Shown one piece after another: positions 1 through 64,000 of a stretch of 64,000 bases of DNA. The DNA is taken from assembly GCA_947561395.2 (NCBI GenBank), contig OX387182.1, positions 43,827,949-43,891,948 of the forward strand, in the 5' to 3' direction. Both the position numbers and the translations under genes were made by a program. The notes below the pieces were generated by a model. It did no database searches. It was given only the letters and a program-made list of their open reading frames with translations, and had not been told where the DNA came from. How positions within the stretch are numbered: the stretch's first letter is position 1; each line of letters opens with the position of its first letter. This DNA is from Buxus sempervirens (lineage: Eukaryota > Streptophyta > Magnoliopsida > Buxales > Buxaceae).

Positions 1-377
1 GATAAGCGGCTCAAAAGGCTTTAATTTTTGGGTTTGCAAAGTGTGCTACTTTTATTGTTGGTGGGACTTACATCCTGGCTTATTTGTATCTCTATATTTT
101 TGCTGGGTAAACTTTTCCCCATTTTCTGTGTTTCTATTTTCTTTCTCTTTCTTTTGCCATTTCTCTTCTTTTTGAGGTTTTTCTGGGCCAGAATGCCCTG
201 TTTCTTTTTGCTTTGCCAGGAATGCCCGATTTGACGTGTAGAACACTTGCAATGGGTTGAAAGAATTTCAAGGCTCAAAATTGTTTAACTAGGGGAGAAT
301 TTTAAGGTATTTGGGAGGATTTACGGTCTAAAGGAGAGTCAAGGATGGCCTCTCTTCATTTCCCAATCAGAATGATC
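1..377 (-). other. 3' untranslated region of element A downstream of pol
   Basis: This non-coding stretch follows the pol stop codon (378) in the minus direction. It resembles the segment just past pol in element B (about 26800-26910): both have a pyrimidine-rich plus strand, a 'ggctcaaa' segment and the 'ggcctc' block next to the stop. No gene is visible. Confidence 0.6.
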
Positions 378-633
378 TTAGGCGTAGTACAGTTTGACTG
401 CGTCTGCATTTATCGGCTCAGGAAAAATTGCCCCGTCCATTTCTTGCAGGATAAGTGCTCCTCGGGACAGAACCTTGTGGACTACGAATGGCCCTTCGTA
501 GTTTGGCTTGAATTTCCCTCTATTGTCCTCTTGATGAGGAAAGATTCTCTTCGGCACCAGATCTCCCACTTTGAACTGTCGTGGCTTCACTTTCTTGTTG
601 TAGGCTCGCGCCACTCTCTGTTGATAGAGTTGG
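378..633 (-). pseudogene. pol: Integrase C-terminal part of element A pol, severed from the core by the Sirevirus insertion
   Basis: The minus-strand reading contains ARAYNKKVKPR, then a G-D-L-V motif, the K-F-K-P-N-Y-E-G-P-F-V strand of the integrase C-terminal domain and the terminal DAVKLYY, ending at a stop at 378-380. The same landmarks end pol in element B (about 27150-26911). The reading frame continues across the insertion at 6616, where the target duplication GTTGG marks the cut. In the uninterrupted element this domain would bind DNA during integration. Confidence 0.9.
629..633. repeat. Left target-site duplication (GTTGG) of the Sirevirus derivative
   Basis: GTTGG lies directly before the LTR start TGTAAGTG at 634 and matches 6611-6615 exactly. 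A 5-bp duplication is normal for LTR retrotransposons. Confidence 0.95.
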
Positions 634-1661
634 TGTAAGTGTGAAAACTCACACTCCTGTTATGGCAAATGATTGACAAATTAGGTTTCTAATGAAGCTT
701 CAAGATGTGCAGATTAAACAATGAAATTTCAGAAAATTCAGTAAAGAAGAAGAAGTTGGTGCCACCACACTGCTACCACGCCGCTGCCACCCCGCTGGCA
801 GCACATAAGGAAATTCGTGTGTCAAAAGCAAGGATCGTGCACCTGCCGCGTACTCTCCCGCTAGCAGCTCGCTAGCAGCGCGTGTTTAACAGATTCAACT
901 CACTCTGAGCGGGACAGGAGTTCGCTACCAGCCGTCTACTTCGATCGCTTCACGACGCTACCAGCGCTCGACGCGATTTGTGTTTTATACTTTAAATAGA
1001 CGAGTTGTAATTTTTAATTGTGACTTTTCTTTGGATCATTTGCTTTTCGAATCTTGAGGTTTTTGAGATTCGATCTTCTTTAGAGAGTCGACGATTGAGT
1101 GAGGGGGAGATCTGAGATAGATCGCCTGGAATTGAAGACAGTGGATTCTTCTTCAATTCAGAACTTCATCTGATCGTGTGATTGCCTGGACTGGTGATCG
1201 ACCTTGATTGATGCGTAGGTGGATTCCTATAGCATTGAATCGTCTCAGTGGATTCTGAGAGGATTGCTGCGATCTGGATTGATCGTGTCCTGCAGCTTGT
1301 GGATTCAAGCTGTGTAGCAGTTCGTGGATTCGAACTGTGGATCACTGGTGAGTGATTGTTTGCGATCTGGACTAATCGTGTTCTGCAGCTTGTGGATTCA
1401 AGCTGTGTAGCAGTTCGTGGATTCGAACTGTGGATTGCTGTTGAGTGAGTAAAATTGTAAAGGTTAAGTATGTTCTCCTTTGTAATTGTCTTCTCATTCA
1501 ATAGTGGATTTTGAAGGGTTAGTCGCCTCATATAGACTCGAGGTTTTTCCTGGATCTGGATCCAGGTTTCCTCGTATAATTCTTTGTGTACTGTTTCCGC
1601 AATTGTTAAATTCTGAATTGTTATAGATCGTGGACCTTAAGAGTAGTCCTCTACTCTTTCA
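634..1661 (+). repeat. 5' LTR of the Sirevirus derivative
   Basis: It runs from TGTAAGTG to CTCTTTCA (TG...CA), 1028 bp, the same length as the 3' LTR. It holds palindromic GCTAGCAGC / GCTACCAGC clusters at about 767-970, a TATA-like segment near 985-1000 (tactttaaataga), and a duplicated segment near 1290-1345 and 1384-1435 built from AGCTTGTGGATTCAAGCT and AGTTCGTGGATTCGAACT inverted repeats. Confidence 0.95.
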
Positions 1662-1663
1662 AG

Positions 1664-1675
1664 TGGTATCAGAGC
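1664..1675 (+). other. Primer-binding site complementary to initiator methionine tRNA
   Basis: TGGTATCAGAGC begins two bases after the LTR end. This is the standard primer site of plant Ty1/copia elements, complementary to the 3' end of tRNA-iMet. Confidence 0.95.
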
Positions 1676-1712
1676 CTATTCACTTTGAATTGCTATACAT
1701 AGTGTGATCTAG

Positions 1713-2159
1713 ATGTATAGCATGGATTTTGGAAAAGAAGGAGGATCTGCCTCTAGACCTCCTTTATTTGAAGGTAACAATTATTCTTACTGGAAAGCTA
1801 GAATGAGAGCTTACCTGAAGTCTATCGATGAGCGTGTCTGGCTCTCGGTTTGTAATGGTTATCATCCACCTGTGATCACAACAGATGTAGGTGTTGTGAT
1901 CTCCAAACCTCATGATCAGTGGACTAAAACTGAATCTGATCAATGTGGATGGAATAACAAGGCAATGAATGCCTTATTTTGTGCTGTTAGTGTTGAGGAA
2001 TTCAGGAGAATATCCTCATGTGAAGTCGCTAAGGAAGCTTGGGACATCCTAGAGGTCACTCATGAAGGAACCTCAGCTGTCAAGTTGTCCAGACTTCAGA
2101 GACTTACTACATCTTTCGAAGCTCTGATACCACTTGAAAGAGTAGAGGACTACTCTTAA
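1713..2159 (+). pseudogene. gag: Truncated copia gag (N-terminal part), fused to an inverted primer site
   Basis: The ORF starts with MYSMDFGKEGG and includes PPLFEGNNYSYWKARM, the typical start of plant copia Gag (DUF4219/UBN2 type), then a W-D-I-L-E-V-T-H-E-G-T segment and L-T-T-S-F-E. At 2121 the gag sequence runs directly into the reverse complement of the PBS and LTR, and the frame stops at 2157-2159 inside the inverted LTR. Only about 136 Gag residues remain; the nucleocapsid zinc knuckle and everything downstream are gone. The segment may survive because it carries packaging signals; that is inference. Confidence 0.88.
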
Positions 2160-3163
2160 GGTCCACGATCTATAACAATTCAGAATTTAACAATTGCGGA
2201 AACAGTACACAAAGAATTATACGAGGAAACCTGGATCCAGATCCAGGAAAAACCTCGAGTCTATATGAGGCGACTAACCCTTCAAAATCCACTATTGAAT
2301 GAGAAGACAATTACAAAGGAGAACATACTTAACCTTTACAATTTTACTCACTCAACAGCAATCCACAGTTCGAATCCACGAACTGCTACACAGCTTGAAT
2401 CCACAAGCTGCAGAACACGATCAGTCCAGATCGCAAACAATCACTCACCAGTGATCCACAGTTCGAATCCACGAACTGCTACACAGCTTGAATCCACAAG
2501 CTGCAGGACACGATCAATCCAGATCGCAGCAATCCTCTCAGAATCCACTGAGACGATCCAATGCTATAGGAATCCACCTACGCATCAATCAAGGTCGATC
2601 ACCAGTCCAGGCAATCACACGATCAGATGAAGTTCTGAATTGAAGAAGAATCCACTGTCTTCAATTCCAGGCGATCTATCTCAGATCTCCCCCTCACTCA
2701 ATCGTCGACTTTCTAAAGAAGATCGAATCTCAAAAACCTCAAGATTCGAAAAGCAAATGATCCAAAGAAAAGTCACAATTAAAAATTACAACTCGTCTAT
2801 TTAAAGTATAAAACACAAATCGCGTCGAGCGCTGGTAGCGTCGTGAAGCGATCGAAGTAGACGGCTGGTAGCGAACTCCTGTCCCGCTCAGAGTGAGTTG
2901 AATCTGTTAAACACGCGCTGCTAGCGAGCTGCTAGCGGGAGAGTACGCGGCAGGTGCACGATCCTTGCTTTTGACACACGAATTTCCTTATGTGCTGCCA
3001 GCGGGGGTGGCAGCGGCGTGGTAGCAGTGTGGTGGCACCAACTTCTTCTTCTTTACTGAATTTTCTGAAATTTCATTGTTTAATCTGCACATCTTGAAGC
3101 TTCATTAGAAACCTAATTTGTCAATCATTTGCCATAACAGGAGTGTGAGTTTTCACACTTACA
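2121..3163 (-). repeat. Inverted third LTR with its primer-binding site
   Basis: Bases 2135-3163 are the reverse complement of the LTR, 1029 bp with one extra C in a C run near 3005. Bases 2121-2132 are the reverse complement of the 12-nt PBS. At diagnostic sites it agrees sometimes with the 5' LTR and sometimes with the 3' LTR and has at least one private change, so all three copies are of similar age. It pairs with 634-1661 and with 5583-6610 as kilobase-scale inverted repeats. Confidence 0.95.
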
Positions 3164-3656
3164 ATCTCCCCCTTGGCAAATGCCTGACAACAACCTTATA
3201 TCAGATTTTAAAATCAACCTTAGTTAATGATGATTTCTATTCAAGAAATTTAAAACTACACTGTTAACCAGAGACATAATGATTTGGACTAATCCAGAAT
3301 TTCATTCATGTACAAACAGATATACAGATACCAAAATCATTTACACTGTTCAAGAAAGACAGATAGCAAGAAAGAAGGAAAGACAGACATTAAGAAGGAA
3401 AGACATACAGACATTAAGAAAGAAAGACAGACCTTATCTCCCCCTTAAAAAATCTATTCAGGAGACAACACCAGAACAGACCATAACCAAAAAAACCATC
3501 ATATCCACAGCAAGAATAACAGCACCAAACAACAATCAAACAACAAGATTCGAAACATCAGCAGCAGCAAGCAGCAGACAACAACCAGCAAGCATCAGCA
3601 TCAGCACCAACCCAGCCAAACCATCAGCAGAACCAGAGACTGCATCATCCAAATTT
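3164..3656 (-). repeat. Inverted copy of the Sirevirus 3' internal region
   Basis: This segment is the reverse complement of 5073-5582, including the polypurine tract next to the LTR. The two arms differ in length by 17 bp because the plus-strand copy has one extra AAGGGGGAG tract near 5291-5308. The ORF-like reading through it is antisense to 3' untranslated sequence and is not a gene. Confidence 0.93.
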
Positions 3657-3749
3657 TCTAGGGTTTAGTAGTTTTTTTCAGCACTTAGGGCTTTCTCGTT
3701 TTGTTGGTTGGTGCTGTCTGTTTTCTCTTTCTCTTCCATTTCCTTTACC

Positions 3750-5084
3750 ATGCCTCTCAAGAGAAAGTCGAGAACGGATTCTCCTTCAACATCGTCTCCT
3801 CCTGCAAGGTCTCCTCCTGTGAGGTCTCCTCCTGTGAAGTCTCCTCTTGTGAGGTCTTCTCCGGTTATTCCTTCTCCTCCTGTGAGACCTCCTTCCCCTT
3901 CTCATTCTTCTGAACCATTTGTCGGGAATGGTTTATCTGATTTCAATACCTTCTTCAAGCACAGGCCTCTTCTTCTGGAAAGGGCCATCAAGCTTGACTC
4001 TTTTTCTGAATCCCCTTTCTACTCATTGTTTTCGGACAATGGTTGGAATAAATTTGCGTTACTTGGTGGCTTTGCTTATCCTAACTTGGTCCTTGAATTT
4101 TACTCTAATCTTCATCAACTTTATCTTGCCAATCAAGGCTCTGTCAAAGCCTATGTCAGGGGAATTTCTTTCGACTTCTCGAAAGAGCTTATTTCCTCTC
4201 TGCTTGAACTACCAATTGTTGACTCTCCCTCCTTTAACTTTCTTGAGTCTCATTCTGATCCTCCTATGGAGTCCATTATTCCGTCTCTAATAGTTGAGGG
4301 TGCTCCCACTTCCATTAAGAACAAGCCCAACTATTTGCCTCATGGCTCTCTTCAAGATCTTCTCCGGATCTTGAACTTATTTGTCTGTGCTTCTCTTGTT
4401 CCTTCCGATCATCACTCCGAGATCTCTCACCATCGGGCAAGACTTCTTCATGCCATCTGGAACAGAGAAAGTATCTGTATTCCTTCCATTATCTTCCATC
4501 AGATTCTTCAGTCTAGGAATTTAAAATCCAAGACTGCGGCTCTTCCTTTTGGAATTTTCATCTCGTACATGTGTGTTCATCAGGGGGTTCTCCCTGATCC
4601 TACTGAATTGATTATGCATCCCCGTCCTCCCATTGCTTCATCCACTCTGACCCGCAGTAAAAGAGCAAGTCCATTTCGGGTAATGTCCTCTAATCCCTCC
4701 TCTTTTCAGTCCTCTCTGTCCAGCCCTGATGCTGTGGCCATCATAGAGAAATTGAATTCAATGCAAGCTTCTCAGGAGGCTTTCTTTTCAGAGGTTAGGT
4801 CTCACATGCTCATGATGAGCATGTTCAAATCCGAAACCCAAGAGAAGCTGGGGCAATTGATAAAGGATGTTGATTTCACTTGTGGAGAAGTACAAAGGGA
4901 TGTTGCTGCTCAGCAACGTATGCAAAATGAAGCAGGTCATTTTCTGGAATGCATTCGGAAGACTCAGCTGGAGATGGATCACAAGCTCTGTTGGCTGCAC
5001 TCCAGATCTCAAGATGCCTACAAGCACTACTCAAGGTCTTGGGAACCCAAACCACCATCCAGAAAGGGGGAGAAATTTGGATGA
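3750..5084 (+). CDS. Envelope-like ORF of the Sirevirus derivative (444 aa)
   Basis: I chose ATG 3750 (MPLKRKSRTDS). The frame is open further upstream but only with non-ATG starts. The protein begins with a basic, Ser/Pro-rich segment containing repeated S-P-P-V-R/K motifs (residues about 10-55). A globular middle of about 250 residues follows (NTFFKHRPLLLERAIKL...), of the kind databases call 'putative plant transposon protein'. The C-terminal part is predicted coiled coil (about residues 330-430). A Pro-rich start and C-terminal coiled coil in the slot between RT/RNase H and the 3' LTR match the envelope-like ORF known from Sireviruses, whose function is unproven. I see no signal peptide or convincing membrane span. 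The frame is intact, and the ORF lies in the loop between the two 1.5-kb palindrome arms. Confidence 0.7.
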   Translation: MPLKRKSRTDSPSTSSPPARSPPVRSPPVKSPLVRSSPVIPSPPVRPPSPSHSSEPFVGNGLSDFNTFFKHRPLLLERAIKLDSFSESPFYSLFSDNGWNKFALLGGFAYPNLVLEFYSNLHQLYLANQGSVKAYVRGISFDFSKELISSLLELPIVDSPSFNFLESHSDPPMESIIPSLIVEGAPTSIKNKPNYLPHGSLQDLLRILNLFVCASLVPSDHHSEISHHRARLLHAIWNRESICIPSIIFHQILQSRNLKSKTAALPFGIFISYMCVHQGVLPDPTELIMHPRPPIASSTLTRSKRASPFRVMSSNPSSFQSSLSSPDAVAIIEKLNSMQASQEAFFSEVRSHMLMMSMFKSETQEKLGQLIKDVDFTCGEVQRDVAAQQRMQNEAGHFLECIRKTQLEMDHKLCWLHSRSQDAYKHYSRSWEPKPPSRKGEKFG

Positions 5085-5582
5085 TGCAGTCTCTGGTTCT
5101 GCTGATGGTTTGGCTGGGTTGGTGCTGATGCTGATGCTTGCTGGTTGTTGTCTGCTGCTTGCTGCTGCTGATGTTTCGAATCTTGTTGTTTGATTGTTGT
5201 TTGGTGCTGTTATTCTTGCTATGGATATGATGGTTTTTTTTGTTATGGTCTGTTCTGGTGTTGTCTCCTGAATAGATTTTTTAAGGGGGAGTATTAAGTA
5301 AGGGGGAGATAAGGTCTGTCTTTCTTTCTTAATGTCTGTATGTCTTTCCTTCTTAATGTCTGTCTTTCCTTCTTTCTTGCTGTCTGTCTTTCTTGAACAG
5401 TGTAAATGATTTTGGTATCTGTATATCTGTTTGTACATGAATGAAATTCTGGATTAGTCCAAATCATTATGTCTCTGGTTAACAGTGTAGTTTTAAATTT
5501 CTTGAATAGAAATCATCATTAACTAAGGTTGATTTTAAAATCTGATATAAGGTTGTTGTCAGGCATTTGCCAAGGGGGAGAT
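5063..5582 (+). other. Multiple polypurine tracts and 3' internal region of the Sirevirus derivative
   Basis: AAGGGGGAG-type tracts occur at 5063-5072, 5283-5291, 5300-5308 and 5572-5580. The last directly precedes the 3' LTR and is the likely plus-strand primer. Repeated tracts of this kind are a Sirevirus signature. The tract pair 5283-5308 is a 17-bp duplication absent from the inverted arm. Confidence 0.85.
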
Positions 5583-6610
5583 TGTAAGTGTGAAAACTCA
5601 CACTCCTGTTATGGCAAATGATTGACAAATTAGGTTTCTAATGAAGCTTCAAGATGTGCAGATTAAACAATGAAATTTCAGAAAATTCAGTAAAGAAGAA
5701 GAAGTTGGTGCCACCACACTGCTACCACGCCGCTGCCACCCCGCTGGCAGCACATAAGGAAATTCGTGTGTCAAAAGCAAGGATCGTGCACCTGCCGCGT
5801 ACTCTCCCGCTAGCAGCTCGCTAGCAGCGCGTGTTTAACAGATTCAACTCACTCTGAGCGGGACAGGAGTTCGCTACCAGCCGTCTACTTCGATCGCTTC
5901 ACGACGCTACCAGCGCTCGACGTGATTTGTGTTTTATACTTTAAATAGACGAGTTGTAATTTTTAATTGTGACTTTTCTTTGGATCATTTGCTTTTCGAA
6001 TCTTGAGGTTTTTGAGATTCGATCTTCTTTAGAGAGTCGACGATTGAGTGAGGGGGAGATCTGAGATAGATCGCCTGGAATTGAAGACAGTGGATTCTTC
6101 TTCAATTCAGAACTTCATCTGATCGTGTGATTGCCTGGACTGGTGATCGACCTTGATTGATGCGTAGGTGGATTCCTATAGCATTGGATCGTCTCAGTGG
6201 ATTCTGAGAGGATTGCTGCGATCTGGATTGATCGTGTCCTGCAGCTTGTGGATTCAAGCTGTGTAGCAGTTCGTGGATTCGAACTGTGGATCACTGGTGA
6301 GTGATTGTTTGCGATCTGGACTGATCGTGTTCTGCAGCTTGTGGATTCAAGCTGTGTAGCAGTTCGTGGATTCGAACTGTGGATTGCTGTTGAGTGAGTA
6401 AAATTGTAAAGGTTAAGTATGTTCTCCTTTGTAATTGTCTTCTCATTCAATAGTGGATTTTGAAGGGTTAGTCGCCTCATATAGACTCGAGGTTTTTCCT
6501 GGATCTGGATCCAGGTTTCCTCGTATAATTCTTTGTGTACTGTTTCCGCAATTGTTAAATTCTGAATTGTTATAGATCGTGGACCTTAAGAGTAGTCCTC
6601 TACTCTTTCA
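5583..6610 (+). repeat. 3' LTR of the Sirevirus derivative
   Basis: It is 1028 bp, TGTAAGTG to CTCTTTCA, nearly identical to 634-1661. Differences I can see are CGACGTGATT versus CGACGCGATT, GCATTGGATC versus GCATTGAATC, and GACTGATCG versus GACTAATCG. Confidence 0.95.
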
Positions 6611-6615
6611 GTTGG
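6611..6615. repeat. Right target-site duplication (GTTGG) of the Sirevirus derivative
   Basis: GTTGG follows the 3' LTR end CA at 6610 and matches 629-633. The integrase frame of element A resumes here. Confidence 0.95.
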
Positions 6616-8356
6616 CCATGGCACAAAGCCTTGATCCTCTTTTTATCTAATAATTGCAACTGGTCGAATCTGGATTCTTCCCATTCGGCGTTGCTGATCT
6701 CTGCTTCCTTTAGGATTCTGAGCGACGGAATCTGGGCTTCCACTGGGAGGACTGCTTCCATTCCATATACCAGGGAGAACGGGGTTGCCCCGGTTGATGT
6801 TCTGATCGATGTCCGATAGGCGTGTAGTGCATACGGCAGCTTCTCATGCCAGTCTCTGTAAGTGACTACCATTTTCTCAAGTATCTTCTTCAGGTTCTTG
6901 TTGGCAGCCTCTACTGCCCCATTCATCTTGGGCCGGTATGCCGTGGAGTTTAGATGTCTGATCTTCAGATCTTCACACATCTTTTCCATGTCCTTATTAT
7001 TCAGATTCTTTGCATTATCAGTGATGATCGCTTCTGGAACTCCGTAGCGACAGACTATATTGTTTCTGATAAACTTGAGCACATGAGATTTCTTGACATT
7101 CACGAAGGACATGGCCTCTACCCACTTGGTAAAATAGTCAATTGCCACTAAGATGAACCGATGCCCGTTTGAAGCCATTGGATGGACTTGGCCTATCATG
7201 TCAATTCCCCAGATGGCAAACGGCCAAGGTGAGGTCATGGAGTACAGTGTGTTTGGCGGCGCGTGCATATTGTCGGCATAAATCTGGCACAACTGACATG
7301 AGCGTAGCAATCTGCTTCCATGGTCATCCAATAATAGCCCATTCTTAGGATCTTCCTTGCTAGCATATGCCCATTCATGTGTGCACCGCACAAACCTCCA
7401 TGGACCTCCTCGATTAATCTCAGCGCCTCGGCTTCTCTGACACACAACAGTAGGGAATCGTTGTATGATTTCTTGTACAGCCTACCTCCACTGTAGAAGT
7501 ATTGCCCTGCCAACCTCTGTATAGTTCGCTTCTCTGCAGCTGAGGCACCTTCTGGCAGAGTCCTGTTCCTTGTGTATCTCTCAATGTCTGTGTACCAAGG
7601 CTCCTCTTCGGGTGTGCTTTTCTCGACACTGAAGCAGTAAACAGGGTAACGCCAAATTTCTATTTCCAGTGGTTGCACCCAAGCATCATTAGTGATGGTG
7701 GCCATTGATGCCAGTGTAGCTAGTGCATCTGCAAATCGGTTCCCGTCTCGTGGCATGTAGTCAAATGTCACGCTTTCAAATCCCTCTTCTAATTCCTTGA
7801 CCAGCTCTTGGTATGGCACTAATTTCACATCTCTGGTCTTCCAGTCTCCCATCACTTGATAGATGATAAGACTCGAGTCACCGAACACTTTCAGCTCTTG
7901 TATATGCATCTCAATTGCTGCTCGCAGGCCTAACACACACGCTTCATACTCGGCCATGTTGCTAGTGCAATCAAACAGAAGTTTTGCTGCTATCGGGTGA
8001 TGGACACCGTCTGGGGAGATTAGCACTGCTCCGATCCCTTTTCCATTTACATTCACTGCCCCGTCAAAGAACATCTGCCACTTGGTTTCTTTTGTATCAT
8101 CTGCAGACTCTGTACACATCACATCTTCGTCCGGGAAGTGAGTCAGAAGTGGTTGGTAGTCAGGTAGTGGATGCTCTGCCAAGTGATCTGCCACGGCTTG
8201 CCCTTTTATCGCCTTCCTAGTTGTGTAGACAATGTCATACTCAGATAAAAGGACTTGCCACCTGGCAACCCTACCAGTGGAGATCGGCTTCTCAAAGATG
8301 TACTTCAATGGATCCAGGTTGGAGATTAGTAAGACTGTGTGACTAAGCAAATAGTG
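6616..8356 (-). pseudogene. pol: Element A pol: RNase H and integrase (HHCC and DDE core), frameshifted
   Basis: Reading from 8356 downward: RT connection (LDPLKYIFEKP), GQAVADHLAEHPLP, the RNase H domain (MFFDGAVNVNGKGIGAVL ... EYEACVLGLRAA ... FGDSSLII ... RFADALATLASM), then the integrase HHCC zinc region (HGGLCGAHMNGHMLARKIL) and the DDE core (IWGIDMIGQV, FILVAIDYFTKWVEA, IITDNAKNLNN, YRPKMNGAVEAANK). A small deletion near 7295 removes part of the HHCC motif and shifts the frame. The ORF then runs to the Sirevirus insertion at 6615 and continues at 633. The RNase H between RT and integrase is typical of the Tat lineage. Confidence 0.9.
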
Positions 8357-9082
8357 TCAGAGCTTCTGAGCTGCCCAGACCAGTGCGCAACACGTCTTTT
8401 CAAGTACTGTGTATCTGATTTCGATGTCGGTAAACTTCTTGCTCAGGTAGTAGATTGCTTGTTCTTTCCGCCCTTTCTCATCGTGTTGTCCTAACACACA
8501 TCCTACAGCCGTCTCAGAGACTATCAGATACATAAGCAAGGGTCGTCCTGGGACCGGCGGGACCAACGTTGGTGGACTCATCAGATAGGCCTTGATCTTA
8601 TCAAATGCTACTTGACAGTCGGCATTCCAAACCACAGGGTTGTCTTTCTTTAGCATCTTGAATATAGGCTCACACACAGGAGTCATCTGCGCAATGAACC
8701 TACTGATATACTGTAATCTGCCTAGGAACCCTCTCACTTCCTTTTCTGTCGACGGAGGAGGCATTTCTAGGATTGCCTTTGCTTTGACAGGGTCGACCTC
8801 TATGCCCCGTTTGCCTACTATGAAGCCGAGTAGCTTTCCTGACGTCACTCCAAACACACACTTGTTTGGGTTGAGCCGAAGCTTGTGTTCTCTGAGTCTG
8901 TCAAACATCTTTCCGAGGTTCACCAAGTGGTCTTCTTCTTCCTTAGACTTCGCTATCATGTCATCCACATACACTTCCATCTCTTTGTGTATCATGTCGT
9001 GGAACAACAGCGTCATCGCACGCTGATATGTAGCGCCCGCATTCTTCTGTCCAAACGGCATCACGCGATAACAGTAAGTGCC
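8357..9082 (-). pseudogene. pol: Element A reverse transcriptase, C-terminal half, bounded by two nonsense codons
   Basis: The segment contains MPFGQKNAGATYQRAM, the catalytic YVDDM box (MEVYVDDMIAKSKEE), LRLNPNKCVFGV and LLGFIVGKRGIEVDP, up to TCCALVWAAQKL. It starts after an in-frame TAG (9083-9085) where relatives have Trp, and ends at TGA (8357-8359) where relatives have Arg. The latter fits C-to-T decay at a methylated CpG. The RT cannot be made whole. Confidence 0.9.
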
Positions 9083-10670
9083 CTAGTGCGTGATGAAGGA
9101 TGTTTTTTCCATATCTTCAGGTGACATCCTTATCTGGTTGTAACCAGAGAAACCGTCCATGAAAGAGAACATTGAATGCGTTGCTGTATTGTCCACTAGT
9201 ACATCAATGTGCGGTAATGGGAAGTCGTCCTTCGGACTTGCTCTATTCAGATCTCTATAGTCAACACACATCCTGACTTTCCCATCTTTCTTGGGAACTG
9301 GCACAATGTTGGCTAACCATTCCGGGTAATGAGTTACTCGCAAGAATCCAGCATTCAACTGCTTGGTGACCTCTTCCTTGATCTTCAGGGCCCATTCCGG
9401 CTTTGTGCGCCTGAGCTTCTGTTTCACAGGTACGGCCTCAGAATTTGTTGGTAACCGATGCACAACCAAGTCCGTGTCTAGCCCGGGCATATCCTCGTAT
9501 GACCATGCAAACACGTCAGAATAAGACTTAAGAAAATCAAACATCTGTTTTCTCAATAATGGTGGCAGCTTTTTACCAATTTGGAGGATCCTTGGTTGTG
9601 CTATTTCACCTATGTCAATTGACTCTGTTTCCTCAATATTAGCCTGGGGACCCTTTTCATGCCTTTCCAATGCAAGTTGGATTTCAAGCGGGGTCTCCCA
9701 TGATTCATCGTCGTCCTCATGCTCGAAAGGCTCACAGGGGACGATGTCTGAATCTTCTAGCTGCGATGGGCAAGTGCCCCAATCTGACTTGTCGAGTTCT
9801 TGCTCGTTTTCAGGATTGGACACTGGCTCATGCATTTCATTTATTATTGCCATCTGGACTGGCCTTTCTTTTTGTTTTTCTTGTTCACTTATGGCAATCT
9901 TATTACCTATCCCGTGCCCCAGACCTTCCGAGTGTGCGTCGGGATTGATACTAAGATCGCGACGCTCAAGTTGTTCATTTTTGTTATTTTCTTTTTCAAA
10001 CAAACGCAAGTAGTAAGAAGAGTTCAGATATTCATTAAAAATATGAGCAGTAGCTACAACAAAAAGTTCAGAGGTAGTAGAAACCCCCTTTGGGATAGTA
10101 ACTTTGCTGATGGCAAAAGGTGTGGCGCTCCAGTTTTTGAGTGGTGCCCGATCTTCCCCGTCGATGATGATTGCCGCTTCTGGTTCTTCAGCTAGTACCA
10201 TGTTGGCGCTGTCATCAGAAGACAGGTAGATAGGATCATGCGCTGCGCATCCCACTGGCTTGTTCTGGCTTCTCTCTGACTGGGGGCCAGATTCTGATGA
10301 TATCCCCATCCATGCTCCACTGATGGGGATGGCCCATGGTGTCTCGTATTTGGGTGGCGCATATGCGATGGTGACTTCGTTGGCCGGGTCAACTCTGGGG
10401 GGTGCAAACATTATGGGTATCCCAGTTGGTATCCCAGGAACCGTAGAAGAGTAAGCTGGTGGTGCCCATTTGCCGTAAGCTGCATGGTACACTTCTTCCG
10501 GTACTGGCCCTAGCACTTGGGGCATGCTACGGAACATGCGGTTCAAACCATCGCGAGTTCCAGGGTGCGGGATATAGGGGCGCGGAGGAGGCGATCTTGG
10601 CCTGCGGGTTGGTGCTCCTGAGCTGTCTCGCCCTTCCATCATGCAGACATACATGATTGGGCCTTCTTCT
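9083..10670 (-). pseudogene. pol: Element A pol N-terminal region and first half of reverse transcriptase
   Basis: The frame runs from about 10670 to the nonsense codon at 9083. It includes a long linker of low similarity, an acidic segment, LERHEKGPQANIEETESIDIGE, FAWSYEDMPGLDTDLVVHRLP, and the RT start (QLNAGFLRVTHYPEWLANIVPVPKKDGKVRMCVDYRDLNRASP, FSFMDGFSGYNQIRM). Unlike B and H, the stretch around NWSATPFA reads in one frame into pol, with no A9 slippage site. A frameshift near 10670 separates it from the upstream segment. Confidence 0.8.
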
Positions 10671-11330
10671 TCGAGATTCTTTCGGGGGAGCAGGTGACGG
10701 CACTTCCATCCCACTTGCAGAGTTGATTGGGATCCCATCAGGGATGAACTGTTCGTCTGGTGGGGCGAAGGCCATGGTGACTTCGTCGACTGAGTACAGG
10801 GCGACCAGTGCTGGCAGACCATCTGGCGACCACTCAGGAACCGACGGGTCGACTCCCACTATATCCCCAATCATTTCCAGAGATGGTGGCTCTTCCCAGA
10901 GCATCTGAGCTAGGCCTTGCAGGTAGTCTTCTTCTGCAGCGGGGGTATCCAGAAACTCATCTCCCCATCCTTGGGGGACTATATTCTCGATAGCCTGAGC
11001 CGCTTCACGCTCCATGTTAGAGAAGCGGTGGTACAAGTTCTCGTGGGTGCATATGGGCCAGTGGGGGTCTCTTCCTTCAGTCCTTGCCATTTTCCTCTCA
11101 GCACGGTTCCCAAGGAGTCGGGAGTAGTCTTCTGGCTGCGGTCTGAACCCCAGTCCAAAACCAGTAGTTTGCTCATAAGGTCGGATGGCTGCCTTAATTC
11201 CCTGCTTATACTTGCCCAATCCATCGCCGGCTCTGAGACCCCAGTCTGCGCAGTCAGCAGCGCTGAACATGTACTTTCTCCTCTTTTTCGAGAGTCGTCG
11301 CCCCCTTTCAGCCTCAGGGATACGGTTCAC
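10670..11330 (-). pseudogene. Element A post-protease segment with G-patch-like motif
   Basis: The frame begins after a TAG at 11331-11333 and carries AADCADWGLRAGDGLGKYKQGI, which resembles the G-patch-like segment of the other elements here (for example YHFHPGKGLGINLQG in H), then GFGLGFRPQPEDY. It ends in a frameshift near 10670. G-patch segments bind RNA or helicase partners in other proteins; the role here is unknown. Confidence 0.7.
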
Positions 11331-11776
11331 CTACACCATCTCCACTACTTGGAAATTGAGTGTGGTGGGCAACTCATAGTCCACATAGGATACTCCGACC
11401 CTTTCGAACTCTCGGTGATTCTCGGCATGTACTGTTATAAGTTCGTTGCCTGACACGAACCGGACCATTCTGTGCAGTGTGGAAGATACTGCTCCTGCCT
11501 GATGCAGCCAAGGCCTCCCAATCAGCAAATTGAATGAGGCGTTGATATCCATGAGTTCGAACTTCATGGTAAAGGGCCTGTCTGCGATCATGATCACCAA
11601 AGTGACCTCTCCCAGTGAGTCCCTTCGGGCGTTGTCAAAGCCTCTGACATTGTGCCCACTTGGTTTGATCATTGAAGGATCCAATTGTAGACTATGAAAT
11701 GTCCTCATCGGGCATATGTTCAAGGCCGACCCGTTGTCAATCATGGCACGTCTCACGATGAGATCGACGCACTTCA
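11331..11776 (-). pseudogene. Element A aspartic protease
   Basis: The active-site region reads AMIDNGSALNICP (D-N-G-S variant of D-T/S-G), followed by FELMDINASFNLLIGRPWLHQAGAVSSTLHRMVRFV, matching the protease of B (VLIDNGSALNVCP ... LLLGRPWIHTA). A one-base frameshift at 11774-11777 cuts it from gag, and TAG at 11331 ends it early. Confidence 0.88.
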
Positions 11777-14470
11777 CTTTATGTAGAGCGGCTCAGCGTG
11801 GTCGCAACCCTCCGGTGGCAGATCTGCTGCAGAGAAGGAGATGGCCTGGGGTGCCATGATTACTGCCACCACTGCCCCTAGCTGTTCCGGATCAATGCTT
11901 GCTGGTACGTGTGCATCCCCTAGGACCTTCATTAGTACCGTCCGGTGCTTCTCTGAGTCAATCAGAAGTCTCATTATGGAAATCTGGGCGGGTACCTTGT
12001 TCAACTGCTGGAGGAGATCGTATTCGGAAGTGTAGATGCTGTGGTGCAAATCTGTGACCTCCTCTTCTGTGGCCCTTCCCTTTCTCTTGAGGGTCGGTGG
12101 CAATTCTGCGACCACGTCCTTCCCTTTTTCTTTCCTTTTCGCTTCTGCTTCTGCTTCCTCTCCCTCTGGTGCGGGTGGGGGATCGGTGTTTATGTATCTA
12201 CCGGATCGGGTGATTCGGTCGATTTCTGCTTCAATGGTGGTTGCGGAGGTGGCCTGAAGGTGGAAAGATGTAGTGGGGTAAGGTGGGGATACCTTGTTGT
12301 ACGAGGGTGGTTCCAGGTTGAGTTGTGAAAGGTTGAGGGTGGGTGGTTCAAATGAATGGGAGAAAGGGTCTTGTGGAGGTGAGTCCATGATGTCATGGAT
12401 GTTGGGGGCGGAGGGGTTGGGAAAAGGGGTGGGGTAGAAAAACCCTTGGTCTGTGTGTGGGTGGAAATGCACCAGAGGGAGATCAGTGGGGAAGTCACTG
12501 CCCTCTCCTTCGATAACGTTCACTACCCTGCTTTCCTCTGCCGATGTGTCTTCTGAGTCCGTATTAGGGGACTCATCTGAACTCTCATATGGATCAAGCA
12601 GGGTTGCAAGTTCAGGAGTGGATGGTGGTTCCTCTTCTTCCGTGGCATAAGGGGGGACGAACCACTCCGACGTGCCGTGGAAAGAGGATTCTGAACTTGG
12701 CTCCGCTGATAGGGGATCGGAGAGGGATTGCAGGTCCGGCTCTGAAGTCGCAGACATATATTCAGGTGGCCATCCGGTAGATATCTGCGGGGGTACCTTT
12801 GAACTACCCACTGACGCGTCTGTGTCCAGTGGCCCATTTCGGAACCAGGGTCCCTCGGAACTGCCGATTCCTTCTCTGCGTGGAGGGGATGGGGAGTCAC
12901 TGATCCATCCGCATTGCGCTGGGTTCCATGGCCCTGTGACCTCCTCACTGCTCTGCGGTTCATCCTCTATGACACAGATGTGGACGTCTGTATTTTCCTT
13001 AACTGCACCAGCTGCCGAGGGGGTTCCTGTTTGCAGCTGTACCCCCACTGTCTGCCCCGGTCGGCCAATAAGCACAGAAGGGTCGAGCTGCCTGAGGCCT
13101 TGATCACTGCTTACTTGATTCGCCGCTCTAATGGTGGAGGCCTTTGAGTGATCTGGGAGAGGATTGGTGGTCACGCCAGCTGCTGGAGTCTGGGCAAGGG
13201 GTGCCGGGGGATCGACAGTAATGTGTTTACTGTCAATCAGGTCTTGGATGTCGTGTCTCAAATCCCAGCACCGATTGGTATGGTGCCCCGGAGCACCGGA
13301 GTGGTTCTCGCATCGCTCAGCTGCATTATAGCTCCTGGCATTGACCAAGCGAGGATTCGGAGGCTTGACTAGTACGTACCCTTTCTTCAGCAAAGTGGGT
13401 AGCAATTCTGCCGGCGCATATGGGAGTGGGGTAAAAACCCGTTTCATCCTGGCCTCCATTTCTTCTCTCGTCCTTCTCACCCCTTGGTAAGCTGTCTGCC
13501 CTGTCCCTTGGGGTGCCACTGCCTCTGGTCCTTGGGAGAAGTGATAAGGCTGTGCCGGGTGCACGTAGTTCACTGCCTGCTGCTCCTGCCTTCGAGGCTC
13601 CTGTCCCTGGTTTCTGCTAGCCTGTCCTGTTACTGGCCTCCTTGGTGCGGCACTCTGCCCACTGCCATCTATTTTCCCGGCTCTTACTGCATCCTCAATC
13701 CGATCCGCAGTCAAAATTAGGTCGTTAAAATTCGAGGTACTTTGCCCCAGCAGCAAAGTGAAGAACGGCTGTCCCAGTGACGCAATGAACAGAGATGTCA
13801 TCTCTTGTTCCAACAGTGGCGGCTGTACCAGTGTGGCCAACTCCTTCCAGCGTTTAGCATACTCTCTCACCGACTCGTGGCTCTTCTTAGTCAACCTCTG
13901 TAGTTCTGCCCTAGTCTGTAGAATCTGACTATTTAGGCGGTATTGCTGGATGAAGACTGCTGCCAGGTCATTCCATGTCTTTATCTTAGCCTTGTCCAGA
14001 CTCAAGAACCAAGAGTAAGCGGCCCCTGTTAAAGACTTCTGGAAGAATTGTACCATGATTCGCTCTTCCTTGGCATACTGGCACATGTCGCCTGAGTACG
14101 ACCTTAAATGGTTTAGTGGGCACCCAGTGCCGTCAAATTGGTGCAACTCAGGGCATTTGAACTTAGCCGGGAGTTGGATATCTGAAAAGAAACAAAGGCT
14201 TTCCAGGGTAGCCTCACTTTGCACTGTCCTGTGTTGGAGCTGTTTGAGCTGCTCCTTCAGGGCGGCCATTTCTGTTCTGTTCTCCTCCCTTACTGCTGTT
14301 AGTTTCTCCTCAAACTGCAATTCCTGGGTTCTGTACCAGTCCTCATCACCCTGTCCCAGATGGATAGGCAGAAATTGATCTGGTTGTGCCACATGAAATG
14401 GTGCTACCGGCGGTGGTGGTGGTGCCAGGGGAGGGGGATTTACTGGACGTGGCGGTGCGCCACTTCTGCT
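11774..14470 (-). pseudogene. gag: Element A gag (main part)
   Basis: The long frame contains the Tat-type capsid region (LPAKFKCPELHQFDGTGCP, SLTGAAYSWFLSLD, IQQYRLNSQI, QEMTSLFIASLGQPFF, ADRIEDAVRAGKI) and a zinc-knuckle-like CENHSGAPGHHTNRCWDLRH with all Cys and His present. A long Ser/Pro/Glu-rich linker and LNKVPAQISIMRLLIDSEKHR follow, up to the frameshift into protease at 11774. An ATG-like start is not needed here because the frame continues upstream into a Pro-rich linker; a frameshift near 14470 links it to the N-terminal piece. Confidence 0.88.
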
Positions 14471-14739
14471 TGTGGTGGGAACTGTGGCTGCGGCTGCTGG
14501 GCAACTGGTGCTGCCGGTGGGGCTTGCCTCAACTCCCTCAGTTCTGTCATCAGTTCCTGGATGATGGAACCCATACTGTCCATCCTTTGCTGCATCTCAT
14601 TGACCACTTGGGTATGACTGGACTCTGCCGGGTGTTGCCCTGGCGGCGTCTGCTCTCCTTGCTGTTCCATATCGAGCCTTCTCCTCGATCTTAACAGGTA
14701 CGGACTTCTGAAAGCAATTTTTGGTACCTGGTGGGACAA
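14440..14739 (-). pseudogene. gag: Element A gag N-terminal piece
   Basis: Starting at 14739 (or the internal Met near 14670), this piece reads through a Gln/Pro-rich segment with a short coiled coil (VNEMQQRMDSMGSIIQELMTEL), comparable to the start of B's Gag. It stops at 14440 because of a frameshift in the Pro/Gln-rich linker. Confidence 0.65.
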
Positions 14740-14851
14740 TTTGCAGGCATTAGTGCAATTTTACACAAATTGATTACACAATTTTATCTGATTGAATTTA
14801 TTCATTTATTTATTTATTTATTTATTTGTTTTATGATATGATTTGACTAAC

Positions 14852-15500
14852 TGATCTATTTTAGCTACCCTAAGGCAACAAGGGAAGAGAACCTGAATTT
14901 TGAAAAACTGATCTATTTTAGACGCTCGGAAGCGCTTGGGGCAGAGAATCCTAGTGACCGAATCTATTTTAGCTACCCGTAGGTAGCTGGGAGAGAGAAC
15001 CCAAAGAATGTTGAACACTGGTCTATTTTAGTCGCCCGCAGGCAACTGGGAAAGAGAACCCAAAGAATTTTGAATACTGGTCTATTTTAGTCGCCCGCAG
15101 GCAACTGGGAAAGAGAACCCAAAGAATTTTGAACACTGATCTATTTTAGTCACTCGGAAGCGACTGGGAGAGAGAACCCTAATAACCGGATCTATTTTAG
15201 TCACCCGTAGGCAACTGGGAGAGAGAACCCTAAATGGATTAGCTGATCTATTTTAGCTACCCGCAGGTGACAAGGGAAAAGAACCTTGGTGAATTTGAAG
15301 ACTGATCTACTTTAGTTACCTGGAAGTAACCGGGAAAGAGAACCCTAGTAACCGGATCTATTTTAGTCACCCGCAGGCAACTGGGAGAGAGAACCCTATT
15401 AACCGGATCTATTTTAGTCACCCGCAGGCAACTGGGAGAGAGAACCCTATTTTTTCTGAGAGCTGATCTATTTTAGTTGTTTAGGCAAGGAAAGAGAACC
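14852..15500 (-). repeat. Leader tandem array of element A, about 12 units of 50-60 bp
   Basis: Each unit starts with GATCTATTTTAG and continues with a variable CACCCGCAGGCAACTGGGA-like part and AGAGAACCCT. Units begin near 14852, 14909, 14960, 15021, 15079, 15138, 15190, 15245, 15304, 15356, 15406 and 15463. It lies between ORF1 and gag. Confidence 0.9.
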
Positions 15501-15639
15501 TTCAATTTAAAGGGCTTTGTTTGAGCTTAGAATCACAGGGTTGGACCAATGCAGGGTCTCCGCAGGGGGTGAGCTGAAAATCAGCACCCAGGCGTACCTC
15601 GGCCAATCTCCAGTTCCTTCACTGGCGGCGTCGGCGCCA

Positions 15640-16075
15640 AACTTCGGCTAGTAGATCCCGGGCGCTCCGCAGCCAATATCCGATTCAATCACCGGCGGCT
15701 TTGGTGTCACTAAATGGGGTAGGCTATGCCAGGACGGTCCTCCACCAATATTCGACTCATCCGTCGGCGGCTTCGGTGCCCTAAGAATTCGGCTAGTAGT
15801 ACCCGGACACTCCGCAGCCAATATCCGATTCAATCACCGGCGGCTTTGGTGTCACTAAATGGGGTAGGCTATGCCAGGACGCTCCTCCACCAATATCCGA
15901 ATCATCCGTCAGCGGCTTCGGTGCCCTAAGAATTCGGCTAGTAGTACCCGGACGCTCCGCAGCCAATATCCGATTCAATCACCGGCGGCCTCGGTGTCAC
16001 TAAAAGGGGTAGGCTATGCCAGGACGATCCTCCACCAATATCCGACTCATCCGTCGGTGGTTTCGGTGCCCTACA
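15640..16075 (-). repeat. Leader tandem array of element A, three units of 145 bp
   Basis: CTCCGCAGCCAATATCCG recurs near 15664, 15809 and 15954, giving a 145-bp period. Each unit also has GTAGGCTATGCCAGGACG and TTCGGCTAGTAG. ORF-like readings in it are repeat artefacts. The 15501-15639 and 16076-16421 stretches on either side hold no gene I can recognise. Confidence 0.9.
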
Positions 16076-16421
16076 GGTTAGACCGCATGATCTCGAAAAG
16101 ATGCAGACGGGTGTGATCTGAGCTCAAAGTCTCGGGTGTTTTTCAACACTTGCTGGGTTTTGCGATCTCAATGAGGGAGATGCAATCAAAGGAAATTAGG
16201 TGGTCGTCGCGACCAGGAATATTGCAATTATCTAAAGAGAGGTGGTCTGTCAACGACCGAGTTGCCCTATTGGAGGGGATTGATTCTTTTATTTCAAATT
16301 CTTGTCTTGTTAAGTTTGAACAATGTATAGCAAAATGGAAATAAATTCATGCTTTAATCAAAAGGTGCCGCCATGGCACAAAGTACATCATCGTTCATAA
16401 CAAATACAACAAAGCCAAAGT

Positions 16422-17156
16422 CTAGCTAGGTTGGTCATCATCGTAGTGGGAGGACACGTCTTGCCTCCTGAAGGCTCGCAGAAGCTTGTTCCGTAGACGT
16501 CGGTCCTCCTCGGCGCGTTTGCGCACCAATTCCATTTCATGTTGCAAGGCCGTATTGGCCTGCCTACTTTCCCGTTCCAAATCCACATAAGCTGAATGGA
16601 TACGGGAGTGGGTCTCCTGCAGTTCGGCCACCCTGTCCCTATATGTGTTTGGGGGCGGAACTGGAATGTCGCCTGATGCGATATGCTGAAGAGGTGGGGG
16701 GCCGTCATGGCCAAATTCCCGAGCTATCCATTGCTCGTAGTCTCGAAAATGTGATTCGATGAAGACGTCTTCTCGATATACACACACTGTCTTCCACTCC
16801 ATCAGCAGTTGGGTCCTTAGTCCCTTGGTGAGTGGACCAGTCAAATTGCCCAAGTCGTCCTTGACCGGGATTCCCTGCGGTTTCCCAAACTGTCTCAGAA
16901 CCCGGATCGGATAGTACGGCACGGCATGGATGAGTCCTATCAGGGGAAGCCCCTCTCTTTTCTTGAAAGCTATGATGGGGGTGTAGGGGATGTTGTATGT
17001 ACCCCACCATCTGATGTCCGTTTCTCCCTTCAGGTGGAGAAAGTGGTTAAACCAATCCTCACGAGCGGGTAGGTCTGGTTTGATCTCTCTTTGAGCCAAC
17101 CAATGGATGTTGTCGCCGGTTGCCTTGTAATATGCACTGACAGGTGATGACACCGT
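16422..17156 (-). CDS. Element A ORF1, C-terminal part (DUF7745-type), cut by insertion of element B
   Basis: This is the second half of an extra ORF between the leader and gag. It reads in frame from the TSD ACCGT (17152-17156) to a stop at 16422. It contains YYKATGDNIHWLAQ, IAFKKREGLPLIGLIHAVPYYPIRVLRQFG, LRTQLLMEWKTVCVYREDVF and a C-terminal coiled coil rich in Arg and Glu. The first half lies at 38482-39180. Across the insertion the frame is preserved, giving 477 residues with no stop. It is homologous to gene II of B (24138-25942) but sense-oriented and without the intron. Function is unknown; extra ORFs upstream of gag are known in Ogre elements. Confidence 0.85.
   Translation of the reverse strand, partial: TVSSPVSAYYKATGDNIHWLAQREIKPDLPAREDWFNHFLHLKGETDIRWWGTYNIPYTPIIAFKKREGLPLIGLIHAVPYYPIRVLRQFGKPQGIPVKDDLGNLTGPLTKGLRTQLLMEWKTVCVYREDVFIESHFRDYEQWIAREFGHDGPPPLQHIASGDIPVPPPNTYRDRVAELQETHSRIHSAYVDLERESRQANTALQHEMELVRKRAEEDRRLRNKLLRAFRRQDVSSHYDDDQPS
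17152..17156. repeat. Left target-site duplication (ACCGT) of element B
   Basis: ACCGT precedes the LTR start TGTGAGAC and equals 38477-38481. Confidence 0.95.
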
Positions 17157-18976
17157 TGTGAGACATGGAAAAAAATCAATTTAATGATTTCCTCAATCAT
17201 CACACGGGATTAAATAAAACAAAGAGTCGCCACCATTCAATTTAGGTGTGAATGGACACCAAAATATTAAATAAGCACAAAAGGCAATTTTAGGGCAAAA
17301 TATCCCTCCTAAAAAAACAACCAGAGATGGGTAAGGGGATTAAGTTATGAACAGGGGAAGGTGTTACGCACCCCTATTCATCCACACAAGGTGGTTGCCA
17401 GGTATTGTTCATGTTTAAAATAAAGGAAAAAGCTTGCTATAAAAATCAGGAAAATCACAAAAAGAAGATAAAAATATATGGTTTTTTCATATGAATATTC
17501 TGATTGATCCAGAACTATCAAATATGATCATACCATTCCTAGGGTTTCATGATCAAAATACAATTGAGATAAAATCAAATAAAATCAATTTAAAGTGAAA
17601 AATCCAAAAATCTGGCTTCAAGCTAAATTCTAGAAATCTAGAAAAATATGATTTTTATAAAATATTTCAAAATTGAACTTGAATAGTCCAGGACATAGAT
17701 AAAGCCCAAATTTCACATTAAATCTGAAAATCAAAACCAAAAATACCCACGTTGATGAAGAACACCAAAAGGGGAGAATTTAGACCGTAGGGTCTTATCT
17801 CAATAATGAAAAACAATTTAAAAAAACATCTCATGAAACCCTAGAATTTATTTTCAGGCTTCTTGATTCAGATCTATCATATTGATCATGATAAATCCAA
17901 GATCATAGCCTAAAATCACAAAAATCACGAAAACAGTGCTGTAGGTGCAAAAGTGGTGAAAATCCAAATTTTGGAAAAAGAAGGGATCTCATGTTATAAA
18001 CATCATAGATTCATGTAATTCATTCAGATATATCATAAAAAGCATTAAAACATTATCAGGATATTCAAAATAGCCACATCTCGCAAATTAGAGCACATGG
18101 GGGTCTACCCTACGGATCCACCTGTTCTCTTTTCCCCTAGTTCTCTCTTCACGTTTTACGGCTAGGGAGACTCTTGAGGTACTTAGAGATAGGTTTGGGT
18201 ATACAAACACAATCACAGGCCTTATTCTAGAAAAAAGAGAAAAAAACAGATATGGGGTTCTATTCTAGGGATCCACCTGTTCCCCTTTCCCCTAGTTCTC
18301 TCTTCACGTTTTACGGCTAGAGAGACCCTTGAGGTACTTAGAGGCAAGTTTAGGAATACCAAAAAAACAGATATGGCCTTATTCTACAGCAATAGAGATG
18401 ATCCTATTACTTCTAGAATTGAAGACAGAAAATAAAAAAGGATCGGGGACTTACCTGGATTGAGCAGGCAGAGCAGCAGGAGTTCTTCTTCTTCTCTTGG
18501 GAGCTTCTTAGAATTCCTTGGACTCAAAATTTCGTGGCCCTTAGCTAGAGGAGAGAGCCTCTATTTATAGACACACCCAGGGGCAAGGCTGGTCCAGAAG
18601 GATATATCCTGATTCTCAAGATAGAGTGAAAATTGGAGATAATGCCCATCCATAGCCAACCAAGGTGGCTTCAGCGAATAAAACACTTAATTCGCTCGTT
18701 TAAAGATATATTGGACTTCAAATAAAGCTCGGAAATCGAGAGAAGGACAAAACTTGCACGTGTCTTTAATGCCCGTAAATGATTTACGATCCAATGGTGA
18801 CCGTATTAGTATTACGGGCGCGCCTGCCCGTAGACATTTTGCGGGCGAGATCGGCCCGTGAAGAAAATACGGGCAAAGCCTGTTCATTCTATTTTTAGGC
18901 CTTTTTGACCTGTTTTAAGTTCTAATTACAGGTTTTTATTATTTTCTCATTTGGCAGTGCAATTTGGGGTGTCTAA
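17157..18976 (-). repeat. 3' LTR of element B
   Basis: It is about 1820 bp. The minus-strand U3 begins at about 18976 and the U5 end is TGTGAGACAT at 17157. The TATA box is CTATAAATAG at 18561-18570 (minus). The outer U3 end reads GTCTAAA where the 5' LTR has GTCTACA. A PBS-like GAGTCGCCA lies at 17224-17232 inside U5. Two similar sub-blocks near 18110-18190 and 18255-18340 share CCACCTGTTC and CACGTTTTACGGCTAG. Confidence 0.95.
18771..18874 (-). promoter_or_regulatory. Palindrome array GCCCGTA-N-TACGGGC in the U3 of B (3' LTR)
   Basis: Four imperfect palindromes of about 20 bp occur at a roughly 27-bp period, for example CCGTATTAGTATTACGGGC and CCCGTAGACATTTTGCGGGC. They lie 100-200 bp into U3, upstream of the TATA box. 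The 5' LTR has the same array at 38270-38373. Confidence 0.85.
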
Positions 18977-19326
18977 AGCTGCCCCCTCTTTGCTGGTAAT
19001 TGGAACCAATTACAAGCAGAGAGCAAAAAGACCCACCAATTGCACTTTCTGAGATTTTTGTATAATCAATTGCACTTTGCAAGGATTAAATGGTTGATTT
19101 TTGAAAAAAGAATTGATTGTGGAAGATTTGCTAAGAAATCCCTCAGCTTAAGGGCCAAATCTTCCTCTCTCCTCTCACTGAGCACTTGTGGGCTATGAAG
19201 TGAGATTTGAGACAAAATTTTTAAACAAAAGTGGGTAAGGTGGCAATCCTTGCAACTTACAACTAATACAAACATTAATCTCCTAAAAATTGTGAGAAAA
19301 TGATAAAAATATGCTTTTTTGGCTTT
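18977..19326. other. Polypurine tract of B and flanking non-coding sequence
   Basis: Next to the 3' LTR the minus strand reads AAAGAGGGGGCAGCT, a good plus-strand primer. F has a similar tract at its 3' LTR (55717-55729). The remainder to 19326 holds no gene. Confidence 0.75.
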
Positions 19327-19430
19327 GCCCGTATGGTGCTTACGGACAGACCCTGCCCGTAGAGGGTTCACGGGCGACTGGGACCGTAGTACTTTCACGG
19401 GCGTCTGATGTCCGTACTGATTTTACGGAT
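19327..19430 (+). promoter_or_regulatory. Palindrome array in front of antisense gene I of B
   Basis: Four units of the B palindrome occur in tandem: CCCGTATGGTGCTTACGGAC, CCCGTAGAGGGTTCACGGGC, ACCGTAGTACTTTCACGGGC and TCCGTACTGATTTTACGGAT. The array matches the U3 array in unit length and spacing but not in spacer sequence, so the repeated feature is the palindrome itself. No strong TATA box follows. Confidence 0.8.
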
Positions 19431-20779
19431 TTTGAACTCCTTCTTAATCTCGCGAACGCGACTTTTCCTTCTCTGCTCGCATTTGGCCCTAATTTCTTCT
19501 CGACCTTATCCTCTTCTACGGTTATTCTTCTTCTTCTTCACTAGTCCGATTCTTCCTGTTGTTCTTCGGCGACTTTCTCCCACTGGCGACGACTGGCTCA
19601 CTCCGGCGATTTCTAAGTTCTCCGGCGACTGTTCCCATTTCTTCTTCTTCCATTGCCGTGACTGTGGTCTTAGCTTCGGGTGTGCTTCGAATCATCCCAA
19701 ACGACCGGGAATTATCCTTGAAGCTCTGGTGGAGTAAGATTTAACTTGCAAAACTTTCTCATTTCAATCGAGATAGGTAAGTGGCCGAACCTCAGTTCAT
19801 GTTTATGGTATTCTCTTTTTGGTCGAATGTGAATTCGTGATTTGTACAAACTCCTGGTTTCTGTATGATAAGTTCTTGAATATTCCCAACTGTTGATTTG
19901 CTTAATGGTTCAGTATTGCTTTGATTTTTATGCTTCTGTTGCATCCGAAAATTGGTGCCTTGGGTGCTTGCATGTCCATGCATTTCTTCTAGCAGATTGA
20001 ATGAGCAACTTCCCAAACGTCTGGATTTTATTCATGGATGTACCCAGCTGTCCGAACTGATATTTGCAGTTTTTCTGATGAATTTCTGCTTTGTTGTATG
20101 CTCTAGATTCCCTTGATCATCATGGAACAATTTATCTTTGTCATTAGCTCATCCTCATTTAGCATATTGTTTGCATCTGTTTATGCCTTCATCTTGGTGT
20201 TCTTATTATAGTAAATGCAAACCAATGCATGATTTTTGCTTTGAAAACCTTAGCTTGAGTCAAATACTCATGGGTTTAATATGAACTGATTCTTGACTGG
20301 ATTTGATGTTGATCATCTTGTTCAACTGTCTTGGCATGAATACAATAGACTTTTGACTTTGCCTTTCTTGTGTTACTTCAGTCTCAATACAAGTATGCTT
20401 GAACTTTTATCCTGAAACCAAGTAAATTTAGATGGTTAGGTTTCTTTAGAAAATCCAAAAGAGGAAATTAAGATCAACTCTTAACACATATTTTTTCTTT
20501 TTCATATAAAGAGAATATACAGGAAGCCTAAAACTTCCTATATATAATTTTTATATATTTTCCTGATTAAGATAAAGATAAGTAAATATCACACTAAAAT
20601 TTCCAAACAGAAAATTAAACTCCTTCAGTTGACTTCTGATTTTGATTGGGAGTTTTTGAAGCACTTTTTCCATTCTCCATTTTTTCTTTTTCCCTGTCAA
20701 TCAATTAAACCCGGTTAGAATGATTAATCAAGCAACTAAAAATTTAAATAATTAATCATCTCCCTGATTTGAACCGTAG
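19431..20779 (+). other. Probable 5' untranslated exon and first intron of gene I
   Basis: A good donor (GATAG|GTAAGT) lies at 19776/19777, and an acceptor (ACCGTAG|ATGG) ends at 20779 directly before the start codon, giving an intron of about 1.0 kb in the 5' leader. Element F has the same arrangement on its minus strand (donor at 54746/54745, acceptor directly before ATG at 53858), so the arrangement is conserved. The transcription start is not determined. Confidence 0.6.
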
Positions 20780-23682
20780 ATGGCCCGCCTTAGATCGGCT
20801 TCTCGAGATCCTGCAGATGAGCCTTCCTCCTCGAGGGTTAGGCGAGATCCTGCTGATGTGGCCTCGTCTTCGAGGGCCGAGAGGGATTCTGATTCTGATA
20901 TCCCAGATTTCCCTTCTGGGGATTCGCGTGAGGCGACCCCAGAGGTATACTCTAACTTTTCTGCAATTTCCAATCCTTTCCCAAAATACATCTTCCTGAT
21001 TCTTCAATTATTTTCTTTTAGCTGGCTGTTGAGGCTTCTAGCAGAGATAGGAGCCGTAGCAGACGCAGAGCTGGAGGCAGAGATGGAGGCCATGATGAGG
21101 GCCATAGAGGAGGCCGTAGAGGGGGCCGTGGCAGGGATGAGGCCAGGACCAGGGTTGAGATCCCTGAGGAGGTGGCTGCCCAGATTAGGGATACCGATCT
21201 TCTGCATGGTTTGAGGACTCATCCCTCAGCATGCGTTAGGGCGGATATCCCTTTGGAGTATCCGATGTCCCATTATAGAGGGAGCTGGGCCAGCTTTACT
21301 AGATTCTTGAGAGCTTGCAGTTCGGCCTACCGTCGGGAGCTAGGATTGTATGGTTTCGGCATGTTTATCACTATCCCGGACGTACGCTTAGATCGAGCCC
21401 TCATTGCCGCATTGTTGGAGAGGTTTTTCCCAGAGACATTGAGCTTCCACTTCCCAGATATTGAGATTGGGATCCGGCCTTCTGATTTCACGCTCATCAC
21501 CGGGATTAGGATGATCGGTGATGTTATTCCAGAGATGATGATGCCAGAGGCCGATGAGATTGCTGGTTATCTTGGATACATTGTGCTGCCTCCTGAGGCA
21601 TGGGATCGGGGGAGAGCTAGATTGTCTCTGACATGGTTGAGAGAGACTTTCGGGAGGAGACAGTTTGGCCAGCTTGCTGCCGGTGACCATGTTTTCCCAT
21701 TTGCCTTCAGATTTCTTTTTCTGTATATGATGGGATCTTGTTTCTTCCCAGAGGACACGACTTCAGTTAGTCCTCACTTCTTGAGTCTTCTGGGAGATCT
21801 GCAGCGGGCGAGGAGGTATGCATGGGGTCCGCTCATATTTGGTACTATTCTGGCTGGCCTGCGCCGATCAGTGAGCGGCCTCTCTACATCCAGAGGGGCT
21901 GGAGTTGGGTGCAGGTTCTTCTGGCCCTTCTTGCAGGTGAACCTTATTTCCTTTCTTTTTCTCTCTTTCTCTTTTCCTTATCTCTCCTTTTCTATTCTTC
22001 TGACTATTTTCTTCTTTCTTGTAGTTTTTTGCTAGGGTTTATATACCCTATTTCCGCCCTACCTCTACGATGCCTGAGGAGACGTATCCTATGGCACTTA
22101 GATGGTGTCATGTAGAGCATGACTCTGAAAAGAGTCGTCCCAGGTCCGCCCGGGCCCACTTAGACAGGTTATACCGGTCTGAGGTAATCTTCTTTAATTC
22201 CTCTACTTTTTCTTTTCTTTTCTTCCTGGATCGCATATCTGATGTCTTGTTCTGTTTTCAGCTATTTGTCCCCAGGATGGAGGACATTCATGAGGTGCTG
22301 GCCCTGCAGGCAGCCAGAGATGATGCATTTGTCCCTGACCAGAGACGACAGAGATACCAGTTCTTTATTGGTCAGCTGGGCAGCATCTGGTATTGCGGCG
22401 AGCGCTTCTTCTTTCAGCATGTGGGAGAGCCACGGATTCCTGCCATCCCGCCAGATACTACTCCTTCCTATCCTCCCATGCCTGTTGATCCTGCCCAGTT
22501 CTTAGATTGGACTGAGGCAGAGACATTATTAGAGGAGGGTGACTATGATGCCTGGTTCAGGCGAGCTTCTGTTGGGTGCCTCATGTCACCCATGCCTGTC
22601 CATGGCGGAGTCACGGAGATAGGAGGGGTAGTGATTAGGGCCTACGACACCACGGTATGCCTTCTTCCTTTTCTGATCTTCTATTTCTATTTCATTAACA
22701 TTTTTCTGACTTCTTTCTTTGCTATTTCAGGAGGCTCAGTTGGCCGAGATCAGGTCTCGCTATGCTGATTTAGAGCGCCAGCGTGATGCCGCGATCGCTG
22801 AGCGGGACGCCCTCTATATCACTATTTCATATCTCCGGGGGCAGCTAGCCAGAGCCCAGGGCCAGGAGGGTCCATCTGATGCACAGGACCAGGCGGGTCC
22901 ATCTGATGCACAGGACCAGGCGGGTCCATCTGATACTCAGGTTAATTTCTTCTTTTATTTCCATTCCTGCTTTTGTATTAGCCTATCTTGTTCTGACTGA
23001 ATTTTTCTCTTAGTTTCAGGAGTACACAGCTGGCCCTTCTTCACCTGCTTCACCCGTGCCCATGCATTTCCGGGATGAGGTGTTTTCTGTGGCACGGGTG
23101 GAGTTCGTGACGTCTCCCAGTCCAGTGGAGGTTCCTGCAGCAGAGCCCGAGGTCGAGGCTGATATTGTACCTGCTGCTGAGGACGTGCCAGAGTCTGCCC
23201 TATTAGCTGAGACTGCTCCTGCTGCATCTGCTGATATAGATATGGATTCGGCTATGGACGCCGCTGGGGTAGAGCCTACCGTGGAGACTGCGGCGATGGA
23301 GGAGGCTACAGCTGATCCTGTAGAGCCTGGGGTTGATGCTGATGCACCTGGGACCTCTGCTCTTGCTAGTCCTGATATGGAGGATGCTGAGGTGACGCAT
23401 GCTGCTGTGGATCCTTCTGTGGATTCTTCCCATACAGATTCTGATCCCGATTCTACGGGATATGTAGATACTTCAGGGTACGTCCCTCCTGATCATCCCA
23501 CTGCTGGCCTTGTGCCTTTATATATGTGGCATGATATTCAGTCTGTTTTGAGCAGGATGACACGTAGCACAGCCCGCAATGTTGTGCGGCATGTCTTTGA
23601 GCGCAGGCGATCTTCAGGCCGAGGTCGAAGCAGAGGACGAGGCCGTGGCCGTAGGGGCGGACCTGCATGGCCATTAGATTAG
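20780..23682 (+). CDS. Antisense gene I of element B: spliced PMD-like protein with coiled coil and RG-rich tail (834 aa)
   Basis: Six coding exons: 20780-20944, 21022-21936, 22025-22183, 22262-22654, 22731-22940 and 23020-23682. All five introns are GT-AG, 77 to 88 bp, and phase 0; every exon length is a multiple of three and the 835 codons have no internal stop. Residues 1-100 are charged, Ser/Arg-rich and Gly/Arg-rich. Residues about 105-360 resemble the plant mobile domain (RGSWASFTRF, FFPETLSFHFPDIEIGI, WGPLIFGTILAGLRR). Residues 545-585 form a coiled coil, followed by three GPSDAQDQA-type repeats. An acidic stretch and an RG-rich basic tail end the protein. PMD proteins occur in plant genes (MAIN, MAIL1, with roles in TE silencing) and in transposons. 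The exon 3 acceptor has an alternative at 22035 that would break the frame. Nuclear nucleic-acid binding is inferred. Confidence 0.85.
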
Positions 23683-24137
23683 GATTCTTCCATGTACCTT
23701 TGTATTTTTTGGCAAAAGTGATGTAAACATTCATATATATAAAAGAAGTTTGATTTATTTCCATTTGTGTTCTTTCTTCTTTATTTTCAGTATTTATTAC
23801 CTGATGAATGTTAAAACAGGGACAGGTGAAGCTTAGGGAAACAAAGAAATTAAAACTTCCCACTTTTTTGCATTTTTTCGAAGGAACTGTACTTATACTA
23901 CGAGCAGGCTATGCCCGTAAAGTTACTACGGGCGTGCTTTGCCCGTGAATTTTCCACGGTCAAGCGTGTCCGTAATTCCTATACAGGCGAACCTTGCCAG
24001 TAGTATAATTACGGAATTTACTGTCTTACGATTTTTTCTATATAAACTCCTAGGGAACATCATTGTGACACTTTTATTAATTGAAAAACTCCCTGAGCAC
24101 GTCTTTTCTCGCTTTCCTTGGCTTCTTTGACGCTTCC
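23683..24137 (+). promoter_or_regulatory. Intergenic region with palindrome array and TATA box of gene II (B)
   Basis: After the 3' end of gene I, the B palindrome recurs as an array at about 23897-24014, for example GCCCGTAAAGTTACTACGGG and GCCCGTGAATTTTCCACGG. A TATA box, CTATATAAACTC, lies at 24037-24048, about 100 bp before the ATG at 24138. This looks like a self-contained promoter for gene II. Confidence 0.75.
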
Positions 24138-25942
24138 ATGGCTTCCCCTACGCCTCTTTCTCCTGCCGTTGAATCTCCTCCTGCAAGACAACCTGTTAGA
24201 TCAAAACCTCCTAATCTTACCAGGTACAATATTGTGGATTCCTTTTATGATAGATGGGTTAACTCCATGACCCTTGATGAGGAGATTCGTTGGGATTCCA
24301 TCCACTTAGGGCACATCCTACACCTCCCTAAAATTCCCTTTAAGTGGGAAATCATTGAAGCTTTGATTGGCCACTGGGTACCTGAGCTGAATCTCTTCCG
24401 TTTTGATGATAAAGAGATGACTCCCACCATAGAAGAAATTGAAACCATCCTTGGCCTAAGATTTTCTGAAAAAGTTGTGAACCCACCCCTAAAGCTTAGT
24501 TATAAAAAAGAGGCTTCCACTTTCTTGGGTATAGGGAAGAAGGACTTAGGAAATTCTGATGCACTATTGACCTTGTCCAAGACCTTTTTGACTGAAAAAC
24601 TTCTGAGAAGTAATGACAAGGACTCTAGGTTTAATGCATTGACCCTGGTAGTGGTCAATCAGCTGCTTTTTCCACGGGGTGATGACCAGATTGACTTGGC
24701 TCTCATCTCAGTTATCTGTCAGGTTAGGGAACGCGAGAGGTTAGCCCCTATGATCCTAGCAGAGATATATCAGGCTCTTACTGATTGTTATTTCAGGAAG
24801 AAGAAGCGCTTCCTTGCCTGCGCCCCTATCCTACAGGTAAAAATATGCATATATATTTTTTTTTCTTCTTTTTTTTTTTTTATTCTTTTTTTTTTATTCT
24901 TTCTTTCCTTTCTTTTTCTTCTCTCTGCTTCTTCTTCTTTTTTTTCTTTTTTTTTTCTTTTTTTTTATTTTATTTTTCTCTCTTTTTATTTTTTTTCTTT
25001 TCTTTTTTTCTTTTTGGAAATAAATTGAAATACTCCCTTTTTCTGCAACTTTGGTTGCTTGACCATCTTAGCCAGGTTGAAGAAATAACTCGCCGCTTCT
25101 TTCCAAGATTGAAAGTTCCTGTTTTGATGAGCAATAGGGGATGTCCTAACATCCAAGGTGGCAAGCAAGGCTGGTTCACTTTCTTGGGTACTCTCCAGGA
25201 TGATCAAGTGAGATGGCCTGGCACTTATCAGCCTACTCCAGAGACAGTGATTAGCTTTAGGGATAAAAACTTTCTGGCCCTAGCAGGCTTGAAATCTGCT
25301 GTTCTCTATCTTTCTTTGAGGGTTCTTCGGCAATTTGGAGCGACACAGGGAATTATGATCCCCACTGGTTATGAGAGCTTTGTAGGGCCACTTACATCAG
25401 CCACCATGGGGCTAAATGCTCAATTAATGAAAGAGTGGTCCTATGTTTGCTTTCTGCGGGGTCCAGTCTTTTCTGAGTTCCATGTGAAGGACTATCATTT
25501 CTGGATCAAAGAACAGGTGCAGAGTCATGCCCCAGTACCAGAGGATCCTCCTGCAGTTCTTCCTCCTACTTATGAAGATATTCTGGAGTCAGAAAGGGCA
25601 ACCCATAAACGGCTTCAACAAATATGGGTATGGGAGGCTCAAGAACTTAGGATAAAAGTCCTTGTTCTGGAGAGGAAACTTGAAGAGCAAAAGTCTATCC
25701 GCATTGCCATGGAGAAGAAACTTGAAGAACAAAGGCAGGCTCATCGCTTTGAAGTCCGAGTGATGCGGAAGAAGTATCAGGATTCCTTGGCTGACCTTAG
25801 GGCGTTGAAGAGCAAGCTTTCTTTTTCAGATGAGGTCATCTCCTTTTTGAGTGATCCTGATGCAGAGGGTGCTTCTGGAATCATTGCAACTCAGGCAGCT
25901 AGGATTAGGGAGCTTGAGGAGCAGTTAGGGAGTAGGGATTAG
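24138..25942 (+). CDS. Antisense gene II of element B: DUF7745-type protein with coiled coil (530 aa if spliced)
   Basis: Exon 1 is 24138-24836 (donor CTACAG|GTAAAA) and exon 2 is 25049-25942; the intron, 212 bp, is a pyrimidine tract. I chose ATG 24138 (MASPTPL); an upstream in-frame ATG at 24081 is possible. The N-terminal half has NSMTLDEEIRWDSIHLGHIL, LIGHWVPELNLFRFDDKEMTPTIEEIETILGL (DUF7745/PMD-like). The C-terminal half includes VLYLSLRVLRQFGATQG and a long coiled coil with repeated ERKLEEQ. The expected acceptor reads CTGCAA instead of CTGCAG (25048), so splicing is probably impaired. A's ORF1 is the same family without the intron; F has a truncated relative at 48520-48918. Function is unknown. 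Confidence 0.75.
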
Positions 25943-26910
25943 ATTCTTTCATCTCTTTTTTTTTTTCATACTTTTATGCAAAAGCAAACTCCATTAGTGG
26001 AAAGATATTAGATTTAATTCAAAAATAGGTTTTATTTTATTGGCCTCAGAATTCTCAGATGCTTATAAAAACAGAAGTTTTATGAAAAAGTATTTGATTT
26101 CTCATCACTGGCCAAAGTATAGTTTTTTTTTTTTTTTTTGAAAGCTGATCCAAAACACTTAATCACATATAATTAAAGGACTTAAAATCAGGTTGAATAA
26201 TGAAAAGGGTAGTCCAAGCAATAGGGAGAGACCAAATTTGTCTACCCCGTGACTTTTAGAATCATCCCCTAATGATTCTACCTTCATGACGGACCCTGCT
26301 AATCTGCTCAGTTTCCAGTGCTCATGCTGATTTGAAACTTAGACCACATGATCAACTCAACCCTTGATTCTTTTCTCTTTTTTCTCTTTTTCTTTTTTTT
26401 TTTTTCTTTTTTTTCTTTTTTTTTTCTTTTTTGCCCTTCTTGCCCCTAGTGCCAATTACGGTTTTCACTAGGGTGGGCTTCTGCATTCCATCATCACCAA
26501 TCTTACTCTGAAAGTTGAATGAATATACTAAAATCACCGAGGTCTTAATAATAGGACGAAACAAAGGCTAGGTTCGGTTTATGAAAGAAAAGGTATTAAA
26601 GGCTCAAAATTTTCTAAGTGTGAAAATGGGTCAACTGGACTTACAGTTATGGTGAATTCAATCACATTCCCCTTCTTTTGTATTTGGCTTTTATTTGCCC
26701 CTATTTTTTTCTTTTTCTTTTTTTTTTTCTTTCAAATTTTTTCTTTTTGCCCCTATTAGCCTTGCCCTTATTGGCTTTGCCCCAGTATAAGGCTATAAGT
26801 CTAGTTTGGGTTTAACAAAAAAACGAACAGGCTCAAATTGGTTTGACTAGGGATTCAAATTTTGGGATATAAGGAACAATGGCCTCAGATCATTTCCTAG
26901 TAATATTCAT
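25943..26910. other. Non-coding 3' region of B between pol and antisense gene II
   Basis: AT-rich sequence with poly-T and CT tracts at 26120-26142, 26370-26432 and 26705-26745. The two transcription units converge here: pol ends at 26911 on minus, gene II at 25942 on plus. It probably holds the gene II terminator; I see no gene. Confidence 0.6.
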
Positions 26911-29900
26911 TCATGGAAAATATCTCTTTACTGCGTCAGAGTTGATTGGCTCAAGAAAATCCTTCCCATCCATTTCCGTTAAGATGAGAGCACCCCCTGA
27001 TAGGACCTTCTTGATTATATAAGGCCCTTCCCAGTTTGGTTTGAACTTTCCACGAGGATCCTCCAAAAAGGGTAAAATCTTCTTTAATACCAAATTTCCT
27101 TCTTGGAAAGTTCTGGGCTTTACCTTTTTATTGTAAGCCCTGGCCATCCTTTTCCGATATAATTGGCCATGACTAAGTGCTTTCAACCGCTTTTCTTCTA
27201 TTAAATTGAGTTGATCATGCCTAGACTGTATCCATTCAGCTTCTTCTAATTCAGCTTCCATTAGCACTCTTAATGAAGGTATTTCCACTTCCACCGGTAA
27301 AACTGCTTCCATTCCATAGACTAAGGAGTATGGGGTTGCCCCTGTAGAAGTCCGGATTGAGGTTCTGTAAGCATGTAGAGCAAGTGGCAGCATTTCATGC
27401 CAATCTTTAAAACTCACTACCATTTTTTGAATAATCTTCTTTATATTCTTATTTGCTGCTTCCACTGCCCCATTCATTTTTGGTCTGTAAGGCGCTGACT
27501 TGTGGTGGGTAATCTGAAATTGTTCACACATCTTCCTCATGTCTTTGTTCTTAAGGTTGGAAGCATTGTCTGTTACTATGGCACTTGGCAAACCATAGCG
27601 GCAAATGATGTTGTACTTCAAAAACTTAAGAACATGGCTACTCGTAATGTTTGCATATGAAGATGCTTCTACCCACTTGGTGAAGTAATCGATTGCTACA
27701 AGTATAAACCTGTGTCCATTTGATGCCTTTGGAGAGATCATTCCAATGACATCTATACCCCACATAGAAAAAGGCCATGGAGATGTCCTACTGTGTAATT
27801 CACTTGGGGGTGCATTCTTGTTATCCGCGTACACTTGGCATAAATGACATCTTTTAACGTGCATGTAGCAATCATGCTCCATAGTCGACCAGTAATATCC
27901 CAATCGCAGAATCTTCTTGGCAAGCATGTGCCCATTCATATGAGGTCCACACACTCCTCCATGTACCGTTTCAACTATCCTTTCTAACTCAGTTTTTGCA
28001 ACACATCTAAGTAGTATATCATTGTGTGATCTTTTGTACAACTGCCCACTACTTAGTAAGAACTGTCCTGCCAGTCTCTGTATTGTTCTTTTCTCTGTAG
28101 AGGTGACATTTTCTGGTAAACTTCGATCATTTAGGAAATTCTTAATGTCTTGAAACCATGGTACTTCATCTTCTGGGGTTTCTTCTAGAACAAGGCAGTA
28201 AGCTGGTTCATCCCTGACTTCAATTTCCAATTGTCTAATATCAACACCTTCTGGCATACTGACCATTGAAGCCAATGTTGCTAGAGCATCTGCAAACTGG
28301 TTTTTGGCCCTTGGCATATAATTGAAGGAAATTCGAGTAAATTTATTGCTTATTTCTTCCAAATACTGGTGATAGGGGATCAATTTGTGATCCTTGGTTT
28401 TCCATTCACCAGTTGTTTGGAAGATGATAAGACTCGAATCCCCATATACGTCAAGTTCCTCTACTTCATGATCTAAGGCTGCTTGCAACCCAATTATGCA
28501 TGCTTCATACTCTGCTATATTGTTCGTGCATTGAAACCTTAACTTCACTGCGATTGGGATATGTGCCCCATCTGGCTTGATCAGAACAGCCCCTATTCCA
28601 TTTCCATTCATATTAGCGGCCCCATCGAAAAACATTTGCCATGAGCTTTCATCTTCTTCCTCTTCAGCAAACAGGATTGCCTCATCAGGGAAGTTGGTCT
28701 TTAAGGGTTGGTATTCTGGTAAAGGGTGTGCAGCCAAGTGATCTGCAATGGCTTGACCCTTAATGGCCTTCTGTGTGATATAGGTGAGGTCAAATTCAGA
28801 GAGTAACAACTGCCACTTTGCTGTTCTGCCAGTTAAAGCTGGTTTCTCAAATAGATACTTCAAAGGGTCCATGCGGGATATCAATAAGGTGGAATGACTA
28901 AGGAAATAGTGCCTTAGTCTCTGAGTTGCCCATACTAAAGCACAACAAGTCTTTTCTAGAGGGGAATATTTTGCTTCATATTCTGTAAATTTCTTACTCA
29001 GGTAGTAAATCGCCCTCTCCTTTCTGCCTGTATCGTCATGCTGTCCTAAGACACACCCCATTGATGTCTCCAAAACTGACAAGTATAAAATCAATGGTCT
29101 TCCTGGAGTGGGTGGTACTAGCACAGGTGGGTTCAATAAATACTCCTTTATTGTGTCAAAGGCTTCTTGGCAATCATTATTCCAGACTGTCGGGTTATTC
29201 TTTCTTAGAAGTTTGAAAATTGGTTCACAGATAGCGGTGAGTTGTGCTATGAACCGGCTTATGTACTGAATCCTTCCAAGAAAACCCCAAACTTCCCTCT
29301 CGGTTCTAGGTGATGGCATTTCAATGATGGCTTTAGCTTTAGCTGGGTCAATCTCAATTCCCCTTCTGCTTACTATAAAGCCCAACAATTTTCCTGATGT
29401 GGCCCCAAAGACACATTTCGTAGGGTTAAGCCTTAGACTGTATTTCCTAAGCCGGTCAAATACCTTCTTCAAGTTGATCAAGTGGTCTTCTTCCTCACAT
29501 GATTTGGCTATCATATCATCCACATAGACCTCCATCTCCTTATGGATCATATCATGGAATAAGGCTGTCATGGCCCTCTGGTAGGTTGCCCCAGCGTTCT
29601 TAAGTCCAAATGGCATGACAGTGTAGTGGAAGGTACCCCAAGGGGTGATAAAGGCTGTCTTCTCTTGGTCTTCCTTAGCCATCTTAATCTGATTGTACCC
29701 AGAAAACCTGTCCATGAATGAGAACAGGCTATGTACAGCGGTGTTATCCACCAAGATGTCTATGTGTGGAAGTGGAAAATCATCCTTTGGACTTGCCTTA
29801 TTCAAATCTCTATAATCTACGCACATTCTGACCTTTCCATCCTTCTTTGGTACTGGCACTATATTTGCAAGCCATTCGGGGTATGTGGAAACTGCTAAGA

Positions 29901-30525
29901 ATCCGGCTTGGAATTGTTTAACCACTTCATCTTTGACCTTTAGCGTCCATTCAGGTTTTAACCTTCTCAGTTTCTGCTTAACTGGCTTGGCATCTGGTAG
30001 AATAGGTAGCCTGTGCACCACCATATCTGTGTCTAACCCCGGCATATCCCGATACGACCATGCAAACACATCTTCATAATCAGCCAAAAATCGTATCATT
30101 TCATCCCGCTGTACCTCGGATAGGCATACCCCAATCTTCACTATTTTTGGGTCATCTTCGGTCCCTAGGTTGATTGATATGGTCTCTTCAATATTGGGTT
30201 GGACCCCCTTTTCATGACGCTCTAATTGATATGTGATTTCTTTTGGAACGTCGTCTTCTTCGTCCTCGGTCTCTTCTTCAACCCCCATTAGGTCAAAGTC
30301 GAGCTCAAGGTCGAAGTCATACTCATCCTGATCAAATTCCGTTTGCTTATATGGTTCATAAATGGTTTGGACCTTTTTGAAAATTTTATCTTTTCTAGAA
30401 AAAAATGGAAAATCTTTTTGTGTTTTTTGAGAGCCTTCTACAAAATCTTTCCCTGAAGACGAAGGCTCATTAAAACCTTCAGGAAAAGGGCATTCCACTA
30501 ATGGAGTTTTTTTTTGGAAGCCATG
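26911..30525 (-). CDS. pol: Element B pol: reverse transcriptase, RNase H, integrase
   Basis: The frame is open from 30537 to the stop at 26911, entered by -1 slippage near 30510. In order: acidic linker; FAWSYRDMPGLDTDMVVHRLP; RT with VPKKDGKVRMCVDYRDLN, FMDRFSGYNQIKM, MPFGLKNAGATYQRAM and YVDDM; RNase H (MFFDGAANMNGNGIGAVL, YGDSSLII, QFADALATLASM); integrase HHCC (HGGVCGPHMNGHML ... CHLCQVYAD), DDE core (WGIDVIGM, VTDNASNLKN, NGAVEAANKN) and the C-terminal domain ending DAVKRYFP. About 1200 residues, no stops. The residue after the RT motif A Asp is Arg (codon 29707-29709) where A and H have Gly, which may impair activity. Confidence 0.95.
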   Translation of the reverse strand, partial: HGFQKKTPLVECPFPEGFNEPSSSGKDFVEGSQKTQKDFPFFSRKDKIFKKVQTIYEPYKQTEFDQDEYDFDLELDFDLMGVEEETEDEEDDVPKEITYQLERHEKGVQPNIEETISINLGTEDDPKIVKIGVCLSEVQRDEMIRFLADYEDVFAWSYRDMPGLDTDMVVHRLPILPDAKPVKQKLRRLKPEWTLKVKDEVVKQFQAGFLAVSTYPEWLANIVPVPKKDGKVRMCVDYRDLNKASPKDDFPLPHIDILVDNTAVHSLFSFMDRFSGYNQIKMAKEDQEKTAFITPWGTFHYTVMPFGLKNAGATYQRAMTALFHDMIHKEMEVYVDDMIAKSCEEEDHLINLKKVFDRLRKYSLRLNPTKCVFGATSGKLLGFIVSRRGIEIDPAKAKAIIEMPSPRTEREVWGFLGRIQYISRFIAQLTAICEPIFKLLRKNNPTVWNNDCQEAFDTIKEYLLNPPVLVPPTPGRPLILYLSVLETSMGCVLGQHDDTGRKERAIYYLSKKFTEYEAKYSPLEKTCCALVWATQRLRHYFLSHSTLLISRMDPLKYLFEKPALTGRTAKWQLLLSEFDLTYITQKAIKGQAIADHLAAHPLPEYQPLKTNFPDEAILFAEEEEDESSWQMFFDGAANMNGNGIGAVLIKPDGAHIPIAVKLRFQCTNNIAEYEACIIGLQAALDHEVEELDVYGDSSLIIFQTTGEWKTKDHKLIPYHQYLEEISNKFTRISFNYMPRAKNQFADALATLASMVSMPEGVDIRQLEIEVRDEPAYCLVLEETPEDEVPWFQDIKNFLNDRSLPENVTSTEKRTIQRLAGQFLLSSGQLYKRSHNDILLRCVAKTELERIVETVHGGVCGPHMNGHMLAKKILRLGYYWSTMEHDCYMHVKRCHLCQVYADNKNAPPSELHSRTSPWPFSMWGIDVIGMISPKASNGHRFILVAIDYFTKWVEASSYANITSSHVLKFLKYNIICRYGLPSAIVTDNASNLKNKDMRKMCEQFQITHHKSAPYRPKMNGAVEAANKNIKKIIQKMVVSFKDWHEMLPLALHAYRTSIRTSTGATPYSLVYGMEAVLPVEVEIPSLRVLMEAELEEAEWIQSRHDQLNLIEEKRLKALSHGQLYRKRMARAYNKKVKPRTFQEGNLVLKKILPFLEDPRGKFKPNWEGPYIIKKVLSGGALILTEMDGKDFLEPINSDAVKRYFP

Positions 30526-33500
30526 TCTGTTTGCCAAACAAACGCGGCTTCAAAAGTAAGGGGAGTTTCCTCCCAATTGTTCAAAATGAAAGAATCTGGG
30601 GCAGGGATACAAGCCTGCTCCTCAAGCTCAGGGTCTGCATCAGAGATCACCAGTACTGGGTGCGTTGCATCGCCTGTTTCTTCTGTAAGGCCAGTTCCAG
30701 ATGGAACTTCTACTGCAGCCCAATCAATAAAAGGTAGCTCCTCTGCTACTTTTTCTTGGTTGCCTTCGGTCATGGCAAAGAATGCCCCTACGTCCTCAGA
30801 AAAGTCTTGCTTTTGTTCTGTCTGTGGCCCAGGCCCACCAGATGCTTGTGGAGGTGAAGGTGGAACATATGGTTGCATTGTGGAGGGTTTGGGTTTCTGG
30901 AATGGGTTGACATTGTAGTATGGAGGTTTGGCCTGATCCTCAGGAGGAGACAGCTGAATCATGTGAGACAGCTTAGGAAAAGTTTCCCTGATGTGCGGGA
31001 ATTTCATAGCTTCTATCTGCCCCTGTCTTCTCCATTTCCTTGGCTTAGACCCCAATCCTGCTCTGTGAACCATCTTCTTAACCTGAACTGGTTCTATCCT
31101 TCCTTGTAGGTTAACCCCCAGACCTTTTCCAGGGTGAAAATGGTACTTTTCTAGCACATTCTTGACCATTTTTTCAGCACAGGTCAATTTTCCTTCTTTT
31201 TCCTGATACCCCCCAGGTATATAATTCACAGCTTCAAATTGAAAAGAGTGAAATGCCATCTTATCTTCTGTCATTTCCGTGTTAATACAGGGTACATCAG
31301 GGGACCACATGGGGGGAACCAAGTTTTCGGCCAGGACGGTAATCACCTTTTGCCCTCTAATGTACTTGACTCTTTGGTGGAGGGTAGATGGTATAGCCCT
31401 AGCTGTATGAATCCATGGCCTTCCTAGGAGTAGGTTGAAGGGTGCAGGTATATCCATCACTTCAAATGTGATGTTGAAAATATATGGTCCAATTGTGACC
31501 GGCAGTTCAACCTCCCCTAGGGAGTGTGTTTTAGAGCTGTCAAATGCTCTTATAATTCTTCCATTTTGTTTTATTTTGTTTCGCTCCAGATTGAGCTTAA
31601 CAAAGGTTATCAATGGGCAGACATTGAGGGCTGACCCATTATCAATCAAGACCCGGGCTATCATGCAACCCTTACTGAGCACAGCAATGTGCAAAGGATC
31701 CACATGATGGTATCCTGCTGGACTAATTTCAGTTTCAGAAAAGGTTATGACATTATGGGATAAAATTTGACCAACCATCCGGCCTAGTTGGTCTGGTTCA
31801 ATGTTTTTAGGCACATGGGCCCCCTGGAGTATCCTTAACAAGGAGTCCCTATGTTTTTCTGAATTTAACAATAGGCCCAGAATTGAGATCTGGGCAGGGA
31901 CTTTGTTCAGCTGCTCAATGACATTGAACTCACTCTTTTTTATTACCTTAAGGAGGTCAACAGCCTCACTGTCAACTACCTGAGGGGTATCTTCCCCTAC
32001 CTTGGTTTTTCCTTTATTTTTTTCTTCTTCTTTCTTTTCTGTTTCTTTTTGTTTTTCTTCCACCCCTACACATTTTCCTGACCTCATCATGAGGTTTACT
32101 TCTTCCTTGCTTTCAACTGCAGGGCATGTAGTGGTAAATGCTTCACTATAGTTCCATGGTACAGCCGATTCAATGTAGGAAGGCTTAAGGACATTTACCA
32201 CTAATGGGGGAAGTTTGGACTTGGCTGTGGAAGTCTGAGTAAGGGGGACATTAACAACCAATGGTGGAAGTTGTCTTGATTGAGGGGTTGCCGAAGTGAC
32301 TGATGCACTAAGAGGGTCACAATTTATGACCAATGGTGGCTTAGACTGAATAGGTGAAGTAAAAGTAGATGGACTGCAATTGATGACCAAAGGTGGTTTC
32401 GCAATGTTCATTTGGGCCATGAGAGATGAGACCCTGTCCAAAGATGAGCTAATGTTCTTTGCAGCACTATCATTCCCTTTTGAAACCATATTTATTTCTT
32501 GGTCCTCATTTCTTCTGTCAAAATATACTTTGACCGTCGTCCCTATGGGAGCAATTAATTGAGATGGGTCAAAGGTCATTTTGTCAGAAGAGATGACTCC
32601 TATGACATTAGATGGGCCTGCCCCATGATGCTGAGGCAATGGGTTTTGTCCAATATCGGTTCTTGGAAGATTGGGAGCCCCTGTATTGAAAGACAGGGTA
32701 TTCTGGTCCAGTAAATCCTGAATGGCATGTTTCAAAGGCCAGAACTTGTCTGTAGGGTGCCCAGGTGCACCCATATGGTAATCACAAGTGGTGGAGGGGT
32801 CAAAATTTCTCCCCTTAGATGCATTCGGATTAGGTTCTCTTAAGGTGATATACCCTCCTTGCAATAAAGTGGGTAGCAATTGAGAGGGAGTCATTGGAAT
32901 AGAGGTGAAAACCCTATTCCTCCTTGCTGCAAAATAGGCATCCTTTTCCTCTTTGGTAAAAACCCTTTTTTGGTCTGAAGGTGCTGCTGGAACATTAACC
33001 CTCATGGGGGCCTGGGAGGATGACGCCGGTGGGGTAGGAAAAGGTGCAGGTACGTTGATTTGTATGGGCTTGTTAGGGCCAGATGGTGGCTGTACCATGT
33101 TTACCTCCCCCTCCTTCTTGTTCCCATTCTTTTTTATCCCGCTTCCTTTCTTCTGATTAAGGTCTTGCTGACTAACCATGGCAGAGTGGTCAATTATTTT
33201 ACCTGATCTTATTCCGTCCTCAATTCGGTCGGCCACTTGAACCAAAGCTGCAAAATTAGTGGTGGTCTGACCCACCAAGTGGTTGTACAATGGTTGACCC
33301 AGAGTGCTTATGAAAGTAGAAATCATTTCCTGTTCTAGCATGGGTGGCCTGACCTGGGAGGCCGTCTCCCTCCACCTCTTGGCATATTGCCTTACAGTCT
33401 CTTCCCTTCCTATGCTCATTCTCATGACGTCGTACCTATCTGGCATGATCTCTGAATTGAATCGGTATTGAGCCAGGAAGGCATCAGCTAGGTCCTTCCA

Positions 33501-34193
33501 TCTTTTGATCTTTCCATGGTCCAGAGTGGCGAACCATCTTAATGCGGTTCCAGTCAGGCTCCTTTGGAAAAGTTGGATCAAGATACCCTCATCCTGCCCG
33601 AACTGGCATAGGGCACCGCAATACAACTTTAGGTGGCTTATGGGGCAACCAGTGCCATCATACTTGTCCAAGTCTGGGCACTTAAACTTAGCCGGCAGGT
33701 TAACATTGGGGTATAGGCACAGGTCTTCAAAATTGGTGCCTCCAAAGTTGTTTACCCCTTTGACCTCCCTAAGTTCATCTTGGATCATTTCCAGCCTTTG
33801 CATGAACTTCTTTTCCATTTCTTCCCTCATTTTTTCCTTTTCCTTAGCCTTTTCTGATTCAACTGTTTCATCCTTGGTCAGTATAGGTTCAGGGGTGGGC
33901 TCATAGACGGGTTCAGGAGTTGGTTGTACTGGAGGTGGAACGTTGACTTGGGGTGGAGGTGCAGGGTTGGATGTGGATGCCTGGTTCTGGGCCTGCATTT
34001 GTTGGGCCTGCACTTGTTGGGCCTGTACTGACAGTATGTTCTCTAGCATTCGGGCTAGTCCTGCCACTTGTTCTTGGAGTAGAACAACATCTGGATGAGG
34101 AGCATCAACTTCATCTTCAATGGGATTCATGGCTCGAGCTCTTGATCTGGTTACAGGAGCTATGATTGCAAGTGTGTTAGTACCTGGATACAA
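30498..34193 (-). CDS. gag-pro: Element B gag-pro with capsid, zinc-like motif, protease and G-patch-like segment (1231 aa)
   Basis: Residues 1-150: Gln/Pro-rich and charged start. Capsid region: LPAKFKCPDLDKYDGTGCP, SLTGTALRWFATLD, FLAQYRFNSEIMP, QEMISTFISTLGQPLY. Zinc-like motif: CDYHMGAPGHPTDKFWPLKH, where the last Cys of relatives is Phe (near 32742). A low-complexity segment with repeated PPLVVN motifs follows. Protease: VLIDNGSALNVCP and LLLGRPWIHTARAIPSTLHQRVKYI. G-patch-like segment: YHFHPGKGLGVNLQG. Tail: FIDWAAVEVPSG and NWEETPLTFEAAF, ending TAG at 30498-30500 just past the A9 tract. An internal Met, AMNPIEDE, near 34130 is an alternative start. Confidence 0.93.
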   Translation of the reverse strand: MYPGTNTLAIIAPVTRSRARAMNPIEDEVDAPHPDVVLLQEQVAGLARMLENILSVQAQQVQAQQMQAQNQASTSNPAPPPQVNVPPPVQPTPEPVYEPTPEPILTKDETVESEKAKEKEKMREEMEKKFMQRLEMIQDELREVKGVNNFGGTNFEDLCLYPNVNLPAKFKCPDLDKYDGTGCPISHLKLYCGALCQFGQDEGILIQLFQRSLTGTALRWFATLDHGKIKRWKDLADAFLAQYRFNSEIMPDRYDVMRMSIGREETVRQYAKRWRETASQVRPPMLEQEMISTFISTLGQPLYNHLVGQTTTNFAALVQVADRIEDGIRSGKIIDHSAMVSQQDLNQKKGSGIKKNGNKKEGEVNMVQPPSGPNKPIQINVPAPFPTPPASSSQAPMRVNVPAAPSDQKRVFTKEEKDAYFAARRNRVFTSIPMTPSQLLPTLLQGGYITLREPNPNASKGRNFDPSTTCDYHMGAPGHPTDKFWPLKHAIQDLLDQNTLSFNTGAPNLPRTDIGQNPLPQHHGAGPSNVIGVISSDKMTFDPSQLIAPIGTTVKVYFDRRNEDQEINMVSKGNDSAAKNISSSLDRVSSLMAQMNIAKPPLVINCSPSTFTSPIQSKPPLVINCDPLSASVTSATPQSRQLPPLVVNVPLTQTSTAKSKLPPLVVNVLKPSYIESAVPWNYSEAFTTTCPAVESKEEVNLMMRSGKCVGVEEKQKETEKKEEEKNKGKTKVGEDTPQVVDSEAVDLLKVIKKSEFNVIEQLNKVPAQISILGLLLNSEKHRDSLLRILQGAHVPKNIEPDQLGRMVGQILSHNVITFSETEISPAGYHHVDPLHIAVLSKGCMIARVLIDNGSALNVCPLITFVKLNLERNKIKQNGRIIRAFDSSKTHSLGEVELPVTIGPYIFNITFEVMDIPAPFNLLLGRPWIHTARAIPSTLHQRVKYIRGQKVITVLAENLVPPMWSPDVPCINTEMTEDKMAFHSFQFEAVNYIPGGYQEKEGKLTCAEKMVKNVLEKYHFHPGKGLGVNLQGRIEPVQVKKMVHRAGLGSKPRKWRRQGQIEAMKFPHIRETFPKLSHMIQLSPPEDQAKPPYYNVNPFQKPKPSTMQPYVPPSPPQASGGPGPQTEQKQDFSEDVGAFFAMTEGNQEKVAEELPFIDWAAVEVPSGTGLTEETGDATHPVLVISDADPELEEQACIPAPDSFILNNWEETPLTFEAAFVWQTDMASKKKLH
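30507..30515 (-). promoter_or_regulatory. A9 slippage site at the gag-pro/pol overlap of B
   Basis: The minus strand reads TCC AAA AAA AAA CTC in the gag-pro frame, nine A residues, 3 codons before the gag-pro stop. A shift of -1 on A AAA AAA leads into the pol frame (ACT CCA TTA GTG GAA). The same tract and spacing occur in H at 60776-60784. Confidence 0.75.
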
Positions 34194-34378
34194 GGTAAAG
34201 GAAAAATATCAGTGTCCATTTAATCTCATTCACATGCCTAAGAATGCCTATGTGCAAGCTGGGTGAACACGAGTTTGGATTTGTTTCTTTTCTTTATTTG
34301 CTTCTTTTTTTTTTCTTTTTTTTTTTTGAATCGTTGGAATATTCTAGGGCTTCCAACAGGTCCCACAAAAGAGAGAAA

Positions 34379-35160
34379 GATCTGAAATTCAAAGGCTTTC
34401 AGAGGCCCGGGGGGTTTTTGAAAAGGTCTGAAATTCAAAGGCTTTCAGAGGCCCAGGGATATTTTTGGAAAAGGTCTGAAATTCAGAGGCTTTCAGAGGC
34501 CCAGAAGTTTGATGAAAGTCTGAAATTCAAAGGCTTTCAGAGGCCCGGGATTTTTTTATGAAAGTCTGAAATTCAAAGGCTTTCAGAGGCCCAGGGATAT
34601 TTTGAAAAAAGTCTGAAATTCAAAGGCTTTCAGAGGCCCAAAAGTTCTGAAATTCAAAGGCTTTCAGAGGCCCAAAAGTTCTGAAATTCAAAGGCTTTCA
34701 GAGGCCCAAAAGATCTGAAATTCAAAGGCTTTCAGAGGCCCAAAAGGAAAAGTTCTGAAATTCAAAGGCTTTCAGAGGCCCGAAAGGAAAAGTTCTGAAA
34801 TTCAAAGGCTTTCAGAGGCCCAAAAAAAAATCTGAAATTCAAAGGCTTTCAGAGGCCCAAAAGATCTGAAATTCAAAGGCTTTCAGAGGCCCAAAAGTTC
34901 TGAAATTCAAAGGCTTTCAGAGGCCCCGGGATGTTTTGATAAAAGTCTGAAATTCAAAGGCTTTCAGAGGCCCCGGATTTTTGAAAAATCTGAAATTCAA
35001 AGGCTTTCAGAGGCCCAAGAGTTTTTTTGAGAAAAAGTCTGAAATTCAAAGGCTTTCAGAGGCCCGAGGAATTTTTTGAAAAATCTGAAATTCAAAGGCT
35101 TTCAGAGGCCCAGGAGTTTTGAAAAAGTCTGAAATTCAAAGGCTTTCAGAAGCCCAAGGA
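34379..35160 (-). repeat. Leader tandem array of element B, about 19 units of 33-50 bp
   Basis: Each unit has a nearly invariant 28-bp core, starting TCTGAAATTC and ending CTTTCAGAGGCCC, joined by variable 5-20-bp linkers. The core contains the dyad CTGAAA...TTTCAG, so each unit could fold as a small hairpin in RNA. It lies directly upstream of gag (minus). Confidence 0.95.
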
Positions 35161-35324
35161 ACCTTTCTCTCACACATTTTTTTTTTGTTTTTTTTTTTTT
35201 GAAGCATTTTATTCAAACTCGTTTTCTTTTATCATTATTTAAAGGTTAAAGGAAGATTTTAGTGGGAAAAACTGATTAAAGTTAAATATTCCGAAAAAAC
35301 CGTAAACACAGTAAGGTCCAGCCG

Positions 35325-35435
35325 TGCCTGTATTCAAATTACGAGCAAGCCGCGACCGTATGCAATCCACGGGCGAGCCTAGCCCGTATAACCAATACGG
35401 GCAAGCCCAGCTCGTGTATTAAATGCAGTTTTACG
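35325..35435. promoter_or_regulatory. Orphan palindrome array in the leader of B
   Basis: Four units of the B palindrome, for example GACCGTATGCAATCCACGGG and GCCCGTATAACCAATACGGG, are separated by 7-bp linkers. This is the fifth copy of the array type in B; no gene start lies beside it apart from gag, 1.1 kb downstream on the minus strand. Confidence 0.75.
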
Positions 35436-36632
35436 GAACCCTGTTATGTTTTTCTAGTTTTTACATGGTTTGATCACTTTAATTGTTCATCCAAACATAC
35501 GGTTCACCCAGTGCAAGGCCTCTAAACTGTCCCAAAGTGGACCTTGGCCTTTTTGCTAAAACTCAAGCTTAGGAGGGCACATGTACCCTCCAAATTGACA
35601 CCAAACTCAAGAATTTGGTACACTTTTGTTGCCTCTTGTATGAACATAGGGTAGGATTGATTCTAAACAGAGTTAAGAACTCTTCCTATGGGCTGCACCA
35701 ATTTTAAGAACATGTAAATTTTGGGACCAATTTTATCCCGAACCAATAGGTACCATGACACCCCTATGACATGAAAATAATGCAAAACAATAGGATTACC
35801 TTGTTACCTTGTTTACCTTCGATATGGCATCCGCATTATGCCCTGGTTTGTAAGCCATGCACACGGCCTTCCCACAATCATACAAACCCATATCCCCACG
35901 TAATTGTATACTTTAGCCAAAAACGTGTAACTCCACCTTCAAGCGTAGGGGTTTTGGGTTTTGGCTTAATGGCAACTTAGCACTCAAGCCTAGTGATGAC
36001 CAGAATCCCAGATCCACATTATCATCACATCATTAGCTCAAAGTTCTAAGGTGAATGTTTTCACTTTCGCTTTCCGAAGTATCGACCTCGTTGCGCCAAG
36101 CTACACACATTCGGGTTCAACTTCCTATGGGTTAAGGGTAGGCCGTGTAAAAACAAAAGGTGCACAGTGCATTGTAAAAATAGGGTGCATTCACAACGTC
36201 CCAAACCCTTGCCACTCTTTTCGCAGCCATGCATAAACAAACCAAGGCATAATAGGAAATCATATTTAAGCAAGTAAACATAAGTAAACAAACAACCCTA
36301 TAGCACCTAAACATGCTCATAAAAAAAATCATCTAATCATGCAAACATATGATCATGTTATACACCCAAAATCATCATGGAGATCATGCTGAAAATTAAA
36401 ACATGCTATCATAAAAATATAGCAAGAAATAAGCATAGTTCATCAAAACGAACCTCCCCTACGCATGTTTGTAGAAACAATCCTATAAATCAAAATTAAG
36501 CATGTTTCTACCCCCATGAATTCTTAAGCAATAATTCAGATTTAAAACATACTCAACATGCTTAAGAACACAAAATAGCAAGCATAAAAAAAATCAAAAA
36601 CATGAACAAACACCAAAAGGCTCAAATCCACA
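35436..36632 (-). other. Conserved non-coding leader of element B
   Basis: No ORF of note. The part at about 35790-36240 is clearly related to 58240-58700 in element G, including GGCCTTCCCACA, TTTTCACTTTCGCTTTCCGAAG and GCGCCAAGCTACACACATTC. Conservation between two families without coding potential suggests packaging, dimerisation or splicing signals, or a promoter; this is inference. Confidence 0.65.
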
Positions 36633-36652
36633 AGTCCCCAGCAGAGTCGCTA
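36633..36652 (-). other. Primer-binding site of element B (tRNA-Arg-like)
   Basis: The plus strand here reads AGTCCCCAGCAGAGTCGCTA, which resembles a tRNA 3' end closing in CCA (here CTA), so the minus strand is the primer site, two bases from the LTR. A, E and G have the same site with intact CCA. From memory it fits plant tRNA-Arg(ACG), the primer used by Ogre elements; a tRNA search would settle it. Confidence 0.75.
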
Positions 36653-36654
36653 GT

Positions 36655-38476
36655 TGTGAGACATGGGAAAAAAATCAATTTAATGATTTCCTCAATCATC
36701 ATACAGGATTAAATAAAACAAAGAGTCGCCACCATTCAATTTAGGTGTGAATGGACACCAAAATATTAAATAAGCACAAAAGGCAATTTTAGGGCAAAAT
36801 ATCCCTCCTAAAAAAACAACCAGAGATGGGTAAGGGGATTAAGTTATGAACAGGGGAAGGTGTTAGGCACCCCTATTCATCCACACAAGGTGGTTGCCAG
36901 GTATTGTTCATGTTTAAAATAAAGGAAAAAGCTTGCTATAAAAATCAGGAAAATCACAAAAAGAAGATAAAAATATATGGTTTTTTCATATGAATATTCT
37001 GATTGATCCAGAACTATCAAATATGATCATACCATTCCTAGGGTTTCATGATCAAAATACAATTGAGATAAAATCAAATAAAATCAATTTAAAGTGAAAA
37101 ATCCAAAAATCTGGCTTCAAGCTAAATTCTAGAAATCTAGAAAAATATTATTTTTATAAAATATTTCAAAATTGAACTTGAATAGTCCAGGACATAGATA
37201 AAGCCCAAATTTCACATTAAATCTGAAAATCAAAACCAAAAATACCCACGTTGATGAAGAACACCAAAAGGGGAGAATTTAGACCGTAGGGTCTTATCTC
37301 AATAATGAAAAACAATTTAAAAAAACATCTCATGAAACCCTAGAATTTATTTTCAGGCTTCTTGATTCAAATCTATCATATTGATCATGATAAATCCAAG
37401 ATCATAGCCTAAAATCACAAAAATCACGAAAACAGTGCTGTAGGTGCAAAAGTGGTGAAAATCCAAATTTTGGAAAAAGAAGGGATCTCATGTTATAAAC
37501 ATCATAGATTCATGTAATTCATTCAGATATATCATAAAAAGCATTAAAACATTATCAGGATATTCAAAATAGCCACATCTCGCAAATTAGAGCACATGGG
37601 GGTCTACCCTACGGATCCACCTGTTCTCTTTTCCCCTAGTTCTCTCTTCACGTTTTACGGCTAGGGAGACTCTTGAGGTACTTAGAGATAGGTTTGGGTA
37701 TACAAACACAATCACAGGCCTTATTCTAGAAAAAAGAGAAAAAAACAGATATGGGGTTCTATTCTAGGGATCCACCTGTTCCCCTTTCCCCTAGTTCTCT
37801 CTTCACGTTTTACGGCTAGAGAGACCCTTGAGGTACTTAGAGGCAAGTTTAGGAATACCAAAAAAACAGATATGGCCTTATTCTACAGCAATAGAGATGA
37901 TCCTATTACTTCTAGAATTGAAGACAGAAAATAAAAAAGGATCGGGGACTTACCTGGATTGAGCAGGCAGAGCAGCAGGAGTTCTTCTTCTTCTCTTGGG
38001 AGCTTCTTAGAATTCCTTGGACTCAAAATTTCGTGGCCCTTAGCTAGAGGAGAGAGCCTCTATTTATAGACACACCCAGGGGCAAGGCTGGTCCAGAAGG
38101 ATATATCCTGATTCTCAAGATAGAGTGAAAATTGGAGATAATGCCCATCCATAGCCAACCAAGGTGGCTTCAGCGAATAAAACACTTAATTCGCTCGTTT
38201 AAAGATATATTGGACTTCAAATAAAGCTCGGAAATCGAGAGAAGGACAAAACTTGCACGTGTCTTTAATGCCCGTAAATGATTTACGATCCAATGGTGAC
38301 CGTATTAGTATTACGGGCGCGCCTGCCCGTAGACATTTTGCGGGCGAGATCGGCCCGTGAAGAAAATACGGGCAAAGCCTGTTCATTCTATTTTTAGGCC
38401 TTTTTGACCTGTTTTAAGTTCTAATTACAGGTTTTTATTATTTTCTCATTTGGCAGTGCAATTTGGGGTGTCTACA
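36655..38476 (-). repeat. 5' LTR of element B
   Basis: 1822 bp, TGTGAGAC at 36655 to GTCTACA at 38476, followed by the TSD ACCGT (38477-38481). The TATA box, TCTATAAATA on minus, is at 38061-38070, with the palindrome array at 38270-38373 upstream of it. A PBS-like GAGTCGCCA is at 36723-36731. The minus ORF at 38186-38386 is a palindrome-array artefact. Confidence 0.95.
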
Positions 38477-38481
38477 ACCGT

Positions 38482-39180
38482 CAGGTGGTCTTGCAGCCAA
38501 ATGTGGAGAAGGGGAGCGCACCCTTGAAACCTCCGAGTTCCGTTTTTGGACAAAGTCAGGGAATGGAACAGTTGAGCTAGGATCAGTGGCATGATTCGGT
38601 ACCCTGCCCTGAGTTGATCCACAATTTCCATGAGGGCCAAATTAATGGTGTCTCCCCCAGTTGGAAAGAAGATTTGTGACAGAACCACAAGGGTGAAGGT
38701 GTCAAACCAAGCCCGGGGTCTTTCCTGCTTTTTGTTTCTCATTTTCTCAGCTAGGAATGTTTTAGAGACCCGAGTAAATGATTTGTCACCTCCTAAGGTC
38801 TGAAATTCTCCCCTTGAGAGACCAAAGAAAACACAAGCTTCATTATTGTAACTTTCTTTGAGACTTGGCCTAGTGGGTTCTCCTAAGTCACGAAATCGGA
38901 GGAACAGGTCAAGTTCCTCAATTGTGGGAGTCAACTTGTTGACCCCGAATCGGAACATTGAAAGCTGGGGATCCCAGAAAAGCAGGGCTGCTTGGATCAT
39001 GTCCCAGTTAATCGGCACATTTAACAGGGACAAAGTCTGTCCCATGTGGTATTTGTGCTCCCATTCAATCTGCTCACTCCCTTGGAGCTGCCTTGTCCAA
39101 GAACGGATCCAGGGGGTATCCCAGGCGCACTTCTCTATCCTAGGGAAACGGGTTCTCTCAGATGAGGATGAAGATGCCAT
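38482..39180 (-). CDS. Element A ORF1, N-terminal part (DUF7745-type)
   Basis: The start is Met at 39180 (MASSSSSERTRF); an in-frame Met at 39228 is less likely. It contains EQIEWEHKYHMGQTLSLL, LLFWDPQLSMFRFGVNKLTPTIEELDLFL (DUF7745 signature), SKTFLAEKM and FDTFTLVVLSQIFFPTGGDTINLALMEI, and reaches the TSD at 38481 in frame with 17156. Gene II of B aligns along its whole length. At the point where gene II has its intron, ORF1 reads straight through (CAPLLHIWLQDHL). B integrated 20-30 bases past that point. Confidence 0.85.
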
Positions 39181-40706
39181 GCCAACTATCCGATCAAAAT
39201 TCCGAGTCAAATTAAGGTTCCACACCAAGACTCTAAGTTAGTCCTAAGACATGCATAATTTTAAGCAAAAGAGATAACCACTAGCAGTTCTATCATGCTT
39301 CACCAAAATGAGCAAAAACAAAATAGTTCAGAATTTAACTCAGGCACACATGGTGTATGGTCCTAGGGGTTGGCGCCAGTTAAGGCGCGACTCCTAGACA
39401 TACTTGTGTAGAGGAGCACATTCAAGTCCCGATCAGTCTTTCTGTCTTTCATCTGTTCTTTCATCTGCTTTCAGTGTCAGACCATAGCAAAAATTACAAC
39501 TTGCCATCGAGGGCGAAGGTTTACAAGATATTTACAAAAAGCTGCAAAGAATTCATCCTTAAGGCTGTTGGGAGCCAGAAGGGAGGATACAAATTGCTTT
39601 CAAAGTGGGTAGGCTAAAAATCCCTAAATCTAGGGTTTAGTACCCTGGCATGCTCTCATCTGCCTGTCTGATCTGGCCGGCTTTCGTCTACTCTAAAAGA
39701 CCAATCTGGACTTAAAGTGTTCCCAGCGGACTCTAATGGGTCAAGACCCATAGCATACAGGACTCCATGCATGGATCCGGGGTGGTTCCCCTAATCGAGA
39801 ATTAGGTGAGTTTCCTAAGCCAGGGCCGAGGTAGCCCAGCATCTAGGGTTTACTCCATTTGATGCAAAAAGCGGGGGTTGCTGCCCCTGATGGACTCTGA
39901 ATTAATTTTATTCATCATTCACATCCTACTCACCCTCTCATGCTCAACGCAAGGTTCATTCAGAAACGTTAGGTGGGGAATGATACCCAGCCCGAGACAT
40001 AAGCCTACAAGAGTCTGGACCAGTACTGGATCCTCGCGTGCCACGGCAAGAAACCAGTGGTGCTAACGGACTCCAGAAAACTGGGGGGATGGGTTTACCC
40101 TGCTTTCCCCGGCAAGCCACGGGAGCGTAGGTGCTAATACCATCCCAAAGATCAGTTCATAGTAAGAAGAAGGGTAGGCTGCTAGAGAGGTCTAAGTTTT
40201 GGTAAAGAAGTAGCAATATCCGATTCACTCATCTATCAAAGGTCGGATCATCCACGCATCCTCCCTCGTGCGTGTCACCCCACGCAGTTCCATCACATCA
40301 ATGCGGGAATTTAAATTCACACAAACATCCATCCACGGTGTGGTGGTGTGCCCGTGTGTGCAGTTGGGCTGCGTGCTGTGCCTATACGGGTGAGTTTTGT
40401 CTGGATTTAGGTGATAAAGGAATCCTTGCTGCCTCGTATAGTAAGGCGCAGAATTGGCACCTTTTACGATGTCCTGGGAGAATCCCCAGGTAAGTGGAGG
40501 GTCACAGGGGACCACTTAAATTCCACTTGCCTTAGGCAATTATCACGTCCTTGTGGCAGGACTCCCCAGAGCACGTATCTACGTGTATTCTGTACCTTGC
40601 TAAGCGGGGTAGCAAGGGTCCCTAAAATGCCGCCTAAATCCCTCTTGAGCTGACTCGGTCCTAAGTAGGGTCCTATTGGGCTGAGTTCTCCCCAGTGGAG
40701 TCGCCA
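39181..40706 (-). other. Leader and primer-binding site of element A
   Basis: No gene is visible between ORF1 and the LTR. The primer site is at 40687-40706 (plus strand TCTCCCCAGTGGAGTCGCCA), three bases from the LTR. The last 200 bases resemble the leader of E (45260-45412), sharing GGCAGGACTCCCCAGA-like and TAAATCCCTCTTG segments. Confidence 0.75.
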
Positions 40707-40709
40707 GGC

Positions 40710-43700
40710 TGTGCGCGCGTGGGAAACGCGGCACGGGGTAATTCGGAGTCGCCACCGCCTAATGGGGTGCAGGCGGACACCTGGGTGCCTAATCTTGTCT
40801 ATTTAGGGCTTTGGGTCTGCGGCTTGAGATTCTAAGTCGGTTCTCGGTTGCGGGCTGGGGAAGTCCGTAGACACCCCAATCCACCCCGTCGGATGACGGG
40901 TCCCGTGGGTTATCTTGAGTCAGCTTTTCACTTTGGTTCTCACCCGGTTCCTAATCCCGCATGTAATTCAGATTGAGTCTTGGCGGGACCACCTGAGTTG
41001 GTGTGGGTCCCTTTAGTTGATTTTATCTCTTCTTGCTTAAGTGATCTGGAGCTGATTGGGTGGGCCCCGTTGGAAGGCCCACGGTGTCCTTGGTGGGCTT
41101 GGGTAAGCCCATGTGCCCCTGGTGGGCCTCCGCCTAGCCTAGGAGGCCCTGTGGGCTTTGGTTAGTGAATTGGTTTTGCTTTAAGTTTAGATTTGAATTA
41201 TTAGGTTTCTTTCATGCAAAAGTGGGCCGGATGGGTCTGTGGGCCCCTTAGGTGGGCCCTCATGGTGACCAAGGGTTTTTTAGACTTATCTTTATATTTG
41301 GGCCAAAGTGGGCTGGTCACTGGGCTTGGGGCCCGTGATCCGGCTTTGGGCCTTGGAAGCCCAAATTTAATGAAGTTAGGGCTTGAGCCCTTCCTTGGCT
41401 TAGTTGGCGGGCTTAGGCGGGCCCGACAGGCCCTAACCCATGGTCTCGGCCAAACCACGCAGTTCATGCATTCATGTATATGACAAGGCTCGGGTGGGCC
41501 GCATTGGGTTTGGCCCGCCCGATTCAACTGGTTTACTCTTGCTTAGGTTAATTAATTAGCATGCTTTGGTGTCCATTGGGCTTGGTGGGCCCCGTTGGAA
41601 GGCCCACCAACGTGCCGGGTCGAACCGGTTGGTCCAAGTCCCAAGTTGGGTTTCCAGGTGGCCCGGAAACCCTATCGGTTCAATCAGTTTACTTCAACAC
41701 ATACCAAAATTCGGCAATACAACAGAATGCGCAAAAAAAAAAGGCTTCTGTGTGTATCCGGCAACTCAGGCCGGATACACAGGGTCTACAGGTGATCCGG
41801 CCAGTGTATCCGGATACACAGAGGCCATAGGTGATCCGGCTTGAGTATCCGGATCACCCTGGAATTGGCCTTTTTGGGTTTTGGCCCTTTGGGACTGATC
41901 CCAGGAGCTCCCAGGGGCATTTTAAGGGTCTGGTGGGCCCTCGGATGGGCCCACGTAGGTTCAGATTTGGGAGAAGCCACACTTGGCTTCTCTCCTTGGA
42001 CTTTTCGGCAAAGCCAATGGGGGGCTTGGGGGTGACGGAGCATGCAAAACAACTTGCCAACGGGGAGGACAGCATACCTACTTCCCCCCATCAGCAAAGA
42101 ACAATTGATAGATATAAAGAAAACCAGAACGAATAACCGCATGCACGCACGGGGAGCGAATCAAGCATAAAAAAACATAAAGGAATGCATGCTCATACAA
42201 TCCTAATAGGCATGTCATTATGCATGTATGAGCTAAAAACAGCAGAAAAAGATCCTCCAGCATTATCCGAATCTAGACTCACCGCTCGACATAGACCTAT
42301 AGAGAAGGGGAAGAGAGGGGGGGTTATATGGGGGGTACATTAGATCCAACATGAGGAGGAGCAGGCTCCTTAAAAAACTTAGTATGGGCCCCTGGACAGC
42401 AACCGAAGGAGATCAAAATATGTTAACGTAAACTCTTTTGCTTCCTAAGAAACCCTACGTGGACTTCTTACCGAAAGTAGCTCTCATGCCACGAAAGAAA
42501 CCGTAACACGTGCTCATGTCACCATAGAAGAGAACCCATGCAATGGATGAAGCCAACTTAAAAAAAAAATCATGTTTAGAAAACTTCTATTTTAACATAT
42601 GTACAATAAAGAGCTACTAGGAACCTTACCTGGTGGTCCTTGACCTTCTAGGCAATGTGGAGGTGTTCCTTGGAGGTGGTACAGTAACTAGGAGCAGCTT
42701 CCTTCTTAACCACAGCAGCAGCCTCCTCTTCTTCCACTTGTTGGGTTGTCAATGGAGATGGAGGAGGAAAGGGAGGATGGGAGAGGCTTGGGTGGTGTGG
42801 AGAAGGGATGGGGGGCCACAAGAGCTTGAAGAGGGAAGGATTCGAGTGGGAGTGGGTGAGAGAGGAGAGCTTAAAAATCGCATGAACAATGGCCAACCCC
42901 GGATATGAGCTGCTGTTAGCTATTTATAGACACATTAATGTATCCGGTAACTCAGGCCGGATACACTAAGTCCTCCTCGTATCCGGACTTCAAGTCCGGA
43001 TACACTAGCTTCCCTTTGTATCCGGCAACTCAGGCCGGATACATAACTTAATGATTTCAAAATTTAATGCCGTCGCGAATCTGTCGGCCAAGTGGCGCGG
43101 ATCTCGCGCGAACACCTTTATGTATCCGGTCTTCAAGTCCGGCCATGAAGAATAGGCAGTGTATCCGGTATATGTGACCGGATACAAATCGAAAAATTAC
43201 AGATTTGCCCTTCGACTTGACCGATTTGACCTTTTTTCATATCTACGGATCGCCCGTACGAAATTTTTATATTTAAGATTTAGTCCCTGAGATATTTTGC
43301 TGCGTTGGCTGCCACTTGGGCAGCTTTTGCGCCACGTGTGCAGTTTCCGGCTTTTGCTACTCGGAAACTTCGACAGATCATATCTCCTTCACCCGAACTC
43401 CGATTTGAGCAAACTCAATTGCGTTAAACTTGTATCGGAGCCCTCTATTTAATGACATGGGGCTAAGAACTTGGCACGGATTCCGAGAAAAAGTCAACTT
43501 TTGGCCTTCCCTTAAGTTTGACTGCCCTTAGAACCTTTATCCGGACTCCGACTCCTGCAAACCCAGTTGCGCTGGAACCGTGTCGGGATTCTCTATCCAT
43601 TGGGCTAAAATAAGGTATTTGGCACGGAAATCGAGGAAAATTCAACTCTTGGCTTTCCCTCAAGTTTGACCGCCCGCATAACCTTTATCCGGACTCCGAT

Positions 43701-43881
43701 TCCTGCAAACCCAGTTGCGTTGGGACCGTGTCGGGATTCTTTATCCAACGGGATAGACCAAGGTTAGCCAAATTTTATCTGATTTAAAGGTCAACTTTTC
43801 ACCCCTTCAGGGTTTGACTTCTTGGCCGGGTTTTTACATTTTCTGGCTTTTTGGGGAGCGCAAAAAAATGAGGTGCTTACA
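40710..43881 (-). repeat. 5' LTR of element A (3.17 kb)
   Basis: It runs from TGTGCGCGCG (40710) to GTGCTTACA (43881). Minus-strand TATA: TCTATAAATA at 42921-42930. Palindrome arrays lie upstream of the TATA (42940-43185) and in the transcribed part (41754-41857). The stretch 41040-41960 is dense in TGGGCC/GGCCCA. Subrepeats of about 150 bp lie near 43370-43780. Same family as the E LTR (45413-48519) by both ends and overall order, but the two are clearly diverged. Flank GACAC (43882-43886) is pol sequence, giving the presumed TSD. Confidence 0.88.
42940..43185 (-). promoter_or_regulatory. Palindrome array GTATCCGG-N-CCGGATAC in the A LTR promoter
   Basis: Units include GTATCCGG-TAACTCAGG-CCGGATAC, GTATCCGG-ACTTCAAGT-CCGGATAC, and GTATCCGG-TATATGTGA-CCGGATAC. 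They lie directly upstream of the TATA box. A second array with half-sites GATCCGG sits at 41754-41857. Confidence 0.85.
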
Positions 43882-45259
43882 GACACAATAAAGAGGTATT
43901 TGCTGAACCCACCTGTACTAGTGCCACCAACCCTTGAAGACCAACTTTCCCGATGAGGCGATTCTGTACACTGAAGAGGAGGAAAATGAGAGTTCTTGGC
44001 AGATGTTTTTTGATGGGGCCGCCAATATGAATGGGAACGGAATAGGGGCAGTCTTGGTCAAACCAGATGGTTCACACATCCCGATTGCAGTAAAGCTGAG
44101 ATTCCAGTGCACCAATAACATAGCAGAATATGAGGCATGCATAATTGGATTGCAAGCAGCCATGGATCATGGAGTAGAAGAACTTGACGTATACGGGGAT
44201 TTGAGTCTTATCATCTTCCAAACAACTGGTGAGTGGAAAACCAAGGATCACAAATTGATCCCCTATCACCAGTATTTGGAAGAAATAAGCACAAATTTCA
44301 TTCGAATTTCCTTCAACTATATGCCAAGGGCCAAGAATCAGTTTGCGGATGCTCTAGCAACCTTGGCTTCAATGGTCAGCATACCAGAAGGAGTAGACAT
44401 CAGACCTCTGGAAATTGAGGTCCGAGATGAACCGGCTTACTGTCTCGTTCTAGAGGGAGCACCAGAAGAAGAAACACCATGGTTTCAAGATATCAAAAAT
44501 TTCTTGAATAATCGGAGTCTGCCAGAGAATGCCACTGCTACTGAGAAGAGGACAATACAGAGGTTGGCGGGTCAGTTTCTGCTAAGTGGTGGACATGTGT
44601 ACAAGAGGTCACATAACGACATTATGCTCAGATGTGTAGCCAAGGCTGAATCGGAAAGGTTGATCGAGACGGTACATGGAGGAGTCTGTGGGCCCCATAT
44701 GAATGGGCACATGCTGGCTAAGAAGATCCTAAGGCTGGGATACTACTGGACGACCATGGAGCATGATTGCTGTGTACATGTCAAGAGGTGCCACCAATGT
44801 CAGATATATGCAGATAATAAGCATGCACCCCCAGGTGAGCTGCACAACATGACATCACCCTGGCCCTTCTCTATGTGGGGCATAGATGTCATTGGCATGA
44901 TCTCCCCTAAGGCATCAAACGGGCACAGATTCATCTTGGTGGCAATTGATTATTTCACTAAGTGGGTGGAAGCAGTATCATATGCAAATATCACAAGCAA
45001 CCATGTTATTAAATTTTTGAAGCACAATATCATTTGTCGCTATGGACTGCCAAGTTCCATAGTATCAGACAACGCTTCAAATATTAAGAACAAGGACATG
45101 AAGAAAATGTGTGAGCAGTTTCAGATCACCCACCACAAGTCAGCTCCGTATAGGCCAAAGATGAATGGGGCAGTAGAAGCAGCCAACAAGAATATAAAGA
45201 AAATCATTCAGAAGATGGTAGTGAGTTACAAAGATTGGCATGAAATGCTACCACTTGCG
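43882..45259 (+). pseudogene. pol: pol fragment (RNase H and integrase) of element F
   Basis: It starts inside the RT connection (GACACAATAAAGAGGTA, TPPVLVPP) and jumps at about 43930 to KTNFPDEAILYTEEEE through a deletion of roughly 400 bp. It then gives RNase H (MFFDGAANMNGNGIGAVL), integrase HHCC (HGGVCGPHMNGHML) and most of the DDE core (VSDNASNIKN, NGAVEAANKN). At 45259, after HEMLPLA, it stops abruptly where leader sequence of E begins. Very close to H (62580-63910). Confidence 0.9.
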
Positions 45260-45412
45260 ACAGGACTCCCCAGAATATGCAATTGCGTGTATTCCACGTC
45301 TTACTAAGCGAGGTAGTAAAAACCCCAAAATCGACTAAATCCCTCTTGGGTTGACTCATTCTAACCAAGGGTTCTATTGGGCTGAGCACTGTCCCCAGCA
45401 GAGTCGCCAGGC
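45260..45412 (-). other. Leader stub and primer-binding site of element E
   Basis: About 135 bp of leader related to A's leader (40555-40686), then GTCCCCAGCAGAGTCGCCA at 45391-45409, three bases from the LTR. The rest of E's internal region and its 3' LTR are missing. Confidence 0.8.
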
Positions 45413-48400
45413 TGTGCGCACCCGATTTCGGCCGCACGGCGAGGCGCACGCGTAACGACGCGTGCCTCGGGATTTGTTTGGAGTCGCCACTGCCTGATGG
45501 GGTGCAGGCAGACACCGGGGTGCCTAAGTTCTTCTATTAAGGCTTGGTCTGCGGCTTGAGATTCTAAGTACATTCTCGGTTGCGGTCTGGGGAAGTCCGT
45601 AGACACCCCAGTCCACCCCGTCAAGTGACGGGTCCCATAAGTTTCCCTAGTTTGAGTCAACTCAGTTGGTCTCTCACTCACCCGATGCCTAATCCAGCAT
45701 TCAATTTTGGTTAAGTCTGGCGGGACCGCCAAAGTGGTGTGGGTCCCTTTACTTGATTTTATCTTCTTATTATTGAATGAAGTGAGTCTAATTGGGTGGG
45801 CCCCGTTGGAAGGCCCACGGATCCCTTGGTGGGCTTGGTTGAGCCCACGTGTCCCTTGGTGGGCCTCAGTCTAGCCTGAGAGGCCCTTTGGCTTTGGTTC
45901 AAGTGAATTGATTTTACTTTGAAGTTCAGTTTGGTTATTTAAGTGATTTCTATGCACAAGTGGGCCAGGACTGTTTGTGGGCCCTTGAGCGGGCCACACA
46001 GTTGGTTACCAAGTAGTTTTGATTATCTTTCTTATCTGTGCCAAAATGGGCCAAGCATTGGGCTTGGGGCCCTTTACCTGGGCTCGGGCTTGAAAGCCCA
46101 AGACTTTCTGAGATAGGGTTTGGAAACCCTACACTTGTTTGGTTTAATGGGCTTAGTGGGCCCGACAGGCCCTGCCCATGGTCTCGGCCAAACCATACCT
46201 AAGTCTAGATCAACATGCTTCAAAATTGGGCTTGGGTGGGCCTCCACTGGTGTGGCCCACTCAAATGGATTGATTTTATCTTTATTTAACAAAAGGAGTT
46301 TGTCGGGCTTGGTGGGCCCCGTTGGAAGGCCCACCGGGAATCAATTTGGACCGGGTGTCCAAGGCCCATCTTGGGTTTCCGGGTGACCCGGGAACCCTAT
46401 TGGTTCATCCGGTTCGGTTTGGAAATAAAGCCCACATTCAGCAATAATCACATAAGAAAATGCACAAAATTGACACCCTATCAAGAAAAAAATTGGCTCA
46501 TTGTGCTGGGTCCAAGGGGAGGTACCCGGGGGCCCTGTGGGCGAAGCGGAGCGGAGCCCACGGGGTGGGGTACCTCCCCGTACCAAGGTACGAGTTGGAT
46601 GCGCAGCGAAGCCCCCCGCGGTATGGTAAAGGGTATTCTTGGAATTTTCAAAAAAATAACAATTCGGCCTGTTTTGGACCTGGCGCTCACCTTCTGAGGT
46701 GAGCGCCAGGTGGGCGCCAGAACCGGGCGAAATTTTGACCTGGCGCTCACCCGATACCAGGTGAGCGCGAGCTGGGCGGGAGGTGAGCGCGAGATGGGCG
46801 CGAGGTGGGCGCCAGAATTTCACTTGGTTTTTAGGTGGGCGCGAGCTGAGCGCCAGGTGGGTGCCAGCTCGGCAGGAAGTGAGATGAAAGGGGCGCCCAC
46901 CTCCTAGGTGAGCGCCAGGTGGGCGCCAGATGGGCGGCAGGTCACTGCAATTTTCAACTCTCTGTTTTTTTTGAGATCTCCATCTCTGGCCGATTTTTTT
47001 TGGTCTGTAACTGTTCCACTAGCCTCCTAACATGCTCAGAACACTTCCCAACTAGTTTTGGATTTAATCTAAACACGTTTTTATGAAAATCAAACCTCCT
47101 TGTAAACCTGCAAATCCGAACACCTAAACACTAACAGAACATGCAAGGAAGGGGACTGGGGGCTTTATGGGATACAGAAGATGCAAACATCAGGGAGAAC
47201 ATGCTCCCCCCTCGAATCACACAATCACTGCTACTATACGAAATAACAGAAAAGAACAGATAGCAATGGACTTATTTATTTTGGAACAGGGGCCATTGAG
47301 AACATTACCTGGGTGTTCCTAACACCTCTCCGAAGTGGGTGAAGCCTCCATGGAGCGCGCGAGCGGCCGCCGGAGCAACCTTCTTCTCACACCAAGAGCG
47401 CGGCCTCCTTCGGATTTGACTAGGAAGAAGAGGAAGGGAGGGGACCTGTGTGTCTGGTCTTTATCTTCAAAACCCCGAGCCCAGAAAAATGATGCCGAAC
47501 CCTAGAATACCAAAACCAGAGAATGCCCGGCCAAAGAAAAATCTCCCAACAAAAAATCCAAACCCCGAATGCTGAAGAACAGCAAACCCTCAAAGGACCG
47601 ATCCCGGAAAACCCAACCAAAATTTTCCCAACCCCGAAATCAGCCAACCCCCTGCAATGAAGACTCTCGCGGCTTTTATAGACAAGGGAAATGGGGTGCC
47701 GCTCACCTTGGCGCCCAGCTCAAGGTGAGCGCATACCCCCTGCCACGTTCGCGCGAGCGACCGAATCATTTCAAAATAATAAATGCCGCCGCTCGTTTGT
47801 TTTTAAAATCTGAAAATTAGGATATGGTCCCTGGGATATTTAGGTTTAATATTATTTTATTCAGATATTTTCAAATACTTTCAGATTGGCCCTGGGATAT
47901 TTTGAATGTTTGGATATTTATGGATTTGATCCCCGAGATATTTTTCTGCGCAACTCGCCACGTGTGCAGCTTTTTGCCACGTGCGCAGTTTGCCGGTTTT
48001 GCTGCTCGGGAACTTCGCCAGCTCATATTTTCTTCATCCGGGCTCCGATCTGGGCAAACTTAGTTTCATTAGAATCGTATCGGAGCCCTCCATCCCATGA
48101 CCTAGGGGTAGGCCTCCGGATCGGATTTTAGCAGAAAGTCAACTTTTGGCTCCGCGCAAGTTTGACCGCCCGCAGAACCTTCATCCGGACCCCGATTCCC
48201 ACAAACTCAGTTGCGTTGGAACCGTGTCGAGATTCTCTATCCAATGATATGGGGCTAAGCACTTGGCACGGAATTCTAGGAAAAGTCAACTTTCGGCTCT
48301 CCCTTAAGTTTGACTGCCCGCCGAACCTTCATCCGGACTCCGATTCCAGCAAACTCAGTTGCGTTAGACTCGTGTCGGGATTCTCTATCCATTGATATAA

Positions 48401-48519
48401 AGGAAGGTGGCCAAATATCACTTAATCAAAAAGTCAACTTTTTGTCCCCTCGAGGTTTGACTTTTTGCCAGGGTTTTCATTTTCAGCAATTCCAGGGGTG
48501 CAAAAATAAGGTGCTTACA
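45413..48519 (-). repeat. LTR of element E (3.1 kb), 5' LTR or remnant
   Basis: It runs from TGTGCGCACC to GTGCTTACA. TATA on minus: CTATAAAAGCC at about 47671-47681. A palindrome array of GGCGCTCACC...GGTGAGCGCC type lies at 47699-47733 upstream of TATA, and a larger one at 46681-46940. Subrepeats of about 148 bp are at roughly 48020-48440. It is inserted in exon 1 of F's gene II; flank CCAAG at 48520-48524 has no partner because the other end is lost. Confidence 0.85.
46681..46940 (-). promoter_or_regulatory. GC-rich palindrome array GGCGCTCACC / GGTGAGCGCC in the E LTR
   Basis: Units include GGCGCTCACC-TTCTGA-GGTGAGCGCC, GGCGCTCACC-CGATACCA-GGTGAGCGC and GGCGCCCACC-TCCTA-GGTGAGCGCC, with many GGTGGGCGCCAG half-sites. 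It occupies the place of the 41754-41857 array in A's LTR. Confidence 0.8.
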
Positions 48520-48918
48520 CCAAGAATGTAGAAGCTTCTTTTTTGTAACTGGGCCTAAGAGGTGGATTCACCACTTTCTCATCAAACCTCAAGCCCAGGA
48601 TGGTTTCCACCTCCTCAATGGTTGGGGCATCTCATGGTTCCCGAAACGGAACAAGTTGAGGTCAGGAACCCAATGACCAATCATGGCCTCTATAATCTCC
48701 CACCTGAAGGGAACCTTGGGAATAAGCAGGATGTGGCCTAGATTAGTAGTACCCCATCTCCTCTCCTCATCTAGGGTCATAGAATTAACCCACCTTGTGT
48801 AAAAAGAATCCGCAGGGTTGTACCTAGTGAGATTTGGGGGTTTTGATCTAAAAGGTTGTTTTGCAGGGGAGGCAGTGTGGACAGACAATAATGGGGCAGA
48901 AGATGATCCGGATTCCAT
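48520..48918 (-). pseudogene. Antisense gene II of F (DUF7745), exon 1 remnant
   Basis: Start Met at 48918 (MESGSSSAPLLS); an in-frame Met exists at 48990. Sequence RSKPPNLTRYNPADSFYTRWVNSMTLDEE and MIGHWVPDLNLFRFGNHEM matches gene II of B. A frameshift lies near 48625; the true frame then goes on as LGLRF..KVVNPP to KEASTFLG at 48520, where the E LTR cuts it. Confidence 0.85.
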
Positions 48919-49027
48919 TGGAGTTGACGGGAGCAAACTAGAACTCAAGAGGAGGAGGAAAAAGGCGAAAAAGGGGGTTTCTAAACTCAAAAACTCGTAA
49001 AAAAATGCTCAAATCCCGAGGCTGGTT

Positions 49028-49190
49028 GCATTTATAGCATCTTTTAACGTATCCGGTAACTCAGACCGGATACAAAAAGCTTTATTAATATCCGGATAAG
49101 TATACCGGATACAAAAAAGGCTATGAGTATCCGGTATGTTATACCGGATACAAGGACCAATCAATGTATCCGGTATGTCAAACCGGATAC
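49028..49190 (-). promoter_or_regulatory. Promoter of F gene II: TATA box and four-unit palindrome array
   Basis: TATA on minus: GCTATAAATGC at 49028-49038. Upstream (49049-49190) are four units GTATCCGG-N8/9-CCGGATAC, for example GTATCCGG-TATGTTATA-CCGGATAC. The same palindrome sits in F's own LTR and before F's gene I. Bases 49191-49399 hold nothing recognisable. Confidence 0.85.
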
Positions 49191-49399
49191 AAAGAAAAAC
49201 AGCAAAAAAAAGAGCTAAGAATGAAAAAACCGAATTTTTTTACCTGTTTTACCGTGTACAAGTCATAATTGCATAAAATTGAGAGCAACAGATGTGCAAG
49301 ACAAGATAGAATGAATAAAAAGTTTTTTCATATATATATGCAAGTTTTTTGTACAAGGAATGATGAGATCAATACATGAAAAGAAAAAATCCTAATCTA

Positions 49400-52300
49400 C
49401 TACTCCTGTGCAGGATCATCCATGCGTCCTCGGCCGCGTCCACCTCTACGGCCTCTCCCTCGAAGCGCTCTGCCCCTAGAGTAGGCAAGAATACGCTCGG
49501 CTGCATGGCGAGGATGCCGACCCACCACCTGCTGGAGCTGATACTCCAGGCAATACTCCTCGATGTCCGGGGGCAGAGCAGGAGTGGAATCTGGGGAGGA
49601 AGCCTCTGGCTCAACAGCAACCGGCCCAACAGAACCCTCAGCCATAGCAGGCTCTGCTCCCGCAGCTCCAGAAGGCCCGGCATCAGAAGAAGGGCCAGGA
49701 TCAAAAATATCTGTACCAAATGGGAAAAATCAGGAATTGGGATACTAAAATGAATAAAAGAGAAGAAACTAAGGAAAACATACCAGCAGGCACTATGGGG
49801 TCCGGATCCACCGAGTCAGCAGCAGGGACCTCCTCCGGCTCAGGAACCATCACTGGAGATGAAGGATCAGCAGATGGGACATTCACTAGAGCTGTAAGTT
49901 TGGCCCGGACCGCCCGAAGACCGCCCAACCCAGCCCGAATAACAGCCCGATTTAAGAAATAAGTTCGGGTTTGGGTTTGGGCCGGGCTCAATCTTGAGTC
50001 CGAAGTTGAGTTCGGGTTGGGCTCGGGTTCACAAGGTACAACCCGAATAACCCGAAATATATATACCACTAAAACCCCCTCCTGCAAACTTCCATACGAT
50101 TGTCTCCAGCAAACCTAAAAGTTTCTTGTCTTCTCCCATATCTCTACCATGAAAGTTGGAATTACTCGCCCCTCTCAGTGACTTACTGTCCCTCTCTTCT
50201 ATTATCAATACCTCACATCTCAAAGACAACCTAGCTAGACAAACCCCCAACAAAGGAGCTCGATCAGCAGGAGCTAGCAATACAGTTGCTGTCGGCGTCG
50301 CTGTCAATACAGTGGGATACAGTTCTAGCAGCAAGGGATTTGCGATTGCTCACAAGGGATTTGCGATACAATTCCATCGCTCACAAGTCACAAGGGATTT
50401 GCGATTGCTATTTTTGTCAAATCGGGCATCTCTCTTTAAATTGGACATCTCATCTTTCCCCATTTGTTCACTGCTTTCAGGTACTATTTAATTCCTCTCT
50501 TTTCTAGTACTTGATCTGGATGAGATTCATTAATGTGTGCTTGGGAGGATTTGTTTCTTTTCGTCGGCTATGCACCATATAATCTAAAATTATTTAACTT
50601 TTTTACTACAAAGTTAGCTCAGATATTTCAATCCCCAATCTTTAACTGCTAGATGCAAAATTTCATTAAAATTTGATTTCCAATAAGGTAGCAAAGAATA
50701 AAATCTTGTTACTTTAGTAGTATTTTATTTTATGTTATTTTTAACATCAATATATATCTCCTAAAATCTTGATTTATTGTTCTTGTTTGGTTATATGCAA
50801 ATGAGTTATGTGTTTCTTACGTAATTTCGTGGTTCTAATATTTGAAACGTAGATTCTAACTTAGCCACAAAAAAAAAAAAAAAAAAGAACGTAGATTCTG
50901 AAGTAATTGGAAGAGATAGGAAACATGAATATTAAGTCTATTTAAAATTACAAAAGTTGATTGATTTTGTAAAAGGTATTATTTTTAGATTAAGGTTTGA
51001 ATACTTAAACAATGTGAAAATGCAATGAAACTAATTCTGGAATTTCAAATGGGGTAGGTCCTGTATGCAACATTGCAATTTTTGTGAAACAGTGATTAAG
51101 TGGGAAATGTAAGGATGCCTTGCTAATCAAGTTATCATTTTCTATCTATTGTTTCTTTGAGAGTAGAGGATGCCTTGTTAGGATTAATTCTGCTATTGTA
51201 TTTGTTGTATTACTATTAATTCCATGTGTTATGATGGATGGTTGCATCAGATTGGAAGACATGTGAAACTCATAAATATCTTAGTGAATATTTTGTTCTA
51301 AGGCTCTTTACACACATAAAAAGTTTGGTGGACTTATAAAGATCATTTTTTAACCTAATACACAAACAAATCAATGTATGCCAATAAACTTTATTATATA
51401 TATAGAAATATTGTAGTCTTATATATGTGAATGTATCATTGTATCAAGTAGAAAAAAAAGTTTGGGTTGACCCGAACCCAACCCGAACTCAAGAAATAAT
51501 TTTAGGGTTGGGTTTGGGCTCAAAGAGTTTGGGTTAGGGCAGGCCGAGAAGAGTTTGGGTTCACCAATTTTAATTAGGGTTGAGCCCGAACACATTGAAA
51601 CCCAGCCCAGCCCGCCCTACTTACAGCTCTAACATCCACAGGATCCGTAGCCCGAGCAGGAGACAGGTCAGGAATGAGGAAATCATGGTCGAAGGCAACA
51701 TCCTGATCTGGGACCGAGCCCTGAACAAGGCAAACAAGCATATCAGAATAGCAGAAACAGGAAAATGAAAGAAATGAAAATATGAGAAGGCCAGATACCT
51801 GTCTAGCCTGGAGCTCAGCAACCAAGGCCTCCAGCTCCCTGATCCGGGCATCCCGCTGGGCCACGACCGCATCGTGCTCAGCGATCATATCATCGATCGC
51901 AGCCCGCTGGCTCTCGAACCGGTCCCGAATGGTGTTCAGCTCGTGTACCTGCCAACAAGAACAGAAGCATGGTCAGAAATGCATAAGGAAGGAAAAGGGG
52001 ATGAAAATGGGAAGAATACAAGGCTTACCGTGTCCTCATGGATCCGGATAAGGATCCCGCCGATCTCTGTCACCCCGGCACGAGTGGGTCGATCCATCAA
52101 GCATCCAATAGATACCCTCTGGAACCACTCGTCGTAATCTCCATCTACTATGAGCCCCTCCGCATCCATGAAATGATCGAGATGATCCACGTCGAAGCCG
52201 GGAAGGAGAGTATCGGGACCCACAGGAGGAGGCGGAACGGGGATGCGAAGTGCGCCCGTGTGCTGGAAGTACAGGCGCTCTCCTAAGTACATCACCCTAC

Positions 52301-53858
52301 CAAGCTTCCCAAGGAAGCACTGGTAGGGCTGACGTCGGAGATCTCTCTCAAAAGCATCCTGTACTGCCATCTCACGGGCAACTCCGACATCCACGTCATT
52401 TGGACGGGATAGAATGAGCTGCAAAGAAGTAAAGTGGTCAGATACAGTCAAGAGGCAGAAAAGTAAAAGGAAAAGATAGAGGGCTTACATCAGATCGGCG
52501 GGCACAGTCTAAGTGCACCCGGGCAGTACGAGGCTGGCTCCTACAGCATCTCGAACCTGGGCCGACCATCGCAGGGCCACAGGGAAATCCGCAACCTCAG
52601 GAACCGGGGAGGGGCGGAAGAAGGTCATATAGGTGTACATGAACACCTAGCAAAAGAAAAATCAGTCAAGAAAAGATAAAGCCTAAGGAATTAAACCAGA
52701 CAGATGAATGCAATACCTGTAGAATCTGCCAGAAGAACCGGCTGCTGACGCCATCACCTCTCGGAGATGCTAAGCCTCAAACCGCTCGGCACAGCCCGGC
52801 CAGGATGGTCCCATAAATGAGTCGACCCCAAGCCAGCTGGCGGGTCTGGCGGAGATCCCTCAAGGCATCCAAAAAGAGTGGACTGACGCTAGTGGTATCC
52901 TCCGGGAAGAAGCAGCTCCCCAGCATCAGCAAGAATACGTGCCGGAAGATAGGCACAAAGGCTGTATCCTCCACGAAGATGGTCTCGTGCCTCCGCTCAA
53001 AATGACGAGCCAGACTCTCCCGCAGCCAACTAATGGAGAGCCGGCCACTCCGCCCATCCCAAGCAGCAGGTGGCAGGGCCTGATATCCCAGAAGGAGGCC
53101 GATGTCCTCCGCAGAAGGTCGCTCCAAGACGAGGGTCCGCCCCGTCAAGGGAATGCCGGTAATCATCACAAAATAGGAAGGGCGGATCCCTAGCTCCACG
53201 TCCGGAAGGTGGAAAGACTGAGTCTCTGGAAAATACCTCTCCATCATGGCGAATATAAGTGGGCGATCAGCTCTGAAGGAAGGAATGCTGATGAAATGAT
53301 CTAAATGGCACCTCCCAAACTCGCGCCTGAGGGCCGGAGAAAGCGACTGGGCCAACTCACTGAATCTCCCCCAGCTACCTCGTAAATGGGAGGAATGATA
53401 GGGAAGCAGCACATCTGCCCTGATGCACATAGAGGGGTGGCTATCCAAGCCACTGAGGAGCTCTGTGTCATGAACAGATGCCCTCAACTCGTCAGAGACC
53501 CCTGACAGAGCTACAGCAGTACCCTCCTGAGCCGTACCTCGGGCTCTGCCTCGGCCTCTGCCACGGCCTCTCTCGCCCTCAGGGGCCTGATCCTGAACTC
53601 TGCCTCTGCCTCGACCCCGAGCCGGTGCAACCACGGGCTAAATTTCAAGAGAAAGGTGTGAAGGTTGTGTGGGAAAGGTGAATAGAAGAAAGAAAAGAGA
53701 GAAAGAACTTAAAAGCCTACCTCAGCAGAGCTCTCCCTGGAGACATCTAATGGCTTAGACAAGGTGGCACTGGAACTCGCCTCTGCCCGAGCCCGCGAAG
53801 TGGAGGGCTGATCAGCAGGGTCAGCCTCCTCCCTAACACGGGAACGACTCCTAGCCAT
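49400..53858 (-). pseudogene. Antisense gene I of F: spliced PMD-like gene, disabled
   Basis: Exons on minus: 53721-53858, 52717-53637, 52489-52646, 52029-52418, 51799-51948, 51720-51632 continued at 49886-49794 beyond the hAT insertion, and 49710-49400. Splice sites keep GT-AG and match the positions in gene I of B; one extra intron (49793-49711) splits the last exon. The PMD-like region (LRGSWGRFSEL, YFPETQSFHLPDVELGI, WGRLIYGTILAGL), coiled coil (HDAVVAQRDARIRELEALVAEL) and Arg/Gly-rich tail are conserved. Damage: TGA at 52777-52779, a one-base loss in exon 3 (158 bp versus 159) and the hAT insertion. Confidence 0.85.
49887..51631. mobile_element. Non-autonomous hAT-like DNA transposon (1745 bp)
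   Basis: Terminal inverted repeats TAGAGCTGTAAGT (49887) and ACTTACAGCTCTA (ends 51631). Flanks are 8 bp: ACATTCAC (49879-49886) and ACATCCAC (51632-51639), one mismatch. Subterminal repeats of the CGGGTTGGG/GCCCGAAC kind occupy both ends; the middle is AT-rich with no transposase ORF. It interrupts an exon of F's gene I. Confidence 0.88.
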
Positions 53859-55047
53859 CTACATACAACAGGGAAGTGTCCTATGAGATTTAGTCCTACT
53901 TTGCTTTGAATCTAAATTCAGTTCAAATTTATCAGGAATCCTACTCTGTTTTGGTCTAGATTCATTGCACATTGATTAGGAATAATACTTGGCTTTTGGG
54001 TCCAGATTCAGTCCGTATTTAATAAGACCTTGGTCTCTTCAAAGCTATTGTCAAGAATTCTAACTCAATTTTGTGGTCTATTGCAGTTCAAGTGTTTCTG
54101 GAGACAGATACAATAGATCATAATAAGCGGTTCTCCAGATACAAGCTAGTCTCAAGAGTCATCAAGGATTAACAAGGAAGGAAAAATCAATTGCAAGAAA
54201 AGAAATACCACATGATCAAGAATTGGCCATCAAGGCCGAAAAGAGCTAATGGCAGTACAATGTCAGCAATTCAGAAAAAACATCAAGGTGATCATGCAAA
54301 GAGAAGTCAAGAACAGGTCATTGACAGACAGAGCATCACATTATTCAGAATAGATTGCGGAAAAAAAATCCAAGCATACACTAGTAGTCGAATTATAGCA
54401 AATGGGACCAAGATCAGAGCATGCAACCAGGAAATCCAGCATACAATCAAGAAAATTGGCATGCAATCAGCAGGATACCATCAAAGGAAACCATGGTGAT
54501 CAGATATTGCAGCAAAAATCAACAAATAGCATGAAGTCCGAAAATTCCAGAATCAACAGAGCAATCAGACCAAGGATCCAATTGCAAATGAACATTCCAA
54601 GCATGATCACTGAGCAATCAAGAGCAATTGACAACAATTCACAAAATGAAAAAGTGGTAATTCGGCTTAGGCTAAATAAGAACATGTCGATTGAAGAATG
54701 CCAAGCTGTAATCATTGTTTGATTAGCAATAAGAAAAAAAAGAACCTGATTGGAGGTAAGGGAATCGGATTGGTCGCCGGAGGTACAGGATGATGGTTCA
54801 AATCCGAAAATCGCCGAGCTCGTCGGAAATCAGATGCCAAGCTAGGGCTCGGCCACTGCTGTGAATGGGGAATCGCCGAAGTCAGCGCGTCGCCGGAGCT
54901 CAGAGACTCGCCGGAGGTCGCCGGAACTGGTAAGGTTCGTCGGAGAAGGAAGGAGGATCGTCGGGTGTCGAAGCAAAGAAGAGAGTAGTCGGTCTTTGTA
55001 ATCGGGGAAGAAAGAAGAGAAGGGGAAAAGTCGCGGTCGCGCGCGAC
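53859..55047 (-). other. 5' untranslated exon and leader intron of F gene I
   Basis: Acceptor GTATGTAG|ATGG ends directly before the start codon (53858) and a donor ATCAG|GTTCT is at 54746/54745, giving an intron of about 890 bp. The upstream exon runs to about 55030. Same layout as in B. Confidence 0.6.
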
Positions 55048-55112
55048 TTATAAAACCTGGTGTATCCGGATACACAGACCGGATACACACGGGCCCTTGA
55101 TTATCCGGATAC
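55048..55112 (-). promoter_or_regulatory. Promoter of F gene I: TATA-like box and palindromes
   Basis: TTTTATAAG on minus (55048-55056) is preceded by GTATCCGG-ATACACAGA-CCGGATAC (55062-55086) and a shorter TATCCGGATAC (55102-55112). Confidence 0.8.
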
Positions 55113-55320
55113 AAAAGAAAAAAAAGAAAAAAAAAAAAGAAAAGCAGAAAAAATAGAAAAAAAAACAGGGAAAAATAAAAAAAAAGAAAAAAAAAGAAGA
55201 AAATGAAATGAAAAAAAAGAAGAAGAAGAAAAATAAAAGAAGAAGAAAAAAAAAAAGAGAAAAGAAAAGAAAAAAAAAGAAAAGAAAGAAAAAAAAAAGG
55301 AAAAAAAAAAAGAAAAAGAG
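55113..55320. repeat. Purine tract of about 200 bp (A/G on plus)
   Basis: Almost uninterrupted A and G on the plus strand, just upstream of the gene I promoter. The minus-strand Phe-rich ORFs across it are artefacts. Bases 55321-55716 hold no gene, only a repeated segment with CCACGAGAGCTC near 55388 and 55518. Confidence 0.85.
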
Positions 55321-55716
55321 CAAACTTGTGCTATAATTCTTACTATTTTCTCAAAATCCCTATTTTGTCTTGAAATCCACCTCACATCCACGAGAGCTCT
55401 GTGGAATTTAGGACAGCCTTGGGAAATGTGCCTGGTCAAAAAGATGATATCTACTCAATTTTTAACTTGGTTTGATAAAAAAATCAGTTTTCAAAAAATC
55501 CTATTTTTGGGCTTAAAATCCACTTCATAGCCACGAGAGCTCAGTGGAATTTAAGAACTCTTGGAGAGATGCCCCCCTTAAAGTTAGGGCTTTTTGGCAA
55601 ATTTCCACCAAAAAATTGTTTTCTACAAAATTGAATTGAACCGAGCAAATCATGCTCAAGGGAAATGCAATTTGGGCTTGTCTACTCTTTGCAGCTCACT
55701 GCTTCGCGGCTCCCGC

Positions 55717-55729
55717 AAAGAGGGGCAGT
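55717..55729 (+). other. Polypurine tract of element F
   Basis: AAAGAGGGGCAGT directly precedes the LTR start TGTAGACACC. Matches the tract of B (AAAGAGGGGGCAGCT). Confidence 0.85.
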
Positions 55730-58030
55730 TGTAGACACCCCAAATTGCACAAACAATCATCAAAAATCATTATCTCCTCGAAAGCCAGCACAGAAATTGA
55801 AGAAAATAAACTTTTACCTGTATCCGGATACTCAGGCCGGATACAAGTACTCCTTTCTGTATCCGGTTACTCATACCGGATACATGTGAGCCTTAGTGTA
55901 TCCGGTACCATGTACAGGATACCTTAAGGCCCTTTTGTATCCGGTCTGATATACCGGATACATTGAGTTTGCTCAAAATTAGGGTTTTCCGAGAGAAATC
56001 ACTTGTTACCATCATGTCCCTCATTAAGTGAGGGGAAATCTCGGAAATGACCTTAGGGTTAAGGTTGGGGGGTTCTAGACATTAAGTTGTGTCTACCAAT
56101 GACCTTAGCCTTTGCCTATAAATAGGAGACTCCTCCTTGAGCAAAGGGGAACCAACTCTTGTTTTGAATTCTCGCAAAGAAGAACTCCAAGAGAAGAAGG
56201 AAATCGCTGCGGGAGTGCTTCCAGAATCCAGGTAAGCCTCAAACTTGTCTTTTATTTTCTGTCTTTACATTCCTAGATCTAGATCTCTTCTTCTACCTTT
56301 CTGTAGTGTAAAGCCTTCTTTGTGTGTGGAAATCCTTCCCCGGCTCAAAGTATCTCAAGACTCCCCTAGCCGTAAAACGTGAAGGCGGATCTAGGAGAAA
56401 CGAGACTGGGGATTGACCCTAGTACTAGAACCCATGTAGCATAAGGCTTTTGAATGATTGAAAACCGTTCTATAATCAAAGTACCCTTGATTATCTTGAA
56501 GAACCGTGTTTAACGGGGAGAGAGAACAGAGGGAAACGATAATGGAACGGAACCCTAGGCTATGCTAGAACCTATCTTGTTGAATCTATATGCATGATAT
56601 GTGGTTGTATTAATCTTACTTGGTTTTTCACTCTTGCACACATATTACACTTTTTTGGTGAATAGGCTCACATTTGGGGATTTATTACATTCATTGTGAT
56701 AAATCTCCAATAAATGGCCTCAATCAAATTCTGAAGTGTTTTTAAATGTTTTTCGAAGGTTTTGGATTCATCTCACACGAATCTCACACACTTTATAAAT
56801 TTTCGGATTTGATTTTCTTCAAAAGTGGCCTAACTGGACAGCACCTGTACCCTTACTTCGGACGCTCATAACTTCATCGTCCGGATTAATTTTGGAGCAA
56901 TTCTAGAACCATGGAAAAGGTGAGGCTGTCTAGTTTATGTCTACCAAATTTCATAAAGTTCCATCAAACGGATTTTTGACACCTCTCTGTCGAAGTTAAG
57001 TGGACAGTTCAGGTTCAAATACAGAACTTGTCACTTCGACGGAGCGCCATGTGTTCGTTTTAAGTCCGATTCGTGTGATTTTTGTTTCTAAGTACTCCTT
57101 TATGAGTCTATTTTCAAATCTAGTTGGTTTCATAATTTTTGGATTCCATTTGAATTATTGGTAGCCGATTTATTCAGAACTGTTCATTTGTACTTTTCTG
57201 GGTAAATCTGTGATCTTCGGGGCCTGTTCGGGAGACCACCCAAGGCACATCCGAAGGGATTTTTGTATGAGGCTAGTTTCTTTTGAAATATGGCCATACA
57301 GACTTCAATCACACCAAATTTCGTGGACTTTTATGGAGTGGATTGTTCTAGACAATTTTCCAAAGTTGTCCACTTACCGCTTTTAAAAATCCCCAGCAGC
57401 AACTTCAAAGGAGCATAACTCCTAGATTTTTCATCGGAATGAAGTGAAATTTTGCATGAGACTCTTATTTACCCTAATCTTTCAAATGAATTTGGTTTGG
57501 TTAAATTTAGAATTGGATTTGAATGATTTCAAGAGAAATTGCCTTACTTTTACCAAACTTCCCGGATTTGATGCAACTTAGTTTTATGCAACCTCTACTT
57601 TGATTTCCATCTTTTGAGATCTTCCAGAAGTGATATTGACGTAAGAGAAGATCTAAAATCCATTTGGATCTTCATGTGAATATATCATACACTTGTTCCT
57701 TTTTCAAGGCTTTTTCATGATTTTTAGCAAGCTTCTTATTTTCTTTTTAGCATGAACATACACTTGGCAACCACTTCGCGTGGATGAATGGGGGTGCCTA
57801 ACACCTTCCCCCATTCATAATCTAATCCCCGTACCCATCTCTGGATTTGATTTTCAAGTAGGATTATTTTTATCCTAGAATGTTTCTTTTTTTACTTTTT
57901 GCTTATTTTTAATCTTTTGGTGTCCATTCTCACCCCAAAATCATGAATGGTGGCGACTCTCCCAATTTTGCGTTAAGCCCGTGTGTTGACGGAGGGATGA
58001 TCATTCCGGTGATTTTTCCCATGTCTCACA
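55730..58030 (+). repeat. 3' LTR of element F (2301 bp)
   Basis: TGTAGACACC to ATGTCTCACA. Ends match those of B, but the length and body differ. Palindrome array GTATCCGG...CCGGATAC at 55820-55961 and TATA box CTATAAATAGG at 56116-56126. PBS-like TGGCGACTC at 57951-57959 in U5. The G LTR fragment at 59611-59769 is the same family, opposite orientation. Confidence 0.9.
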
Positions 58031-59608
58031 GGTACCTTATACCGGACATGAAGGGAATTGTTCTTAACCGGCCTGAGTTGCCGGTAAATGCCAAAATGGC
58101 CATTTTTGACTCATTTTTTTCACCAGATTAGGTTTTTTTCATTCCCACTTGATGTTCACCTTAACTTGACCTTTCAAAACTTGCCCCAAATTGGGCTTGG
58201 ACATCATACTTGCAAAATTCCCCAAATTCATGAAAAGAACATGGCTTTACCTTGCCACCTTGTATTACCTTCATTCAATATGGTATTCACATTATACCTT
58301 GGCCTGTAAAACATGCAAACGGCCTTCCCACATTTACACCCAATTCCCCAAACGCAATTGTGTACTTTTAGTTGAAAACGTGTTTCTCCACCTTCAAACG
58401 CATGGTTTTTGGGTTTTGGCTTAATTGACAACTTAGAACTCAAGTCTAGTGATGCCCGGAATCGAATCACAGATCCCATTATCATCACATCATTGACTCA
58501 AATTCTAAGGTAAATGTTTTCACTTTCGCTTTCCGAAGTCACGACCTCGGTGCGCCAAGCTACACACATTCATGGTTCAACTTCCTATAGGTAATGGGTA
58601 GGTTGTGCAAATAGTTTAAAGTGCTCAAGTGCAATTTAAAATTGAGGTAACATTCACAACGTCCCAGCCCCTTGCCACTCTTTTTCGTAGCCATGCATTC
58701 AATTTCAAGCCAAGGCACATATGACAATATAATGAAGCTAAATACAAGCAAGTAAGAGCCAAAGCAACCAAATATGCATAAAAATATTATATGCCCAAAA
58801 AGTGGTATACAAGCATGTTATCATGCTGTACCAATAACCAAAAAAAAATCATGCTAAACATGCTTGAAACCCAAAAGCATTCCCTAAATCTCAGATTTCA
58901 TGCTCTTTTTTTCATGCTCAAAGTGTACCATTTCTACCCAAATTGAAGCTTAAAAATTTAGCACTTACTTGACATGGTTCAAAAGTGTTTCAATGAGGTA
59001 AAACATGCTTAAGATCCTCCCAAAATACATTAAAATTTCCAGATTTTTCATGCTCAAAAGTGCATCACTCATACCCCAAATTAATGCCTAAACATTTAGC
59101 AACTACTTGACATGGTATATTGGTGAAAATATGCTAAAAAAATCTACAATGTACACTAAAATTCCAGATTTCATGCTCTTGGTTTTCATGCTCAAATAAA
59201 TCCCCCCTATACCCCAAACCAAAGGCATGGCATAATAAAAACTTTAAGCACAAAAAAGCATGCTTCATGGGAATCATGTTTGAATACCCCAAAACAAACA
59301 CAAAATTTCCAGATTTCAAATATTGCATTATTATTTTTTTTTAGCTCATGGCATTGAAACCCCAAAATAACATATGCTAACACATGATATAGCAAAGTCA
59401 TATAACAATACGGGTTTTTCCTTTAAACAAAAATCAAACAACATGCCCATGCCTTTATCCAATGTAAATTTTTAAACATCCCATTCAGATTTAAGATACA
59501 ACAATATGCACAAATACGATAAGCAAAATAGCAAGCATTCAAAAGTGAAGAAAAAGCATGAATATACACAAAATGGCTTAAAACAACAAGTCCCCAGCAG
59601 AGTCGCCA
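58031..59608 (-). other. Leader and primer-binding site of element G
   Basis: No ORF. Bases 58240-58700 are related to the leader of B (35790-36240). The primer site (plus strand AGTCCCCAGCAGAGTCGCCA) is at 59589-59608. The left limit is F's LTR, so F probably inserted into this leader; the flank GGTAC (58031-58035) may be its TSD. Confidence 0.7.
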
Positions 59609-59610
59609 GT

Positions 59611-59769
59611 TTTGAGACACGGGAAAAATCACCGGAATGATCATCCCTCCGTCAATACACGGGCTCAACGCAAAAATGGGAGAGTCGCCACCATTCATAA
59701 TGTTGAGGTGAGAATGGACACCAAAATGTTCAAAATCATTAAAAAGTGCAAAAATTCCAATTCTAGAAG
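59611..59769 (-). repeat. Truncated 5' LTR (U5 end) of element G
   Basis: About 159 bp from TTTGAGACACGGG, matching the reverse complement of the end of F's LTR (57880-58030). It breaks off near ATTCTAGAAG and is followed by gag-pro of H in the opposite orientation. Confidence 0.85.
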
Positions 59770-60793
59770 ATCAATTGGGCCGAATATCTTCAACATCACA
59801 TTTGAGGTGATGGATATACCCGCAGCCTTCAATCTGCTCCTAGGGAGGCCGTGGATACATTCGGCTAGGGCAATACCATCCACGCTCCACCAAAGGGTGA
59901 AATATGTAAGAGGGCAAAGGGTGATAACAGTCCTAGCCGAAAACTTGGTGCCGCCCATTGTGTCACCTGATGTACCCTTAATCAATGTGGACCTAACTGT
60001 CGACAAGATTGCATTCCACTCATTCCAATTTGAGGCGGTAAATTTCATACCTGGGGGGTGTGAGAAAAAGAAGGAAAAGGGGACCACTGCAGAAAAGATG
60101 GTCAAGAAAGTGATGGAGAAATACCACTTTCACCCGGGGAAAGGCCTGGGGATCAATCTGCAGGGGATGGTGGAGCCAATCACGGCTAAAAAACTGATCC
60201 CCAAGGTAGGGTTGGGCTTCAAGCCCAGAGGCTGGAGAAGAATGAAACATGAAGAAGGGGAGAGCAGAAGCAAAGGAAAACTCCCGCATCTGAGGGTGAA
60301 CTTTCCAAAACCCTCCTATATAATCCAAATTTCTCCTCCCATGGACCAGTCCAAGCCTCCATACCGAAAAATTAACCCATTTCAAAAGCCTTTTGTTTCG
60401 GCCCTACAACCCTATAACCCATCTCCAATACTGGGAGCAGCAGATGGGCTTGCGCCACAGCCCGAGCAGCAGGTGGACTTTTCTGAAGATGTTGGTGCAT
60501 TCTTCGCCATGACTGAAGGCGAAAAGACAGGGGCAAACATGGAACTGCCGTTTATTGACTGGGCCGCAGTAAAGATTCCAGAGGAGGTCATATCTGGACT
60601 GGGCCCCGTAGCAGAAAAGGGCAGTACCCACCCGGTGATGATGGCATCGGATGCTGGGCTTGAGGAGCAGGTTTTCCCTATTTCCCCTGCTCCCAAAAAT
60701 TTTGTAATGAACAATTGGGAGGAAACTCGCCTTACTTTTGAAGCAGCGTTTGTTCGGCAAACTAACATGGCTTCCAAAAAAAAACTCCAATAG
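59770..60793 (+). pseudogene. gag-pro: Element H gag-pro, 3' part (protease and G-patch-like segment)
   Basis: Starts inside protease (IGPNIFNITFEVMDIPAAFNLLLGRPWIHSARAI), after the active site, so gag and the D-N-G-S motif are lost. The G-patch-like YHFHPGKGLGINLQG and tail FIDWAAVKIPEE follow, ending at TAG 60791-60793. Confidence 0.9.
60776..60784 (+). promoter_or_regulatory. A9 slippage site of element H
   Basis: TCC AAA AAA AAA CTC in the gag-pro frame followed two codons later by TAG, the same arrangement as in B. Confidence 0.75.
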
Positions 60794-63700
60794 TGGATTG
60801 CCATTTCCCTGAAGGTTCTAATGGGCCTTCGTCTTCAGGGGAATTATGTTTAGAAGGCTCACAAAAAAACCAAAAAGATTTTTCTATTTTTTCTAGAAAA
60901 TTTAAATTTTTCAAAAAAGTCCAAACCACTTATGAACCATATAATCAGACCGAATTGGACCAGGTTGAATATGACTTCGACCTTGAGCTCGACTTTGATC
61001 TCATGGGGGTCGAAGAAGAGACCGAGGTCGAAGAAGAAGATGTTCCAAAAGAAATTGAATACCAATTGGAACGTCATGAAAAGGGGGTCCAACCTAATAT
61101 TGACGAGACCATATCCATAAATCTTGGGACCGAAGAGGACCCAAAAATTATGAAAATCGGGGCATGCTTGTCTGATGTGCAGAAAAATGAAATGTCACAG
61201 TTCTTGGCAGATTACAAGGATGTGTTTGCTTGGTCGTATCGGGACATGCCGGGGTTGGACACTGACATGGTGGTGCACAAGTTGCCAATTTTGCCAGGGG
61301 TTAAGCCAATTAAGCAGAAGCTGAGAAGATTAAAGCCGGAATGGACCTTAAAGGTCAAGGACGAAGTGGTCAAACAGTTCCAAGCTGGATTTCTGGCAGT
61401 CTCAACGTACCCAGAATGGCTCGTAAACATAGTGCCGGTACCCAAGAAGGACGGAAAGGTCCGAATGTGCGTGGACTATAGAGACTCGAACAAGGCAAGC
61501 CCAAAGGACGATTTTCCGCTTCCACACATCGACATTCTAGTCGATAATACTGCGGTACATAGCCTATTCTCCTTCATGGATGGCTTCTCAGGATATAATC
61601 AGATCAAGATGGCTAAGGAAGATCAAGAGAAAACAGCATTTATCACACCTTGGGGCACATTCCACTATACAGTCATGCCATTTGGGCTCAAGAACGCTGG
61701 GGCAACATATCAGCGGGCCATGACAGCACTATTTCATGACATGATCCACAAAGAGATGGAGGTCTTTGTGGACGATATGATTGCCAAATCATGCAAAGAG
61801 GAGGACCACTTGATCAACCTGAAGAAAGTGTTTGACCGTCTCAGGAAGTACAGTTTACGGCTTAATCCGGCTAAATGCGTCTTTGGGGCTACATCAGGGA
61901 AGTTACTGGGATTTATTGTGAGCCGAAGAGGAATTGAAATTGACCCGGCTAAAGCCAAGGCCATAATTAAATGCCAGCACCCAGAACCGAGAAGGAGGTT
62001 TGTGGTTTTCTCGGAAGGATTCAATACATAAGCCGGTTCATAGCACAGCTCACGGCTATTTGTGAACCAATTTTCAAGCTTCTGAGGAAGGATAACCCGA
62101 CGGTCTGGAATGAGGATTGCCAGCAGGACTTTGACACAATCAAGGAGTATCTACTAACCCCGCCTGTGCTAGTGCCACCAACTCCAGGAAGACTACTAAT
62201 CCTGTACTTGTCAGTGTTGGAAACGTCGATGGGATGTGTCTTGGGGCAGCATGATGAGACTGGTAGAAAAGAAAGGGCCATTTACTATCTGAGTAAAAAA
62301 TTCACGGAATATGAAGCCAAGTATTCATCATTGGAGAAGACTTGCTGTGCTTTAGTGTCGGCCACTCAGAGGCTAAGGCATTACTTCCTTAGTCACTCCA
62401 CACTATTGATATCCCGGATGGACCCGCTGAAGTATTTATTTGAGAAACCGGCATTGACTGGCAGGACGGCAAAGTGGCAACTACTACTGTCCGAATTTGA
62501 CCTCACGTACATCACCCAGAAGGCAATCAAGGGTCAAGCCATAGCTGATCACCTGGCTGCACATCCTTTGCCAGAATATCAACCCTTGAAGACCAACTTC
62601 CCAGATGAGGCAATTCTGTACACTGAAGAGGAGGACAGTGAGAGTTCTTGGCAGATGTTCTTCGATGGGGCCACCAATATGAATGGGAACGGAATAGGGG
62701 CAGTCTTGGTTAAACCAGATGGTTCACATATCCCAATTGCAGTAAAGCTGAGATTCCAGTGCACCAATAACATAGCAGAATATGAAGCATGCATAATTGG
62801 ATTGCAAGCAGCCATGGATCATGGAGTAGAGGAACTTGACGTATACGGGGATTCGAGTCTTATCATCTTCCAAACAACTGGTGAATGGAAAACCAAGGAT
62901 CATAAATTGATCCCCTATCACCAGTATTTGGAAGAAATAAGCACAAATTTCACTCGAATTTCCTTCAACTATATGCCAAGGGCCAAGAATCAGTTTGCAG
63001 ATGCTCTAGCAACCTTGGCTTCAATGGTCAGCATACCAGAAGGAGTAGACATCAGACCGCTGGAAATTGAGGTTAGAGATGAACCGGCTTACTGTCTCGT
63101 TCTAGAGGGAGCACCAGAAGAAGAAGCACCGTGGTTTCAAGATATCAAAAATTTCTTGAACAATCGGAGTTTACCAGAAAATGCCACTGCTACTGAAAAA
63201 AGGACAATACAGAGATTGGCTGGTCAATTTCTGCTAAGTGGTGGACATGTGCACAAGCGGTCACATAACGACATTCTGCTCAGATGTGTTGCCAAAGCTG
63301 AATCAGAAAGGCTAAGTGAGACCGTACATGGAGGAGTTTGTGGGCCCCATATGAGTGGGCACATGTTGGCAAAGAAAATCTTGAGGCTGGGATATTACTG
63401 GACGACCATGGAACATGATTGCTGTATACATGTCAGGAGGTGCCACCAATGTCAGATATATGCAGATAATAAGCATGCACCCCCTGGTGAGTTGCACAAC
63501 ATGACATCACCATGGCCCTTTTCTATGTGGGGCATAGATGTCATCGGCATGATTTCACTTAAGGCATCGAACGAGCACAGATTTATCCTGGTGGCGATTG
63601 ATTACTTCACTAAATGGGTAGAAGCAGCTTCATATGCGAACATCACAAGCAACCATGTTATTAAATTTTTGAAGCACAATATCATTTGTCGCTATGGACT

Positions 63701-64000
63701 ACCAAATGCCATAGTATCAGACAATGCTTCAAATATTAAGAACAAGGACATGAAGAAAATGTGTGAGCAGTTTCAGATCACCCACCATAAGTCAGCTCCG
63801 TACAGGCCGAAGATGAATGGCGCAGTGGAAGCAACAAACAAGAACATAAAGAAAATCATTCAGAAGATGGTAGTGAGCTACAAGGATTGGCATGAAATGC
63901 TGCCACTTGCTCTACATGCCTACAGAACCTCGATCCGAACCTCAACCGGGACAATCCCGTATTCCCTAGTCTATAGAATGGAAGCAGTCTTGCCAGTGGA
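60786..64000 (+). pseudogene. pol: Element H pol (RT, RNase H, integrase), frameshifted, cut by the window edge
   Basis: RT contains VPKKDGKVRMCVDYRDSN, FMDGFSGYNQIKM, FVDDM; one base is missing near 61970 (IIK|CQHP), ending the first frame at 62031. The next frame continues as RT connection, RNase H (MFFDGATNMNGNGIGAVL, YGDSSLII), HHCC (HGGVCGPHMSGHML) and DDE core (VSDNASNIKN, NGAVEATNKN). Substitutions at conserved places (ALVSATQ, YRMEAVLPV) suggest decay. Confidence 0.9.

Follow-up and report, generated by a model that had tools for sequence, protein, structure and literature searches.

Arrays of family-specific palindromes as candidate operators of LTR and antisense promoters in Gypsy retrotransposons of Buxus sempervirens

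The window, that is the whole 64-kb stretch of Buxus sempervirens DNA analysed here, contains a complete Ty3/Tat-type LTR retrotransposon, element B, on the minus strand at 17157-38476, which is bounded by the target-site duplication ACCGT (17152-17156 and 38477-38481, read from the sequence) and inserted into a DUF7745 gene. Its 3' LTR (17157-18977) and 5' LTR (36655-38476), delimited on the same strand by LTR comparison and sequence reading, are 99.67% identical. Domain matches place a gag polyprotein with a G-patch at 30501-34208 on the minus strand, and pol (26914-30549, minus strand) encodes RT, two types of RNase H and integrase. Both RT_RNaseH and RVT_3 are matched in pol, and such a dual RNase H is a feature named for Tat (PMC9289625). 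Two plus-strand genes, antisense to gag-pol, occupy the interval between pol and the 3' LTR (20780-25942). Gene I (20780-23682), with several exons judged by eye, has a PMD domain in the open reading frame 21022-22032 (Pfam PF10536, E 2.4e-17), and gene II (24138-25942) is a two-exon DUF7745/PMD gene (Pfam PF24924, E 2e-21). By eye, the 3' parts of gene I are coiled-coil-like and RG-rich, and the second half of gene II is heptad-like. In a second element, F, gene I lies on the minus strand at 51939-53637 with a PMD exon at 52780-53637 (PF10536, E 6.5e-12), and the gene II region (45364-48920, minus strand) has a DUF7745-like start, recognized by likeness to B, with a frame that is broken in this copy. 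The LTR of F starts near 55730 and has its TATA at 56116. The PF10536 PMD domain is thus present in gene I of both B and F, which are Gypsy elements, and PMD domains encoded by Gypsy elements make up the PMD-A clade (PMC5418596).

Both elements carry rows of regularly spaced palindromes. All eight arrays of a preliminary description of this locus were found in the window where it had placed them, with corrections to spacer and step details and to the extents of the B gene II, B leader and F gene I arrays. The B unit is GCCCGTA-N7-TACGGGC, repeated at steps of 28 or 27 bp; the spacer had been given as 7 or 8, and sequence reading confirms only 7. The F unit is GTATCCGG-N9-CCGGATAC at steps of 39 bp, where of the spacer lengths 8 and 9 only the latter holds. 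Array steps are therefore quantised, at 28/27 and 39. In B, four units at steps of 28, 27 and 28 form the arrays of the 3' LTR (18771-18874) and of the gene I promoter (19327-19430), and the second LTR has its own array at 38270-38373. The gene II promoter array (23885-24016) comprises five units, the first degenerate, at steps of 28, 28, 27 and 28, followed by TATATAAA at 24039, and the leader array (35298-35435) consists of three good units and degenerate ends at a step of 28. In F, four units at a step of 39 are found both at the LTR (55820-55961) and at the gene II promoter (49049-49190, with TATAAA at 49036-49031 on the minus strand), and the gene I promoter has a single perfect unit and, 39 bp on, a lone left arm (55062-55112). 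TTTTATAAG adjoins the latter array on the minus strand, by eye. Two further F-type arrays, absent from the preliminary description, lie at 41754-41856 (three units, step 39) and 42940-43185 (five units); CTATTTATAG at 42920-42929, read on the minus strand, is a TATA box 12 bp from the end of the second. A blind search for palindrome clusters recovered most of the arrays in the window and returned no clusters in five resampled windows. The same search also flags tandem-repeat regions near 1292-6361, 15030 and 34333-35200.

Of the TATA boxes that the preliminary description places after most arrays, none is evident after that of B gene I. A TATA-like box begins 4 to 22 bp past the array in 14 promoters, and 12 to 22 bp past it in 13 of these. 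The set comprises the promoters in which the scan caught the last unit (L020, L035, L039, L048, L051, L053, L056, L057, L061, L063, L064, L066, F gene II and the 42940 array); the last unit was missed in L052, L054, L058, L062 and B, and the pattern used found no TATA in L028, L049 and L065. The LTR arrays are followed by a TATA at a distance of about 200 bp in B and 155 bp in F.

Across the genome, exact B sites number 11,282 and exact F sites 20,492, with none for either reversed-pattern control. A third type, AACCGYA-N7-TRCGGTT, has 7,898 genome sites (control 55), and in one other element it occurs at all three places, LTR, gene I and gene II. The earlier suggestion of a single palindrome type per element, shared by the LTR and both antisense promoters, is accordingly borne out by B and F in the window and by this one AACCG element. 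For a GTATCCGA-type element, one stretch (L075) aligns with an LTR, but in the wrong orientation. AACCG-type arrays also occur in the seven kilobases upstream of L049 (L067), seemingly as part of another element, and were left aside. All types have the core CCG-N11-CGG in common, and the bases outside this core differ between gene II clades: the outer flanks GC (B), AA (third type) and GTAT (F) are each populated in thousands, and a CT-flanked site with the same core is absent from the genome. Spacer length is constant among the matches listed (about the first 50 sites per type, on contig C1), with wider ranges allowed. The stretches upstream of 20 additional gene II copies contain 44 CCG-N11-CGG sites, where shuffled sets average 0.6 each; at least one core is present in 17 of the 20 stretches and at least two in 14, as compared with 0.025% of shuffled stretches with two or more, and three stretches are without the core. 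In a tree of 17 rows, array type agrees with gene II clade. Some forks of this tree are weak (81/80, 88/99), and with a single phylogeny underlying both type and clade the agreement is not independent proof. Gal4-type sites, CGG-N11-CCG, likewise consist of two CG-rich triplets 11 bp apart and are read by a dimer, but the triplets here face the other way, and the Pfam matches in the window's elements include no Zn2Cys6 domain.

Between arrays of one element, the arms are 81% (B) and 98% (F) identical, as against 29% and 43% for the spacers and 31% and 33% for the linkers. The view that the arms are selected rather than merely copied is supported for B and F by this excess of arms over spacers and by the pattern of half-site changes, and simple copying is disfavoured for both, since their spacers and linkers agree about as well as by chance or slightly better. 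Copying may have occurred in the AACCG type, where some spacers, CATACAG among them, are found in more than one array. Among 116 distinct B-type units, picked by likeness to the B half-site, one-sided changes are common and two-sided changes do not exceed expectation at six of the seven positions; position 7 shows paired change (6 versus 2.2 expected, p 0.009). The data support half-sites that behave as separate DNA contacts. Fixed spacing and independently constrained half-sites are both found, as for a palindromic operator read by a dimer, with a departure at position 7.

Gene II has many near-identical copies. Exon 1 of gene II has a dN/dS of 0.04 to 0.26 wherever dS could be estimated, and the gene is under purifying selection. 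At least 150 copies of B gene II exon 1 (B's own included) are at least 98% identical, and 146 of the 150 listed are free of stops. A 530-amino-acid gene II query retrieved 15 distant proteins, 13 of them with a named source, which was Solanum in every case, and a search of solved structures for relatives gave two matches (E 0.28 and 0.64), neither significant. Eleven exon 1 positions differ by array type in an alignment of 11 rows, two of them between all three types; because these rows are too few, we make no claim about specificity residues.

Arrays and visible antisense genes do not coincide everywhere. Twelve ten-kb stretches around B-type sites gave no PMD/DUF7745 match at E 1e-5 and three weak ones (best E 1.6e-4). 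B-like sequence, from LTR or leader, is present in six of the twelve, which may be fragments of 20-kb elements or else non-autonomous copies. The remaining six (L006, L007, L012, L013, L015, L016) have GC-type arrays beside sequence that is not B-like, and arrays are therefore also present without a visible antisense gene. Among the F sites listed, one pair of arrays 9.5 kb apart (3385845 and 3395382) has no gene II-like site between them. In the one-exon DUF7745 clade, a repeated core was found in 0 of 26 members, and DUF7745 alone therefore does not imply arrays. This partial test, 0 of 26 on one side and 12 stretches on the other, gives a mixed answer on whether arrays are equally common without antisense genes, the outcome that the preliminary description had named as speaking against an operator role. 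Repeats of GGTGTTCT-N6-AGAACCCC lie 3' of one-exon DUF7745 genes; they were rejected as another operator type, their spacer on the gene strand containing AATAAA, and are more likely poly(A) stem-loops.

We consider it probable that the arrays are operators of an element-encoded, sequence-specific dimer that would co-regulate the LTR and antisense promoters, the likeliest candidate being the PMD/DUF7745 protein from gene II or gene I. That such a protein binds, which one it is and in what direction it regulates are all points that we infer. Such a dimer would read CCG-N11-CGG together with the neighbouring outer bases (GC for B, AA for the third type, GTAT for F) on either side of an A/T-rich spacer. 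The units of an array, frequently four, follow each other at a step of 28 bp or 39 bp (roughly a helical turn apart) and would allow several dimers to bind next to one another. One and the same private site recurs at the LTR U3, gene I and gene II, so that a single protein could serve both kinds of promoter. It would switch on, or free from silencing, the genomic RNA promoter as well as its own promoters, giving a positive autoregulatory loop that would serve its own family, and also copies that kept only the sites.

Among the alternatives, an element-encoded repressor, one that limits expression and copy number by binding at the LTR and beside its own gene's TATA, survives best and is nonetheless unlikely. 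Autorepression is a common design, and the gene II arrays mostly end 12 to 22 bp before the TATA, where bound dimers could block the promoter. However, the LTR arrays lie 150 to 200 bp upstream of the TATA, too far to block, so that activation or anti-silencing is favoured over repression, and purifying selection together with many near-identical gene II copies better fits a factor that helps the element to spread. It is less probable again that host transcription factors bind the arrays and the element merely exploits them. Host-factor sites are frequent in plant LTRs, the TATA is followed by a conserved ACGTCATTKTGAC stretch that resembles a bZIP site, and GC-type arrays occur in stretches without a visible antisense gene, but families in one genome differ in outer flanks while keeping the same geometry, arms are common to the arrays of one element whose spacers differ, array type goes with the clade of the element's own gene, and the CT-flanked version of the core is missing. 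A very unlikely reading takes the arrays for ordinary tandem repeats that were copied about inside the element and have no part in binding. Retand elements often carry such repeats, with tandem arrays in about half (PMC11963269), and some AACCG-type spacers recur, yet the identity of spacers and of linkers in B and F is close to chance or modestly above it, and arms, spacer length and step are fixed. Least credible is a role as RNA hairpins or double-stranded RNA sources in transcripts. Folding is conceivable for arms of 7 or 8 bp around loops of 7 or 9 nt, palindromy is kept, and position 7 changes in pairs. We set this reading aside since half-sites mutate independently at six of seven positions, units are alike in sequence and not just in complementarity, and the arrays of the LTR and of gene II are both upstream of the TATA.

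The proposed operator circuit has partial parallels in known systems. The likeness to VANC of Arabidopsis VANDAL elements, put forward in the preliminary description, extends to the design and not to motif layout, protein family or type of host element. In both, an element-encoded factor (here inferred) would be paired with a family-private short motif repeated in non-coding parts, and in VANDAL motif and protein likewise differ between families (PMC5735166). VANDALs are, however, DNA transposons whose motifs run in one orientation, as with YAGTATTAY of VANC21, arrayed in tandem repeats (PMC5735166), whereas here an LTR retrotransposon with PMD/DUF7745 genes carries palindromes of fixed geometry. 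We found neither VANC homology nor a VANDAL DNA transposon, the B proteins being PMD/DUF7745 by Pfam, and anti-silencing is demonstrated for VANC (PMC5735166) but is only a proposal here. Foamy virus Tas is an element-encoded factor that acts on both the LTR and an internal promoter (PMC8670036, PMC4929722), and therefore in a positive loop, as proposed here; it belongs to another protein family, and antisense genes and regular palindrome arrays as operators are particular to the present elements. Retand shares antisense ORFs between pol and the 3' LTR, for which a regulatory role has been proposed, and the accessible text of that paper names TRP28 and no cis operators common to LTR and antisense promoters (PMC11963269). 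The host PMD proteins MAIN and MAIL1 are needed for expression of genes with the DOWN motif CATGCAGTTT; recognition of this motif by them has been suggested, with direct binding unproved (PMC7156037, PMC9899485). In contrast to the palindromes of these retrotransposons, CATGCAGTTT is non-palindromic and belongs to host genes. The literature searched, with subscription papers outside its reach, does not name operators of the present kind.

A broader proposal, to which we would give not quite an even chance, is that Gypsy-encoded PMD/DUF7745 proteins, as relatives of MAIN/MAIL1, represent an unrecognised class of dimeric sequence-specific regulators, which would use the CCG-N11-CGG core and a flank code to run a private autoregulatory or anti-silencing circuit per clade over the promoters of LTR and antisense genes, the operators amounting to tens of thousands of copies in one genome. 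DNA binding, regulation or anti-silencing has been suggested for antisense PMD genes without a cis partner in the text available to us (PMC11963269, PMC5418596), and the arrays, with their core and a family code in the flanks GC, AA and GTAT, are a candidate for that partner. If this is true, an LTR retrotransposon would possess a private transcription circuit, the PMD domain would acquire a molecular job, and the families would provide a naturally evolved collection of orthogonal pairs of operator and protein.

The window lies at 43.83-43.89 Mb on contig C1 of a plant-type genome. It holds a complete LTR retrotransposon, element B (17157-38476, minus strand), whose LTRs are 99.67% identical to each other and which has a 5-bp duplication, ACCGT, on either side. 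Its pol encodes RT, two RNase H types and integrase and its gag a G-patch (Pfam), and two antisense genes are placed between pol and the 3' LTR: gene I, encoding a plant mobile domain (PMD; PF10536, E 2.4e-17), and gene II, encoding DUF7745 (PF24924, E 2e-21). The insertion site is another DUF7745 gene, split into two flanking halves (16425-17180 and 38449-39237) that belong to a one-exon clade. Element F has the same layout in the opposite orientation, with a gene I matched by PF10536 and a gene II that is broken, but still recognisable. Elsewhere in the window, nested direct and inverted copies (634-6615; 98.5-100% identical) surround a Transposase_32 ORF (3672-5081), a layout suggestive of a rearranged transposon of very recent origin. 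At ~43880-43930, sequence resembling part of the gene II region of F directly adjoins the RNase H portion of pol, perhaps through an old deletion between two like elements.

The preliminary description proposed that each element carries arrays of one palindrome type at its LTR and antisense promoters, and all of the arrays that it listed are present. B has the GC type (GCCCGTA arms) at both LTRs, gene I, gene II and the leader, and F has the GTAT type at the LTR, gene I and gene II. The B palindrome stands as described, with a stricter geometry than the spacers of seven or eight and the period near 27 bp originally given: units are 7-N7-7, at steps of 28 and 27. In F, 8-N9-8 units follow one another at a step of 39, and two further F-type arrays (41754-41856 and 42940-43185) add to the list. 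A blind scan for clustered similar palindromes recovered most of the window's arrays along with some tandem-repeat regions, whereas five resampled windows yielded no cluster. Across the genome (676.5 Mb, 247 contigs), with the reversed pattern as control for each count, we found 11,282 exact sites for GCCCGTA-N(5-10)-TACGGGC (vs 0), 20,492 for GTATCCGG-N(5-13)-CCGGATAC (vs 0) and 7,898 for AACCGYA-N(5-10)-TRCGGTT (vs 55). Among the sites listed (the first ~50 on contig C1) the spacer is always 7, 9 and 7, respectively. Judging by coordinates alone, the F-type sites listed there fall into five sets, each with a pair of LTR-like arrays separated by ~20 kb and a gene II-like array that precedes the second of them by 4.7-5.7 kb; in one more pair the arrays are only 9.5 kb apart and enclose no third.

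Every array type named contains the core CCG-N11-CGG, first noticed at three gene II loci (L020, L028 and L035) and then tested in 651 bp of upstream sequence from each of 20 additional gene II copies, picked from 118 scored copies with the intention of excluding those listed as B exon 1 matches. These stretches hold 44 exact cores, vs a mean of 0.6 (maximum 4) over 200 shuffled sets, and among CCG..CGG gaps of 0 to 30 the next highest count after gap 11 is 5. The flanks are GC in nine copies, AACCGYA in five, and AACCGAA, GTATCCGG and GTATCCGA in one each; the core is absent from the 651 bp upstream of the remaining three (L050, L059 and L060). The same core with another flank, CTCCGTA-N(5-10)-TACGGAG, has no site in the genome (reversed pattern, 20). 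Tandem repeats in the B leader (34333-35200) carry a different small palindrome, TCTGAAA..TTTCAGA, which falls outside the CCG-N11-CGG class. Between neighbouring units across retrieved loci, repeated stretches being counted once, the step is 28 in 42/60 and 27 in 9/60 GC-type cases, 39 in 16/20 GTAT-type cases, and 28 (12), 41 (5), 39 (4) or 38 (3) among 30 AA-type cases. The difference between 39 and 28 is 11 bp, about one helical turn, which would keep dimers on one DNA face.

Fourteen promoters in which the last unit was caught have a TATA-like box 4-22 bp past the array (12-22 bp in 13), and in most of these the first ATGG follows at 120-131 bp; an earlier ATGG, at 32-33 bp, occurs in L051 and L066. 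No TATA-like box matching the pattern used follows the arrays of L028, L049 and L065, and the LTR TATA lies ~200 bp (B) and ~155 bp (F) beyond the LTR array. A ACGTCATTKTGAC-like stretch, which we take to resemble a bZIP (as-1) site, is conserved after the TATA, ~40-60 bp past the gene II array, in several clades (e.g. L048, L057, L061 and L064). Pairs of gene II exon 1 give dN/dS of 0.04-0.26 where dS is estimable, with a single value above 0.11; dS between types is often saturated. A search with B exon 1 (5,810 candidates) found at least 150 copies at ≥98% identity, B's own included, with a stop codon in four of the 150 among the matches listed.

A palindrome could also act as an RNA stem, and we compared the two sides of 116 distinct B-type units (≤2 mismatches to the half-site per side, with a neighbouring unit at 26-29 bp). 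At half-site position 2, 56 units differ on a single side and 18 on both, against 18.2 expected for two-sided change; no excess of two-sided change occurs at positions 1, 3, 4, 5 or 6, and position 7 has 6 vs 2.2 expected (p 0.009). Conservation is highest (93-98%) in the CCG core and the T that follows, and the spacer is A/T at position 2 in 97% and at position 6 in 93%. As far as sequence can tell, this is the picture of a DNA-binding dimer on A/T-rich DNA, which might bend under it, not of an RNA stem.

The AA type extends the one-type pattern. The 7 kb directly before the AA-type gene II promoter L063 contain a PMD gene I that shares 68-72% identity with its B counterpart. AA-type units occupy the place of the gene I promoter, and others lie ~110 bp inward from the probable LTR end; a second AA array lies 3' of gene II in L020, L028 and L035. 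The gene II copy L055 has upstream sequence that resembles B's gene I promoter, as would result from loss of gene I between the arrays. No array type is split in a tree of gene II exon 1 (17 rows), which groups the three GTAT rows (95/92), the GC rows (81/80), GC with GTAT (96/98) and the AACCGYA rows (88/99), leaves the position of the AACCGAA row (L069) beside these unresolved, and separates five one-exon rows without arrays from the array-bearing rows. This match is expected from co-evolution and equally from plain descent. A trans-acting reader is argued for because the arrays of one element agree in their arms, whereas their spacers and linkers are free to vary; some spacers recur within the AA type, which we count against it. 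The spacer (A)ACTCAG recurs with different arm types (41754, 42940, 49049 and 55820 in the window; L012, L015 and L049) and CTTCAAG occurs with both GC and AA arms, which suggests common descent of such units with changes in their arms.

Two groups of loci tell against the proposed protein-operator circuit. In the one-exon DUF7745 clade a repeated core occurs in 0/26 4-kb loci and a single core in 11/26, while two-exon loci from the same search have repeated cores at promoters in 4/4; it follows that the circuit either disappeared from this clade or was never part of it, or else that the sites are read by gene I or by a different part of gene II. Two or more GGGTTCTGAATAAAGAACACCC-like stem-loops, usually spaced by 60-100 bp and carrying AATAAA or ATAAA within their loop region, lie ~200-800 bp 3' of the gene in 19/26 one-exon loci (L022-L046) and resemble a series of poly(A)-signal hairpins. 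In 12 ten-kb regions surrounding B-type sites (L005-L016), no PMD/DUF7745 match reaches E 1e-5; a laxer cut-off gives three weak matches (best E 1.6e-4, L011), and seven regions hold gag, pol or accessory ORF pieces. Six (L005, L008-L011 and L014) match the LTR of B, its leader or both, and their arrays therefore sit at known places of B-like elements. In the other six (L006, L007, L012, L013, L015 and L016) GC-type arrays with YTTGAAR or similar spacers adjoin non-B sequence, with F-like LTR sequence also in L007; since ten kb cannot show a 20-kb element whole, these may be cut elements, non-autonomous copies or another family. Arrays of this second kind often form two groups with a gap of ~100-111 bp, their spacers are near-palindromic, and their host sequence matches F at ~48130-48520, in some also the ORF at 45364-45870.

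The nearest known system in design is VANC (PMC5735166), and in circuit logic foamy virus Tas. PMD-A clades are encoded by Gypsy elements only and an anti-silencing use of PMD captured by MULEs is speculated (PMC5418596), genes with the DOWN motif need the host PMD proteins MAIN and MAIL1, direct recognition being one of the models offered (PMC7156037, PMC9899485), and a regulatory role is proposed for Retand antisense ORFs (PMC11963269). We found no report in the open-licence literature of operators common to LTR and antisense promoters. The array finding is real and larger than first described, and the arrays point to a putative private protein-operator circuit in plant retrotransposons.
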